Assembly: GCF_019802345.1 (NCBI RefSeq)
Contig: NZ_JAINDZ010000030.1
Coordinates: forward strand, 1-53,189
From: Methylosinus sp. Sm6
GTDB lineage: Bacteria; Pseudomonadota; Alphaproteobacteria; Rhizobiales; Beijerinckiaceae
Reading direction: 5' to 3'
Length of the DNA: 53,189 nt
The notes under the pieces were generated by a model that saw nothing but the letters and a program-made list of their open reading frames with translations, had not been told where the DNA came from and ran no database searches. Positions 1-53,189 of this stretch are shown in pieces (position 1 is the first letter of the stretch; each line of letters begins with the position of its first letter). Position numbers and translations under genes: made by a program.

Positions 1-167
1 GTCAAAAACCATAGGCGCTGTTGCGCAAAGGATAAGGCGAGCGGACCCGTGCGGTCGACAAGCGGGATCGGCGGCAACTCCGCCGATGCGGAACGGATAA
101 TTTGACGAGAGCGAGCAAGCTGCAACAAACGTTCTCGATCCCGAATCGACAAATTCTTCATCGTCAT
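1..167 (-). CDS. Nonribosomal peptide synthetase, N-terminal fragment (condensation domain start), runs off the window
   Basis: The minus strand encodes 55 codons that stay open to the left edge. The peptide starts MTMKNLSIRDRERLL and reaches the stretch PLALSFAQQRLWFL. LSxAQxRLWFL is the first core motif (C1) of NRPS condensation domains, and a short charged helical leader before it is typical of LCL-type condensation domains. The start could be the ATG at 165-167 or the one at 159-161. Only the beginning of the protein is visible, so substrate and module number cannot be given. The gene would be transcribed leftward, out of the window. Its promoter lies in the AT-rich 168-260 stretch, next to a decayed IS630 element. 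The motif is specific; that the gene is intact is unknown. Confidence 0.75.
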   Translation of the reverse strand, partial: MTMKNLSIRDRERLLQLARSRQIIRSASAELPPIPLVDRTGPLALSFAQQRLWFL

Positions 168-262
168 ATTAGCCACCGCATTCCTCTATATATATTTACC
201 ATTGTGTATTCGGCTCATATTTGTGGCTCCGCTGGAAATAAACGGGCGAGTTCTAAAAATAG

Positions 263-1323
263 CACACAGGTGGCTTCCTCGGCGAAGATGATCGCGCAAA
301 ACTGATCGTGTTGGCGCGCGACGGGTCGGCGCGGTCTCGCGTGACGCGGCGGGCCAACGCGCTCGTGCTGCTGGACGACGGGTGGAGCTGCATCGAGGTC
401 GCCCGCGCGCTGCTGCTCGATGACGACACCGTTCGCAGCTGGCGCAAGCTCCTATGAGCAACGCGGGATCGAAGGTCTGAAGCTTCAACATGGGCGGGAG
501 CGCCGGCTTTTTGAGCGCCGCGCAGGAAGAGGCGCTGAAGGCCTTCGTCGGCGCGACGCTGCCGCGCTCGACGCGCCATGTCGGCGCGTTCATCCTGAAG
601 GAGTTCGGCCTCGTCTACGAGAGCCGCTCGGGGTTGATCGTGCTGTTGCATCGACTGGGGCTGGTATATCGCAAGCCGATCATCATCCCGCGCAAGCTCG
701 ATGAGAAGACACAGAAGGCCTTCATCGACAGCTATGAAGACCTGTTGAATTCCATAAGCGACGACGAGGTTGTCGTGTTTGGGGACGCCGTGCATCCGAC
801 CCATGCGGCGCGCTCGGCCGGCTGCTGGGCGCCAAAGGACCAGAAGCTCGCAATCGAGCAGACAAGCGGGCGTCAGCGCATCAACATTCACGGCGCCGTC
901 AATCTGGAAACCGGGGAAACCCGGATAATCGAGGCCGTGACCGTCGACGCCCTCTCGACCATCGCGCTGCTGGAAGCGCTCAAAGCAGTGTATCCGTTGA
1001 TGGCGATGATCCATGTTTTTCTCGACAATGCGGCCTATCACCACGTCAAAATCGTGCGCGAATGGCTGGCCCAGCCAGGGCGCCGGATCAAGCTGCATTT
1101 CGTGCCGGCCTACTGCCCCCATCTGAACCCGATCGAGTGGCTGTAGGGCCTCATGCACAAGCATCTGACGCACAACAAAACCTACGCCACATGCGCGGAG
1201 TTCGCCGATGCGACGCTCGAATTCCTGCGCGAAAAAATTCCCCGAACCTGGGATGAGTTCAGCGATTCGGTCACCGATAATTTTCGCGTCATCAAGCCGA
1301 AGGATTTTCGGGTTGTGAGCTGA
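263..1323 (+). pseudogene. IS630-family transposase, inactivated by two frameshifts and one nonsense codon
   Basis: Three pieces in different frames together make one IS630-type DDE transposase. The first (from about 263, no clear start codon) carries the HTH region ending in DDDTVRSWRKL. A one-base shift near 452 gives YEQRGIEGLK, and a second near 482-485 gives FNMGGSAGFL and the rest. The catalytic acidic residues are visible: D in VFGDAVHPTH, D in VFLDNAAYHH and E in HLNPIEWL. An in-frame TAG at 1144-1146 sits where the family has Trp (LNPIEW-L-W-GLMHKHL). After it the frame stays open to TGA 1321-1323 (ending FRVIKPKDFRVVS). With three lesions the copy is dead in cis. Inverted repeats could not be placed with confidence. 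It sits directly upstream of the NRPS start. Confidence 0.85.
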
Positions 1324-1524
1324 ACGGAGTATAAATAAAATAAATATCGATTTCCACATGAATTCTCCGTCAATTCATAGGTGCAAAAGAGCTATCACTG
1401 CGCGCGTCACGCCTACCCAGAGTTCTTTGAGACGCTGGATGCGCCGTGAGCTTTGCATTTTCATGCTTCCAGTTCAAGCGCTCAATTCTTTTTTTGTCGT
1501 GATTGCCCAGGTTCGTTGATGACG

Positions 1525-2725
1525 TCAAATTACGCGGAGGGCCTGGAGCAACGCGTCGGGGCTGCAGGTGAGGGTTTGGAGGATGTTCCAGCCCTGTTTT
1601 CTGGCGGTGGAGATGACCGATTGGATCGTGGCGAAATCTTCGGACGACGGCGTCGTAACGCCGTTTTATGCGCGCGACGAAGCGAGGCTTCAGGGCGACG
1701 CCGCGCTCGCGTGCGAGATTGGTCGCGTGACAGGCTCGGCGCAGCAGGATTTGCATCTGGTGCGCCCAATCTTCCTTCTCGATGTCGATCGGCGCTTTCA
1801 GCTCGCGCAAATGATGCGCGTTGCAGAGCGCGTGCCGTACGCCGTCCATCGTATAGTAGGGCTTCCAATGGTCATGCACGATGACGCCGACGACTTCGAC
1901 GATATCGCTCAGCAACGCGCCGCGTTTGGCGCAAACGCGATAGAACGTCGGCAGGCTCGTGCAGGCCACATGCAGCCATTGCGTCTTGCCGCCGATGCGA
2001 AAGTCGGTTTTGTCCATGTGCTTGACGTCGGCTCTCGCGACGCGATCACACAGCGCCTCCGCAAAATCCTTCAGCCTCGACGCGCAAGCGCGGCTCATTC
2101 CGGCGATGGTCGCGCAGGACAGGCCGACGCCGAAGAGATCCTGCATCAATTGCTTCAGCCGATCCTCGGCGATGAATTGATAGTGCAGCAGATAGACGAC
2201 GAAAGCGGCGATGCGCGCGCCATATTGAACGGGCGCATCAACGCCCTCGGGAAAGGCGGCGCGCGTGGTCTCGCCGCATCGCGCGCAACGGCAGGCGTGG
2301 GCGCGGCGCTCCGTGATTTCGAGCGGTTGCGGTTCGGGCAGATCGAACACTTGCCGCGCGGCGTGCCCTTCGCTCATCTCCGACGTCAGCGCCGCGCCAC
2401 AACCGGCGCAAGCTTGCGGGTGGTGATCGACCACGATGTCGGGCGTCGCCGACTGGCGCAGCGTGTCTCCCTTATGACCCTTCTGCCCACCGGACTTCTT
2501 GCCGGACGGACGATGAAGGCTCGCCGTGCGCGTCGGCCCTTTCGGCCCGTCGGACGACGGCGGCTTGGAGCTGTTGGAGCTGTCGAGCCCGAGACGGCGC
2601 TCGAGCTCGGCGACCCGCGCCTCCAATTTGGCGATCGCCTGCAACAAGGCGGCGTTCGAAGCCAACGCTGCGGCGAGAGCCGCCGCAAGCTCGTCGCGAT
2701 CCGATTGATTCGAAGCCGGCGTCAT
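1525..2725 (-). pseudogene. IS66-family transposase (TnpC) with an internal deletion
   Basis: The N-terminal part (from 2725) is a standard IS66 TnpC: a coiled coil with LEARVAELERRLG, the NSSKPPSSDGP motif, a zinc-binding segment (CAGCG ... CRCARCG) and the catalytic core start (HMDKTDFRIGGKTQWLHV, then DHWKPYY). After RRYDAVV the frame is lost. In another frame the authentic C-terminus follows at once: EDFATIQSVISTARKQGW, ending at a stop at 1525-1527. About 100 or more residues between these points, including the NNxAER-type third acidic motif, are therefore missing. The first frame instead runs on to 1370 through unrelated sequence. No accompanying TnpA or TnpB gene is present. The copy cannot be active on its own. 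Confidence 0.85.
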
Positions 2726-2757
2726 CCAAAACTTGACTCACGGCGGTCCGCCTCGCG

Positions 2758-4848
2758 TCAAGCAATTTTTTTCGTCGCCGAACCTGGGCAGTCACCTTTT
2801 GTCTCGCAACTCAATTTGGCAAAGAGGTCTTCCCGCGCCACGACCAAAGGGATAAATCGATCGTCCAGTTGAACCGCCAGTTTTCTTGCGATCGCCTGAT
2901 CTTCTTCAGCGCTGTGACGATAGGGCCGCGCGCTCATAAGCAACGTGGCCTCGTCGTGATCGATATGACGCATTTCCGGCAGTCCAGGCAGTCCGCGTGT
3001 ATCGAATAAGATATAGTGGCCGTCATGGGGGCAGAGCTTTAATTCCGGACGTTGCCGATATCTTTGTTCCCAGGCTAAAGACCAATTTCGAACCTGGTGG
3101 CTCAACTCTCTCATTATATCTACATGAATATGTGTATCGCTCGGGTAATCGCCAAGAAAACGGTAGGCGATCTTGCTCACATCAGCATCCGCCGGGAATA
3201 TGTCGCTGTAAACGGGCAGTGGACGGATTGTTGTAATATTGTGCGCATCCATTTCATAGAAATATGGACTGAATCGGTCCAGGCTGAGATGCCCAAGGCC
3301 ATTGGGTGGCTGCAGATGAACAATAAGCGGAATAATATCAATAGTTTCTTGATACGCCGCCAGATCATCGTTCGGAAAACCACACAAAATATTCCATATT
3401 ATTTTCACTCCAGTAATTCTTCCATAGCGCAAAACCATAATATTGCGACTCGAAGATACCCCTTTGCGCATAAGTTTTAACAGGCGTGTCGACAATGCTT
3501 CTATTCCTGGTTGTATAAACTCGACGCCGGCGGCTTTTAGAGAGCGCATTTCGTCAAATGACAAGTTGGCTTTCTGTTCATAAAATATCCTGACTCCTGG
3601 AAGCTCCGTCTGGATTCTCGGGATAAGCGTGCGAAAATATTCACGGGGCATTATATTGTCAGTCATCGCTATCGTCTTACTCGGGCTAGCGCTCAGCAGT
3701 GTTTTCAGCTCAGAGAAAATCGTGTCGGGCGATTTGCTGCGGAAGGCCATTCCGTCGCCGTTAAGGCCGCAAAAAGTGCAATGACGCTTCTGTCCCCACC
3801 AACATCCTCGGCTCGTCTCAAAAGAAAGGTGACAGAAGCTGGCCGGGGCCGCGAGAGGCAGAAACGAACGACGCTGCGCAAAAAACTGATCATATATTAC
3901 AGGAGGCAGAGAATTCATATCGGTACGCGGCGCGCCCTGAATTATTTTTGATTGCGAGGGCGAGCCTTTCAATATTTCCGACAAAAAAATGGAAAATGCA
4001 TCCTCGCTTTCTCCAGAAAAGAAATAGTCGACGCCCGTATCGAGCGCAGCGAGGCCTTCCGCCATTTCGCCTTCGCAGTTCGCTCCCCCCAGAATTGTCG
4101 TGATCGATGGGTCGAGCTTTTTCACGCGCTTCAAAATCGCCACACTGGCCGTGGTCTGCTGAAACGTCGTCGTGCAGCCCACAATCTTGTATCCCGCGGC
4201 CAGGATCTTTCGCGCAACGAGATCGATCCATTCAGGTGCGGAAGACTCTAACCGCCGCATTTCTCCGAGCGTGAGCGGGTTTTTGCGCCCGCGCTTGTCA
4301 GCGGCCGAGTCAGGGTAGAGCGCGCCGTAACGTTGACCGTGATCGTCTCCGAAAATTCGTCTAGGATCATACATATGCTCCGCGCCGAACCCCAATGCGG
4401 GCATGTCGAATGCGCATCTTGCAAAAAATCGTTCGGAAGCGAGGCTGAGAGACTCAGCGCTGATTCGCTCATATTGTCTTTGTCCAATCCAGGACGCAAA
4501 GAGCAAGTTCGCGTAGAAAACGTCCACCCCGACATCGTCGCGGCACCCGCAGGCTTGCAACAGATGGGCTGCGAGGGATGGGTACCACAGCGAGGCAAAT
4601 GGCGGTACGATCAATAAGACCTCGGAGCGAGGCGCAAGCGGCAGCTTGAAACGCCGGGTCGCGCCGCGTCGCACCACGCACCCGGTCGCATGCCGAATCG
4701 TGTTACCCGCATCTGACACAAAATTGACCAGCCGTTCTAGTTGTCGCCACAGCGCATCGCGGTCGATGTCCAAGTCGCTAACCGGCTCAACTCGCATGGA
4801 CAGAAATTTTTTCGGAGACGCACTTTCTTCTATGAAGCGAATTCCCAT
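2758..4848 (-). CDS. B12-binding-type radical SAM enzyme, RiPP maturation radical SAM protein 1-like
   Basis: This 696-residue protein has a cobalamin-binding-like Rossmann region (about residues 75-300, with VGCTTTFQQTTASVAIL and TILGGANCEG) followed by a radical SAM core. The cluster-binding cysteines are C349, C357 and C360 in TSRGCWWGQKRHCTFCGLNG, a CX7CX2C pattern. From memory, this CWWG variant marks the 'RiPP maturation radical SAM protein 1' family, which modifies ribosomally made peptides next to Nif11- or NHLP-type precursors. The start is the ATG at 4846-4848, preceded by a strong GGAGGGG box. The gene looks clearly less GC-rich than its neighbours, suggesting separate acquisition. 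No precursor peptide gene is visible: IS66 debris follows 30 bp downstream and IS6-type sequence lies upstream. Substrate unknown. Confidence 0.8.
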   Translation of the reverse strand: MGIRFIEESASPKKFLSMRVEPVSDLDIDRDALWRQLERLVNFVSDAGNTIRHATGCVVRRGATRRFKLPLAPRSEVLLIVPPFASLWYPSLAAHLLQACGCRDDVGVDVFYANLLFASWIGQRQYERISAESLSLASERFFARCAFDMPALGFGAEHMYDPRRIFGDDHGQRYGALYPDSAADKRGRKNPLTLGEMRRLESSAPEWIDLVARKILAAGYKIVGCTTTFQQTTASVAILKRVKKLDPSITTILGGANCEGEMAEGLAALDTGVDYFFSGESEDAFSIFLSEILKGSPSQSKIIQGAPRTDMNSLPPVIYDQFFAQRRSFLPLAAPASFCHLSFETSRGCWWGQKRHCTFCGLNGDGMAFRSKSPDTIFSELKTLLSASPSKTIAMTDNIMPREYFRTLIPRIQTELPGVRIFYEQKANLSFDEMRSLKAAGVEFIQPGIEALSTRLLKLMRKGVSSSRNIMVLRYGRITGVKIIWNILCGFPNDDLAAYQETIDIIPLIVHLQPPNGLGHLSLDRFSPYFYEMDAHNITTIRPLPVYSDIFPADADVSKIAYRFLGDYPSDTHIHVDIMRELSHQVRNWSLAWEQRYRQRPELKLCPHDGHYILFDTRGLPGLPEMRHIDHDEATLLMSARPYRHSAEEDQAIARKLAVQLDDRFIPLVVAREDLFAKLSCETKGDCPGSATKKIA

Positions 4849-5019
4849 AAACTCCCCTCCATAAATCGCACTCGGATTGAAATGCGCCGATCTTTTCGGA
4901 CGGAGAAAATTTGAGTCTGATTTTTTTTACAGGTCCTATATCTTAGAGATCGGTGATTTTAAAAGCGCGTTTTTCAGGCATGTCACGCTAACTGGCGGGT
5001 AGGCTGCGGTGGGACTATT

Positions 5020-5085
5020 TCAGCGGCCGTTGGTCGAGACGACGACTTCGTCGAGATGCCAGTGGCCTGCCCCTATTCGGCGGTC
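5020..5085 (-). pseudogene. IS6-family transposase fragment (about 20 codons)
   Basis: Read on the minus strand, this scrap encodes RRIGAGHWHLDEVVVSTNGR and a stop. HWHLDEVVV matches the first catalytic Asp region (WHLDEV/DETYVKV) of IS6-family DDE transposases. It is on the opposite strand to the complete IS6-type element next door and differs in sequence, so it is the remnant of another insertion. The rest of 4849-5145 holds the promoter and ribosome binding region of the radical SAM gene and an AT-rich stretch near 4918-4965; no further gene is seen. Confidence 0.55.
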
Positions 5086-5145
5086 CGGGGCGATGTCACG
5101 TAAACTCGATTCTGGCGCGCTGACGCCGCGCAGGCCGATTTCAAG

Positions 5146-5948
5146 GGTTTTGTCGCGAATTTTTGACACGGGTCGGTATGGGCTATGATCGCAGGCAGCA
5201 GAGCAGGCGGAATAGCGTGATGATTGATTTCAAAGGCAGCCCTTTTGAACGCGAGGTGATCCTTTGGGGTGTCCGCTGGTATGTGGCGTATCCGATGAGC
5301 TATCGTCAACTCGAAGAAATGATGGAAGAGCGAGGCGTCGAGGTCGACCATTCCACGCTCAATCGCTTGGTCGTCAAATATGCGCCTTTGCTGGAGAAGC
5401 AGTTCCGTGCTCGCAAGCGCGCGATCGGATCCAGCTGGCGTCTCGATGAGACCTACGTGAAAGTCAAAGGCTGCTGGAAGTATCTGTATCGGGCGGTCGA
5501 CAAGGCAGGCGCGACGGTGGACTTCCTGCTGACGGCGAAGAGGGACTGCAAAGCCGCGTTGCGCTTTTTGCGCAAGGCGATCGGTCAGCATGGCGAGCCG
5601 GAGAAGATCACGATCGACAAGAGCGGCGCCAACACGGCAGCGATCGAAAGCTACAATGCGGAGCATGAAGTGGACATCGAAATCCGCCGCATCAAATATC
5701 TCAATAATATTGTCGAACAGGACCATCGAGCGGTGAAGCGAGTGACGCGGCCGATGTCGGGTTTCAAATCATTTCGATCAACTGCTGCGACGCTCTCGGG
5801 GATCGAGCTCATGCATATGATCCGAAAGGACCAGTTGCAGACCAGGGGCGAATTGCGTCCAGCCCAGCAGTTCTATGCCCTCGCGGTGTGAGCCGCGCCA
5901 CTCTCACACGCTCGCGTCGCCTCCATAGACAAAATTTGCGACACAACC
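5146..5948 (+). mobile_element. IS6-family insertion sequence, about 803 bp, with imperfect terminal repeats
   Basis: The left end (GGTTTTGTCGCGAATTTT, from 5146) and the complement of the right end (GGTTGTGTCGCAAATTTT, ending 5948) match at nearly every position. They resemble the GGxxxTGTTGCAAA ends known for the IS6/IS26 group. The size is typical of the family. The 8-bp flanks (ATTTCAAG on the left, CGATTCGA on the right) do not match, so there is no target duplication. This fits replicative, deletion-forming transposition or later rearrangement. The right end cuts the mocA gene. Confidence 0.8.
5220..5891 (+). CDS. IS6-family transposase
   Basis: The 223-residue product beginning MIDFKGSPFEREVILW is an IS6/IS26-type DDE transposase. 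The catalytic residues are visible as D in WRLDETYVKVKG, D in ITIDKSGAN and E in NIVEQDHRAVKR. The chosen start at 5220 is the usual start for the family; an upstream in-frame start at 5163 would only add a weakly related leader. The frame is intact and both element ends are present, so it may still be active. Confidence 0.9.
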   Translation: MIDFKGSPFEREVILWGVRWYVAYPMSYRQLEEMMEERGVEVDHSTLNRLVVKYAPLLEKQFRARKRAIGSSWRLDETYVKVKGCWKYLYRAVDKAGATVDFLLTAKRDCKAALRFLRKAIGQHGEPEKITIDKSGANTAAIESYNAEHEVDIEIRRIKYLNNIVEQDHRAVKRVTRPMSGFKSFRSTAATLSGIELMHMIRKDQLQTRGELRPAQQFYALAV

Positions 5949-6275
5949 CGATTCGATCGTCGGCATGTCGCCGAGCAGCACGATCACGCCATCCGCCTCG
6001 CGCGCCTCGGCGAGCCCCGTTTGCAGAGACGAGGCCATGCCGCTTCGATGCCGGGCGTTATGCGCGAACGTCACTGGACGATCGCCGAGCGCAGCGGCGA
6101 TACGCGCATGGTCCCAGCCCGTCACGACGATGGTCTTGGTCGCTCGCGAGCCGAGCGCGGCGTCGACGGCGCGGCGGATCAGCGGCCGCCCGCCGAAATC
6201 TTCGAGCAGCTTGTTCGCGCCCTGCTCGTCGAAGCGCGCGCTTCGCCCTGCCGCGAGCACGATCGCCGCGATCAC
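5904..6275 (-). pseudogene. mocA: MocA-like molybdenum cofactor cytidylyltransferase, 3' end cut by the IS6 element
   Basis: The product begins VIAAIVLAAGRSARF with the LAAGxSxRF nucleotide-binding signature of MobA/MocA-type transferases. It continues through GANKLLEDFGGRPLIRRAVD and LLGDMPTIES. Such enzymes are about 190-200 residues long; here genuine sequence ends after about 109 residues at 5949, and the last codons to the stop at 5904 belong to the IS6 end. The GTG start (6273-6275) overlaps the xdhC stop, so the two were translated together. MocA makes the cytosine dinucleotide form of the molybdenum cofactor for xanthine-oxidase-family enzymes. The C-terminal half is missing, so activity is unlikely. 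Confidence 0.8.
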
Positions 6276-7282
6276 GCGACGTCTTTCACGGCGGCGCTGC
6301 TGCGCAAAGGCTTGCGCTTGCGCGCGAGAATCATCTCCGCGAGGATCGAGACCGCGATCTCCGCCGGACCGAGCGCGCCGATGTCCAGACCGACCGGCGC
6401 GCGGATGCGCATCAGCGCGTCGCGCGAGAGGCCGCTCGCGGAGAGGCGCTCGACGCGGCGCGCCTGAGTGGCGCGCGAGCCCAGCGCGCCGACATAAAAG
6501 CATGGCGACGCGAGCGTAGCGCGCAGCGCGGGATCGTCGATCTTCGGGTCGTGCGTGAGGACGACGGTCGCGGTGGATGCGTCGAGGCCGATCTCGGCGA
6601 GCGCCTCCTGCGGCCAGCGCGGATCGAGACGCGCATCGGGGAATCGTTCGGCGGTCGCATAGGCGGCGCGCGGATCGACGATGGTCGTCTCGAAGCCGGC
6701 GATCCGGGCCATGGGCGCGAGCGATTGAGCGACATGCACGGCGCCGATGATCACGAGCCGCGGAGCCGGTTCGCGCCGTTCGATGAACCATTGTTGAGCC
6801 TCATGCGTGGCGACGCCGCTCCAGCCGGCAAAAGCTGCGAGCGGATCGCTGATCTCGATGACGCGCGCGACGCCGCCGTCGAGCGGCGTGGCGATCGTAT
6901 GCGCGCGCCGCTCCATGATCATGCGCAAGGAGGCGTCGAGCAGCTCGGCGGCCGAGTCATCGAGCTTTTGCACGAGCACGCAGATGCGCCCGCCGCAGGA
7001 GAGGCCGACGCGCCAGGCGGTTTCGTCCGCGACGCCGAATTCGAGAGGCCGCGCGACGCCATCGGCGATCACGTCGAGCGCCGCGACAATGACGTCATTC
7101 TCGACGCAGCCGGCGGAAACAGAGCCGACAAATGCGCCCGTCTCATCGACCACGAGATGCGCGCCGACCGGCCTCGGCACCGAGCCGAAGGTCTCGATCA
7201 CTGTGGCGATCGCGACCTTGCGCCTCGCGAGACGCCAGTCCATCGCTCGCCGCAACAGCTCGGCGTCGTCATCCGCGCGCAT
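6272..7282 (-). CDS. xdhC: XdhC-family molybdenum cofactor maturation protein
   Basis: The 336-residue protein has the XdhC/CoxI N-terminal domain (VIETFGSVPRPVGAHLVV, GSVSAGCVENDV, LSCGGRICVLVQ) and the C-terminal Rossmann domain (PRLVIIGAVHVAQSLAPMA, VVLTHDPKIDDPAL, CFYVGALGSR). XdhC proteins bind the molybdenum cofactor and help its sulfuration and insertion into xanthine-oxidase-family enzymes. The ATG at 7280-7282 is chosen because it follows the upstream stop by two bases and begins the conserved region; the same frame is open much further upstream inside the neighbour. Usually the GXGH-type motif reads GAGHV; here it is GAVHV. It is cotranscribed with the cytochrome and SoxC-like genes upstream and the cut mocA downstream. 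Confidence 0.85.
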   Translation of the reverse strand: MRADDDAELLRRAMDWRLARRKVAIATVIETFGSVPRPVGAHLVVDETGAFVGSVSAGCVENDVIVAALDVIADGVARPLEFGVADETAWRVGLSCGGRICVLVQKLDDSAAELLDASLRMIMERRAHTIATPLDGGVARVIEISDPLAAFAGWSGVATHEAQQWFIERREPAPRLVIIGAVHVAQSLAPMARIAGFETTIVDPRAAYATAERFPDARLDPRWPQEALAEIGLDASTATVVLTHDPKIDDPALRATLASPCFYVGALGSRATQARRVERLSASGLSRDALMRIRAPVGLDIGALGPAEIAVSILAEMILARKRKPLRSSAAVKDVA

Positions 7283-7284
7283 CG

Positions 7285-7803
7285 TCAATTTCCGGGCGCG
7301 AAAGGCGTAAAGCCGCTTCTGTTCGGCATGTCGATCTTGGGCAGGCTCACCGCGTCGATGGCCGCGTCTTCCGCTATCACGCCTTTGAGATGCAGCAGAT
7401 AGGAGGTGACCGCATAGACCTCTTCGTCGCGCAGCGACTTCGGCGCATCGAAGGGCATCGCCCGGCGCACATAGTCGAACACCGTCGTCGCATAGGGCCA
7501 ATAGCTGCCGACCGTCTTGATCGCCGGCTTGTTACCCTTCAGCGTGTCGGAACCGCCGACGAGCCGGTCGTTCGGCTTGCCTTCGCCTTTTTCGCCATGG
7601 CAGGCGACGCACCTCGACTCGTAGACGAGGCGTCCTTCGCGCGCCGTGCCCGAGCCGGGCGGCAGACCGATCCCATCGGGGCCGACGCTGATGTCGAAGC
7701 GCGCGATCTCGTCGATCGTCGCGGAACGTCCGAGTCGCGGCCCTTCGGCGCGCGCCCTCGCGCAAGCGGCGAGCAGCAGCGCCAGCGCGATCGACTCACG
7801 CAT
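7285..7803 (-). CDS. Class I cytochrome c, partner of the SoxC-like sulfite dehydrogenase
   Basis: The 172-residue product starts MRESIALALLLAACARARAEG, a signal peptide, so it is probably periplasmic. One haem site CVACH lies at residues 65-69; Met in VRRAMPFDAPKSL is the likely sixth ligand. The start overlaps the SoxC-like stop (an upstream ATG at 7807-7809 would add two residues). Position and sequence suggest a SoxD-like electron acceptor for the molybdenum enzyme. Paracoccus SoxD is larger and carries two haems, so this is a shorter type. Because of the frameshift in the gene before it, its frame is continuous with the 5' part of that gene. Confidence 0.8.
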   Translation of the reverse strand: MRESIALALLLAACARARAEGPRLGRSATIDEIARFDISVGPDGIGLPPGSGTAREGRLVYESRCVACHGEKGEGKPNDRLVGGSDTLKGNKPAIKTVGSYWPYATTVFDYVRRAMPFDAPKSLRDEEVYAVTSYLLHLKGVIAEDAAIDAVSLPKIDMPNRSGFTPFAPGN

Positions 7804-9054
7804 AGTCATGGCCGACCTTCCCGCCCGGCGCCACGCCCCAGCTGGCGATGGCGTTGAAGTGATAGAGCGCGCGCGTTCCGCGGCGCGCGAGGAGCGCCTC
7901 GCGCGTCGGCTGCGCATTGCCGGCTTCGTCGGTCGCGCGGCTCTGCAGGACGGCGGGGCCGCCATCCCAGCGCCAGGCGAGGCGGAACCGGGCAGCGCCT
8001 TCGAGAGAACAGGCTGCTGCAAGGCGGCCTCCGTCCAGCTGCGGCCGCCATCGGCCGACACTTCGACCTTGGCGATCCGCCCCGAGCCCGACCAGGCGAG
8101 GCCGGAAATTTCATAGAGTCCCGGCTCCTTCAAGGACAATTCGGGGGAGGGCTGCGTGATCACCGATTTCGCCTCCATGGCGAAGACGAATTGCAGCGCC
8201 GGGCCGTCGGGCCGCAGCAGCGTATATTTGGCGGTCTCGTCGCGCGTCATCGCCGGCCGCTCGACGAGCTTCAGGCGGCGCAGCCATTTCACCTGCATGT
8301 TGCCTTCATAGCCCGGCAGCAGCAGGCGCATCGGATAGCCGTTGGACGGTCGGATGCGCTCGCGGTTCTGAAAGAGCGCGATCAGCGCGTCGTCCATCGC
8401 CTTGGCGAGCGGCACGCTGCGGCTCATCCCTGACGCGTCGCCGCCCTCGGCGAGCACCCAACGGGCGGCGTGGTCGACGCCCGCCTCCTCCAGAAGAAGG
8501 GAGAGAGGCACGCCGGTCCATTCGGCGCAGGAGAGGAGGCCGTGCAGCCGCTGCGCATCGGCGTCGAGCGGCTCCCTCTGATAGAGCTGCGCGCTGTTGC
8601 CGCCGCATTCGATGAAGGCGATGCGTGATTCTATCGGATAGCGCGCCAGCGCTTCGAGCGAGAAGACCAGCGGCCGCGCGACCAGCCCATGGATGAGCAG
8701 GCGGTGCTTGTCCGGATCGAGATCCGGCGCGCCGCTATGGCTGCGCTCGAAATGCAGGCCATTGGGCGTGATCGTCCCCTGCAGTAGTCGCGACAGCGGC
8801 GTGCGCGAGGCGCCGGAGCCCGACGCATTGGGCGGATTGGCGAAGACGCGCGTGACATTCGCCTCGAAGCGCGAAGGCTGGCCATAGGCTGTGAAGGGCG
8901 CGCCCGGCGCCGTCATCCACGGCTCGACGGCGAGCGCTTCGGCGCGCACCGGATCGGCCGCGCCCGCGGCGCCGGCGATGAACGCCCGTCGATGCAGGAG
9001 GCCATTATCCGCCGCCGGCTCGAACGCTTGTGTGGACGCTCGTCCTCGCTTCAT
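7796..9054 (-). pseudogene. soxC: SoxC-like sulfite dehydrogenase (molybdenum), interrupted by one frameshift
   Basis: The product begins with a twin-arginine type leader (HRRAFIAGAAGAA, residues 21-33). It contains the sulfite-oxidase fold: TPNGLHFERSHSG, the molybdenum-ligand Cys150 in IAFIECGGNSAQLYQ, LLLPGYEGNMQVKWLRRLK, and the dimerisation domain (VEVSADGGRSW). Near 7985-7995 the frame breaks after PVLSKALP. The correct C-terminus (RFRLAWRWDGGPAVLQSRAT ... LYHFN ... GHDYA) continues in another frame to the stop at 7796. A single sequencing indel or a real mutation would explain this. Family knowledge: SoxC/SorA enzymes oxidise sulfite or protein-bound sulfane sulfur in the periplasm, passing electrons to cytochrome c, which here is the next gene. 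A GGAAGAG box precedes the ATG. Confidence 0.75.
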
Positions 9055-9272
9055 CTCTTCCGTCTCGAGACATCACCATCCCGGACGCCGCTTTGGCGAG
9101 ACTGCGTTGGCGTTGCGTGCATCTTGAATCATCCGATCGAAACTCTACCGGTTAACTAGATATATCCTGCGCGAGGCCGGGCCGACAAGCGCGAAACATG
9201 CGGCCGCGCGCCCTGTCGGCATGGGGGCCTTCAGGTCGGCGCGCTGTCCGCCAGCCGCACGCTCCGCTGTTC

Positions 9273-9288
9273 GTTGACGGCCGTAAAA
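9273..9288. promoter_or_regulatory. parS-like centromere site upstream of repA
   Basis: GTTGACGGCCGTAAAA at 9273-9288 shares its first 12 bases with the palindrome between repA and repB. RepB (ParB-type) proteins of repABC plasmids bind such 16-bp GTT...AAC sites. The surrounding 9055-9493 stretch also contains an ATATC-N5-GATAT repeat (within 9308-9323) and presumably the repA promoter; no gene is seen there. Confidence 0.5.
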
Positions 9289-9493
9289 GACCACAGAAAA
9301 GTACGTTATATCAGCGGGATATGCGCAAGCTGGCCCGTTTCTGCAAGGCGCGTGCGAAGACTTGAACCGCGTCGAGGTCGTTAGGATTCTGTTAACCCTA
9401 TTGTTCTTGCCAGCCAGAGAGAATCGGACATAATGGCGCTAAATTCGCCGAAAGGGCGTTCCTGGCGCTATTTGACGAGATCGGGCAGGCCGT

Positions 9494-10675
9494 ATGCTTC
9501 CGACATTCGAATTCGACGATAAGATCCTGGCGCAAGGCGCCGAGATATCGCGGAAGCTCAACCAGCTCCGTTTGGAGAAGTTTCCTCCGAACGCAAAGAA
9601 GACCCTGCGTCAATTCTCGATGGCCGAGGTGGCGCATTATTTGGGCGTAGTTCCGAACAACCTGAAGCGGCTTCACCTCGAGAAGAAGGGTCCCGAGCCC
9701 ACGATCGCCGCAGGGGGGCGTCGGTTCTATCACGCCGAGCAGATGATCGAGCTGAGGCAATATTTGGACAAGAATGGTCGCTCTGACGCCAAGAAATACG
9801 TGCCGCATCGAAAAGTCGGAGAGAAGCTGCAGGTTATCGCAGTCGTTAATTTCAAAGGTGGATCCGGCAAGACCACGACGGCCGCGCATCTTGGTCAACA
9901 TCTGGCTTTGACCGGGCATCGGACGTTGGTCATCGACTTGGATCCGCAGGCGTCTCTCTCTGCCCTGCATGGGTTCCAGCCAGAAATCGACCGCAACCCG
10001 TCACTCTACGACGCCATTCGTTATGACGAGGACAAGACGCCGATCCATGATGTCGTTCTGGCGACGAACTTTCCGTCTCTCGATATCATTCCTGCCAATC
10101 TGGAACTGCAGGAATATGAATATACCACGCCGCTCGCGATGCAGGGTTCGAAGGAGGGCAAGCGGTTTTTCGCCCGGCTCGGGAACGCGCTCGAGGAGGT
10201 GGACGATCGCTATGACGTCGTCATCATCGACTGCCCTCCCCAGCTCGGATATCTGACCCTGACCGCGCTCGCCGCCGCAACATCCGTATTGATCACTGTG
10301 CATCCGCAAATGTTGGACCTGATGTCGATGAGTCAGTTCCTGCTCATGCTCGGCAATATCACCAGGACCATCAAACAGGTCGGGGCTCGCGTGCAGATGG
10401 ACTGGCTGCGATACCTCATCACGCGATACGAGCCGACGGATGTGCCTCAAGCTCAAATGCTGGGGTTCATGCAATCCATGTTGGCCGAGGAAATTCTGAA
10501 AAGCCCGATGCTCAAGTCGACAGCGATCTCCGACGCCGGCCTTACGAAGCAGACATTGTATGAGGTCGACAGAGCGAACTTCAACCGCGACACCTATGAT
10601 CGAGCGATCGAGTGCATGGACGCCGTAAATTTCGAGATCCAAGGCCTCATTCACCAGGCGTGGGGGAGGCTGTGA
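9494..10675 (+). CDS. repA: RepA, ParA-type plasmid partition ATPase and repABC repressor
   Basis: This 393-residue protein has an N-terminal HTH region (FSMAEVAHYLGVVPNNLKRL, about residues 41-60) and a ParA ATPase core with Walker A FKGGSGKTTTAAHLG, LDPQASLSALHG, and Walker B VVIIDCPPQLGYLTL. Length and order match RepA of repABC plasmids. With RepB it segregates the replicon, and RepA/RepB repress the operon promoter. It is the first gene of repA-repB-repC. A parS-like palindrome follows its stop by one base. Confidence 0.95.
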   Translation: MLPTFEFDDKILAQGAEISRKLNQLRLEKFPPNAKKTLRQFSMAEVAHYLGVVPNNLKRLHLEKKGPEPTIAAGGRRFYHAEQMIELRQYLDKNGRSDAKKYVPHRKVGEKLQVIAVVNFKGGSGKTTTAAHLGQHLALTGHRTLVIDLDPQASLSALHGFQPEIDRNPSLYDAIRYDEDKTPIHDVVLATNFPSLDIIPANLELQEYEYTTPLAMQGSKEGKRFFARLGNALEEVDDRYDVVIIDCPPQLGYLTLTALAAATSVLITVHPQMLDLMSMSQFLLMLGNITRTIKQVGARVQMDWLRYLITRYEPTDVPQAQMLGFMQSMLAEEILKSPMLKSTAISDAGLTKQTLYEVDRANFNRDTYDRAIECMDAVNFEIQGLIHQAWGRL

Positions 10676-10676
10676 T

Positions 10677-10692
10677 GTTGACGGCCGTCAAA
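10677..10692. promoter_or_regulatory. parS-like palindrome between repA and repB
   Basis: TTGACGGCCGTCAA at 10678-10691 is a perfect 14-bp palindrome, in the context GTTGACGGCCGTCAAA. It lies in the repA-repB gap, a usual place for parS in this plasmid family, and is repeated in near-identical form at 9273-9288. It is the probable RepB binding site. Confidence 0.7.
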
Positions 10693-10746
10693 TCAGCAAA
10701 AACCCGATTTTCTTTCAATCAACTAGATCTGTGAGGAGGATGAATC

Positions 10747-11739
10747 GTGGCTCGAAAAAACCCATTCGCCAACCTCATGGATCATGGTGGCGTCGAAGAA
10801 AAGACCCCTGCCCTCGACTATGCGCTGAAAGGCGCCTCTCGTTCGATTTTGAGCTCAATCGACGAGTTGGCTGCCCGAGCGGACAAGCTCATGGAAGGCG
10901 AGACGGTCGTCGATCTCGACCCCGACAGCATCGATGTATCGTTTGTTCGTGATCGACTCGACGAAGATGATCGTGAGTTCGATGAACTCCTGGCGGCTAT
11001 TCGCGATCGCGGGCAGGATTCGCCGATCCTGGTTCGACCACATCCTTCTCAGCCTGGTCGTTACATGATCGTATTCGGCCATAGGCGCGCGCGCGTCGCG
11101 AAGATGCTCGAGCGAAAAGTTCGCGCCGTTATCAAGGAGCTCGGAGACCGGGAACACGTCGTCGCTCAAGGGCAGGAGAACTCGGCCAGAGCAAACTTGT
11201 CCTTCATCGAGAAGGCGCTGTTCGCCGCAAAGCTCTCGCGGCTGCGGTATGACGAGGACAACGCCACGATCCTCACCGCTCTTGCGATCGACCGAACGAC
11301 GCTTTCCAAAATGCTCTCGGTTGCGAGCTTGCCCCAGAAAGTCCTCGAGGCGATCGGGCCGGCAAAAGGGGTTGGACGGGATCGTTGGTATGAGCTCAAG
11401 GCGCTTCTCGAACGGCCCGGTTCAATCGATAGCGTGCTGGCAACGATCGAGGACGCTGGGTTTTCCGGCCTTTCCAGCGATGAGAAATTCAACGCGATCG
11501 TGGCGCGGCTCAAATCCAAAAAGTCGACGAACCGCGCAAGAAGCGGACAGCCGTTGAAGTGGGCATCCGAAGATGGAGTGCTGGCGGCTGAAATGAAGGC
11601 CGAGGGCAAGCGCTATACGGTGTCGCTGAAAGCGAAAGGTCCTGACGCGAAAGCGTTTGGAGAATATCTGTCGGAACGATTGGCCGATATGTATCGAGCG
11701 TACAGGCAGGAAAAGACAAACATCGATAACGGAGACTGA
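10747..11739 (+). CDS. repB: RepB, ParB-type partition protein
   Basis: The 330-residue protein has the ParB nuclease-like domain (DPDSIDVSFVRDR, GQDSPILVRPHPSQPGRY, FGHRRARVAKML) and a central HTH region (ENSARANLSFIEKALFAAKL ... IDRTTLSKMLSVA), then the C-terminal RepB domain. The start is GTG at 10747 with a GAGGAGG box seven bases upstream. It binds parS and works with RepA in segregation. The gap to repC holds the counter-transcribed RNA. Confidence 0.95.
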   Translation: MARKNPFANLMDHGGVEEKTPALDYALKGASRSILSSIDELAARADKLMEGETVVDLDPDSIDVSFVRDRLDEDDREFDELLAAIRDRGQDSPILVRPHPSQPGRYMIVFGHRRARVAKMLERKVRAVIKELGDREHVVAQGQENSARANLSFIEKALFAAKLSRLRYDEDNATILTALAIDRTTLSKMLSVASLPQKVLEAIGPAKGVGRDRWYELKALLERPGSIDSVLATIEDAGFSGLSSDEKFNAIVARLKSKKSTNRARSGQPLKWASEDGVLAAEMKAEGKRYTVSLKAKGPDAKAFGEYLSERLADMYRAYRQEKTNIDNGD

Positions 11740-11746
11740 ACCGCAA

Positions 11747-11800
11747 AAGAAAAAGGCCCCCGAAACGTAACGCCCCGGAAGCCCCTTCTCAAAGTTCGCA
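11747..11800 (-). ncRNA. Counter-transcribed RNA (ctRNA) of the repABC replicon
   Basis: In repABC plasmids a small antisense RNA encoded between repB and repC on the opposite strand limits RepC synthesis. Here the minus strand has a good promoter at 11807-11835, a start expected near 11800, and a T-rich end at 11745-11754 after a GC-rich run. The predicted RNA is about 54 nt. Exact ends and the terminator stem are inferred; the stem is not well formed on paper. Confidence 0.6.
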
Positions 11801-11806
11801 CCTAAG

Positions 11807-11835
11807 AGAATCACACTTCCGTGAATCGCTGTCAA
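11807..11835 (-). promoter_or_regulatory. Promoter of the ctRNA
   Basis: On the minus strand a perfect -35 box TTGACA (11830-11835) is followed after exactly 17 bp by GATTCT (11807-11812), a plausible -10 box. It faces away from repC, as expected for the antisense RNA. Confidence 0.65.
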
Positions 11836-11890
11836 GAGTCGGCGCCGTTTTGGTGAGCGGATTTCTTTTGCCTGAACGAGGCAAAAGTTT

Positions 11891-13225
11891 ATGCAGACAC
11901 GTCCAACGACGCCCTTCGGGCGGCGGCCGCTGTCGCTCGCCATGCTGGCGAGCCAGACCGCGACCGAGGATTTCGCCGCCAAGCCGGGCGCATCCGAAAC
12001 CGTCGTGCACAAATGGCGACTGTTTCGAGCGCTCACCGAAGCCAAAGAACCGCTCGGCGTCACCGAACGCGCGCTCTCCGTATTGCATGCGCTGCTGAGC
12101 TTCCATCAAGAGACCGCTCTCACTTTGTCGTCGAATGAGTCGAAGTCGGCGGAAGCGGGCTCTGCCGGCGGCGGCATTGTCGTGTTTCCCTCGAACAAGG
12201 AGCTGTCGATCCGCGCGCATGGCATGGCGCCGGCGACGCTGCGGCGGCATCTCGCCTGCCTCGTCGACGCGGGCTTGGTCATCCGTCGTGATTCCCCGAA
12301 CGGCAAACGCTTCGCCAGAAAAGGGCAGGGGGGCGCTATAGAGGACGCTTTCGGCTTCGATCTCGCGCCGCTCGTGGCGCGTGCGGATGAAATCGAGAAT
12401 CTCGCCGAGGAGGTGCGGGCCGAAAACCGGGCGATGGCGCTGCTGCGTGAGCGGATCACGCTGACGCGGCGGGACATCGTCAAGATGATCGAAACCGGAG
12501 AGGGGGAGGGCGTGTCCGGTGATTGGGAGAGCTTTCACTTGCGCTATGCGGAACTCTCTAGTCGATATGCGCGCCGGCTCGCACGCGTCGATCTGGAGGC
12601 TTTGGCGCGCGCCCTCGCCGCGCTGGCCGCGGAAACACACAAGCGATTGGAAGCGCACATAAAAGTTCAAAATATGAGCGGCAATGAGTCTCAAACTGAG
12701 CGTCATATACAAAATCAAACCACAAACATTATCGATCTTGAACCTCGCCTTCCAGAAGGCAGGGCCGATCCGTTCGAGCCAAATCTCGAAGCAACACGTG
12801 CTCCGATCGAGGGAAGCGCTGAAACAGCCGTGCGGAATTCTCGCTGCCAGGATCCTAAACCACCAGTGCGAACCTATCCGCTCGGCATGGTGCTGGACGC
12901 ATGTCCCAACATCGTCGATTACAGCAAGGGCGGCAAAATTTCTTCTTGGCGGGACTTAGCATGCACCGCGGCGACGGTGCGCTCGGCGCTCGGCGTTTCG
13001 CCCGACGCCTGGGCGCAGGCCTTGGAGGTCTTGGGCGAGCATGACGCGTCGATCGTTATTGCTGCGATCCTGCAACGCGGCGAGGAGATCAAGAGCGCCG
13101 GCGGTTATTTGCGCGTCTTGACCGAAAAGGCGCGGGCAGGGGAGTTCTCGCTAGGGTCGGTGCTGATGGCGCTGTTGCGCGGCAAGGCTGCAAAGATGGC
13201 GCGCGCGCGGAATGCGGCAGGATGA
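11891..13225 (+). CDS. repC: RepC, replication initiator of the repABC plasmid
   Basis: The 444-residue protein begins MQTRPTTPFGRRPLSLAML and has the RepC DNA-binding N-terminal domain (SNKELSIRAHGMAPATLRRH, LVDAGLVIRRDSPNGKRFA). A variable middle follows, then the conserved C-terminal domain (VLDACPNIVDYS, SAGGYLRVLTEKARAGEF). RepC is essential and sufficient for replication in this family, and the origin lies inside its own gene. The AT-rich stretch at about 12658-12735 is the likely melting region. An AGGCAA box precedes the ATG. Synthesis is limited by the ctRNA upstream. Confidence 0.95.
   Translation: MQTRPTTPFGRRPLSLAMLASQTATEDFAAKPGASETVVHKWRLFRALTEAKEPLGVTERALSVLHALLSFHQETALTLSSNESKSAEAGSAGGGIVVFPSNKELSIRAHGMAPATLRRHLACLVDAGLVIRRDSPNGKRFARKGQGGAIEDAFGFDLAPLVARADEIENLAEEVRAENRAMALLRERITLTRRDIVKMIETGEGEGVSGDWESFHLRYAELSSRYARRLARVDLEALARALAALAAETHKRLEAHIKVQNMSGNESQTERHIQNQTTNIIDLEPRLPEGRADPFEPNLEATRAPIEGSAETAVRNSRCQDPKPPVRTYPLGMVLDACPNIVDYSKGGKISSWRDLACTAATVRSALGVSPDAWAQALEVLGEHDASIVIAAILQRGEEIKSAGGYLRVLTEKARAGEFSLGSVLMALLRGKAAKMARARNAAG
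12658..12735. other. Probable oriV: AT-rich region inside repC
   Basis: This is the only clearly AT-rich stretch of repC (AAAAGTTCAAAATATGAG to CAAACCACAAACATTATCG). In studied repABC plasmids the replication origin is an AT-rich region in the middle of repC. The assignment rests on position and composition only. Confidence 0.5.
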
Positions 13226-13260
13226 GGTCAACCCTTCGAACCCTTGACGCGACCCCTTTA

Positions 13261-13600
13261 TGGTGGCGCCTGAGCGGCATGGAGAAGCGACGGTCGAGGG
13301 GGAAGGCGTGCATGTCGGCAGGGACATGCGCCCGGTCGACGACGCTCTTCGGGATTTGAAAGAGGTCACACGCCGTCGACGATCCGGCGCTTGCGTGCGA
13401 AGTTGAGCCTATCGCAGCGCGAGGCCGGGGTTTTGTTCAAGGTCGGGGAAAACGCCTTCGACAAATTTGAACGGGGGCTCGTCGAGCCGAGCGGCCCGAC
13501 CATCCAATTGATGATGCTGCTCGATCGCCACCCGGACTTGCTCGATGAGTTGCGACGGCCAAAGGCGACTGGCGCGGTTTCGGCCCGTGAGCAGTCATAG
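13261..13600 (+). pseudogene. MqsA-type antitoxin remnant with HTH domain, frameshifted
   Basis: The intact part (13391-13600) encodes RAKLSLSQREAGVLFKVGEN followed by AFDKFERGLVEPSG and LLDRHPDLLDELRR. This is the HTH domain seen at the C-terminus of MqsA/YgiT-type antitoxins. Upstream, in another frame from the ATG at 13261, VHVGRDMRPVDDALRDLKEV looks like the linker of the same family. A frameshift near 13355-13375 therefore probably separates the halves. No toxin gene is adjacent. The site right after repC suggests a former plasmid-stability module. Confidence 0.55.
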
Positions 13601-14722
13601 CCCGGCTGCCCTGGTGAGATTGACTCGAAAGCGGTCGCGCTTGCGCTGATAGCGGCGGGTCATTTCGACGCTGGCGTGGCCGAGGTGGCGTTGCACATGC
13701 GCTTCGTCGATCTCCGCCGAGGAGGCGAGGCCGGAGCGCAGCGAATGGCCGGCGAAAGCGAGCCGGCGCTCACCTTCGGAGAGGTCGCCGCGCAGGCCCG
13801 CCCCGAGCGCGCATTTCTGTACGAGCCGGGCGACATGCTTATCGGCGAGCCGTTCCGCGCCGACTCCGCCGTTCTTGCGCGCGACCTTGCGGAACAAGGG
13901 CCCATGCGTAATCCGTCCGAGCCGCATCCAGGTCTCGAGCATGGCGACGGGGCAGGTCTCGGGCCGTGAGCCGCGGCCGATCTCGACCTCGCGCCAGCCG
14001 CTCTTGCCTTTGATCGTGAGCAGCAGCCCGCCTTCACCGGCCGGCGCCGCTTCGTCGTCGTTTGTCTTTGCGGATCCAAAAATCTCGATCCAGCCCGTCC
14101 CGTCTTCACTCTGGCTGGGGCCACAATCGAGGCCGACAATCTCGGAGCGGCGCAATCCGCCGGTAAAGCCGATCGCGAGAATGGCTTTGTCGCGCAGGCC
14201 CCGCAGGTCGTTCTCGAGCGTCGCCAACATGGCCAACAGCTCGTCGGCGAAAATCGCCTGCTTCTGGACGGGCGGGCGGGCATGGGCGCGGCGAATGCCG
14301 GCAAGCACGGTCGCGACATGCGGGTCCGAGGCGTCGAGCGGCGCGCCGAGCTGGCGATAGCGCCAGCAAATGCCCGAGAGCCGCCGCTCCAGCGTCGTGA
14401 CGCTGAGCGGCGCACGCCCGCGATCCGTCTCCATGCAGGCGGCGAGATACAGGCCGACGGTCCGTGGATCCGGAGGCAGCGGAGAAAGGCCTTGCCGACG
14501 TAGCCAGGTCCCGAAGGAGCGCCAGTCGGACTCATAGGCGCGGCGTGTGTTGTCCGACTGGGCGTTGCGGACGTAGTCGCGCGCTCTCTCACCGAGAGCC
14601 GCGAGATGAGCCGGCGGCTCGGCGATCGGCGCGGGCAGGGTGGCGTCGGCCGGGAAGGGGGCCTCGGAAGCCGGCAAAATCTCGTCTCCTGTCCAATGCG
14701 TTCCTTGGCGGCTGAGAATCAA
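13595..14722 (-). CDS. Tyrosine recombinase / phage-type integrase
   Basis: The 375-residue protein has a SAM-like N-terminal core-binding domain (NTRRAYESDWRSFGTWL) and a catalytic domain. The active residues appear in order: Arg in GLRRSEIVGLDC, HSLRSG, HLGHASVEMTRRY with the nucleophilic Tyr near the end. The catalytic set is complete. The start is unclear: TTG at 14722 gives this length, and no early ATG exists in frame. It lies next to two decayed DUF1403 copies and a palindromic site at 15547-15573, a combination suggesting replicon resolution or integration of a plasmid-borne element. Confidence 0.85.
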   Translation of the reverse strand: MILSRQGTHWTGDEILPASEAPFPADATLPAPIAEPPAHLAALGERARDYVRNAQSDNTRRAYESDWRSFGTWLRRQGLSPLPPDPRTVGLYLAACMETDRGRAPLSVTTLERRLSGICWRYRQLGAPLDASDPHVATVLAGIRRAHARPPVQKQAIFADELLAMLATLENDLRGLRDKAILAIGFTGGLRRSEIVGLDCGPSQSEDGTGWIEIFGSAKTNDDEAAPAGEGGLLLTIKGKSGWREVEIGRGSRPETCPVAMLETWMRLGRITHGPLFRKVARKNGGVGAERLADKHVARLVQKCALGAGLRGDLSEGERRLAFAGHSLRSGLASSAEIDEAHVQRHLGHASVEMTRRYQRKRDRFRVNLTRAAGL

Positions 14723-14873
14723 GTGAATCCTAGCATATGCCTATCGGGCGCTGGCCGAGGGAGTTTTTGGACCTTCAATATGCATTGCGGTCGAACATCG
14801 AATTTGCACGACGGGCGCGACGGAAATTGCGGCAAAGGCCGTGATAAAGCGCCGTCTCGGGTTACGATCAGAT

Positions 14874-15400
14874 ATGCACCGATTCGACCCTGCCGATCCC
14901 GTGGCTGCCGAGCCGCCGCCTGCCGGTCGGAAGCGCGCAGCAGTCGCCCGCGCCGACTTCGAGCGCACGCCCGACGGGCTCGTTTCATGTGATTACCCGA
15001 CATGGCCGCGGCTGCCGGCAAGCGCCTCCGAGGCGGCTTTTTCCGCCGGCGCCGGGCTGGCGTTGCTCGATCGGATCATACGCCCCGAGCCGCCTTGCGC
15101 GATACCGAGCGTCTTGCCGCCGGAGGCTCGGAGACCAGCCCTGCCGGCCGCTTCCTCGCCTTATGGCGCGCCTTCGCCGAGCGCCCGCCGAGGCTGGACG
15201 CGGCAGGGCTCGCCGCAGCCGCCGCGCTTCTCGACCTGCCGCCCGATCTCGATTGGCGACGCTCGCCGGCGCCCTTCAACTTGCGCTCGCGGGCCGCGGC
15301 CTGCCGCTCGCCACGCCGGCGACCGCCGGCGTCGTCCTGGCGCAGAGTCAATCGGAATCCCCGAAATCATGCGCGGTCCCGCGGCGCCGCGAGTTGAATC
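14874..15400 (+). pseudogene. DUF1403-like protein, broken by frameshifts
   Basis: Starting MHRFDPADPVAAEPPP, the first frame continues to EAAFSAGAGLALLDRIIRPE. A second frame carries AGRFLALWRAFAERPPRLD and LAAAAALLDLPPDLDW, and a third carries LATLAGALQLALAGRGLPL. Placed end to end these resemble one DUF1403 protein, a family of unknown function that I recall beside integrases on alphaproteobacterial plasmids. At least two frameshifts are needed, so the copy is non-functional. Confidence 0.5.
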
Positions 15401-15546
15401 CACAAATTCGAATCCACAAATTTCGGCTGTCCGACAGGCTCGTAGGCCTCTGTTCCTCAATCGTTCGCATTTTCCCGACGCTTCGGAGAGGCTTCGAGGG
15501 GGTCGATTTGGGCGTTTTCGTCCGGCATTGCTGGGGTTCCGAATCT

Positions 15547-15573
15547 TGTCCGATAAGCGCAGATTATCGGACA
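15547..15573. repeat. Perfect 10-bp inverted repeat with 7-bp spacer, candidate recombinase core site
   Basis: TGTCCGATAA (15547-15556), spacer GCGCAGA, then TTATCGGACA (15564-15573) form an exact inverted repeat. Two roughly 10-bp arms around a 6-8 bp spacer is the layout of tyrosine recombinase crossover sites. A tyrosine recombinase gene is about 0.8 kb away. It lies between the two DUF1403 remnants. It could instead be an operator. Confidence 0.5.
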
Positions 15574-15649
15574 TGGAATCGAGCCGACGAGTGCGGCGGT
15601 TTTTCCGTGAAACTGCGTGACAAAGCGCCGCTGTCTGTTGCCATTCGCC

Positions 15650-15775
15650 ATGCGCCGATTCGATCCCGATCCGTTCGACCCCGTCGCCGCGCCGCCGCGG
15701 CCCGCTCGCCGGCGCACCGCGCACGGCGTAGGCGTCCCACGCCGCCCCCGGACAGCCGCCCAACCCGCTGAGTTC
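15650..15775 (+). pseudogene. Second DUF1403-like N-terminal fragment
   Basis: From the ATG at 15650 the peptide MRRFDPDPFDPVAAPPRPAR parallels MHRFDPADPVAAEPPPAGR of the first copy. The upstream DNA is also alike: both have a 'gcgtgacaaagcgccg'-like or 'cgtgataaagcgccg'-like leader. It loses similarity after about 35 codons, just before the insertion of the transposase fragment at about 15780. Confidence 0.5.
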
Positions 15776-15835
15776 ATCCTAAATCCGGGAGTTTCCCCTT
15801 TGAAGGGATGAGGCGAGAGGCGCATTATCAAGCGC

Positions 15836-16315
15836 ATGATGGACGATTCCTCTCTTCCTTCGGCTCACCCTGCGGGTGAGCAATCGCCGGTTGTGGTCGG
15901 CGAGGCCCCGGCGGGCGTCGATCTCGACAGCTTCTTCGGCCCGATCCGGGTCGAATGGGATCAGGAAGCGGCGATGACGCCGCTCGGGCAGCTGCCGTTC
16001 TTCATCGACTTCCTGAAAACGAGCGGACTGTTCGACGCCTTCGTCGCCGATTGTCCGCTGCGCTATGCCAGCCCCAATGCGCCCAAGAAGCGCGACGTTC
16101 TCGGCACGGCGATGCTCGCCATGCTCGCCGGGCACAAGCGCTACGCTCATATAGCGGCGCCGCGCTGCGACGCCGTGCTGCCGGAGCTGCTCGGCATGAA
16201 GAAGGTCGTCAGCGAAGATGCGGTGCGGCGCGCCTTCAAAGCGATCGACGAGAGCGAAGGCGCGGCATGGCTGCGCGGCCATTTGCTCTCGAACCCTTAT
16301 CCGCCGTTAACTTGA
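15836..16315 (+). pseudogene. Transposase N-terminal fragment (family uncertain)
   Basis: The product begins MMDDSSLPSAHPAGEQ and contains TPLGQLPFFIDFLKTSGLFD and RDVLGTAMLAMLAGHKRYAH, LGMKKVVSEDAVRRAF. These resemble the N-terminal part of large DDE transposases of the IS4/IS1380 kind. The conserved part ends at WLRGHLLS, where unrelated sequence begins, so about two thirds of the protein is missing. The break at about 16290 marks the left boundary of the exporter and prodiginine block. Confidence 0.6.
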
Positions 16316-16996
16316 CGGCACGCTCTGGGGCGTTATTGCGCCATCCTCGAGAGTGATGATCCGGTCCGCGATATCGAGAATCCGATAGTCGTGAGTTACG
16401 AGCAGGATCGTCGCGCCATAGTCCTTGGCGAGGCGTTTGAGAATATTGACCGCTTCGTGACCGCTTGCCTTGTCGAGAGAAGCGGTTGGCTCGTCGGCCA
16501 GCACGAGCTTTGGCCGCGAGACCAGGGCGCGCGCGATTGCGACACGCTGGCGCTGTCCTCCCGACAATTGTTTTGGCCGACGGTCGAGATGGTCGGCTAG
16601 ACCGACCTCGGTCAGCATTTCGCCGGCTCGCTGTCGTCGTTCGGCTTCCGAAAGCCGATCGTCGAGTTCGAGCGCCATGCAGACATTTTCCACGGCCGTC
16701 AGCGGCCAAAACAAATTGTGTTGCTGGAAAATGTAGCCGATTTGCCGCCGCACGCCCATACGAACGTTTTCGTCGCTGTTCACCAGCTCGCGGCCCAGCA
16801 CGACGGCGCTTCCCGTCACGGCGAGGCGCAGGCCGCCCAGGATCGTGAGCAAGGTCGTCTTGCCCGAACCCGAGGGGCCGGTGAGTATGACGATCTCCCC
16901 CCGATCGACCGAAAAATCGACATTGTTGAGCACTTGGCGGCGGAATTCGCCGGCGCCGTAAGCGAAGCTCACTCCTTTCACATCGACCAGCGCCAT
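16307..16996 (-). CDS. devA: DevA-type ABC exporter ATPase
   Basis: The 229-residue protein is a complete ABC ATPase: Walker A GPSGSGKTTLL, Q-loop IFQQHNLF, signature LSGGQRQRVAIARAL, Walker B LVLADEPTASLD, and H-loop LLVTHD. It is close to DevA/MacB-type ATPases. Its ATG overlaps the stop of the permease gene (TGATG), so the two are coupled. With the next two genes it forms a DevBCA-type exporter, a class known in cyanobacteria for heterocyst glycolipid export. It is the last gene on the prodiginine strand, so the cargo may be the pigment; this is inference. Confidence 0.9.
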   Translation of the reverse strand: MALVDVKGVSFAYGAGEFRRQVLNNVDFSVDRGEIVILTGPSGSGKTTLLTILGGLRLAVTGSAVVLGRELVNSDENVRMGVRRQIGYIFQQHNLFWPLTAVENVCMALELDDRLSEAERRQRAGEMLTEVGLADHLDRRPKQLSGGQRQRVAIARALVSRPKLVLADEPTASLDKASGHEAVNILKRLAKDYGATILLVTHDYRILDIADRIITLEDGAITPQSVPSS

Positions 16997-18165
16997 CAGA
17001 ACATATCCGCTGGATTTGCCGCTTTCAGGCGGCGAATGGCGAGCGCGCCGGCGAGCGAACACATCGTAAGAATGAATGCGAACACTGTCGCGATTTTGCC
17101 GAGGGGCATCGGAAAAGGAATGAATATTTCCTGTTCGGCGAGACGATAAAGCGCGACGGACAAGCCGAGACCGAGCGCAAATCCGAGAAGCGCGAGATAG
17201 ATTGCGGACGAGAGAACCACCAGTTGGAGATAGAACTGGGAGTATCCCATCGCTTTGAGCGTCGCGTATTGGCTCAAATTGTTGCTCACGTCCGTAAAGA
17301 GAATTTGGTAGACGATCACCATGCCGACGACAAGTCCCATTACGACGCCGAAACCAAAGATAAATCCCATCGGCGCAGAGTTCTCCCAGTAGCCTTTTTC
17401 GAATTCGACAAGCTCGTTGTAATCGAACACACGCATCTCCTGGCCCATCAACGCGAGCAAGTCCGCCTGCGCCTTGCGAACGTCGGATCCCGGATTGAGC
17501 AAGACGAACCCGAGATCGATTTTGTCGAAAGCGCGCTGCGGAAAGATGCGATGAAAATTCAAGTCGCTCGTGACGACGTTTCCATCGGCGGCGAATGTCG
17601 TTCCCATGCGGAACGTTCCGACGATCTTTATCCTGCGTCCGTTGACTTCCGTCACGTCGCGTCCTTTGGAAATTTGCTCGGACACCGGACCGAACTCGGG
17701 CCTCGAGGCAATGTCGAAGAGCGCGACGTCCTGGCGTTTGAGGTCGTCGGCGCGCGCGCAAATGTCCACGTCGTCGATCAGGTCGCCGTTGAGATCGTAA
17801 CCATAGACCATCAAGGTTCGCTGTATATGAGTGTCCATGTTCTTGAATTGTCCAAGCGACACGTACATGGGATAAACGGCGCGAACGTCCGGATGGCCGA
17901 GCGCGCGCATCAGCGCGCTGCGCTCGAATTGCACGGGCCGCCACAGCGCCTCCGTCTGCTTGTGCAGCACGAACAAATCGGCCCGCATCTTGATCGGCGC
18001 CGACACGGCGCTCGCGTAAAGCGAATCGAGAAAACCGAGCTGCATGAACACCAGCACGCTGGCGAACAGGACGCCGAGCGTCGCGGCGATGAGCTTCGGC
18101 TTATCGTATGTCAGTTGCCGCCAGGCTAGACGAGCGGCGAAGAAGAAAGTTGGAAATGGCGTCAT
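16996..18165 (-). CDS. devC: DevC-type ABC exporter permease
   Basis: The 389-residue protein has one membrane helix near the N-terminus (LIAATLGVLFASVLVFMQLG, about residues 25-45), a large periplasmic domain, and three C-terminal helices (including FGVVMGLVVGMVIVYQILF). This is the FtsX/MacB-like layout of DevC permeases. LRMARLxWRQL-like ARLAWRQL and the QLGFLDSLY segment fit the DevC family. The start overlaps the devB stop by four bases. It would sit in the inner membrane with DevA as ATPase and DevB as adaptor. Confidence 0.9.
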   Translation of the reverse strand: MTPFPTFFFAARLAWRQLTYDKPKLIAATLGVLFASVLVFMQLGFLDSLYASAVSAPIKMRADLFVLHKQTEALWRPVQFERSALMRALGHPDVRAVYPMYVSLGQFKNMDTHIQRTLMVYGYDLNGDLIDDVDICARADDLKRQDVALFDIASRPEFGPVSEQISKGRDVTEVNGRRIKIVGTFRMGTTFAADGNVVTSDLNFHRIFPQRAFDKIDLGFVLLNPGSDVRKAQADLLALMGQEMRVFDYNELVEFEKGYWENSAPMGFIFGFGVVMGLVVGMVIVYQILFTDVSNNLSQYATLKAMGYSQFYLQLVVLSSAIYLALLGFALGLGLSVALYRLAEQEIFIPFPMPLGKIATVFAFILTMCSLAGALAIRRLKAANPADMF

Positions 18166-19082
18166 GGCGCGATGTGGACCTGAACCTGCCTGTAAATCTG
18201 ATGCAGGAAATCTTTTCGCGCCGAGTCGGAGAGGGTCAGTCGAACTTCGACGATCCTGGCGTCGCGGTCCGCGAGGGGATCCGTGCTGTTCATGAGATTC
18301 TTTTCGACCGTGAAACCGAGCATCCGAACTTTCGCTTCGTAGGCCGCCTCGCTCGAAGGCAGCCTCACGACGGCCGCCTGACCCGCCTTGACTCGCGCAA
18401 TGTCGGCCTCGTACACCTCGGCAACGACTTCTAGCGACGACAAGTCGGCCATGTCCAGAATCCCCTTGTCGCCCACGCGTTCGCCCGCCCTCGCATGAAT
18501 CTTGAGAATCGTGCCGTCGATCGGCGCCGCCGTCTGCGCTTGCAATAGCTGGAGCTTCTTTAGGCGAAGATTCGCTTCCGACTGTTTGAGGCTCGCGCGC
18601 ATGGCTTCGAGGTCCGTCTTCGCTTTGCTGGAGCGCAGTTCCGCTTCGTCGAAAGCGAAGGCCGAGACCGTGCCCGAAAGGCGCAGCGAATTCTTGCGAT
18701 CGTAATCTCTCTGTGCCTTCTTGAATTCGGCTTCCGCCGCCACCAGACGCGCGGTCGAGACGGCGAATTCGGCCGCGGCAAGATCGATCTCCGTCCGGCG
18801 GCGCTCATAATCGCTAAAGACGGCGACAACGTCGCCTTTGGCCACGTCCTGCCCTTCACGAACCCGGATTTCCGAGATGACCGCTCCGCTCGCTCCCTGG
18901 TCGGGCGAGACGTGAATGACGCGCGACATCGGCTCGATGCGCCCAAGCGCGCCGATGCCCATAACCGTTTGCGGCGCGGCGGAATTTGGCGGCGATGTTT
19001 CCGCGGCGAGCGGCGCCAGGCGCGCTTGCAAGAGCGCGCCCGCCGCGATCATTGTCAGTCCGATATAATTTCGCGCTTCCAT
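18162..19082 (-). CDS. devB: DevB-type membrane fusion (HlyD-family) subunit of an ABC exporter
   Basis: The 306-residue protein begins with a membrane anchor or signal (IGLTMIAAGALLQARLAPLAA). It shows the DevB pattern: GIGALGRIEPMSRVIHVSPD, a lipoyl half-motif (ISEIRVREGQDVAKGDVVAVF), a coiled-coil hairpin (about residues 90-185), and the second half-motif (APIDGTILKIHARAGERV). It links the inner-membrane DevCA complex to an outer-membrane channel; no TolC-like gene is in the cluster. A perfect 20-bp interrupted palindrome lies 30 bp upstream, so devBCA may have its own regulated promoter. Confidence 0.9.
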   Translation of the reverse strand: MEARNYIGLTMIAAGALLQARLAPLAAETSPPNSAAPQTVMGIGALGRIEPMSRVIHVSPDQGASGAVISEIRVREGQDVAKGDVVAVFSDYERRRTEIDLAAAEFAVSTARLVAAEAEFKKAQRDYDRKNSLRLSGTVSAFAFDEAELRSSKAKTDLEAMRASLKQSEANLRLKKLQLLQAQTAAPIDGTILKIHARAGERVGDKGILDMADLSSLEVVAEVYEADIARVKAGQAAVVRLPSSEAAYEAKVRMLGFTVEKNLMNSTDPLADRDARIVEVRLTLSDSARKDFLHQIYRQVQVHIAP

Positions 19083-19111
19083 GGGATATGCCTGCGAATG
19101 CTTTTTGAAAC

Positions 19112-19131
19112 CGTTTCGACCCGTCGAAACG
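19112..19131. promoter_or_regulatory. Operator-like palindrome upstream of devB
   Basis: CGTTTCGAC-CC-GTCGAAACG is a 9+2+9 perfect inverted repeat, 30 bp before the devB start in the 158-bp gap after pigN. The size fits a dimeric repressor such as a TetR or LacI type. No regulator gene is seen beside it. It is too GC-rich and has no T-run to be a clear terminator. Confidence 0.5.
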
Positions 19132-19240
19132 CCTGCCGACTCGCCGAGCGTCTCGCTAATTTTCCCAAGAGACGTTTCGGCAAAGCTTCATGAAATATGC
19201 ATCGCCCCCATTCGCGAAGGATCCCCGCGACCGACGCCCT

Positions 19241-20017
19241 TTACGCGGAGGGCCGCTCTTTCTCGCCACAAGAGGCGCGCGCCGCCGAGTAGAGCCGCGG
19301 CACGAAGCGGGGCGCGCGATTGCAATATTCCTCCCACGCGGCGCCATATCGCTCCTTGGACATAGCCTCGCTCTTTGGGATTGCGTCGAAGAAATATTGT
19401 ACAGCGTTGGCGAGCGGCGCAATCAAACCCCAGGGCGAGGCGGAAAAAAGAGCGAAGGATACGTAAATGAGAAAATCGCCGAAATAATTAGGATGGCGCG
19501 ATAGTCCCCACAAGCCCGTGTCCAGAATCTTGCCCTGGCTGTCCGCATTCTGTTTGAAGCGCCACTTCTGGTAATCGCCGCCGATATGAAAGACTGAGCC
19601 GACGAGGTAAACGCCGATGGCTGCGGCGTCGAAGGCGTCGAACGGCCCGGCCCGATCGGCGGCCCACAGGAAGGGCAAGCAATAGAGCCAACCGAAGGTA
19701 TTCGTCAGAATGACCGGCAAAGCATAAAGCGTCGGTCGATCGATCTGGCCCTGGAGCTTGGCCGCGGCGGTCGCGCGATAGGCCGCTGTCAGCACCCAGT
19801 TCATATGGACGAGATAGGCAATTACGAAGACCAGTATCGTGATCTGACGCCAGAGTGCGCCCGTTCCATATGCGACGATGATTGCGGCGACCGGAAGCAG
19901 CGTGTTGAAGCCGATGATGAATGGCGCTCTCGGCTCCTGGGTGATTTTCGCGGCGATCACGCCGAGAATGGCCAGCGCCTCGATGACAACCAGAAGAACG
20001 ATATATTTTTCGACCAT
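19241..20017 (-). CDS. pigN: PigN-like integral membrane protein (DUF1295 / steroid reductase-like)
   Basis: The 258-residue protein has about six hydrophobic helices and the C-terminal signature SRHPNYFGDFLIYVSFALF of the DUF1295/ICMT-like fold. The start is the ATG at 20015-20017, with AAGGAG at good distance; the frame is open further upstream. In Serratia and Hahella clusters PigN/HapN occupies the end of the operon and is reported to assist the O-methylation step with PigF. Its position after pigA here supports the same role. Without the cluster it would only be called a DUF1295 protein. Confidence 0.8.
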   Translation of the reverse strand: MVEKYIVLLVVIEALAILGVIAAKITQEPRAPFIIGFNTLLPVAAIIVAYGTGALWRQITILVFVIAYLVHMNWVLTAAYRATAAAKLQGQIDRPTLYALPVILTNTFGWLYCLPFLWAADRAGPFDAFDAAAIGVYLVGSVFHIGGDYQKWRFKQNADSQGKILDTGLWGLSRHPNYFGDFLIYVSFALFSASPWGLIAPLANAVQYFFDAIPKSEAMSKERYGAAWEEYCNRAPRFVPRLYSAARASCGEKERPSA

Positions 20018-20089
20018 CCGCCAATCTCCTTCTTCTTCGTATTCGCTTGACCGCGCGACGCGGCGCAGTCGAGCGCTTCGCAAAAAAAA

Positions 20090-21238
20090 TCATCGCAATC
20101 CCATGTGGCGCGCAACGATCTCGCGTTGTATCTCCGAACTTCCGGAGAACACGCGCGAGGGCAGGCTATCGAGCAACAGGCGGTCGAGCCCGTTGTCGGC
20201 GATCGCCGCGGAGGCGCCGAACAGTTGAATGGCGTCGAGACCCGCCATTACGGCGCTTTCCGATATCCAGAGCTTGCTGAGCGCGCTCGCCTCCTCATGA
20301 GGCAAACCGACGTCGTGCAGCCAGCCGGTGCGGTAAAGCAGCAAACGGGCAGTCTCAAGACGAAGCTTCATGTCGACCAGCTTGTTGGACACGCTCTGAT
20401 TTCGGCCAATAGGCTTGCCGAACTGGCGCCGATCGCGCGCATATTCGACGCACCGCGTCAGAACTCGATCCATGGCGCCGACATATGCGGCGAACAGGCA
20501 GCCACGCTCCCATATCATGCTGTCGTTGAAAATCGCGGCGCCCGCCCCCTCGGCGCCGAGCAGATTGGCTGCCGGGACGCGGCACGCGTCGAAATAGACG
20601 CTGCCCCAGGGACTGGTGGGCAGTCCGCTCTTGCGAGCCTCGGGTCGCACCGTCAGGCCGGGCGCATCGCGCGGAACGACGAAGCAGCTTATTCCAAAAA
20701 AACCCTGTCGCGGGTTCGTCTTCGCATAGGCGACGAAAACGTCGGCGATCGGCGCGTTCGTGATGAAACATTTCAAGCCCGTCAGCACATAATCGTCGCC
20801 GTCGCGCTCTGCGGTTGCGCACATCGCGAATGCGTCCGAGCCCGATTCCGCTTCCGTCATCGCGTTTGCGGCGATAACGCGCCCGCTCGCCATGTCGCGC
20901 AGCCATTTCTCGCGAATTTGAGCGGAGCCGTGACGCCAAACCGGTACGACGCAGGCGAACATATGCGCGCACAGCGAAAACACGAGACCCAGGTCGGAGC
21001 ATTCGCGGCCCAGCGTCTCTATCGTCAGCATGGCGTCGAGCGCGCCGAGGCCGGGCCCGCCCCAGTCGGCGTCGACAGGTAGTCCGGCCAGTCCCATCTC
21101 GGCGGCGGCGTCCCACTTACTGCGGTCGAAACGCGCGTCGCGAATGCGTTCGGCCGCGCCCGCCGATAGGGCTTCAGCCGCGAAGCGGCCGATGTGATCG
21201 TTGCGGGCAATCTGTTCGTCGGTCAGTTGAAAATCCAT
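20090..21238 (-). CDS. pigA: PigA, L-prolyl-S-PCP dehydrogenase (acyl-CoA dehydrogenase fold)
   Basis: The 382-residue flavoprotein has acyl-CoA dehydrogenase hallmarks: ANAMTEAESGSDAF, LTGLKCFITNAPIADVFVAY, YARDRRQFGKPIGRNQSV and the C-terminal SSEIQREIVARHMGL. In prodigiosin biosynthesis PigA performs the four-electron oxidation of prolyl-PCP to pyrrolyl-2-carboxyl-PCP. Partners are PigI (loads proline) and PigG (carrier). In Serratia pigA is the first gene; here it lies between pigM and pigN. Plain fatty-acid acyl-CoA dehydrogenase is the alternative, but the context makes PigA far more likely. Confidence 0.9.
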   Translation of the reverse strand: MDFQLTDEQIARNDHIGRFAAEALSAGAAERIRDARFDRSKWDAAAEMGLAGLPVDADWGGPGLGALDAMLTIETLGRECSDLGLVFSLCAHMFACVVPVWRHGSAQIREKWLRDMASGRVIAANAMTEAESGSDAFAMCATAERDGDDYVLTGLKCFITNAPIADVFVAYAKTNPRQGFFGISCFVVPRDAPGLTVRPEARKSGLPTSPWGSVYFDACRVPAANLLGAEGAGAAIFNDSMIWERGCLFAAYVGAMDRVLTRCVEYARDRRQFGKPIGRNQSVSNKLVDMKLRLETARLLLYRTGWLHDVGLPHEEASALSKLWISESAVMAGLDAIQLFGASAAIADNGLDRLLLDSLPSRVFSGSSEIQREIVARHMGLR

Positions 21239-21280
21239 TGCGAGCTTCCTTACGAATTCAAAGGTTTTCCTCGAGACGGG

Positions 21281-22369
21281 TCACTCCATGCGCAGAATCG
21301 CGTCGACCGATCGGCGCGGACTTATCGATGGATTGAGCAAAGCAAGGCCAAATCTCGCGACGAACACGGGACGACGGGTCGAGAGGCGGAGCAGCCGCTG
21401 TATCTCTCGGCGCGGCGCATCGTGCTGCAAAAGAACGCTTACCGGATGAAGAGCGAGGCCGGCGGCCTGCGCGTTCAGCCAGACTTCGGCCAGCCGGGCG
21501 CCGGCCTGGAGCAAATCCTGGCGGCGCGGGCGCTCCTCGGGCAGGCTGCAGCACACAAGACCAGGGCCGGCGGCGACGAGGCCCGCCAGGGCGTCGGCCA
21601 TGCGTGAGGAGCCGCCGAAGGGACGGAGAGCTTGCATGGCCAGCGGCGAGAGCGCAAAGCGAAGGAGGCGGCGCTTGAACGGCGTCATCGGCCCAAGCAG
21701 GCTGTCGACGAAAATGCCGTCCACCACGTCCTCGTCCCCCGGTTCGCCGAAGCGAAGATGACGATAGGTTTCGGACCAGGCTTTGAGGTGAGTGAAATCG
21801 AGAGCGGCGTAACGCGCGGTCAATTCAGCGACGCTCTTCAACGTTTTCGGGTCCGCTTCGGCGCGAATCTCCAGCGCGCTGCCGGTCAGCGTTTCCGGCC
21901 AGCGGCGGATGGACATCGCGGCGATCGCCTCCGCGGACGGCGGATCTGGAGCGAAGGGCGCGCGACATGTCCGGCGGCGGCGTACGAGATCGACGAAGGA
22001 TTCCCAGTCAACGCCGCCAACGACGCGGGCAGGGGCGCGCCGCACGGTTACGATCGCCATCGAAATTTCGCCCTTCGGCGACGGATCGCTCGCGTCGTCC
22101 ATGGCCCACTCGCAGGCTAAGCCGAGGCGCTGGAGCGCCGTCACGAGAAGGCCGAGGAACAGGCCGACGCTGAGAGCCATCTCTAAATCCAGGCTTTCGA
22201 GCGCGGTTAGACGTCGGCCCTGGTCGAGCGTGAGACGCAGCAAGCGCTCATTCTCGCAGGCGCCGGGAACGACGGCCACTCGCCAAGGCTGGCAGTTGTG
22301 CGACGACGGCGCCCATCGAGCCGCCTCGATGGCCTGTCGTAAGAGCAGATCGAAATCCGGCGCGCTCAT
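21281..22369 (-). CDS. pigM: PigM-like nitroreductase-fold oxidoreductase
   Basis: The 362-residue protein starts MSAPDFDLLLRQAIEAARWA and continues PSSHNCQPWRV, the FMN-binding start of nitroreductase-fold proteins. RRRTCRAPFAPDPPS and LLQAGARLAEVWLNAQAAGL are further family features. In prodigiosin clusters PigM oxidises the hydroxymethyl bipyrrole (HBM) to the aldehyde HBC. The ATG at 22367-22369 is chosen since it begins the conserved region 20 bp after the pigL stop. Confidence 0.85.
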   Translation of the reverse strand: MSAPDFDLLLRQAIEAARWAPSSHNCQPWRVAVVPGACENERLLRLTLDQGRRLTALESLDLEMALSVGLFLGLLVTALQRLGLACEWAMDDASDPSPKGEISMAIVTVRRAPARVVGGVDWESFVDLVRRRRTCRAPFAPDPPSAEAIAAMSIRRWPETLTGSALEIRAEADPKTLKSVAELTARYAALDFTHLKAWSETYRHLRFGEPGDEDVVDGIFVDSLLGPMTPFKRRLLRFALSPLAMQALRPFGGSSRMADALAGLVAAGPGLVCCSLPEERPRRQDLLQAGARLAEVWLNAQAAGLALHPVSVLLQHDAPRREIQRLLRLSTRRPVFVARFGLALLNPSISPRRSVDAILRME

Positions 22370-22389
22370 GTGCTTTTCCAATTTGCGTT

Positions 22390-23097
22390 TCAGCGCAAGG
22401 CGCCGACGACGGCGACGGCGTAGCCGTCGATCAGCCGCCCATGCGCTTGCCAATTTGCGAAAATGGCGTCTTTTTTTCGTGGCGCGGCTCCTTGGGGCCA
22501 GCGCCACAGCAGCCGGCCATTATCGTCCCACCCCCGCCATTCTGGTCCCGGTAGACCATCGTGGATTCCGATCAACCGGGCCTTGCAGAACGCCTCCTTG
22601 AAAGCCCATCCCAGCGTGGGCAACTCCGGCTGCTCGGCCTCCGCGCGAGTTAGCCAGGCGCGCTCGGCGTCGCTGAGAAACACCGTCCGAAGAGATGCGC
22701 TGAACGGCCGCAGCCGTTCAATATCGACGCCCACCGGCGTCGCTCCGGCGACCGCCGCGGCGAGCCCATGCGAGTGGCTGATGCTCACGACGCCCTCGAT
22801 CGGGGAGACCGGAGGACCGCTGGCGCCGTCGCGGTTCGAGACCGCGATATGGGCGAGCGGCGGCGCCGTTTCGCCACTCGCGCGTAGTCGGCGGCGCAGG
22901 GCCAGCTTTGCGGCGAGACGGCCTGCCAGCCACTCGCGGCGGCGCTTCTCGAAATGCAGCGCGTTATAGGTTTCCGCTTCCTGCGGCGACAGCACGGCGC
23001 GGCGGCGCGTCTCGTCGGCCAAGCCTTTCGCCGTGACGTGAACGTCGACGAGGGTGACGGTCCAGCCGCCAAGCCGCACGTTACGAACCCATCGCAT
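22390..23097 (-). CDS. pigL: PigL, Sfp-type 4'-phosphopantetheinyl transferase
   Basis: The 235-residue protein has the Sfp-family signatures: ISHSHGLAAAVA, the magnesium-binding VGVDIERLRPF and WAFKEAFCKAR. It transfers phosphopantetheine to the carrier domains of PigG and PigH. The ATG at 23095-23097 is favoured because AGGA lies nine bases upstream; an ATG at 23106 is also possible. The start overlaps the end of pigK by 17 bp, so the two are translationally linked. Confidence 0.9.
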   Translation of the reverse strand: MRWVRNVRLGGWTVTLVDVHVTAKGLADETRRRAVLSPQEAETYNALHFEKRRREWLAGRLAAKLALRRRLRASGETAPPLAHIAVSNRDGASGPPVSPIEGVVSISHSHGLAAAVAGATPVGVDIERLRPFSASLRTVFLSDAERAWLTRAEAEQPELPTLGWAFKEAFCKARLIGIHDGLPGPEWRGWDDNGRLLWRWPQGAAPRKKDAIFANWQAHGRLIDGYAVAVVGALR

Positions 23098-23428
23098 CCG
23101 CGACATTCCTGGAATTCGCGCCGTAGCCAGCGCCAAGACGCGTCCCGATCACCTCCTCGGCGAGCTCGGCCATGGCGGAGAAGCGATCGACGAGTCGGCA
23201 GAATGCAGGGAGGGCCATGTCGCGTTCGAAGTCGGCCATGGACGTGACGGCGATCACTTCGAAATAGTGGAATGGCGCGGCGGGATCGAGGCTGACGCGC
23301 TGAACTGAAAATTGACGCACGCTGGGTAGGTCCGGGCAGGCGGCGTAGTCCTCCGTCGTCACCCACTCCTCGAACGCGGGCGCGCGCCCGACGTCGAGCA
23401 GCCGAATTTTATGTATGATGATTTCCAT
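23081..23428 (-). CDS. pigK: PigK / HapK / RedY-like small protein
   Basis: The 115-residue product begins MEIIIHKIRLLDVGRAPAFE and has LPSVRQFSVQRVSLDPAAPF with HYFEVIAVTSMADFERDM. This matches the RedY/HapK/PigK family as I recall it, a small dimeric ferredoxin-like fold found only in prodiginine clusters. Its biochemical role is not settled. An earlier ATG at 23464 overlaps the pigJ stop (ATGA) and would add 12 residues; the later start fits the family length of about 104-115 residues better. This gene is one of the most specific markers of a prodiginine pathway here. Confidence 0.85.
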   Translation of the reverse strand: MEIIIHKIRLLDVGRAPAFEEWVTTEDYAACPDLPSVRQFSVQRVSLDPAAPFHYFEVIAVTSMADFERDMALPAFCRLVDRFSAMAELAEEVIGTRLGAGYGANSRNVADAMGS

Positions 23429-23460
23429 GGGCCAGGTCCCGTTTCCTCGCGACTGCGAAA

Positions 23461-26082
23461 TCATGGCGCTTCCACCAGCAGGTGGAAATTGACGCCGCCA
23501 GTGCCGAAGGAGTTGATCGCCGCCCGCCGCGGCCCATCGGAGGCGGGCCAGGGTCGAGGCTTTGAAACGATGGCGCCGGGGATCGCCGCAAGCGCCAAAT
23601 CGGGGTTGAGCTCTCGCCGCAACAGCGTCGGCGGCACCGTATCGCTTTTTAAAGCGAGTAGTGTCTTCATGAGGCCGGCGGCGCCCGCGGCGGCGAAAGC
23701 ATGGCCGATGTTGGATTTTACCGAACCGATCAGCAGCGGATCGCGGCGTGCGCCACTTCCATAAACGTCGCGCAGCGCCGAGATTTCGACTCCGTCCCCG
23801 ATGCGCGTTCCAGTTCCATGGGCTTCGACATAGGCAATGCTATCGGGCGAGGCGCGGCCATCGGCAAACGCGCGTCGAATGGCCAGGGCCTGACCCTGGG
23901 GATCGGGCGCCGTCATCGACGCGGCGTCGCTCGACGCGCCGACGCCGATGATGCAACCATAAATCGCGTCATTGTCACGACGGGCGTCGCTCAGCCGGCG
24001 CAGCACGAACATGCCGGCGCCGTCGCCCGGCGAAAAGCCGTCGGCGTTCGCCGCGAATGGCGCAATCTTGTCGTTGGCCAGCATGAGCTGGGTCGAGCAC
24101 AGAACGAGATCCCGCATGTTGACAGGCAGTTCGACGCCGCCAGCGACGACAAAGTCGGCGTAGCCGAGCCGCAATGCCTGCATCCCGACGTGCACGGCGG
24201 CGAGCGACGACGCACAGGCGGCCTCGATCGCCATCGTTTCGGCGGAAAGACGGAAGCAGCTTGAAATCAGCGCGGCGATGTTGCCGGCGAGAAGCCCGTC
24301 CAGCGTGAATGAATCGATCTCCTCGGCGGCGCGCTCGGCGTCGGCCAGCCGCGACTCGTCGGGGCCGAGCACAGAGCCAAGCTCCGGCGAATGCAGACGA
24401 TTCGAAAGTTCGCGCTCTCTCGCGAGACAGAGGGGGGAGGCGCACACGACCATCGCCTTGCCCAGATCGCCTCGCCGCGCGGGGGTGAGGCCGAAATCAT
24501 CGAGCGCTTCGGCCACGACGCTCAAGGCGAGCTTGTGTGCGACGTCGAGCGCCGCGACGCGCTTGGGGAACAACCGCAAACGCTTCGCGTCGAAACGGCG
24601 GATCTCCCATTCGGCGTTCAGCTCGCCGCCATTCTCGGCATAACTGGTCAGGGCGCGGGCGCCGCTGCCGCTGAACGCCGCGCCGCGCGGCAAAATCCTG
24701 TCGCTGATCCGGCCGATCCCGTCGGCGCCGGCGCAGAGCGCCTCCCAGTAGGCCGAGAGGCCAAGATTCGGGCCAAAGCAGCCGCCAAGGCCCACGACGG
24801 CGATGGGCTCTGGCTCGCTCGCTGGTTCCGCAAATGGCCCGCCGGCAGCGGCGCGCGACATGTCGCGCCGATCAAGAATTAGCGTCCAGGTCAGGCCGCC
24901 GAGGCCGACGCCGACTACGGCGAGAGGCTTTTTCGGCGTTTCTTCGTCGTCGAGCGAAAGGGTCGCCGCGACGACCGCGGTCAGTCCCGCGTTCGCGAAC
25001 CCATGGCCCAGCACGCTTGCCGCGCAGGTCAGCGGTCTTTCGGGAAAGACCGTCGCGGCAGTCGCCGCACCGACGTGGCCGAGGCCCGGAAGAACGCACT
25101 CGACCGACGCCACGTCGGCGATGTCCAGCCCCGCCTGCAAGCAAGCCTCCCGAGCGCACTCGCGCGCCGCGTCGACGCTTCCGGCGTAGCGAAGTTCGAG
25201 CGCGTCCGTTCGCCGGGCCGAGATTCCGGCGATCACCGCGCGGATGCGATCGCCGTCGCGTCGAGCGTCTTTCAATCTCTTCAGGAGCAGCGCAACCGCG
25301 CCTTCGCACAACGGCGCGCCGGCGCCGGTCGTTGATAAAGGGTCGCCGTCAAATCCTTTCGCCGCCAGCGCGAGCGGCGTCAGAACGCTCTCGAAGCGCT
25401 GGCCGGTCGCAACGAGCGCGGCGTCGCTCTGGCGCTCGGCGAGCGACAGAAAGGCGGTTCTCAAAGCGGCGTAGCCGGTCGAGTCGCCGTCCTCCATGGC
25501 CATGATGCGGCCGCGCCAGCCATACATGGCGCCAATGCGGCTCGCGATGCTGCTCGACATCTCGCCAAGCCGGTCGTGCGACGAGGAGCCGAAGCGCGCG
25601 CGCAAGGCTTCGCGACCGGCTTCGACGGTCGCCGGATCGCCGTCGGCAAGCCATACAAGGCCGTGTATTTTGAGCGCGTTGGTCAAGGCGCTGTCGAGCC
25701 CGAAGCAGGTCCCCACGATCACGTCGACGGTTTCCCTGGGCAGGCCGCTTCCGTCGTCGCCATAGCCCGCATCGAGCACGCAATCGCGCGCCGCCTGCAT
25801 CAGCATGGGCGTCATGGTCGACACCGCGCGGTCGTAAACCTTCGGAATGCGGAATTGACGCAGGTCGAAGCCGAGGTCGCCGAAAAAAGCGCCGCGGCAC
25901 CGACTCAGCCTCGCGCGAACGGCCTGCGGCGTACGCCAAAACCGATCGACCGGATAAGGCCCGAATTCGGGACGTTCGTCGGCAAGCAAGCGGCGAAACG
26001 CGTCGATCCCGGCGCCCCAGGGATGGAGGCAGCCGACGCCAACGATAGCCATGGGCTCGACAGTGAAAGGCGCTCGTCGCAT
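23461..26082 (-). CDS. pigJ: PigJ, double ketosynthase (chain-length-factor-like half plus active half)
   Basis: The 873-residue protein consists of two ketosynthase units. The first (about 1-405) keeps the fold but has AMEDGDSTG where the active-site Cys should be (about residue 200), so it is non-catalytic. The second (about 425-873) has the full triad: Cys623 in IEAACASSLAAV, His755 in EAHGTGT and His794 in SNIGH. In prodigiosin synthesis PigJ decarboxylates malonyl on PigH and condenses it with pyrrolyl-2-carboxyl from PigG. Start and stop overlap or touch the neighbours pigI and pigK. Confidence 0.95.
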   Translation of the reverse strand: MRRAPFTVEPMAIVGVGCLHPWGAGIDAFRRLLADERPEFGPYPVDRFWRTPQAVRARLSRCRGAFFGDLGFDLRQFRIPKVYDRAVSTMTPMLMQAARDCVLDAGYGDDGSGLPRETVDVIVGTCFGLDSALTNALKIHGLVWLADGDPATVEAGREALRARFGSSSHDRLGEMSSSIASRIGAMYGWRGRIMAMEDGDSTGYAALRTAFLSLAERQSDAALVATGQRFESVLTPLALAAKGFDGDPLSTTGAGAPLCEGAVALLLKRLKDARRDGDRIRAVIAGISARRTDALELRYAGSVDAARECAREACLQAGLDIADVASVECVLPGLGHVGAATAATVFPERPLTCAASVLGHGFANAGLTAVVAATLSLDDEETPKKPLAVVGVGLGGLTWTLILDRRDMSRAAAGGPFAEPASEPEPIAVVGLGGCFGPNLGLSAYWEALCAGADGIGRISDRILPRGAAFSGSGARALTSYAENGGELNAEWEIRRFDAKRLRLFPKRVAALDVAHKLALSVVAEALDDFGLTPARRGDLGKAMVVCASPLCLARERELSNRLHSPELGSVLGPDESRLADAERAAEEIDSFTLDGLLAGNIAALISSCFRLSAETMAIEAACASSLAAVHVGMQALRLGYADFVVAGGVELPVNMRDLVLCSTQLMLANDKIAPFAANADGFSPGDGAGMFVLRRLSDARRDNDAIYGCIIGVGASSDAASMTAPDPQGQALAIRRAFADGRASPDSIAYVEAHGTGTRIGDGVEISALRDVYGSGARRDPLLIGSVKSNIGHAFAAAGAAGLMKTLLALKSDTVPPTLLRRELNPDLALAAIPGAIVSKPRPWPASDGPRRAAINSFGTGGVNFHLLVEAP

Positions 26083-26085
26083 GAT

Positions 26086-27711
26086 TCAGTTCACCATGGC
26101 AGGCGCCGGTCGATGCAAGCCCGGCCCCGCGATGGCGTGCTCGGCGACGCGGCGCAGCGCGAAATAGTCGATCTTCCCGTTTGCGTTCTTGGGCAAAGCG
26201 TCCAAAGGGCGCGCAAGGTGTGGGATCATGTATCGAGGCAGCCATGCGCAGCAGTGGCGTTTGATCTCGATTGCGCCGGGCTGCGCGTCGCCAGGACGGA
26301 CCGAATAAAAGGCCGCCAATGTCTGGCCGGTCTCGGTGACGATGCCGATTGCGGCGGCTTCGAGAATCGCGGGATGCCGCGACAAGGCCGCCTCGATTTC
26401 GCCAAGTTCGACCCGGTTGCCGTTGACTTTCAGCATCCGATCCTTGCGCCCGCAATAATAGAGCAGCCCGTCCTTTCGCGTGACCAGATCGCCCGTTGCG
26501 TGACGGCCTGTCCTATGGTTGTCATGATTGGACGGATCGATGCGATTGAAATAGCCTGCGGTGACGCAGTCGCCGGCGACGATCAACTCGCCGATCTCGC
26601 CGTCGGTTTCGACGGGCCGGCCTTCGCCATCGATCACCATGGCGATTTGCTCTGGCAAGGGCATGCCGATGGGGACCGGCCTTTCCTGCTCGAGGTCGCC
26701 GGGGCGCACTTTGTGAAAAGTGCAAACGTTCGTTTCCGTCGGACCGTAGAGATTATACAGCGCGCATTTTGGCGGCAACTGCTTCGCGAGCGTTCTAAGA
26801 TGCTTGATCGGGAACGCCTCGCCAGCGAACAGGACACGCTTGAGGCTTGCCGAGACTTCAGGCGTCAGCGCGCCGCTGCCGGCCAGCATCGTCAAGAGCG
26901 ACGGCACGCAATACAGCGTTGTCACGCCGTGCTGGGAAAGACCGTCGGCCAGCGTGCAAATGTCGCGTTGCTCGTTCTCGCGAACGATCCAGACCGCCGC
27001 GCCGACGGTTGCCGCCGCGAATAGATCGAACGTGCTCAGGTCGAAGTGAAAACCGGCGTGATTGGTTAGAACGTCGTTCGCCGTCAGCTCGAACTCCTCG
27101 ACCGCCCAGCCGATGAAGCGATTTAGATTTTTGTAGCTGATCTGCACTCCTTTCGGCATTCCGGTGGAGCCGGAGGTAAACAGAATTGCCGCTATGTCGT
27201 CGGGGCCGACCATGGCCGGTTCGGGCAGATCTGCGCCGGCGTCCGGGGCCTCGGTCACGATGGCGTCCGTCTCCACGCCCGCGGGCGCGAGCGGCCAGGC
27301 GCCGTCCTCGCCGTCAAGAAGCAGAGCAAGGCGCAGCGACGCCGGCAGCTCGTCGGCGAGCGCGCTGAATCGTTCGCGGTCGGTCACGAGTATGGCTGGC
27401 TCGGCGCTAGCGACGATCTTGCGCGCGCGCTCGGCGGGCTGCGCGCCGTCGAGCGGAACATAAGCGGCGCCGGCCTCCATCGTCGCATAAATGGCCGTGA
27501 CGAAGAGGTCGCTTTTTGGCGCCCAGATCGCGACGCGTTCGCCCCGGGCGAGCCCCGCGCGGACGAAGCGCTGCGCCCAGTGGCGGACCCGCCGATAAAA
27601 AGCGCCATAAGCGATGGCGTCGCGTCCGACAAAGGCCGCGCGATCGCCGTGAACGAGAGCGGAAGCGCGCAGCGAGTCGATGACGGTCGTGGGTTTCGGT
27701 TCGGACTTCAT
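26086..27711 (-). CDS. pigI: PigI, L-prolyl-AMP ligase
   Basis: The 541-residue protein is an adenylation enzyme: AILFTSGSTGMPKGVQ (A3), ALYNLYGPTETNVCTF (A5), YYCGRKDRMLKVNGNRVELG (A8) and the catalytic Lys in NANGKIDYF (A10). In the pathway it activates L-proline and loads it on the carrier PigG. A GAGGAA box precedes the ATG at 27709-27711, ten bases after pigH. Proline specificity is inferred from the cluster, not read from the specificity code. Confidence 0.95.
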   Translation of the reverse strand: MKSEPKPTTVIDSLRASALVHGDRAAFVGRDAIAYGAFYRRVRHWAQRFVRAGLARGERVAIWAPKSDLFVTAIYATMEAGAAYVPLDGAQPAERARKIVASAEPAILVTDRERFSALADELPASLRLALLLDGEDGAWPLAPAGVETDAIVTEAPDAGADLPEPAMVGPDDIAAILFTSGSTGMPKGVQISYKNLNRFIGWAVEEFELTANDVLTNHAGFHFDLSTFDLFAAATVGAAVWIVRENEQRDICTLADGLSQHGVTTLYCVPSLLTMLAGSGALTPEVSASLKRVLFAGEAFPIKHLRTLAKQLPPKCALYNLYGPTETNVCTFHKVRPGDLEQERPVPIGMPLPEQIAMVIDGEGRPVETDGEIGELIVAGDCVTAGYFNRIDPSNHDNHRTGRHATGDLVTRKDGLLYYCGRKDRMLKVNGNRVELGEIEAALSRHPAILEAAAIGIVTETGQTLAAFYSVRPGDAQPGAIEIKRHCCAWLPRYMIPHLARPLDALPKNANGKIDYFALRRVAEHAIAGPGLHRPAPAMVN

Positions 27712-27721
27712 GCCAAATTCC

Positions 27722-29965
27722 TCAGAATGTCGCGCCGGAAAGGGGGGGCGCGTCCTGCGGTTCGCAACGGACGCCAACATCCTTCGCGCTGTCGATAAGA
27801 ATCTCGGCTGCGAGATCGAGATCCTCGAGCGTGTGTTCAGAGGTCACGCTGATGCGGAGTCTCGCGTCGCCAAGCGCCACGCCCGGATAGACGACGGTCT
27901 GGCAGAACATTCCGCGCGCACGGACGAGGCGGCCGAACTCCAAAGTCTTCGTCTCGTCGCCGATCACGACAGGTATGATCGCGCTCGCCGACTGGCCAAG
28001 ATCGAAGCCGGCGCTCAACAGCAAACCGCGCAGGCGATGAATGTTGCTCCACAATTTTTCCAGCCGCTGCGGCTCTCTTTGCATAACGTCGATCGAAGCG
28101 ATCAGGCCCGCGGCCACGGACGCCGGAATCGTCGCCGCGAATACATACGAATTCGAATAGAAGCGCAGATATTCGACGACTTCGCCTTTGGCCGCAACGA
28201 AGCCGCCGACGCCCGACAGCGTCTTGCTGAAGGTTCCAAGCTCGAGATCCACTTCGCCTTTCATACCGAAATGTTCGCTCGTACCGGAGCCTGTTTTTCC
28301 CAGGACGCCAGTGGCGTGGGCGTCGTCCACAAGCACTTTCACGCCGTATTTGCGCGCTAGCGCAACGACCTTCGGCAAATCGACGATGTCGCCATGCATG
28401 CTGAACACGCCGTCGGTGACGATCAGCTTGCCGCCCGGATGGTCGGCCCATCTTTCCAGCGTGCGTTCGAGCGACTCGATGGAGTGCTGATATATTTTCT
28501 TGGATGCGCCCGACAGCTTGCAGCCGTCCTGGATGCTCATGTGATTGATGGCGTCGGTGAATATGAGATCGTCATGTCCGGCCAACGCCGATATGCAGCC
28601 GAGATTGGCCGAGTAGCCGGACGGGTACACGATTGCGTCGTCCGTGCGTTTCAACTTGGCGAGACGGCGCTCGAGCTCCTTGTGGAGGACGTTGGAGCCC
28701 CCGATCAGCCGACAACCGGTGTTTGTCGCGCCATAACGCCGGGCCGCGTCCGCGATGGCGTCGATCACTTCTGGGTGATTGGCGAGGCCCAAATAATTGT
28801 TGGACGCGAACATCAGGAACTCGCGCCGTTTGCCGGTGATTTCGTCGTGAATCACGGCGCGGTTGCGGCACTTGCTTTCGAGCGGCATTCCATACCAATA
28901 CAGTTGCTCTTCCCGTTTGCCCCGATAAAACGTGTTGAACTCATACGCCTTGTGGAATAGGTCGCGGTGGGGAAGGGCAATGAAGTCCTTCATCGTACGC
29001 CGGTCGCCGTTCGGCGCAGCGAAACGGTTGTGCGTGTTCACGACACGCTCGCGCGTTTCGTCGAAAGTCTCGACCTTATTGGCGTCGGACGCGCGCAAGA
29101 AGGCGTGAGGCTTTTCCATCGTGTCACAGTCGGCAAGATGGACAACCTCCTGCACGCCACGCTCATCGCGCAGGCTATCGCGCAGCGATTCGACGGCGCC
29201 TTCTCGCAGCCCCATCGCCGAAAAGCTCGGGGGCTCGACGGATTCGAAGCCTTTTTTTTCGGGAAGGACCTCGCTCCCGCCCGACGCGGCGACCATTTTC
29301 GCCACATCGGCGGAATGAGACGCGCGGAACTGCGGCGGCGCGGCAATAGCCGCGTGCGCTTGGGGCGCCAGTGGGGGCTGGGGCGCATCCCGCTTGGCGC
29401 TTCTGGCGTCCGCCTCAGTGAAGATGGCGATCAGATCGCCGACCGTTATGAGCTCGGAGGGAACGCCCACCCGCGGGACGTCCAGCGCAGCCGCCGTCTC
29501 CGCGAGCACGTTGCTCAGCTTCGCGGAGTCGACGCCCAGGTCTTCGCTCAGCCTGGCGTCTTCGATCAATCGGCGCCGCGGATAGCCCGTATGCCTCTCA
29601 AGCGTCGCGATCACCGCATCAGAGATGGGGGCGCGATCTTTGTCGTTTTCGTCGCCCACCTCGCCGGGAGGAGACATCGGCCTGCGCGCACCCTCATTAT
29701 TTAGGTGGGCGCGAACGAGCTGGACGAGATCGTCGACCGTTCGCAGGTCGCGGCCAGTCGATTGCAGGCGCATATCGTAGGCGTTCCCGATATCGGCGAG
29801 GATGGAAACCAGCACGATGCTGTCCACCCCGAGGTCGCCCTCGAATTCGGCTTCGGGCGCGATGTCGTCGCGCGCATATCCGGTGTGACGTTGAATGATG
29901 TCGATGGTCGTCTCCCATAGCGAGGATTCGACGTGCCGCGCATTTTCCACGATCATGGCAGTCAT
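27722..29965 (-). CDS. pigH: PigH, two carrier domains fused to a PLP alpha-oxoamine synthase
   Basis: The 747-residue protein has two acyl carrier domains, each with a phosphopantetheine serine (GDLGVDSIVL, Ser49; EDLGVDSAKL, Ser147), then a linker and an alpha-oxoamine synthase domain (about 330-740). The latter shows VDDAHATGVLGKTG and the PLP lysine Lys581 in LGTFSKTLSGVGGF. This ACP-ACP-AOS order is distinctive for PigH/RedN. It carries malonyl, accepts the condensed pyrrole from PigJ and joins it with serine to give the bipyrrole HBM. A GGGGCGG box precedes the start. Confidence 0.95.
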   Translation of the reverse strand: MTAMIVENARHVESSLWETTIDIIQRHTGYARDDIAPEAEFEGDLGVDSIVLVSILADIGNAYDMRLQSTGRDLRTVDDLVQLVRAHLNNEGARRPMSPPGEVGDENDKDRAPISDAVIATLERHTGYPRRRLIEDARLSEDLGVDSAKLSNVLAETAAALDVPRVGVPSELITVGDLIAIFTEADARSAKRDAPQPPLAPQAHAAIAAPPQFRASHSADVAKMVAASGGSEVLPEKKGFESVEPPSFSAMGLREGAVESLRDSLRDERGVQEVVHLADCDTMEKPHAFLRASDANKVETFDETRERVVNTHNRFAAPNGDRRTMKDFIALPHRDLFHKAYEFNTFYRGKREEQLYWYGMPLESKCRNRAVIHDEITGKRREFLMFASNNYLGLANHPEVIDAIADAARRYGATNTGCRLIGGSNVLHKELERRLAKLKRTDDAIVYPSGYSANLGCISALAGHDDLIFTDAINHMSIQDGCKLSGASKKIYQHSIESLERTLERWADHPGGKLIVTDGVFSMHGDIVDLPKVVALARKYGVKVLVDDAHATGVLGKTGSGTSEHFGMKGEVDLELGTFSKTLSGVGGFVAAKGEVVEYLRFYSNSYVFAATIPASVAAGLIASIDVMQREPQRLEKLWSNIHRLRGLLLSAGFDLGQSASAIIPVVIGDETKTLEFGRLVRARGMFCQTVVYPGVALGDARLRISVTSEHTLEDLDLAAEILIDSAKDVGVRCEPQDAPPLSGATF

Positions 29966-30000
29966 TACCGCCCCCTAATGGCTAGAATGATGAAAATCGT

Positions 30001-30252
30001 TCACGCCTGCAGCGTCGACTGCAATCGCTCGACCAAATCGATTATTGCCTGCACAGAGCCGAAGTTGTTCGGCGTCACCTCGCGAAGCGGGATGACGACA
30101 TCCGCTTCACGATTAAGCAGATCCACCAGATCGAACAGCGCGCTCGAGTCGAGGAAGTTGAGTTCCAGCAGCGGGGTGTCCAGTTCGATCTGGTCCACGT
30201 CACCGCCGGCGCAGGTCTCGGCGACAAGCCGCTGAATCTTGTTTGCCAGCAT
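30001..30252 (-). CDS. pigG: PigG, peptidyl carrier protein
   Basis: This 83-residue carrier has the phosphopantetheine site in LNFLDSSALFDLV (Ser36). It is the carrier for proline and then pyrrole-2-carboxylate in the first steps (PigI loads it, PigA oxidises the prolyl group, PigJ takes it). GGAGGG precedes the ATG. It lies between pigF and pigH, as in Serratia. Confidence 0.9.
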   Translation of the reverse strand: MLANKIQRLVAETCAGGDVDQIELDTPLLELNFLDSSALFDLVDLLNREADVVIPLREVTPNNFGSVQAIIDLVERLQSTLQA

Positions 30253-30274
30253 TTATCCCTCCAAATGACGTCAG

Positions 30275-31288
30275 TCAGGCTTTTTGCCCAATCAACAGTT
30301 TGCGTGGACCAGGGATCGTCTGGGCTCGAACGTTGACGAACCCGGCGTCACGGAAACGATCGAGATATTCCTCTGTCGTGGACTCGACGCCCCCGTCGGT
30401 GGACAGGAGCATGTTGATCGAAAGAAGCGATGTGAAGAGCGGCCCGCTCTCGTCGTCATTGAGCGGCGTTTCGCTTGCAACGAAGGTTCCGCTCGACGGC
30501 ATGACCGCCAATATGTTTTTGAGAATCTTCCTTTGAGTCTCGATTGCGTAGTCGTGCAGCATCCAGCCGAGGTGAATGAGATCGAAACCGCCGGGAAGCG
30601 CGCCTTCTATGACGTCGCCTTCGAAGACGGCGATGCGGTTTTCAAAGCCGCGCGCGTTTAGCTTTTCGCGCACGAAAGCCGCGGCCTGGGGAAGTTCGCA
30701 AACCGCGACTTCAAGCTCGGGATGGCTTCGAGCGAGTGACATCGGCAACGAGGCGCATCCGGAGCCGATATCGATGAGTCGCTTGTAGGCCGAAAAATCG
30801 AAGGATTCGATCACGCCGTCGACGAAGGGCTGCGCGAGGACGCCGAGAAATTCCTGAAAATCGGCCACGTCTCTTGGATTCTGGTAAAGAATGTCGAACC
30901 AGCTGCGATTGTCTCCAAACACCGCCGTGCGCCGATCCTCGTTTTGGCGAATCGCCTCCGCGCAATGGCCCCAGAGCGGGTAAAGAAAAACGTCACAGTG
31001 TCGCGCCATCCAGCCCATCCATTGCGGCGATGTGCTGACGAGGCAGCGTTTGGCGGCATCGGAGAGGCGATATTCGTCGTTTTCGCGAAAAATGAGCTTC
31101 ATGGCTTCGAGCGCGATCAACAGTCGCTTTCCGGAGGCAAGCGGCACGCCCGCCCTACGACAAACTACCTCGGCGCGCGCCGGCGGGTCGATCGCGTCGA
31201 ATATCCGCAACTCCAATGCGGCGGAGACAGCTTTCGATTGGAAGAAGCCTGTCAAAATGCCGGCGATTTCCTTTATTTCTGATTCCAA
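30275..31288 (-). CDS. pigF: PigF, SAM-dependent O-methyltransferase
   Basis: The 337-residue enzyme has a winged-helix dimerisation region (about 1-90) and a Rossmann methyltransferase fold with motif I in LIDIGSGCASLPMSLA and the DLIHLGWMLHDYAIETQRKI segment of plant-type small-molecule O-methyltransferases. In prodigiosin synthesis PigF methylates HBC to MBC. The start is TTG (31286-31288) with a GAGGAG box overlapping the pigE stop. The MEVSE-type start cannot be ATG, since no ATG precedes the conserved part. Confidence 0.9.
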   Translation of the reverse strand: MESEIKEIAGILTGFFQSKAVSAALELRIFDAIDPPARAEVVCRRAGVPLASGKRLLIALEAMKLIFRENDEYRLSDAAKRCLVSTSPQWMGWMARHCDVFLYPLWGHCAEAIRQNEDRRTAVFGDNRSWFDILYQNPRDVADFQEFLGVLAQPFVDGVIESFDFSAYKRLIDIGSGCASLPMSLARSHPELEVAVCELPQAAAFVREKLNARGFENRIAVFEGDVIEGALPGGFDLIHLGWMLHDYAIETQRKILKNILAVMPSSGTFVASETPLNDDESGPLFTSLLSINMLLSTDGGVESTTEEYLDRFRDAGFVNVRAQTIPGPRKLLIGQKA

Positions 31289-31300
31289 GGCTCAATCTCC

Positions 31301-33838
31301 TCAATCCAAGAACGTTGACATCTCGTCGCAGACAACAGCAAAAGCTTGCACGAATGCGTCGATTTGCTCGCGGGTGATAATGAGAGGCGGCTGAATGCGA
31401 ATGACGGTCGAACTGTTCGCCGTGACGAAGGTCAGGATGTTGTGGTCGTTGCCGAGCTTCGTGACGAAGCGCATGCAAAACATCTCGCCGAGCGTCTCCT
31501 CCATCTTGTTCATCGCCTGGATCAAACCCTCCTGAACGGCGTCAGGAAGAAAGCGCCATGTCAGACGCCAGTCTCCGGGCAGGCGGGTGGCGAATTCCTT
31601 CGCGCTCGCGGCCACGCAGCCATGAAAATCGCTGGCGAATTGAATGGCGAGCATCAGTCCGCGGCCGCGAACCTCGGCGACGAATGGATAGTTGGCCGCG
31701 ACTCTCGTCAGTTCGTTCTTGAAATAGGCTCCGAGCTCCTCGGCCCGCCCAGGCAGATTTTGTTCGATTATTCCATCGAGAGCCGCGAGTCCAGCGACGG
31801 CTGCGAAGTTGCAGCCGCCAAACGTGGACGTGTGCAGCAGGAAGCGGTCAGCTGTGGCATAAGCGGCGTCCCACACCTCTGGCTTCGAGAGCGTCGCGCC
31901 AATCGGCACAAGCCCGCCGGAAAGAGACTTCGATAAGGCCAAAATATCCGGTTCGAGCCCGTCCCATTGGCCGGCGAGCATACGGCCCGTGCGGCCCATG
32001 CCCGTCTGGATTTCGTCGACAATGAGCAGCGAGTTGAACCGCTGGCAGAGATCCTGCACGCCGGCGAGATAGCCCACTGGCGGCACGATCACGCCGCCTT
32101 CGCCCTGGATTGGCTCGACGATGAACGCGGCGACGTCGCCCTTGGCGAGTTCGCGTTCGAGCGCCTGCAGGTCGCCGAAGGGAACGCCGAAGCAATTGGG
32201 AAGCAATGGCCGAAACGCGCGCTGATGCTTGTCGCGGCCCGTCACGGAGAGGGCTCCGAGCGTCTTCCCGTGGTAGCTGTTCTCAGCGAACAGCAGTCGA
32301 GTGCGAGGATTCGCGGCCTTCGCCAGTTTGATCGCCGCCTCGATCGCTTCGGCGCCCGAATTGCTGAAGAACGCCCGTTGCAGCCCGCCGCCCGCCATCT
32401 CGCACAGACGTTCGGCGAGCAGGGCGGTGCGCTCGGGCAACGAAACATACTGAACGAAGTTCGGCTGGCCTTCCGCCAAAAATCGTCGCAACGCGTCGAC
32501 GACGACAGGCGGGTTATGCCCCAGGTTGAGACAGCCGTATCCAGCCACCATGTCCAAGAAGCGACGCCCTTCCGTATCGGTCAGGACACAGCCCTCGCCC
32601 TTTGCGAACACATGGTCGCAGTGAAGCATCTGCAGGAAATTCGCCATCATCGGATTGATGTGCCGGCGGTAGCGATCGATCGTTTCGAGCCGGCTATCTC
32701 GTCCGTCCGCAGCCGGCGGCTCTGTGTCGCCAAGCGCGGCCTGCGCGCGAACGCCATTCGGCTTCAAATGAAAACGGCGAAAACTCGCGATTATGTCTTC
32801 GGCAAGACGCTCACCGTATGAGGCGAGGGGATAGGGGACGAAGCCGTGGCGCTCGGCGATGCGTCCGACTTCCATCACTTTCTCTGGAGGGAGTTCGCGC
32901 CCGATCGAGAAATGCTCGGCGCGACCGTCGAGCGCCAGAACTATCGTTTCAGCCAGACAGCCGTTGAGTTGCTGCTTGACCGACAAATTCATGGACTCCG
33001 TTCCCAGGCGGACCTCGCTGGAGCCCGTCAGACAGCCGCCGTCGATCACTAGAATATCGTCGCGGCGCTTCGAGCCTCGCTTGACGTCGCGCGGCAGGCC
33101 AACGTCGATCACGACCGAACCGGGGAGCAGACGATCGGCGTCGATCACGCCGCCGGATGAGGTCGCTGCGACGAAGAATCGATTCACCGGATAACGGTCG
33201 GCGATGTCGTCGGTCAGAGCGACCCGATAGCGCCACTCGGGAGATAGGTGCGAAAGCACGTCGTCGGGATTGGCGCCAGGCCGATGAACCAGATCGAGCG
33301 AAACGCCGGTTTCAAGCAGCATTCTAGCGATCGCAAGACAAATGGAGCCCGGAAAGCCGACCACCGCGACGCGATGCTCCTTGGGATCGAGCCGCATCAG
33401 CTCGAATACTTTGCGCAAGCCTTTGAAACCCGCGTAAGAGGTCAGCGAGTTTCCGCTCGTGACCGGGATCGAGGCCCGTTTCGCTGTTTCCAAACCGCGG
33501 CGCCCGATGATCGACGTGAAGCCGCCGAGGCCGACCAGATCGGCGCCCTTGTCAGCCATCCGCTCGACGCCCTCGACGACACGCCGAAGGATAATCTGCG
33601 GCTCGTTAAGCATCTCCTCCGCCGTCAACGGCAAATACTGGACCCAGCCGGCGCATTCGCCGCCGCCGGCCGAACGGATCGGCGCAAGCTCCATAAATGG
33701 TACAAGATTGCGGCGGCTCCACAGCTCTCTCGAATAGCCGTCATGCAGGTCCCGCGAGGTGCGCTCCATCATGTCGATCATCTTGACGTAGCGCTTCAAT
33801 TCGATCGACGTCGGATGCGCGATGAAACCGAACTTCAT
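31301..33838 (-). CDS. pigE: PigE, acyl reductase fused to a class III aminotransferase
   Basis: The 845-residue protein has an N-terminal acyl-ACP-reductase-like half (about 1-355) with a nucleotide-binding VAVVGFPGSICLAIARML. The C-terminal half (about 390-845) is a class III aminotransferase: SNSGAEAIEAAIKLAK, IVDEIQTGMGRTGRM (Asp608) and the PLP lysine Lys637 in LALSKSLSGG. In the MAP branch PigE aminates the PigD product, after which ring closure occurs. The start overlaps the pigD stop (ATGA). Presence of PigD, PigE and PigB argues for a prodigiosin-type monopyrrole rather than the undecylprodigiosin or tambjamine route. Confidence 0.95.
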   Translation of the reverse strand: MKFGFIAHPTSIELKRYVKMIDMMERTSRDLHDGYSRELWSRRNLVPFMELAPIRSAGGGECAGWVQYLPLTAEEMLNEPQIILRRVVEGVERMADKGADLVGLGGFTSIIGRRGLETAKRASIPVTSGNSLTSYAGFKGLRKVFELMRLDPKEHRVAVVGFPGSICLAIARMLLETGVSLDLVHRPGANPDDVLSHLSPEWRYRVALTDDIADRYPVNRFFVAATSSGGVIDADRLLPGSVVIDVGLPRDVKRGSKRRDDILVIDGGCLTGSSEVRLGTESMNLSVKQQLNGCLAETIVLALDGRAEHFSIGRELPPEKVMEVGRIAERHGFVPYPLASYGERLAEDIIASFRRFHLKPNGVRAQAALGDTEPPAADGRDSRLETIDRYRRHINPMMANFLQMLHCDHVFAKGEGCVLTDTEGRRFLDMVAGYGCLNLGHNPPVVVDALRRFLAEGQPNFVQYVSLPERTALLAERLCEMAGGGLQRAFFSNSGAEAIEAAIKLAKAANPRTRLLFAENSYHGKTLGALSVTGRDKHQRAFRPLLPNCFGVPFGDLQALERELAKGDVAAFIVEPIQGEGGVIVPPVGYLAGVQDLCQRFNSLLIVDEIQTGMGRTGRMLAGQWDGLEPDILALSKSLSGGLVPIGATLSKPEVWDAAYATADRFLLHTSTFGGCNFAAVAGLAALDGIIEQNLPGRAEELGAYFKNELTRVAANYPFVAEVRGRGLMLAIQFASDFHGCVAASAKEFATRLPGDWRLTWRFLPDAVQEGLIQAMNKMEETLGEMFCMRFVTKLGNDHNILTFVTANSSTVIRIQPPLIITREQIDAFVQAFAVVCDEMSTFLD

Positions 33839-36321
33839 CTGCCGAATTCCTTCGTGAGGCCGCGAACTTCGCCGGTCGCTGCGTTCAGCCGGAACCGCGG
33901 CGCCGGCTGCCTAGCCAAAGCGCCGTCGCGCTGCCAACCTTTTGCGCTCGCCAGCGAAAGCCCGTCGCCTTCGTTGTTGTGCGACAGATTGACCGTGAAA
34001 AGATTCAGCCGGCCGCGTTCAAGTAAGGCGTATTTCAGCATTTTTGCGTCGAATGCGTCGAGGGTGCGAGAGACCACCTTCAGCCCGCAGATGTTTTCTT
34101 CCCATTCTTCGGCGGCAATGTTGACGAGCCGCATTTGCCGTGACGTCCGGTTGAAGAGAACGAGCTCCTGGTAAGTGTTAATTGCCGACAGGCCGCCGTT
34201 GAAGAAGGTGAAGATGGTGATCGTCTTGTCGCCCAATGGCGCCTGCGCCAGTATGTTTTCGGCCATGCTGGGCAGAACGTCGGGAACCATTGCATGCGCG
34301 CCGTCGCCGACGAATGCGATCAGATCGGTTGGGCAAGTGTGCGCCAATGACAGTGTCGCGAGCAAAGCGTCGCCCATGAGCGCGCGTCCGTACCAGCCCG
34401 AAAATCCGCGCCTCGTGCGCGGAACGTTGCGCACGGCCGAAATGCCGCAGCGGCCGACATCGTAGACGCCGGTGTAATCGTAGCCGTCTGCAACGATGAG
34501 GCGCTCGATCAGTCGGCTGAACTGGTGAAAGAAGTAGTTTGGACTCATCGGCGCCGCCGGCAATTTGCTGATGACGTCGGACGGCGTATCGCAGAGCGTC
34601 GACATCGCGGCGATTCTCCGCTCGCGCCGGGCAGGATCAACATCGAGACTACGATCCACCGCTTGCAGGAACGCGCGGCTGTCCATTATGAGCGAATGGT
34701 CGGTAAAGGGCGAAATATGAGCCTGGTTGTGCGTCACCTGCACGATGTCGAAACTTCTGCCCAGTTTTGCCTCCGTGAAGGGCGTTGCGATCTGGGAGAT
34801 TTTGCTCTTTACGAAGAAAAGGCATTGTTCGTTTGGCGGATTGATCCGCCCGTCGGTGTGCAGAAAGCGATAGACGCGTTCGCTGAAGGCGTAGACTCCC
34901 AATGTTCCCAGAAAGTTCGGGTTTCGCACGCCATTGCGGAATTTCGGAATCGATCCCGGATAAGCGAGACTGTCGGTCAGCGCGATGCCGGCGCGATCAG
35001 CGATGTCGAGGACGAGCTCCAACTCGTCGTCGTCCATTGGGCCGCATTGCCACAACACTTTGTCGGGACCGTTGTTGAGTATATCCATGACCGCCCCGAA
35101 CTCGGGCGGATCGCCCTCCGCCGCCGCAAACGGGCCTGTCATGTTGTGGGCTGGCGGCAAGCGCGCCTCGATCGGGCCGCTGACGTCCATCACCGCGCGC
35201 GTCGCGAGCACCACCACCGGACCCTCGCCGGCGTCGTAAAGCGTCGCCGCAGTTTGCAGATCCTCGGCGAGGCGGTCGGGATCGTCCATGTACACGCAAG
35301 GCAAGCGCCGCGCCTTGACGACTTCTCTGCTGTCCTCGTCGGGAGTTATCGTGGCCTGAAACGCGAACCAGGAATTTAAGCGCTGTTCGGCGCACACGAT
35401 GAATCCTTTTGCGCGCGCCTCGCGCAGATTCGCCAGCGTGCCCTTGAATTCGTCGATCATGCCGCTCGTCACGACGATCACAAACGGCTTGCTATAGAGC
35501 TGCCAGTTGGCCATGGCGCCGCAAGCCAGGCTATGCTCGTTTGGGCCGCGTAGGACCGCGGCGCCGACCTCTTTGCAGCAATTCTCGAGGGCGTTAATGA
35601 GGGTCGAGACCACCGAGCCCGTGTAATAGAACATTAGCCATTCGGATCCGGCGCGCTCTGAAAGAAAGGCGGCCAAATTCTCCGCCAGCGCGGATTTTGG
35701 CCGCCGCGCGGCGCCGGGCTTGACCCGCTGGTTCGCATAGCTCATCTCGAAGAAGTCCATCCACAGACACAAGAGTCTGGTCTGCAGAACGCCGCGATCC
35801 TGGGGCATGACGCATCTGATGTAGTTCATGGGGTGGTATTGTATGCGCGCGCGGCCGGGACGTTGGAATACGACAGTCGAAAAAGACGATTGAAACGCCG
35901 GAATAGAGGCGTCGCCTAGTTTCGCGTAAAAATCGGCCAGGGCGCGGTCGAAGTCGTCGATCGACATCGCGGCGAAGTCGGTATCGCTGAAATCGACGAA
36001 GGCCATGCCGACCTGAAAACCGCCTTCCGTCCGCTCCCGCAAAGCGATCAATTTGCCCGCCACACGATCCAAAGTCGACGACTGCACAACGAGCAGGGTC
36101 AGTCGATCCTTGCGGCTCGATAAGAAGCGGATCGCTTTCTCGCGCGCCTCCGAGTAGACGGGATCTTCGACGAGATCGTCCTGACCGCATGGCCATTCGG
36201 CGTCAACGAAGACGCGATGGAAGACGTCTGTCTTGATGTCGTTAATGACGTTCACGCCAGTCTGGAAAAACGACTGGCTTTTCGTAACGACGACGACGGC
36301 GATGGAGATCGAAGTTTCCAC
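33835..36321 (-). CDS. pigD: PigD, thiamine-diphosphate-dependent enzyme of the MAP branch
   Basis: The 828-residue protein has an N-terminal acetolactate-synthase-like region and a C-terminal thiamine diphosphate-binding domain with the GDG motif in AFVGDGAHAMVPDVL. PigD transfers an activated two-carbon unit from pyruvate to an enal or enoyl acceptor, giving 3-acetyloctanal in Serratia. The start is set at GTG 36319-36321 (VETSISIAVVV), because the longer reading from TTG 36396 would run through a GC hairpin and lacks a clear ribosome site. Start uncertain by up to 25 codons. Confidence 0.9.
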   Translation of the reverse strand: METSISIAVVVVTKSQSFFQTGVNVINDIKTDVFHRVFVDAEWPCGQDDLVEDPVYSEAREKAIRFLSSRKDRLTLLVVQSSTLDRVAGKLIALRERTEGGFQVGMAFVDFSDTDFAAMSIDDFDRALADFYAKLGDASIPAFQSSFSTVVFQRPGRARIQYHPMNYIRCVMPQDRGVLQTRLLCLWMDFFEMSYANQRVKPGAARRPKSALAENLAAFLSERAGSEWLMFYYTGSVVSTLINALENCCKEVGAAVLRGPNEHSLACGAMANWQLYSKPFVIVVTSGMIDEFKGTLANLREARAKGFIVCAEQRLNSWFAFQATITPDEDSREVVKARRLPCVYMDDPDRLAEDLQTAATLYDAGEGPVVVLATRAVMDVSGPIEARLPPAHNMTGPFAAAEGDPPEFGAVMDILNNGPDKVLWQCGPMDDDELELVLDIADRAGIALTDSLAYPGSIPKFRNGVRNPNFLGTLGVYAFSERVYRFLHTDGRINPPNEQCLFFVKSKISQIATPFTEAKLGRSFDIVQVTHNQAHISPFTDHSLIMDSRAFLQAVDRSLDVDPARRERRIAAMSTLCDTPSDVISKLPAAPMSPNYFFHQFSRLIERLIVADGYDYTGVYDVGRCGISAVRNVPRTRRGFSGWYGRALMGDALLATLSLAHTCPTDLIAFVGDGAHAMVPDVLPSMAENILAQAPLGDKTITIFTFFNGGLSAINTYQELVLFNRTSRQMRLVNIAAEEWEENICGLKVVSRTLDAFDAKMLKYALLERGRLNLFTVNLSHNNEGDGLSLASAKGWQRDGALARQPAPRFRLNAATGEVRGLTKEFGR

Positions 36322-36371
36322 GGTCGGTTTCCAGCGTTTGTGACAAAAACGACTACGAATTGAAATTCCCG

Positions 36372-36388
36372 CCGGGCGCGACGCCCGG
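36372..36388. repeat. GC-rich hairpin in the pigC-pigD gap
   Basis: CCGGGCG-CGA-CGCCCGG is a perfect 7-bp stem with a 3-nt loop, in the gap between the pigC stop and the favoured pigD start. No T-run follows on the minus strand, so it is more likely an RNA-stability or partial attenuation structure than a full terminator. Confidence 0.45.
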
Positions 36389-36414
36389 AGAGGCAAGAGT
36401 TTTGTGGCGTTCGG

Positions 36415-39132
36415 TCAGGCGGCGGCTTGCCGCTCGGCGCGTTCTTCGATGCGAACGACGCCAGCGTCTCCGTCGAGATAAAGAAAGTCGCCAGTTCGAA
36501 TCTTCAGCGTCCCCGACCGCGTGTTAACGACTGCGGGGATGCCGAACTCCCTCGACACTATGGAGCTGTGGGACAACGGCGAACCGATGTCGGCCACAAC
36601 GCCGGCGGCCAGGACAAAAAGCGGAGTCCAAGAGGCGTCCGTGAATTTGGCCACGAGGATCTCACCCTGCTGAAATTCCTCGGCCTGACGCTGCAAATCG
36701 GTGATAACGCGGGCGCGCGCGACGACGACGCCGGGGCTTGCGGCGAGTCCCACAAGGGCGTCCCCGTCATCCGCCAGCCGCGCCGCTGCGGTTGACCGTT
36801 TTGGCTTATAGCCCCCGACGATGCTCATGGGCGGCTCGTCGGCGCGCAGGTTGATTAGATGCTCGCGCCGGTTTTTCTCAATGAGCTCGCGCGAGAAGGC
36901 TTGCGCCGCGGTCTTTTGGCCCGCGACGTAATCGCGCAGCTCGTTGAAATCGAGAAACGGAAGGTCGGATAGACGCACCATGCCCTCTTCGCTCAACCGT
37001 CGCACGATCTCCAGCGTAATTTTGCGATAGAACCAGGTTTCGGCGACGAAAACGGGCCGGACGCGCTCGCGCAGGTCGGCCATTTTCGCATAGCTGGAGA
37101 TCACGAAGCGCAGCTTCAGCCGCGCCTTCAGCGGAAGGGTCGAGAGCAAGCGCTCCGTATCTTCGCGCCGCTTCGCGTCGCTCTCGCGCATTTTGTCGTA
37201 AAGATCGAATTCGTTTAGCAGATACAGGCGGATGACTTTTAGCAGATAGAGAGGCTCGTCGTTCCAGCGCGCAATGCTCAAATCGAATTCCTGACGCCCG
37301 CGCGATCCGAACTGACGCAGAAACTCCGCGAACGGGCCATCCCAGAACGTCTTGCCGGAGGAGTTGATCTGCAATCGCTCGACCAGCTCGTCCGCCGAGG
37401 CGTCCAAGAAGAGATCGCGCAGCTCTTGGTGAGCCTTCACCGTGTTGGCGAGCGCGACGACGCCTTTGGTGACGTCGATTGTTCGCAGATTGTTGAGCGA
37501 CGCCTTGATCCGGTTGTGCAGGCCTTCGCCTCGCCCGCCGAGCCACGTCTCGCAAAGTTCCGCTAAAGCGTCGTAAAGCGCGAAGGATTGCAGAAAGAAC
37601 GGCATATAGGCCGAGCAGCTCGCCAAGAAGTTGCGGTCGATCAGTTCGAGTTCGGCGTTGAGCTCCTCAAGGCTCATTGTCGTGAGATCGAGCGCGAGAA
37701 ACCTGTCGATGCGCTCTTTGCCCAACGCTTCCATGCGCTGCGCGGTTTTTTCGGCGGTCGCGACGTTGATGATTTGCTGGCGTAGCCAGTATAAGGCGCT
37801 GCGCAGATACGCAAACCCCTTCACCGGCTCGCCGTAGGGATTGCGGTAGTTGGAGAGATCGACCTCGTCGGTGGCGTATCTCTTGGTGAATTTCATGTGA
37901 TCGCGGGTCGGCGGACACTGCGTCAGCATGTAGGCCGAGGCCGAAATGTTGAGATAGACGTATCCGCGGATGTAGCCCATGAAGTGCCGTGACGGCGACA
38001 TATTCAACAGCCCCATAGTCTTGACCGCCGGGCCGTGAATGTTGTGCTGATAGAACCGGCAGAATGACAGACCGAACGGCGTCATCAGCCCGGTGACAAT
38101 CTCTCCCGTGTCCATGCGCGAGAACATCGTATTGTCTCGCAGCGAGTTTTCCGCTTCCTCCGGGTCGGCAAAAACCGCATGGGCGGCGTGCGGGTCGCTC
38201 ACGGTGATGGGCCGCGCTTGCAAAATGGCGATCTTTCCGTCCTTGATCGCCCATTCGACGTCGAGTTCCTTGTCAGCGAAGGCCGGACCGCACGACCGCC
38301 TAATGGTCATCGCGTGTCGCGCGAGCTGCGCGGCCTGATCGTCCGTCAGCGTGGCCGCATCGGCGATCATGGCCGGCGTTTTTTCCAGCGCCACGCCGCC
38401 GTCTCGGTGGCATATCGTGCGCATCGGCTTGTGGCGGACCGTACTCGCGACGGTGAAGTCCGTGCGATCCACGAGATAGCTATCGGTGACGACCTGGCTC
38501 GACACAACTCCCTCGCCGACGCCCCATGCGGCCTCGATGACAATGCGGTTGGCGTCGCCGCCGATAGGATCAGTCGTGAAGAGGACGCCGGCGGCGTCGG
38601 CGTTCACCATCTGCTGAATGACGACGGCGATGGATTTTTCCGTGTCGCCGCTCTGCGCGACCGCCTCACGCCGACGGCCGTAAACCGCCGCATGGTCGGT
38701 CCATAATGACGCCCAACAGCGCTTTATGCAGTCGATGACGGCGCGCTCGCCTTCGACATTCAGGAATGTCTTGTATTGGCCGGCAAAAGAGCTTTCCGCC
38801 GAATCTTCGCTTACAGCCGACGAGCGCACGGCGACCCGCCCGCCTCCGAGCGTTGCATAGGCGGCGGCGATTTCGTGTTGCAGGTCCTGGGGAAACGTAG
38901 CCGCCTCCAAGGCGTCTCGCAGGCGCGCCGGATCGCTGGCGATCGCCTCCCCTGTAAGGCCGACGCGTTCGACGAAGTCGTGATAGGCTCCTGTCGTAAC
39001 GCAATAGGCCTTCGGCGTCGGCAGGCCAGCGCGCACGAGCGCGTTCAGCGACGCCGCTTTTCCTCCCAGCGTCAGGCGATCCCCCTCGACGGTTCCGTCG
39101 AGCGCTCGGACGTATTTCATCGTATCGGCCAT
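36415..39132 (-). CDS. pigC: PigC, terminal condensing enzyme (ATP-grasp / PEP-utilising)
   Basis: The 905-residue protein has the pyruvate-phosphate-dikinase-type ATP-binding domain (GGKAASLNALVRAGLPTPKA, RVAVRSSAVSEDSAESSFAG, DVEWAIKDGKIAILQARPIT), a pathway-specific middle (about 380-780), and a C-terminal phosphohistidine domain with GSPLSHSSIVSREFGIPAVV. PigC condenses MBC with MAP to prodigiosin, using ATP. The ATG at 39130-39132 starts the conserved part and has AAGAGAA upstream; the frame is open about 90 codons further up through pigB. Confidence 0.95.
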   Translation of the reverse strand: MADTMKYVRALDGTVEGDRLTLGGKAASLNALVRAGLPTPKAYCVTTGAYHDFVERVGLTGEAIASDPARLRDALEAATFPQDLQHEIAAAYATLGGGRVAVRSSAVSEDSAESSFAGQYKTFLNVEGERAVIDCIKRCWASLWTDHAAVYGRRREAVAQSGDTEKSIAVVIQQMVNADAAGVLFTTDPIGGDANRIVIEAAWGVGEGVVSSQVVTDSYLVDRTDFTVASTVRHKPMRTICHRDGGVALEKTPAMIADAATLTDDQAAQLARHAMTIRRSCGPAFADKELDVEWAIKDGKIAILQARPITVSDPHAAHAVFADPEEAENSLRDNTMFSRMDTGEIVTGLMTPFGLSFCRFYQHNIHGPAVKTMGLLNMSPSRHFMGYIRGYVYLNISASAYMLTQCPPTRDHMKFTKRYATDEVDLSNYRNPYGEPVKGFAYLRSALYWLRQQIINVATAEKTAQRMEALGKERIDRFLALDLTTMSLEELNAELELIDRNFLASCSAYMPFFLQSFALYDALAELCETWLGGRGEGLHNRIKASLNNLRTIDVTKGVVALANTVKAHQELRDLFLDASADELVERLQINSSGKTFWDGPFAEFLRQFGSRGRQEFDLSIARWNDEPLYLLKVIRLYLLNEFDLYDKMRESDAKRREDTERLLSTLPLKARLKLRFVISSYAKMADLRERVRPVFVAETWFYRKITLEIVRRLSEEGMVRLSDLPFLDFNELRDYVAGQKTAAQAFSRELIEKNRREHLINLRADEPPMSIVGGYKPKRSTAAARLADDGDALVGLAASPGVVVARARVITDLQRQAEEFQQGEILVAKFTDASWTPLFVLAAGVVADIGSPLSHSSIVSREFGIPAVVNTRSGTLKIRTGDFLYLDGDAGVVRIEERAERQAAA

Positions 39133-39179
39133 TGCTATTCTCTTGCTGGAAGTTGACGAATTAAATGGCTCGCGACTCG

Positions 39180-40829
39180 CTAGATCGCCGTGAATTCTTC
39201 CGCGCGCGGCGCGCTTGTTGCGTGCAGCGAGACCTTCAAATGTTCGGCGGCGTCGAGTCCCGCGCCGACGGCGGATTCGAAATTGCCGACTCCATAGGTG
39301 TCCTGATTGGCGAAAACGATACGACCCCAGGGCGCCGACGCTCTGCGGAAGACGTCGCTTTTCATTTGTCCCGGACGAGGCGATACGAGCCCTTTGGGCC
39401 AAAGCCACAGGCGAATGTCCTCGACCGCTTGTGGCGAAACGCCTGCGCAGGCCAATATGTCCGAGACCTCGGCTCGCGCCGTTTCTTGAAGGTCTCGGAA
39501 CGCCGCTTTGGCGAGCCGGCCCTGATTGTCGCGGCGAGATACAGGCTTAAGGAGGGTGAGCACGCCCCTTGGATGGCTTCGCGTCGGATCGAGCCAGTTC
39601 GCGGAGATGCAGCCGCCAATCCGGCACCAGCCCCAAGGGGCGACCCGGTTTTCATTTCCGCCGATGACATATGCGCCGAAGCGGTCGGCCCAGACCGGCT
39701 GCTTCAAAACGACGTTCGCGACGACATAGTCGCCGTACTCGATCTCGGCCATCGCGGCCTGCTGCGCGGAGGGAAGGTCGCAGATCGCGTCAAGCGCCGC
39801 GTGTTTCGACGCCGCCCACACGACCGCGCGCGTCTCGACCACATGCTGCTGTCCCTCGCGTTCAAAGGTCACGCGATAGCGGTCGGCGCCGCGGCTGAGC
39901 ACGGATGTGACTTTCGCCCCGTTGACGCAGCGAAAGCCGTCGCGCATTTCAAGACGCTCGCGCAACCGCTCCGACACGAAGCCGTTGCCGCCCGGAAATG
40001 CGACAAGCTCGCCATACAGGTAGCCAATAAGGAAGTGGAGCCCAACGTATCCCGATACATCGTCGAGCGTCAGGCTTTCGACCTGCAGCGTCGTGACGAT
40101 GGCGTCACGAATCAGATTGTCGAGGCTTTTAGGGGGACGCAGGTCTGGCGGCAGCGTGTCTTGAAGGCGAGCGTCGGACAGCAACTGCCCCAGAGTGACG
40201 CTGTCGAACTGCTCCATCTCGGCGCGGGTCCAGCCGTCGGCGGGATTCCACGGAATGGAGGGGTGGCGGCCCTGTCCGGGCGCCATGCGCGCCAGATAAG
40301 CGTTCAGATGCGCGAAGATCGGGTCGCCAAGCCGCTTTTCTGCGGCGACGTAGGCTTGGCCCGACAGCGCGGCCGCGACGAGCGATCCGGTCAGGCGGTA
40401 AACTTTGGGGTTCAGAAGAGATGCGGGATGGGAAAGAAAAGCGCGTGACACGACGCCGAGATTGCCGATCAATTCGCCGGTCTTGAAAAGAACCAGCAAA
40501 TCGTCGGCCGCCGAGCGCCACAAACCCCACAGCCCGAGGTCTCTCAGGAGTTCTGCGATTCTTCCGTCGGGCGCCGGCGATTGCAGGCAGGCGCCTGCAG
40601 TAGGAAACCGCAATTCGCCATGGCGCTCGAAGCGGGCGGCGCCGCCGACATTGCGACCCTGTTCGAGCAGAGTCACATCAAATCCTTCCATGCGCCACGC
40701 GGCCGTCAGTCCCGCCAATCCGCCGCCGACGACGATCACGTCCGCGAAATTTGGCGCATTGAACGGACGGCTATTTTCAAAATGTTCGAGTTCTTGTGAA
40801 GCCGGCCTGTCAAATTCTCGCGTAAGCAT
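39180..40829 (-). CDS. pigB: PigB, FAD-dependent oxidase, soluble part
   Basis: The 549-residue protein has the FAD-binding motif VIVVGGGLAGLTAAWRM (about residues 31-47), followed by VTLLEQGRNVGGAARF, and the end of an amine-oxidase/phytoene-desaturase-like fold (NQDTYGVGNFESAVGAGLDA). PigB oxidises the dihydro precursor H2MAP to MAP. As I recall, Serratia PigB is about 670 residues with transmembrane helices before the FAD domain; this one lacks them, while the gene just upstream encodes a four-helix protein. GGGAG precedes the ATG. Confidence 0.85.
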   Translation of the reverse strand: MLTREFDRPASQELEHFENSRPFNAPNFADVIVVGGGLAGLTAAWRMEGFDVTLLEQGRNVGGAARFERHGELRFPTAGACLQSPAPDGRIAELLRDLGLWGLWRSAADDLLVLFKTGELIGNLGVVSRAFLSHPASLLNPKVYRLTGSLVAAALSGQAYVAAEKRLGDPIFAHLNAYLARMAPGQGRHPSIPWNPADGWTRAEMEQFDSVTLGQLLSDARLQDTLPPDLRPPKSLDNLIRDAIVTTLQVESLTLDDVSGYVGLHFLIGYLYGELVAFPGGNGFVSERLRERLEMRDGFRCVNGAKVTSVLSRGADRYRVTFEREGQQHVVETRAVVWAASKHAALDAICDLPSAQQAAMAEIEYGDYVVANVVLKQPVWADRFGAYVIGGNENRVAPWGWCRIGGCISANWLDPTRSHPRGVLTLLKPVSRRDNQGRLAKAAFRDLQETARAEVSDILACAGVSPQAVEDIRLWLWPKGLVSPRPGQMKSDVFRRASAPWGRIVFANQDTYGVGNFESAVGAGLDAAEHLKVSLHATSAPRAEEFTAI

Positions 40830-40913
40830 CGCAATCTCCCAAGCTTCGAGGCGCGTGGCCTAGCTCGGCCGCGCCGCGGCCGCAAAATCGTGGGCGTTCA
40901 ATGCAGGCTTGGT

Positions 40914-41405
40914 CTATCGGTTCTGCGGCGTCGACGCCGGCGTGCGCTGTCGTATATCGTCGTCTCGCGTCACCTTCGGTCGCGTTGCAGGAGCGCGCCG
41001 CTTTTGCAACTTGTCGCGTATCAGCAAAATTGCGACGATCGCGAAAGGCAGATCGATAGCAACAATCTCCGGAGTCGTTCTTGCGAGTATGGCGATGAAA
41101 CAGGCGATCATCGCCAATTGACCGATCGCCGCCGCCATCACGAGGCGGTCAAAAAGATAGCTGACGCCAGAAGCGAACAGCGCCACTCCGACGACGGCGG
41201 TCATAGCGCCGCCATGGTCCGCAAGCCACCGGCTGATCGGCTCCAGGAGCGTTCCGGCATTGTTGATCGCCGCGGTGCGCAGTGTTTGCGGCACATCCTC
41301 TATGCTGGGGACGGTTTTCGCCAGTCCCGCCAGGACATAAAGCAGACCAAATATGAAACGTGCGTAGCGCATGAATTTCCACCAAATAATGTTTGCGTGC
41401 GCCAT
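40914..41405 (-). CDS. DoxX-like four-helix membrane protein, first gene of the prodiginine cluster
   Basis: The product (163 residues from ATG 41405, 152 from ATG 41372) has four predicted membrane helices: ARFIFGLLYVLAGLAK, AMTAVVGVALFASGVSYLF, LVMAAAIGQLAMIACFIAIL and IVAIDLPFAIVAILLI. A positively charged tail follows (RDKLQKRRAPATRPK). The pattern is DoxX-like. It ends 84 bp before pigB on the same strand. It may correspond to the membrane N-terminal part of PigB in other species; otherwise it is an accessory protein of unknown role. DoxX-like assignment is by helix pattern only. Confidence 0.7.
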   Translation of the reverse strand: MAHANIIWWKFMRYARFIFGLLYVLAGLAKTVPSIEDVPQTLRTAAINNAGTLLEPISRWLADHGGAMTAVVGVALFASGVSYLFDRLVMAAAIGQLAMIACFIAILARTTPEIVAIDLPFAIVAILLIRDKLQKRRAPATRPKVTRDDDIRQRTPASTPQNR

Positions 41406-41529
41406 GCAAACCACAACTGAATATATAAGACGCAATTACGGTAAGCGGGCACACATAGATTGCTATGCTCAGATATTACTCTAATCCTGCTTCCTGTGGA
41501 ATGGTAATACCTCAGTATCAGTGAAGTGT
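41406..41529 (-). promoter_or_regulatory. Leader region of the prodiginine cluster with two small inverted repeats
   Basis: This AT-rich stretch lies just upstream of the first cluster gene and is the natural place for the main promoter. It holds CATAG-ATTG-CTATG (41454-41467) and ATAC-CTCA-GTAT (41507-41518), which could be operators. I could not settle on a convincing -35/-10 pair, and no regulator gene is present nearby. Confidence 0.4.
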
Positions 41530-41685
41530 CAAGCGATCGCGTTGCGCATGGGGCGCCTTCAGGCGGCGTGGTCGCTGATGGCGGCGCTCGGCGGCGGCTG
41601 GACCGCGCCTGTCTTTACGCCGCCCGCATTGGAGCAGCCCTGCGCGCTATGCGAATTGGCGACGCAGGCCGCGCCGAAATCATAG
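41530..41685 (+). pseudogene. C-terminal scrap of a NodT/TolC-like outer-membrane efflux protein
   Basis: The frame encodes QAIALRMGRLQAAWSLMAAL followed by GGGWTAPVF and a stop at 41683-41685. 'RLQAA...ALGGGW' is the usual end of NodT-family RND outer-membrane lipoproteins. The rest of the gene is missing, so it is a remnant left at the cluster border. Confidence 0.5.
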
Positions 41686-41792
41686 AGCGAGTTCGGCGAC
41701 TCGTTCGTCGCCGAATGCTGTCTGCCGCCGGGACGCTTCGACGGCTTCGCGGAACGTTGATCGTCCGTTAGCGCTCATCCGGCGCCGGTCAC

Positions 41793-41862
41793 TCAGCAGG
41801 CTTGAAATTCCAAGGCATGAGCGCCTCGATGTCCTGGTTGGGCCATGGGTTAGCCCATCGAG
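41793..41862 (-). pseudogene. C-terminal fragment of an IS66-type transposase
   Basis: The minus strand encodes NPWPNQDIEALMPWNFKPAE and a stop at 41793. The 'ALMPWNF'/'ELLPWNW' ending is typical of IS66 transposases. Only about 20 codons remain. The following 41863-42030 has no gene; it contains a hairpin CGTTTTCG-TTGGT-CGAAAACG at 41954-41974 without a T-run. Confidence 0.45.
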
Positions 41863-42029
41863 ATGTTCGCCGAGCCGGCCGCGTGGCGCGCGGGACCAGG
41901 GGATGAAGCTGGGTTCGGCGCAGTGATGCGGGGGCGGAAAGGCGCTGAATTGCCGTTTTCGTTGGTCGAAAACGCCGTGGGGAGCCGGAGGACGGGGCAA
42001 GGCGTCGAAGGGGATTCCGGGCGATCCGA

Positions 42030-42743
42030 CTAGTGGCGTGATTCAGCCATTTTGAACGGGGAAGACCGGATAGAGGCTTTGAGCTTGATGCGGGCGTCGG
42101 CGGTGGTGAACTGCCAGTCCGCCTTTGCCTGATGCGTGTTTCGGTCGGCGACCCAGGCGGCCACTTCGGCGCGCAGGCTCTCGATGTCGCGGATGCGGCG
42201 CGCGAGACATTGCGAGGACAGAACGCTGAGCTTGCTCTCGGCCATATCGAGCCAGCTTCCGTGCTTGGGCGTGTGACGCCATTCGAAACGCTCGGTCAGC
42301 CGTCGGGCCTTGTCGGGCGCGAAAGCCTGATAGAGCGAGGCGGATTTGTGCGTGTTCAGATTGTCCTGCACGAGCACGATCTTCGTCGCCTGCGGAAACA
42401 TCACGTCGGCGACATGCTCGAGCGCATGCGCATAATCGATCGCAGTATGGCGCTCGGTCACGATCGCTTCACGCTTGCCTTCGAGCGGCGCGAAAATCAT
42501 GAAGATGCTGGCGGTTCCGTTGCGCTCATATTCATAGTCGACGCGTTGCGGCTGCCCGGGCTGCATCGGCATGGGCGGGCGTGTCTCCTTCATCAGCTGC
42601 TTGGTCGCCTCATCGAGACAGACCACCGGCAGCGACGGATCATGCGGACGCCGATAGACTTCGAGCACGTCCTCCATCGCGGCGACGAAGGCCGCGTCCG
42701 CATGCGGAGGAATGACCCACTGCTCCTTGTGATGCGGCTGCAA
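42030..42743 (-). CDS. IS630 transposase, C-terminal reading frame (DDE part)
   Basis: This frame carries the catalytic core: D in PVVCLDEATKQL, D in IVLVQDNLNTHK and E in SWLDMAESKLSVL. It is joined to the upstream frame by a +1 (or -2) shift at an A7 run (42748-42754). Such homopolymers are used for programmed frameshifting in several IS families; a simple mutation is the alternative. The stop codon (42030-42032) overlaps the element end. Confidence 0.8.
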   Translation of the reverse strand: MQPHHKEQWVIPPHADAAFVAAMEDVLEVYRRPHDPSLPVVCLDEATKQLMKETRPPMPMQPGQPQRVDYEYERNGTASIFMIFAPLEGKREAIVTERHTAIDYAHALEHVADVMFPQATKIVLVQDNLNTHKSASLYQAFAPDKARRLTERFEWRHTPKHGSWLDMAESKLSVLSSQCLARRIRDIESLRAEVAAWVADRNTHQAKADWQFTTADARIKLKASIRSSPFKMAESRH

Positions 42744-43301
42744 GATGTTTTTTTAAAACACGACCGATCGTGCTGTCGCTCGCCGCATCGACGATGGCGA
42801 GCTCGACCACTTTTCGCTCCAGCAACCGCAAGGACCAGCGCGCATAGCCTTCCGGCGGCGCCGAGCACGAGAGCGCGATCAGCTTGGCTTCCTTCTCCCC
42901 GTCGAATATGCGCGGCACGGCGGGGCGCGAGTGCTGCTTGCGCGTCAAGACCGCGTCGAAGCCTTCCTCCACCAGCTGCTTGCGCACACGGTAGACCATC
43001 GACACGCTCGTCTCCAGCTGCTCGATGATCTCGCCGTCGCTCATGCCTTCGCCGGCCTCGGACACGTCGGCCTTCAGAAGAATCCGCGCCTTCACCAAAG
43101 TCTTGGCCGAGTGCTTGCCCTTGCTCGACATGCTCTCGAGCTGCGCGCGCTCCTCGCCGCTCAGCCGCACGACATATTTCTTCTCGCCGATCTCGTCCTG
43201 CGCCATCCTTGCCTCCTCGGTCGAATCAATGCGTAAGCGAATCAGAAACTCCGACTCGGGGGAAGGAGAGGCCCCTTCAAATTGGCTGAAGCGGGGCACT
43301 A
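42031..43301 (-). mobile_element. IS630-family element with matching inverted repeats and TA target sites
   Basis: The left end (from 42031, TAGTGGCGTGATTCAGCC and then ATTTTGAACGGGG) and the complement of the right end (from 43301, TAGTGCCCCGCTTCAGCC, then AATTTGAAGGGG) are imperfect inverted repeats of about 30 bp. Both ends carry TA, the target duplicated by IS630-type elements. The 1.27-kb length is typical. It encodes one transposase in two frames. Confidence 0.8.
42640..43206 (-). CDS. IS630 transposase, N-terminal reading frame (HTH part)
   Basis: From the ATG at 43204-43206, with GAGGAGG upstream, this frame encodes MAQDEIGEKKYVVRLSGEER, then the HTH region (GMSDGEIIEQLETSVSMVYRV) up to STIGRVLKKHL at the A7 run (42748-42754), where it passes into the frame of the catalytic part. 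It continues without meaning to a stop at 42640. The two frames together make one complete transposase. Confidence 0.75.
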   Translation of the reverse strand: MAQDEIGEKKYVVRLSGEERAQLESMSSKGKHSAKTLVKARILLKADVSEAGEGMSDGEIIEQLETSVSMVYRVRKQLVEEGFDAVLTRKQHSRPAVPRIFDGEKEAKLIALSCSAPPEGYARWSLRLLERKVVELAIVDAASDSTIGRVLKKHLAAASQGAVGHSSACGRGLRRRDGGRARSLSASA

Positions 43302-43320
43302 GCAATATCCCGCTCGCCGT

Positions 43321-44232
43321 TCACCGGGAAGGGCTCCTGGAAGCTTCGCGCACGCCGAGGAGCACGAGGGCCGTGCCGGCGAGTTGCACGGCGGTGATCG
43401 CCTCGTCGAGCAGCAGCCAGGCCATGAGCATGGTCGCGATCGGCCCCAGCGCGCCAATGATCGCCGTGTTGGCGGCGCCGATCCGCGCGATCCCTTCCGA
43501 GGTCAAGAAGCTCGGCAGGACCGTCGAGAAGATCGCGAGCGCAAAACCATAGCCATAGACCGCCGCTGGCTGCTCGAGGAGCTGGGAGGCGGGCCCGGAC
43601 AGGCTGAAATGCAGCAGTGTGCCGCCCGTCGCCGCCAGCATGGCGAGCGCCGTATATCGCTTGGCGCCGAGACGTCCGATGATTTTCTGACTGCCGATCA
43701 GGTAGACCGCATAGGCTGTTGCGCTCAGCAGCACCAACAGCACGCCGTCGATCCAATCTGGCGTCGCGCCGGCCCTGGTGCGATCGTCGAGCACCACGAG
43801 CGTGAGGCCGAGATAGGCGACGCCGAACGCCAGCATGTCGTTTCGCGTGATCGGCCGGCCGAAGGCCAGGGCGGATAGCAGGACGACGATCAGCGGATAA
43901 GTGTAGAGAACCAGCCGCTCCAGATCCACGGAGATCCGGACAAGAGCAGCGAAATCGAGGAGACTTGCGGCGTAATAGCCAACGAGACCAAAGGCGGCTA
44001 TGCCGAGGATATCCCGCGCCGACAGGCGCGCGCCACTGCGGCTCAGATAGGCCGCGACAGCGAGATACACGGGCATTGCGAAGAGCATGCGCAACGAGAG
44101 CAAAGCTTCCGGCGTCAGTGGATAGGCGTAGGCGAGTTTGACGAGAACCGCCTTGGTCGAGAACAAAACCGCGCCGAGCGCCGCCAGCGTGAGACCGAAA
44201 TTGCGATCTGTTCCCAGACTTGCCTCAGTCAT
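43321..44232 (-). CDS. EamA/DMT-family inner-membrane transporter
   Basis: The 303-residue protein has ten hydrophobic helices in two EamA repeats (LAALGAVLFSTKAVLVKLAY at the start; AIIGALGPIATMLMAWLLLDE, typical of the second repeat). DMT exporters move small metabolites such as amino acids; the substrate cannot be told. Start at ATG 44230-44232. It stands alone between the IS630 element and the stretch 44233-44620. That 388-bp stretch has no gene I can recognise: a plus-strand peptide with FAYADDPETASGSASW near 44502-44640 looks protein-like but matches nothing I know. Confidence 0.85.
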   Translation of the reverse strand: MTEASLGTDRNFGLTLAALGAVLFSTKAVLVKLAYAYPLTPEALLSLRMLFAMPVYLAVAAYLSRSGARLSARDILGIAAFGLVGYYAASLLDFAALVRISVDLERLVLYTYPLIVVLLSALAFGRPITRNDMLAFGVAYLGLTLVVLDDRTRAGATPDWIDGVLLVLLSATAYAVYLIGSQKIIGRLGAKRYTALAMLAATGGTLLHFSLSGPASQLLEQPAAVYGYGFALAIFSTVLPSFLTSEGIARIGAANTAIIGALGPIATMLMAWLLLDEAITAVQLAGTALVLLGVREASRSPSR

Positions 44233-44620
44233 GGCTTTTCACGCCCCTTCCGACACGTCGCCAAGATTTCGATTGCGCCGGCGCTCGACGGCGGCAACGG
44301 GCGCTACGGAGCCGCTAAACCGAAAAATCGGACGCTTCGGGATTGCTGCCCCGACGGCCAAAAAGCTGGCCTGCGAGGGGCTCAGCCGTAAATTGGGCGA
44401 CGTGGGCGCTCATGTGCAACTCTGCCTGAGCAAAGTGGCTGCGTCCAGGCTCTCGAGTCGCCTCGGCCTCAATGACAAACCGAAAAGATTGGATTGTTTT
44501 TCGCCTATGCCGACGATCCTGAGACCGCCTCGGGTTCGGCGAGCTGGATGGCGGGCCTGATGGGCCGCAAGGGCGGCAAAACCCGATCGCCCATTTGCAT
44601 GCTCTCGCGACTGGCCGATA

Positions 44621-46393
44621 TCAATGATCGTCGAGGCCCAGGATGGAGACCTTGGCCGTCGTGATCTCGGTCGGCCACAGGACCTCCGTGAGGCCGGTCG
44701 CGGCGGCGACGCGCTGCCCCTTCGGCGTCGAGAAGGTGATGACGCCGCCGCCGACCGCGCCGCCGATCTTCTGGCCCCAGAGCCTGCGGCCCGTGTCCGC
44801 GTCGAGCGCGTAGAAATTGCCGCCCATGTCGCCGAAGAAGACGACGCCGCCCGCCGTCGGCGCCACGCCGCTCTGCACGGGATAATTGGTCTTGGCGCGC
44901 CAGCGCCAGCGACCGCTGTCCGCGTCGACCGCTTGGAGCCAGCCCGCCCATTGGAACACCGGATCGGCTCGGCCCCACATGTTGAAGGGATTTATTGAAT
45001 CCTCCCCGGACCACGGCGTGAATTTCGCCTCGCCCTCGATCTCCTTTTCGGGCTCGATGCGGACGGTCGTGCACCATTGCACCTCGCCGACCATCACGAG
45101 ATTGTTCTGCGGGTCATAGGCTGGTCCGTTCCATTCGGCGCCGCCGACCGAGCCGGGGCAGAAATGCACGCTCTTGTCCGCCGAGAAGGGAACGTCGGCG
45201 TTCTCGATCTTCGTCATCGGCACGCGATAGAGCCGCTCCTTCGTCTCGAGATCGAAGCCGTAGAGATGGCCGTCCTTGGGCGCGACCAGCATCATGCGGC
45301 GGCCAGCTGCGGTGGTGACGAGCGCTGGCGCGGCGGAGACATCCCAATCGTGCCAGTCCTTGGGGACGATCTTGAAATGCTCGCGATAGGCGCCTGTCCT
45401 CGCGTCGAGCACAATCACTGAATTGGAGTAGAGATTGTCGCCGCCCCGTAGCATCACGTCGAAATCGGGCGCCGGATTGCCACCCGGCACATAGAGCAGC
45501 CCGCTTTGCGGATCGAGCGTATAGGACGTCCAGGTCGCGCCGCCCGAGATCGGCGCGTCGGCGGCCATTTTCCAGCTCGAGGCGTCGAGCGGCGTCTCGC
45601 CCTGCGGGCCGCGGGTCGGATCGCGGGGCTGCCTGGGAACGAGATAGAACTCCCAGACGATCCGTCCGGTCGCCGCATCGAGCGCATACATGCGGCCTTT
45701 CACGCCTTTGAAGTCGCCGCCGGCGTTGCCGATGAAGACGAGGCCGTTCCAGGCGATCGGCGCCGCGGGCGCGCTCTCGCTCTTCTTCGGATCGGCGATG
45801 GCGGTTTCCCACAAGCGTTCGCCGGTCTTGAAATCATAAGCGAGCACGCGCCCGTCCTGCGTTCCGCGAAACACGCGTCCGTCGAGATAAGCGACGCCGC
45901 GGTTCACGTCCTGCGGCGTCGCCGGCGCATAGCTCTCGTGCTTTCGCCAGTTCTCGCGGCAGGTGAGCGGGTCGATGGAGAAAGTGTCATATTGCGTGGT
46001 GAACAGCAGCGCTCCGTCCACCATCACGAGCCCCGAGTTGAAGCCCGTGTATTGCCCCGTGTCATAGGTGCAGAGAACGCGCAGCCGGCCCGCATTGTCG
46101 CGGTCGATCTCCGTCAGGGAGGAGAAGCGGTCGGAGGTCAGCGTCTTGTTGTAGCTCGGCCAGAGGCCGTCGTCCGGCGGCGGCGAGCGGACCGGGTCCC
46201 CTGCATTCGCGGCGTCGAAGCCGTCTGCGGTCTCGACCGTCAGCTCGCCCTTCGGCGCGTCGAGATAGCGCCAATAATTGATTCCCATCGCCGCGATCGG
46301 AACGAAGGCGTTCCAATTCGCATAGATCGCCCCTGCGGCCGCGACGCCGACGGCCGCGGCGACGCCGAGCGTGACAACCAGCGCTTTTCTCAT
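44621..46393 (-). CDS. PQQ-dependent dehydrogenase, membrane-anchored
   Basis: The 590-residue quinoprotein has an N-terminal membrane anchor (ALVVTLGVAAAVGVAAAGAI) and a propeller of tryptophan-docking repeats such as GLLYVPGGNPAPDFDVM, ALDAATGRIVWEF and AVDADSGRWRWRAKT. KDWHDWDVSAAPALV is the region holding the catalytic Asp in methanol/ethanol/glucose-type enzymes. The adjacent-Cys pair of classic methanol dehydrogenase is not seen, so the substrate is open. Its ATG overlaps the patatin stop (ATGA). It would oxidise a substrate in the periplasm and pass electrons to ubiquinone, which the bo3 oxidase upstream could use. Confidence 0.85.
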   Translation of the reverse strand: MRKALVVTLGVAAAVGVAAAGAIYANWNAFVPIAAMGINYWRYLDAPKGELTVETADGFDAANAGDPVRSPPPDDGLWPSYNKTLTSDRFSSLTEIDRDNAGRLRVLCTYDTGQYTGFNSGLVMVDGALLFTTQYDTFSIDPLTCRENWRKHESYAPATPQDVNRGVAYLDGRVFRGTQDGRVLAYDFKTGERLWETAIADPKKSESAPAAPIAWNGLVFIGNAGGDFKGVKGRMYALDAATGRIVWEFYLVPRQPRDPTRGPQGETPLDASSWKMAADAPISGGATWTSYTLDPQSGLLYVPGGNPAPDFDVMLRGGDNLYSNSVIVLDARTGAYREHFKIVPKDWHDWDVSAAPALVTTAAGRRMMLVAPKDGHLYGFDLETKERLYRVPMTKIENADVPFSADKSVHFCPGSVGGAEWNGPAYDPQNNLVMVGEVQWCTTVRIEPEKEIEGEAKFTPWSGEDSINPFNMWGRADPVFQWAGWLQAVDADSGRWRWRAKTNYPVQSGVAPTAGGVVFFGDMGGNFYALDADTGRRLWGQKIGGAVGGGVITFSTPKGQRVAAATGLTEVLWPTEITTAKVSILGLDDH

Positions 46394-47541
46394 GAGCCGT
46401 CTCCTCTCGCACAGCTGTGCTCGGTTCCTTCCGCGTCCTCGGTCAGATCCAGCGTCACCGCCCCTCCCGGCGCGCGGGCGCGCTCGCGCCATTCCGGGCG
46501 GCTCAGCGTCTTCTCCACGTCGCGCTTGCCGTCGATCCAATTGCGCTCCATCGTGCAGCGAGAAAACTCGAAATCCTTCGCGGGGCCTTCGCCCGGCGCG
46601 GGGCGATGGATCAAATGCACGATCGTCGTCGTGTTCTCATGCGCGGCCTCGTTCAGAATGCGCCAGTCCGGGTCCTCGCGCAGCTCCTTCGGCGCTTTGG
46701 GGCCGAGCCGGGCGATGGCGGCGCTCAGCGCGTGCAGGCGACACATCAAGTCGGTGTTCATGCGGGTGCGCGAGGAATAGCGAATGTCCTTCTCGCGGCT
46801 GGCGACCTCGAGCAATGTCTGCGGCAGCTCGCCGCGCGCGCTGAAGAGATCGAGCTGGAACACCAGCATGTCCCGTCGCGGCCGCTCGTAGTCGAGCACA
46901 TATTGCAGCGGCGTGTTCGAGACGAGGCCGCCGTCCCAATAGCGCTCGCCCTCGATCTCGATCATTGGAAGGCCCGGCGGCAGCGCGCCGCTGGCCATCA
47001 CATGCTCGGGGCCGATCCGCTCGCGCGCCGTGTCGAAATAATGAAAATTGCCGGTCTTCACATTGACCGCGCCGATGCTGTAGCGGGTCGCGCCGGAGTT
47101 GAGGAGGTCGAAATCGACGAGCGACAGCAGCGTCTCGCGCAAGGGCGCCGTGTCGTAGACGCTCAACCTCTCCGGCGCGTGGCGGAAGCCGGGAAGCGCC
47201 GGCGGCAGGCGTGGACGAAAGAATCCCGGCGCGCCGCAAGCGGCGGTGATCGCTGCGCTGGTTTCGTCGAAGAGCTGGAGGACCAGCTCCTCGTCATTGA
47301 CCGGCGCCGCGGTGATCAGGCTGGAAGTCTCGCGCCAGAATTTCGTCAGCTGCTCCACCCGGCGCTCGGGTGGATTGCCGCAGATGATCGCGCCATTTAC
47401 CGCGCCGATCGAGATGGCGGCCACCCAGTCGATCTTTTGGCCGGCGGCGAGCAGCGCCTCATAGGCGCCCGCCTGATAAGAACCGAGCGCGCCGCCGCCC
47501 TGGAGCACGAGCGCCGAGAGCTCATCGCCGCTTGCGCTCAT
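46390..47541 (-). CDS. Patatin-like phospholipase
   Basis: The 383-residue protein has the patatin oxyanion motif LVLQGGGALGSYQAG, a nucleophile Ser in WVAAISIGAVNGAII, and the dyad Asp in RYWDGGLVSNTPLQYVL. The nucleophile motif is AISIG rather than GXSXG, a variant seen in this family. A C-terminal DUF3734-like part (RTRMNTDLMCRLHALSAAI, TTTIVHLIHRPAPGE) follows. Such enzymes release fatty acids from membrane lipids. ATG at 47539-47541. It is coupled to the PQQ dehydrogenase, but why is unclear. Confidence 0.85.
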   Translation of the reverse strand: MSASGDELSALVLQGGGALGSYQAGAYEALLAAGQKIDWVAAISIGAVNGAIICGNPPERRVEQLTKFWRETSSLITAAPVNDEELVLQLFDETSAAITAACGAPGFFRPRLPPALPGFRHAPERLSVYDTAPLRETLLSLVDFDLLNSGATRYSIGAVNVKTGNFHYFDTARERIGPEHVMASGALPPGLPMIEIEGERYWDGGLVSNTPLQYVLDYERPRRDMLVFQLDLFSARGELPQTLLEVASREKDIRYSSRTRMNTDLMCRLHALSAAIARLGPKAPKELREDPDWRILNEAAHENTTTIVHLIHRPAPGEGPAKDFEFSRCTMERNWIDGKRDVEKTLSRPEWRERARAPGGAVTLDLTEDAEGTEHSCARGDGS

Positions 47542-47580
47542 GTCGCCTCCCTGATCCGCGCGGCTTCGCAAGCGCCATAG

Positions 47581-47665
47581 GCCGTCATTGCGAGGAGCGC
47601 AGCGACGAAGGAATCGAGGAGTCGCCGCGCGGCGCTGGATCGCTTCGCTTCGTTCGCGATGACGG
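47581..47665. repeat. Dispersed imperfect palindrome (GTCATTGCGAGGAGCG type)
   Basis: The 85-bp unit begins CCGTCATTGCGAGGAGCGCA and ends GCTTCGTTCGCGATGACGGC, which is its near-complement. This 'gtcattgcgaggagcg...gcgatgacg' layout is a repeat family commonly scattered between genes in proteobacterial genomes. It lies in the 222-bp gap between the CyoD-HlyD gene and the patatin gene and could fold in RNA to end or stabilise the cyo transcript. Confidence 0.7.
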
Positions 47666-47763
47666 CTCTGGCGACCCTCGATTTCTCCAAGCCAACACGC
47701 GGGCGTGGTTTCGTGTGCTCCGCTGATGCAGAGTGAAAGAGCAAAATCATCGAGGCGATTGCT

Positions 47764-48882
47764 CTATTGCTTCGAGATGCGCGCATTCGCCGCCATCCCG
47801 GGCTCGAGCGCATGACGCGGATCTCGCGCCGTCATGTCGACGATCGCCTCCGCCCCCTCTCGCAGCGGCTCGATCTTCGTCACCGTTCCGTCGAAGGATT
47901 GGCCGGGAAGGGCGTCGACCGTGATGACGACCTTGTCGCCGATAACGATCCGGCCGCTCTGGGCGGCGCCGATTCTCGCCGCGATGCGCACCGAATCGGG
48001 CGCGACGACAAACAGTGGCGTCTTCGCCTTCGCCGCGACCTCGCGGCCCGGCTCGACATTGCGCGAGCGGATCGTTCCCTCGATCGGCGAGACGATGCGC
48101 GTCGCGGCGAGCTCCGCCTCGGCGCGCGCGACCCCGGCGCTTGCGCGTTCGACGCGCCTTTCGCGCGTCTCGACCGATCGACGCAGGCGCGCGACGCCGC
48201 TGCTCCGCGTCGCGCCCTGCGCGCGCTCCAGAGCGTCGCGCGCCGCGCCTCGCCTCGCCTGGTCGCCATCGAGCCGGGCCTGCGCCGCCTGCAGCTCTCG
48301 CGTCTTGCGATCCACCGCCGCCCGGAAAGGTCGCGGATCGATCTCCGCGCAGAGCCGCCCCGCCTCGACATGCATGCCGGCGTCGCATCGAACGGACGAC
48401 ACGACTCCCGCCACGCGCGCGCCGACCTCCCGCGTCTCCCTCGGAGCGACGACGCCCTCTATGCGCAGAGCGCTTTCGGCCGCCATGCTGTCGAGGTCCA
48501 TCTTCGCCATCATGCGATCGGGCATCACATTGTGCGCAAGATGGGACATGATCCACAAGGACCCGCCGACGACGAGCGTCACGATCAGAACGCCGAATGC
48601 GAGGGCGAGCGCATTATTGGTGTTGTCCGGCGCCGTGGTGAGGTGGAGGAAGAAGACGAGATGCACGCCGATCTGCGCGATCGCCAATGAGACCAGCGCC
48701 ATGACGATCCCGGGTCCCCAGATCAAATCCGTCCGGACGATGAAGAATGCCGCCGCGGTGAGCGCGGCGGCGAGCACGAAGCCGGCGCTGTAGCTGAAGA
48801 GGCCGTCACGCAGGCTGCGGCCGGGGGCGTCCATAAAGCCGGGCGCCACGTCTTCCGCAGCGCGCCCTTCGAAATCGCTCAT
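47764..48882 (-). CDS. cyoD: CyoD fused to a HlyD-type periplasmic adaptor
   Basis: The 372-residue protein starts as a normal cytochrome bo3 subunit IV (residues 1-122): three helices (LFSYSAGFVLAAALTAAAFF, WGPGIVMALVSLAIAQIGVH, ALALAFGVLIVTLVVGGSLW) and the usual ending SHLAHNVMP. Instead of stopping, it continues with an adaptor: RIEGVVAPRETREVGARVAG, CAEIDPRPFRAAVDRK, a long coiled coil (about 165-245) and IVSPIEGTIRSRNVEPGREV, to about residue 372. CyoD has its C-terminus outside the cytoplasm, so the adaptor would face the periplasm correctly. The ATG overlaps the cyoC stop. No pump gene follows it. A gene-fusion event after loss of the cyoD stop is the likely origin. Confidence 0.85.
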   Translation of the reverse strand: MSDFEGRAAEDVAPGFMDAPGRSLRDGLFSYSAGFVLAAALTAAAFFIVRTDLIWGPGIVMALVSLAIAQIGVHLVFFLHLTTAPDNTNNALALAFGVLIVTLVVGGSLWIMSHLAHNVMPDRMMAKMDLDSMAAESALRIEGVVAPRETREVGARVAGVVSSVRCDAGMHVEAGRLCAEIDPRPFRAAVDRKTRELQAAQARLDGDQARRGAARDALERAQGATRSSGVARLRRSVETRERRVERASAGVARAEAELAATRIVSPIEGTIRSRNVEPGREVAAKAKTPLFVVAPDSVRIAARIGAAQSGRIVIGDKVVITVDALPGQSFDGTVTKIEPLREGAEAIVDMTARDPRHALEPGMAANARISKQ

Positions 48883-49541
48883 CGGCCCTCTCCGATCAGA
48901 TAGACGACGGTGAAGATCGCGACCCAGATGATGTCGAGCACGTGCCAGTAGAGATTGAAGCAGATCAGCCGATAGATCACCGGCTCGAATCCCTTGACGA
49001 AGAGCTGCGCCATCATCGTGCCGAGCCAGAGCAGGCCGACGGAGACATGGGCGCCGTGCAGGCCGACGAGCGCGAAGAAGGAGGAGAGGAATGCGCTGCG
49101 CTCGGGCCCCGCGCCGCTCGCGATCATTGCGGCGAATTCCTGCGCCTCGAGCGAGAGGAAGGCGAGGCCGAGGAGGCCCGTCACGAGCAGCGCCGCCTGC
49201 GTCCAGACATGATTGCGCGCATCCGTCGCCAACGCCGACAGGCCGCAGGTGAAGCTCGAGGCGAGGAGGCAGGCAGTCTCGATCGCGACCCGCGTCGGAT
49301 TGAACAAATCGCGTCCGGTCGGCCCTCCGTCGGTCGCCGTCTGCAACACCGCATGCGCCGCGAAAAAGGCAGAGAACATTACAATGTCGCTGAGCAGAAA
49401 GATCCAGAAGCCGAAGGCGACGACGACGCGTTTCGACGCCGGTCCCGCCTCGCCATGGCCGGTCGCGAGTCCGTCGGCCCGGCCGAGCCTGTAGGGGGCG
49501 GCATGTCGCTCGAGCGCGGGCGCTTCGATCGTCGTCGTCAT
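48879..49541 (-). CDS. cyoC: Cytochrome bo3 ubiquinol oxidase subunit III
   Basis: The 220-residue protein has five membrane helices: VVVAFGFWIFLLSDIVMFSA, ETACLLASSFTCGLSAL, AALLVTGLLGLAFLSLEAQE, SSFFALVGLHGAHVSVGLLW and WHVLDIIWVAIFTVVYLIGE. These are CyoC signatures (haem-copper oxidase subunit III). The start at ATG 49539-49541 overlaps the cyoB stop. The frame is open further upstream inside cyoB but without similarity. Confidence 0.95.
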   Translation of the reverse strand: MTTTIEAPALERHAAPYRLGRADGLATGHGEAGPASKRVVVAFGFWIFLLSDIVMFSAFFAAHAVLQTATDGGPTGRDLFNPTRVAIETACLLASSFTCGLSALATDARNHVWTQAALLVTGLLGLAFLSLEAQEFAAMIASGAGPERSAFLSSFFALVGLHGAHVSVGLLWLGTMMAQLFVKGFEPVIYRLICFNLYWHVLDIIWVAIFTVVYLIGEGR

Positions 49542-51550
49542 GCCGATTCCCCCGCGTCGGAATGCCGCGCGAGCCGATCGGCTCGCCTCTTGCGGTGGAT
49601 TTGGTCGATGCGCGCCACCTCTTCCGCCGGTATCTCCTCCTCGGAAACGTCGCGCCATGCGTACCACACGAACACGGCATAGGCGGCGACGAGGCCGAGG
49701 ATCGCCAACCACCAGATGTGCCACACCATGGCGAAGCCGGTGATCGTCGCGAAGAAGCCGGTCACGAAGCCAGTCGCCGTGTTTCTCGGCATCGGGATCG
49801 CTTCATAGCCGCTCTCGTTCTGCCGGCTCGCGATCACGCGCCGCTCGATCTCCCAATAGGGCTCCTCGCCCGCCACATTCGGCGTCACGGCGAAGTTGAA
49901 TTGCGGCGGCGGGGACGAGGTCGCCCATTCGAGCGAGCGGCCGTTCCAGGGATCGCCGGTCTCGTCCCGCAGCAGGTCGCGACGGCGGATGCTGACGACA
50001 AGCTGGATCACCTGGCAGATCATGGCGGCTCCGAAGAGGACGACGCCGATCATCGCCGCCAGCACCCAGGGGCGCCACATCTCCATGTCGTAATGCTGCA
50101 TGCGCCGCGGCATGCCGAGCAGGCCGAGCATGTAGAGCGGAACGAAGACGGCGTAGAAGGCGGCGAGCGTGAGCCAGAAGGCGGCGACTCCCCAGCCCTC
50201 CTGCAGGCGAAAGCCAAAAGCTTTCGGGAACCAATAGGCGATGCCGGCGAAGACGCCGAACACCACGCCGCCGATGATGGTGTTGTGGAAATGGGCGACG
50301 AGGAAGAGGCTGTTGTGCAGCAGGAAATCGGCCGGCGGAACGGCGAGGAGCACGCCCGTCATGCCGCCGATGACGAAGGTCACGATGAAGCCGAGCGACC
50401 ATAGCATCGGCGTCTCGAACCGGATGCGTCCGCCATACATGGTGAACAGCCAATTGAAGACTTTGACGCCGGTGACGACCGCAATCACCGAGGTGGCGAT
50501 GCCGAAGGCCGCATTGACCGTGCCGCCCGCGCCCATGGTGAAGAAATGATGCAGCCAGACCAGAAAGGAGATGATGCAGATGCCGAGCGTCGCGGCCACC
50601 ATCGACCGATAGCCGAACAGAGGCTTTCCGGAAAAGGTCGAGATGACCTCCGAAAAAACGCCGAAGGCGGGCAGCACGAGGATGTAGACCTCGGGATGGC
50701 CCCAGGCCCAGATCAGATTGATGAACATCATCATATTGCCGCCGCCGGCAGTGGTGAAGAAATGAAAGCCGAGATAGCGGTCGAGCGTGAGCATGAGGAG
50801 CGTCGCCGTCAGAATCGGGAAAGCGGCGACGATGAGCAGGCTGGATGCGAGCGCGGTCCAGCAGAACATGGGCATTCTGAGATAGCCCATGCCGGGAGCG
50901 CGCATCTTGAGAATGGTGGTGACGAAATTGATGCCCGTCACCAGCGTGCCGACGCCGGAGATGAGCAGCGCCCAGAGATAATAGTCGACGCCGACGTCGG
51001 GCGAGAATTGCAGCTCGGAGAGCGGCGGATACGGCAGCCATCCGGCGCGCGAGAACACGCCGACGACGAGCGAGATATTGACCAATAGCGCGCCCGTGGC
51101 GGTGAGCCAGAAGCCCGTCGAGTTCCAGGTCGGAAAGGCCACGTCGCGCATGCCGAGCTGCAGGGGAATTACGAAATTCATGAGGCCGAGCGTCAGCGGC
51201 ATGGCGCCGAAGAAGATCATGATGGTTCCGTGCGAGCTGAAAATCTGATCGAAATGCTCAGGGGGAAGGTACCCCTCCGCACGGAAGGCGACGGCTTGCT
51301 GCGAGCGCATCAATATGGCGTCGGCGAAGCCGCGCAGCATCATGACGAGGCCGAGCGCGATATACATCACGCCGATGCGCTTGTGATCGACGCTGGTGAT
51401 CCACTCGCGCCAGAGGTATGGGAGATGGCCGGCGAGCACGACCCATGCCGCGACCGCGACGCAAAGAGCGATGACGACGGCGCCCGCGATCAATGGTAGC
51501 GGCGAGTTCCAGGGGAGCGCGTCCCACGACAGATTGCCGAAGAGGTTCAT
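49538..51550 (-). CDS. cyoB: Cytochrome bo3 ubiquinol oxidase subunit I
   Basis: The 670-residue protein is the catalytic subunit: DQIFSSHGTIMIFFGAMPLT (haem His), IWAWGHPEVYILVLPAFGVF with the His-Tyr crosslink pair, IISFLVWLHHFFTMG with the two CuB histidines, and FLVAHFHNTIIGG with haem ligands. It has about 15 membrane helices. It reduces oxygen to water using ubiquinol and pumps protons. The start at ATG 51548-51550 overlaps the cyoA stop. Confidence 0.95.
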   Translation of the reverse strand: MNLFGNLSWDALPWNSPLPLIAGAVVIALCVAVAAWVVLAGHLPYLWREWITSVDHKRIGVMYIALGLVMMLRGFADAILMRSQQAVAFRAEGYLPPEHFDQIFSSHGTIMIFFGAMPLTLGLMNFVIPLQLGMRDVAFPTWNSTGFWLTATGALLVNISLVVGVFSRAGWLPYPPLSELQFSPDVGVDYYLWALLISGVGTLVTGINFVTTILKMRAPGMGYLRMPMFCWTALASSLLIVAAFPILTATLLMLTLDRYLGFHFFTTAGGGNMMMFINLIWAWGHPEVYILVLPAFGVFSEVISTFSGKPLFGYRSMVAATLGICIISFLVWLHHFFTMGAGGTVNAAFGIATSVIAVVTGVKVFNWLFTMYGGRIRFETPMLWSLGFIVTFVIGGMTGVLLAVPPADFLLHNSLFLVAHFHNTIIGGVVFGVFAGIAYWFPKAFGFRLQEGWGVAAFWLTLAAFYAVFVPLYMLGLLGMPRRMQHYDMEMWRPWVLAAMIGVVLFGAAMICQVIQLVVSIRRRDLLRDETGDPWNGRSLEWATSSPPPQFNFAVTPNVAGEEPYWEIERRVIASRQNESGYEAIPMPRNTATGFVTGFFATITGFAMVWHIWWLAILGLVAAYAVFVWYAWRDVSEEEIPAEEVARIDQIHRKRRADRLARHSDAGESA

Positions 51551-52473
51551 CGCATCGCCTCCGGGCACGGGACGACAGGGCCGGCGCTCTCGCTCGCTTT
51601 CTGCAGGGAAAGCTCTCCTCTCACGATCTCGGAGAACAAGGACGGAGCGACCGAGCGGAAGGCGAAAGCACGCACATTGCGGCTCTCGGGCTGGAGCGCG
51701 GCATAGCCCGCGCGATCGAGATCGCAAGCGCTCTTGCGCGCCTCATCGACCCAGGATGCGAAATCCTCCTTCGACTTGACGCGCACGGAAAAGCCCATGC
51801 CGGCGAAGCCGTCGCCGCTGAACTGAGTCGAGAGACCCCAGAGATCGCCGATGTGATCCGCCTTCAAATGGAGCTGCGTCACCATTCCGGGCATGGTGGC
51901 GATCATGCCGCCGAGCTGCGGCACGAAGAACGAGTTCATCACCGTGGCGGAAGTGAGCGAGAAATGAACCGGGACCTCGACCGGCAGGACGAGCGCGTTG
52001 ACGGTCGCGACCGACTGCTCCGGATAGATGAAGAGCCATTTCCAATCGAGCGAGACCACCTGCACCTCGAGCGGCTCATTGGCGGAGGCGATCGGCCGGA
52101 AGGGATCGAGGCGATGTGAGCCGACCCAGATGAGCCCGCTGAGAAAGATGATGATGAGCAGCGGATAGCCCCAATTGACGAGCTCGAGCCGCCCGGAGAA
52201 CACCCAGTCGGGAAGATAGCGGGCCTTTCGATTGGATGCGCGGAACCACCAGGCGCAGACGAGCGCGCCCAAAATGGTCGGCGCGACGATGATCAGCATT
52301 GTTCCGAAGGCGTTGACGAGAATCTTGCTTTCCTCGGCGCCGATCTGTCCCTTGGGGTCGAGCACCCCACCGGAGCAGCCCGCGAGCAGCAACATCGAAG
52401 CGTTTGGCAGAAGCGTCGCGACGCTTCTGGAACTCGGCGTGAAACGGCGCCGCGCAAAATGACTCGGCTGCAT
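51547..52473 (-). CDS. cyoA: Cytochrome bo3 ubiquinol oxidase subunit II
   Basis: The 308-residue lipoprotein has a signal with lipobox LLLAGCSG (Cys33), two helices (LIIVAPTILGALVCAWWF; VNWGYPLLIIIFLSGLIWVG) and a cupredoxin domain (VVSLDWKWLFIYPEQSVATV, SFFVPQLGGMIATMPGM). The CuA cysteines of cytochrome c oxidases are absent, as expected for a quinol oxidase. It is the first gene of cyoABCD. The 52474-52669 stretch upstream holds the promoter; no clear boxes were picked. Confidence 0.95.
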   Translation of the reverse strand: MQPSHFARRRFTPSSRSVATLLPNASMLLLAGCSGGVLDPKGQIGAEESKILVNAFGTMLIIVAPTILGALVCAWWFRASNRKARYLPDWVFSGRLELVNWGYPLLIIIFLSGLIWVGSHRLDPFRPIASANEPLEVQVVSLDWKWLFIYPEQSVATVNALVLPVEVPVHFSLTSATVMNSFFVPQLGGMIATMPGMVTQLHLKADHIGDLWGLSTQFSGDGFAGMGFSVRVKSKEDFASWVDEARKSACDLDRAGYAALQPESRNVRAFAFRSVAPSLFSEIVRGELSLQKASESAGPVVPCPEAMR

Positions 52474-52732
52474 CGAGACAGTCTCTCTCAGTCGACACGA
52501 AAAAAGGCGTGACGTGAACTTTGCTGGTCATCGACGAGCAACGCGACTGCAAAACTATCTTGCGAAGGATAGGTTCCGGCGCGTCGCGGCGTGCGAAAGG
52601 ACCGTAGAGGCGGCGAGATGACGGAGCGGACCGGATCGAGCTTTATCCAAACCGCAGTCATATTTCGGCGTGACGCACCCCTATCGGCGTGGATTCGACA
52701 AGAATATTCAGGAGCAATCAACGGCTTGGCTC

Positions 52733-52942
52733 TGTGACCCCTTGCCGATTAGCATTCTTTCTTTGAAGTCAATTCTGATCGATCGAACGATTCCGTTCGA
52801 GGAAGCGGCAGGCAGCCCCATTGGACAAAATGACTTGTTCATCGCCGCACATGCAATCGCCTTGGGCCTCCTGCTCGTCACGAACAATATGGGGGAGTTC
52901 AGCCGTGTCAGAAGCCTGAAGCTGGAGAATTGGCTCGGCTGA
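52733..52942 (+). pseudogene. VapC-type PIN-domain toxin, C-terminal remnant
   Basis: The end of the frame reads GSPIGQNDLFIAAHAIALGL, then LLVTNNMGEFSRVRSLKLEN and WLG. 'PIGxNDxLIAAHAxxLGLxLVTNN..EF.RV..L..ENW' is the end of VapC toxins. The N-terminal two thirds and any VapB partner are missing; the codons before are unrelated. Confidence 0.65.
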
Positions 52943-52969
52943 CCGGCTTGCGTTCGGCTGATTAAATAC

Positions 52970-53075
52970 ACCGCACCGATTTTCGTGCGCAATCGACGTA
53001 GCATCGGCGCCAGCGTCAACGACACGATTGCGGAGATCACGATGGTCACCGAGAACGTGACTGATGATTCCGACG
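52970..53075 (-). pseudogene. Fragment of an RND efflux pump inner-membrane protein
   Basis: On the minus strand the peptide ESSVTFSVTIVISAIVSLTL, then APMLRRLRTKIG, matches the helix of AcrB-type pumps that reads 'FAVTLAVAIxISAxVSLTLTPM'. It lies between the VapC remnant and the repeats at the right edge and has lost both ends. Confidence 0.5.
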
Positions 53076-53078
53076 GAA

Positions 53079-53189
53079 GGCGCCCCCCTAAAACGAGATG
53101 AAGGCGCCCCCCTAACGGAATGATGGCGCCCCCCGATTACGAGATGATCGCGCCCCCCTGTAACGGAATGATCCCGCCCGGGTGATTTC
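53079..53189. repeat. Five tandem 22-24 bp units, probable terminal repeats of an IS21-like element
   Basis: Units start at 53079, 53103, 53125, 53149 and 53173. Each begins with GGCGCCCCCC or a close form and ends alternately with ACGAGATGA or AACGGAATGAT. IS21-family elements carry multiple short repeats inside their ends, which the transposase binds. The element body would lie beyond the right edge. Family assignment is by layout only. Confidence 0.55.

Follow-up and report, generated by a model that had tools for sequence, protein, structure and literature searches.

A probably plasmid-borne prodiginine operon of apparently old alphaproteobacterial descent in a methanotrophic Methylosinus

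Does a member of Methylosinus, a genus of methanotrophs, carry a complete prodigiosin pathway, and from which bacteria did the genes come? The window analyzed here is a whole contig of 53,189 nucleotides from Methylosinus sp. Sm6 (NZ_JAINDZ010000030.1), one of 162 in the draft assembly. The original prediction, made from the sequence, had recognized all proteins from PigA to PigN beside plasmid replication genes and had suggested horizontal transfer, with alphaproteobacteria missing among the known producers. This last premise proved wrong. According to the accessible parts of the respective papers, Pseudovibrio denitrificans was described in 2007 with heptylprodigiosin as a major component (cited in PMC7484904), a red, propylprodigiosin-like pigment was reported for Brevundimonas (PMC10329970), and prodigiosin was considered likely in three Parvibaculaceae (PMC10915500). 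Our analysis points, with a probability of about 0.9, to a probably plasmid-borne prodiginine operon that forms part of an old lineage of alphaproteobacterial clusters, often located on plasmids.

As outlined in Table 1, the prodigiosin-type pathway PigA-PigN and a DevBCA ABC exporter occupy positions 16307-41372 of the minus strand with 18 genes in the order B1 B2 C D E F G H I J K L M A N, followed by DevB-DevC-DevA. All fourteen Pig functions are encoded within the predicted interval 16307-41405, which agrees almost to the base with the stretch that is homologous to Methylocystis plasmids. The three final genes of the interval (16307-19082), however, form the exporter and are not Pig genes, and PigA does not stand first but sits between PigM and PigN. 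As predicted, no frame is broken: all 18 genes are uninterrupted, their alignment to the Methylocystis copies spans nearly the full length, and dN/dS values of 0.11-0.30 across all of them indicate purifying selection.

The MAP branch (PigB, PigD, PigE), the terminal ligase PigC and the MBC branch (PigA, F, G, H, I, J, L, M) of pig clusters were all found. PigC, PigD, PigE and PigA score above the NCBIfam equivalog cut-offs, while for PigB and PigJ their own prodigiosin models were the first NCBIfam match with scores under the cut-offs. Within the rows compared, the active-site motifs are common to Serratia and the other clusters, and the relatives found for PigC, PigH, PigJ and PigK lie inside prodiginine clusters, contrary to the outcome named beforehand as refuting the prediction. 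PigB, although correctly recognized beforehand, consists of two genes, one for a 152-aa DUF6041 protein (start placed according to the aligned Methylocystis iwaonis sequence) and one for a FAD oxidoreductase of 549 aa. These cover positions 6-142 (115 bits) and 133-658 (541 bits), respectively, of the 659-residue PigB model (cut-off 850). A frame break was rejected as the cause of this split, which is annotated in the same way in M. iwaonis and Thioclava; in Pseudovibrio, Notoacmeibacter, Hahella and Zooshikella the two parts likewise lie in separate frames. In PigC the SPLSHSS motif aligns with the relatives, PigD contains the GDG and FNGG motifs, and PigE matches PDB 4ppm over its full length (1136 bits) and carries the PLP lysine motif.

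Among the proteins of the MBC branch, PigF shares 49-60% identity with non-Methylocystis PigF proteins encoded at the same cluster position. The best PDB matches of PigG were PigG and a putative peptidyl carrier protein, and that of PigI was an L-proline--[L-prolyl-carrier protein] ligase (7thn_B, 6.1e-109). The predicted ACP-ACP architecture of PigH was recovered by Pfam for the first carrier domain (4.1e-9) and for the aminotransferase-fold domain (1.3e-49); the second carrier domain, whose serine is kept, was detected by alignment only and not as a Pfam PP-binding domain. In PigJ, Ketoacyl-synt_C was found at two places, and the aligned motifs reveal Cys/His/His in the second half and Asp at the Cys position in the first. 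PigK furthermore matched the 'RedY-like protein' 2jdj (1.4e-33), and the position of PigN is common to the Methylocystis, Thioclava, Notoacmeibacter and Pseudovibrio clusters.

Table 1. Positions of the annotated features in the window, with the supporting evidence.
Feature	Position	Strand	Evidence
repA-repB-repC, plasmid replication and partition	9494..13225	+	Pfam; 91% DNA identity to Methylosinus trichosporium pOB3b1
Block common to this contig and Methylocystis iwaonis plasmids, identity about 90%, both edges sharp	16306..41398		blastn edges
DevA ATPase	16307..16996	-	NCBIfam DevA 313 bits, cut-off 296
DevC permease	16996..18165	-	NCBIfam DevC 374 bits, cut-off 290
DevB-family membrane fusion protein	18162..19082	-	NCBIfam DevB 178 bits, cut-off 129
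PigN (DUF1295)	19241..20017	-	Pfam DUF1295 3.6e-27
PigA L-prolyl-PCP dehydrogenase	20090..21238	-	NCBIfam PigA 645 bits, cut-off 500
PigM nitroreductase-family oxidase	21281..22369	-	Pfam Nitroreductase 4.3e-14
PigL phosphopantetheinyl transferase	22390..23106	-	Pfam ACPS 9.5e-14
PigK (RedY/HapK-like)	23081..23428	-	Pfam HapK 1.3e-39
PigJ, double ketosynthase	23461..26082	-	NCBIfam PigJ top match 381 bits, under cut-off 900
PigI prolyl-AMP ligase	26086..27711	-	PDB 7thn_B
PigH, ACP-ACP-alpha-oxoamine synthase	27722..29965	-	Pfam and alignment
PigG prolyl carrier protein	30001..30252	-	Ser of DS motif
PigF O-methyltransferase	30275..31288	-	SAM motif DIGSG
PigE, reductase-like and aminotransferase	31301..33838	-	NCBIfam PigE 1367 bits, cut-off 850
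PigD, thiamine-diphosphate enzyme of MAP branch	33835..36321	-	NCBIfam PigD 1350 bits, cut-off 950
PigC, terminal MAP and MBC condensing enzyme	36415..39132	-	NCBIfam PigC 1457 bits, cut-off 1300
PigB FAD oxidoreductase part (predicted oxidation of H2MAP to MAP)	39180..40829	-	NCBIfam PigB, FAD glycine motif
PigB N-terminal part, own gene (DUF6041)	40914..41372	-	Pfam DUF6041 1.6e-37
Outer-membrane efflux gene remnant upstream of operon	41525..41666		84% to pOB3b1 over 142 bases

With respect to its surroundings, the operon is probably plasmid-borne. The tandem repA-repB-repC genes, close to those of a known Methylosinus plasmid, lie on the same contig as the cluster, and both they and the flanking IS remnants were found as originally described. 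The block shared with Methylocystis (megablast: 99% cover, 89.7% identity) was searched for repeats at its edges, and none of use were found. A phage origin was rejected as far as PigD goes, which had no match among the phage records.

The upstream edge of the block bears on expression. The similarity to the Methylocystis operon breaks off 26 bp ahead of the first (DUF6041) start codon, and the adjoining flank contains plasmid debris, namely IS66 scraps, an IS630 and an efflux-gene remnant whose pOB3b1 counterpart is annotated as an efflux transporter outer membrane subunit; judged from this sequence, the native promoter may therefore have been lost. Consequently, the enzymes could be intact while the operon is silent and the strain colorless, a reading to which we give less than even odds. 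A promoter scan agrees with it (0 found versus 0.4 expected by chance), but its rule leaves out a TTGACA-17-TATTAC pair visible by eye at 41532-41504, because the last T is missing. Moreover, the break in homology could equally have arisen on the Methylocystis side, and any silencing would be recent given the low dN/dS in every gene. A terminator scan yielded nothing useful. Native expression is uncertain.

As to the product, the enzyme inventory was derived from the sequence and the reactions from the description of the Serratia pathway in the accessible part of PMC6667630. Accordingly assigned, PigI, PigG and PigA would convert proline to pyrrolyl-PCP, PigJ and PigH would add malonate and serine to give the bipyrrole, and PigM, PigF and PigN would turn the latter into MBC. 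PigD, PigE and the split PigB would use pyruvate and a 2-enal to form a 2-methyl-3-alkylpyrrole, PigC would join both halves with ATP to the red tripyrrole, and PigL would prime the carrier proteins. DevBCA would probably export the product, which we infer to be its substrate. The side chain is presumably pentyl or heptyl. It is improbable that the product is not prodigiosin but another tripyrrole or bipyrrole (tambjamine-like, undecylprodiginine-like or an analogue with a long chain). The sequence does not reveal the chain length, and a Pseudovibrio was reported to make heptylprodigiosin (PMC7484904, accessible part). However, tambjamine (tam) clusters, which have the bipyrrole (MBC) half in common with the prodigiosin pathway, lack pigB and pigD counterparts according to a table in PMC6667630, the paper being accessible in part, whereas PigB and PigD are both present in Methylosinus, as is PigE. 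Likewise, PigC passes the PigC model and fails the RedH model (950 bits, cut-off 1350) that characterizes the ligase of undecylprodiginine (red) clusters. The MAP branch is thus prodigiosin-type, and any difference would lie in the alkyl chain alone.

The closest relatives were found in Methylocystis iwaonis. Its plasmid pSS37A-Re-1 and a plasmid of strain SD4, both closed, carry all 18 genes in identical order in a 25.1-kb block with 81-95% protein identity to the Methylosinus cluster, annotated there as generic enzymes. In contrast, their flanks and upstream region are unrelated to those of Methylosinus, and the serine of the second PigH carrier domain is replaced by alanine. A closed Thioclava plasmid shows the same order, PigA again following PigM and a DevBCA-type exporter coming last; its PigH has one carrier domain only, and AHL synthase and autoinducer-binding genes stand at the ends of its cluster. 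A LuxI search detected nothing in the Sm6 genome nor in any control genome, and absence is thus not established. The plasmid location of the relatives is partly owed to the use of a plasmid collection as the search set. For comparison, the Serratia and Prodigiosinella clusters contain all enzyme types PigA to PigK in the stretches compared but, unlike Methylosinus, have PigA first and PigB as one fused frame; the S. marcescens proteins are 32-59% identical to those of Methylosinus. The Hahella hap cluster (41-64% identity) resembles that of Methylosinus in its divided PigB (154 and 567 residues in the two frames) and an extra PigH linker segment, but places PigA ahead of PigB.

Several of the phylogenetic trees were limited to a choice of no more than 20 rows out of up to 32. 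For PigB2, C, D, E, H (last 420 residues, without P. xiamenensis), I (without a 24% look-alike from Microbulbifer), J and A, the best tree united the alphaproteobacterial clusters in a single group, including that of Pseudovibrio, in which a producer has been reported. Support was 100/100 for PigD, starred for C, E, J, B2 and H, and weak (unstarred) for PigI and PigA. In a first PigA tree the alphaproteobacterial rows did not resolve into a single group; they grouped after the missing rows from Notoacmeibacter, Pseudovibrio and Cellvibrionales had been added. Furthermore, the identity to Methylocystis at fourfold sites, pooled over 11 of the 18 genes, was 0.793 for the cluster, close to 0.761 for rpoB and 0.731 for gyrB. 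Taken together, the grouping in eight trees and the fourfold-site values suggest that the cluster is an old alphaproteobacterial, often plasmid-borne lineage and not a recent gift from gamma- or betaproteobacteria. Gene order also separates the two sides, since in all six alphaproteobacterial clusters in which PigA could be placed it follows PigM, and in all 21 gamma/beta clusters in which both PigA and PigB could be placed it precedes PigB.

A recent acquisition from a gamma- or betaproteobacterial producer, to which the patchy carriage (one of 10 Methylosinus and two of 39 Methylocystis genomes) and the plain identities of several enzymes (higher to Massilia/Hahella than to Thioclava, e.g. 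57-59% versus 48% for PigD) would seem to point, is very improbable in view of the trees, the PigA position and the synonymous divergence. In genome G746 the PigD match was weak (1.3e-4, below the cut-off), and no Pig gene was present in the stretch examined. The predicted horizontal transfer therefore survives in another form: the trees argue against a recent gamma/beta source, including those of PigC and PigJ, which had been proposed as a check, while older plasmid-mediated movement among alphaproteobacteria is likely.

The exporter seems to have a history of its own. No DevC relative was detected at 1e-10 in the S. marcescens, Prodigiosinella and Hahella genomes, and the searched literature contains no description of this added exporter. 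In a DevC tree of 15 rows, ten of them picked from the listed plasmid matches, Methylosinus DevC groups with that of Pseudoroseomonas (support 99/97), and the Thioclava DevC is of different descent. A clade of the Methylosinus and Thioclava proteins was rejected with p-AU 0.029, which is only moderate evidence as the groups were named after the match scores were known; a clade that adds Pseudovibrio DevC was rejected with p-AU 7e-118. The idea that the clusters of Methylocystaceae and Thioclava inherited one common exporter was thereby discarded; it seems to have been recruited independently in both.

The pathway itself is well known; the methanotroph host and the added exporter are new relative to the searched literature, in which neither carriage of a prodigiosin cluster by a methanotroph nor, in the accessible parts, a mention of a red pigment of M. 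iwaonis was found. We tentatively propose, at odds that are rather against the full picture, that in type II methanotrophs methane carbon is converted to a secreted red prodiginine through an alphaproteobacterial plasmid pig lineage, that DevBCA was gained twice independently at the same site downstream of pigN as a dedicated prodiginine exporter, and that the tandem PigH carriers are decaying to one working domain. The alphaproteobacterial set shows that parts of the pathway can split (PigB), move (PigA) and be lost (PigH carrier domain), and with DevBCA it provides a specific candidate for the export of prodiginines. If true, methane oxidizers would join the prodigiosin producers, with a bearing on their competition in their habitats and on the formation of pigment from methane.

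The window holds an 18-gene minus-strand run that includes all of PigA to PigN (see table), in which the DUF6041 and FAD oxidoreductase genes jointly represent PigB, bearing out the complete one-strand prodiginine cluster of the original prediction. Gene starts were set by comparison with Methylocystis iwaonis SS37A-Re. NCBIfam equivalog cut-offs were passed by PigC, PigD, PigE and PigA; PigJ and the two pieces of PigB scored below theirs, the prodigiosin model still being the top match. PigE matched PDB 4ppm over its full length, an entry deposited as 'Aminotransferase' which we take to be Serratia PigE. Furthermore, the top PDB match of PigI was the prolyl carrier ligase 7thn, those of PigG were PigG entries, and the sole match of PigK was the RedY-like 2jdj. 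Judged from the sequence, the operon is real, complete and well conserved; the pathway is already known, and PMC6667630 sets it out together with a pig/tam comparison.

Coordinates of the features discussed
Feature	Sequence	Position	Strand	Remark
18-gene run	window	16307-41372	minus	order: DUF6041, FAD oxidoreductase, C, D, E, F, G, H, I, J, K, L, M, A, N, DevB, DevC, DevA
blastn homology to M. iwaonis	window	16306-41398		from the stop codon of devA to 26 bases upstream of the first start codon
PigH extra segment	window	29087-29227		between second carrier domain and AOS domain
Candidate promoter pair	window	41532-41504		TTGACA-17-TATTAC
IS630 transposase	window	42030-43305		two overlapping frames
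Radical SAM protein	window	2758-4848		adjoins IS66 gene
AHL synthase and autoinducer-binding genes	L011 (Thioclava)	3612-4223, 28317-29012		bracket the cluster
PigD and PigE homologues	L041 (Microbulbifer halophilus)	10001-15018		54% and 63%
PigD-like protein	L038 (Leptospirales MAG, spirochaete)	10001-12412		42% identity

Over the extent covered by the aligned rows, the motifs of the Pig enzymes match their counterparts in Serratia, Hahella and Massilia, among others, comprising the carrier serines, the AOS, PLP and SAM motifs, the histidine motif of PigC and the GDG motif of PigD. The key active residues are kept as predicted, the residues compared being presumably the catalytic ones. The second half of PigJ carries the ketosynthase Cys-His-His in agreement with its relatives. 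At the cysteine position of the first half Asp (10 of 13 aligned rows) or Glu (3 of 13) was found; since this holds for all 13 rows, the inactive first half anticipated for this double ketosynthase is a family trait. dN/dS between the window and M. iwaonis was 0.11-0.30 in 18 of 18 genes.

In the alignment PigH of the window shows two carrier domains, each with its serine, of which Pfam detects the first only. Both serines occur in 8 of 15 aligned rows, window included; the second is alanine in three, all Methylocystis, and a single carrier domain is present in four (Thioclava, Notoacmeibacter, Pseudovibrio and a Cellvibrionales MAG). Given this variation and loss, the tandem looks dispensable. 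The extra segment, some 47 similar residues long, is common to Methylosinus, Methylocystis, Hahella and Thiosymbion but missing in the Serratia, Massilia and Thioclava-group rows.

The blastn homology to M. iwaonis is broken only at the PigH linker. Upstream of the operon lie an outer-membrane efflux gene remnant, 84% identical to pOB3b1 (the repABC plasmid of Methylosinus trichosporium OB3b), IS66 scraps and an IS630 element, in accord with the predicted flanking IS debris. As the homology ends just before the first start codon and gives way to these pieces, the upstream region differs from that of Methylocystis. The candidate promoter pair was seen by eye; a scan by a stricter rule returned zero sites. 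The IS630 transposase is 95% identical to a copy on an OB3b plasmid. Elsewhere on the contig, the radical SAM protein scored above the rSAM_ocin_1 cut-off (RiPP maturation C-methyltransferase).

The window is one entire contig out of the 162 that make up a 5.13-Mb draft genome, in which an AMO/PMO-family gene was found. Another genome from this genus is 100% identical to pOB3b1 over matching coordinates, on which ground the host is taken as a Methylosinus. The repABC expected beside the cluster is on the same contig and 91% identical to pOB3b1. Of 397 genomes sampled from the family, three had PigD (NF053552) above the cut-off; carriers were one of the ten genomes in Methylosinus and two of the 39 in Methylocystis. 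A PigC search at E 1e-60 across 398 genomes sampled from the phylum hit one, the window's own. PigD was also present in six plasmid records (Thioclava, three; M. iwaonis, two; Pseudoalteromonas xiamenensis, one). The Notoacmeibacter cluster spans both ends of a 214,548-base contig, which is probably circular, given a 127-base overlap between the two ends.

Scanning genome_contigs (84,980 species, each represented by one genome) with the PigD alignment, by two peptide patterns and so missing relatives that lack them, gave 27 loci. These lie in Serratia, Prodigiosinella, Vibrio, Pseudoalteromonas, Hahella, Zooshikella, Massilia, Rugamonas, Thiosymbion, Microbulbifer, Cellvibrionales and Leptospirales MAGs, and, among alphaproteobacteria, Methylocystis, Notoacmeibacter and Pseudovibrio. 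At the Microbulbifer locus PigB, C, F, G and H were not matched at 1e-5 within 22 kb, and PigD with PigE would perhaps form a pathway that yields an alkylpyrroline or alkylpyrrole and lacks the bipyrrole half. At the Leptospirales locus no other Pig homologues were found at 1e-5 in 14.9 kb. In Massilia and Rugamonas (L018-L021) the PigB oxidoreductase and PigC are joined in a single 1461-residue open frame, which may be a natural fusion; DUF6041 was not matched there at 1e-5. The genes bracketing the Thioclava cluster suggest quorum control; LuxI was searched for in the genome of the window with zero matches, but the control genomes gave none either.

All Pig trees are unrooted. The seven alphaproteobacterial rows grouped at 100/100 in the PigD tree (32 rows), and quick trees, which carry SH-aLRT support only and are less trustworthy where rows are long, recovered the same group for C, E, J, B2 (the FAD oxidoreductase) and the AOS part of H, starred, and for PigI at 93. 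For PigA the group stayed unresolved in a first tree and came out at 89/87, unstarred, once three more rows were included. Gene order agrees with this grouping: PigA follows PigM in 6 of 6 alphaproteobacterial clusters with PigA located (window, two M. iwaonis, Thioclava, Notoacmeibacter, Pseudovibrio) and precedes PigB in 21 of 21 gamma- and betaproteobacterial clusters with both located; for two Vibrio loci no PigA turned up in the stretch examined. Fourfold-site identity between window and M. iwaonis was 0.793 for 11 pooled cluster genes (3431 sites) versus 0.761 for rpoB (664 sites) and 0.731 for gyrB (391 sites) of the same genome pair, from which the two methanotroph copies would have split at about the time the genera did, or somewhat later. 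Against such a genus-age, alphaproteobacterial reading, several enzymes have higher plain identity to Massilia than to Thioclava, which, going by the trees, is due to more rapid evolution on the Thioclava side. The split may have come about by descent with many losses or by an old plasmid exchange; the latter is the form in which the horizontal transfer originally proposed would survive.

PMC7484904 gives Pseudovibrio denitrificans as a source of heptylprodigiosin, and PMC10329970 and PMC10915500 hold further prodigiosin claims for alphaproteobacteria. A term search of the main text of PMC11964084, a methanotroph gene-cluster survey, gave no word beginning 'prodig'. In the openly licensed literature nothing was found on prodiginine with Methylocystis or prodigiosin with Thioclava, reports elsewhere being possible, and prodigiosin with methanotroph returned single mentions of prodigiosin only; a broader query showed nothing relevant among the 8 entries displayed of 611. 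In the available parts of PMC12727199 and PMC12566213, which cite M. iwaonis, the word 'pigment' is absent; colonies are white to pale pink, and M. rosea is pink-red.

In the window, on both M. iwaonis plasmids and in Thioclava, DevBCA comes after PigN. Among 16 PigD-bearing genomes searched, a DevC relative was found at 1e-10 in two, Methylocystis Sn-Cys and Pseudovibrio, the latter on a different contig from its Pig cluster. A joint pig-DevC clade was rejected (p-AU 0.029, 15-row tree). In this tree the window's DevC groups with Pseudoroseomonas (99/97); its scores with Pseudoroseomonas and cyanobacterial DevC exceed that with the DevC of Thioclava, which in turn scores higher against cyanobacterial than against Methylocystis DevC. 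These comparisons point to DevBCA having been recruited twice, separately, at the same place, and such a repeated recruitment would point to a role in export of, or tolerance to, the product. The fresh parts of the finding are the methanotroph host and the exporter.
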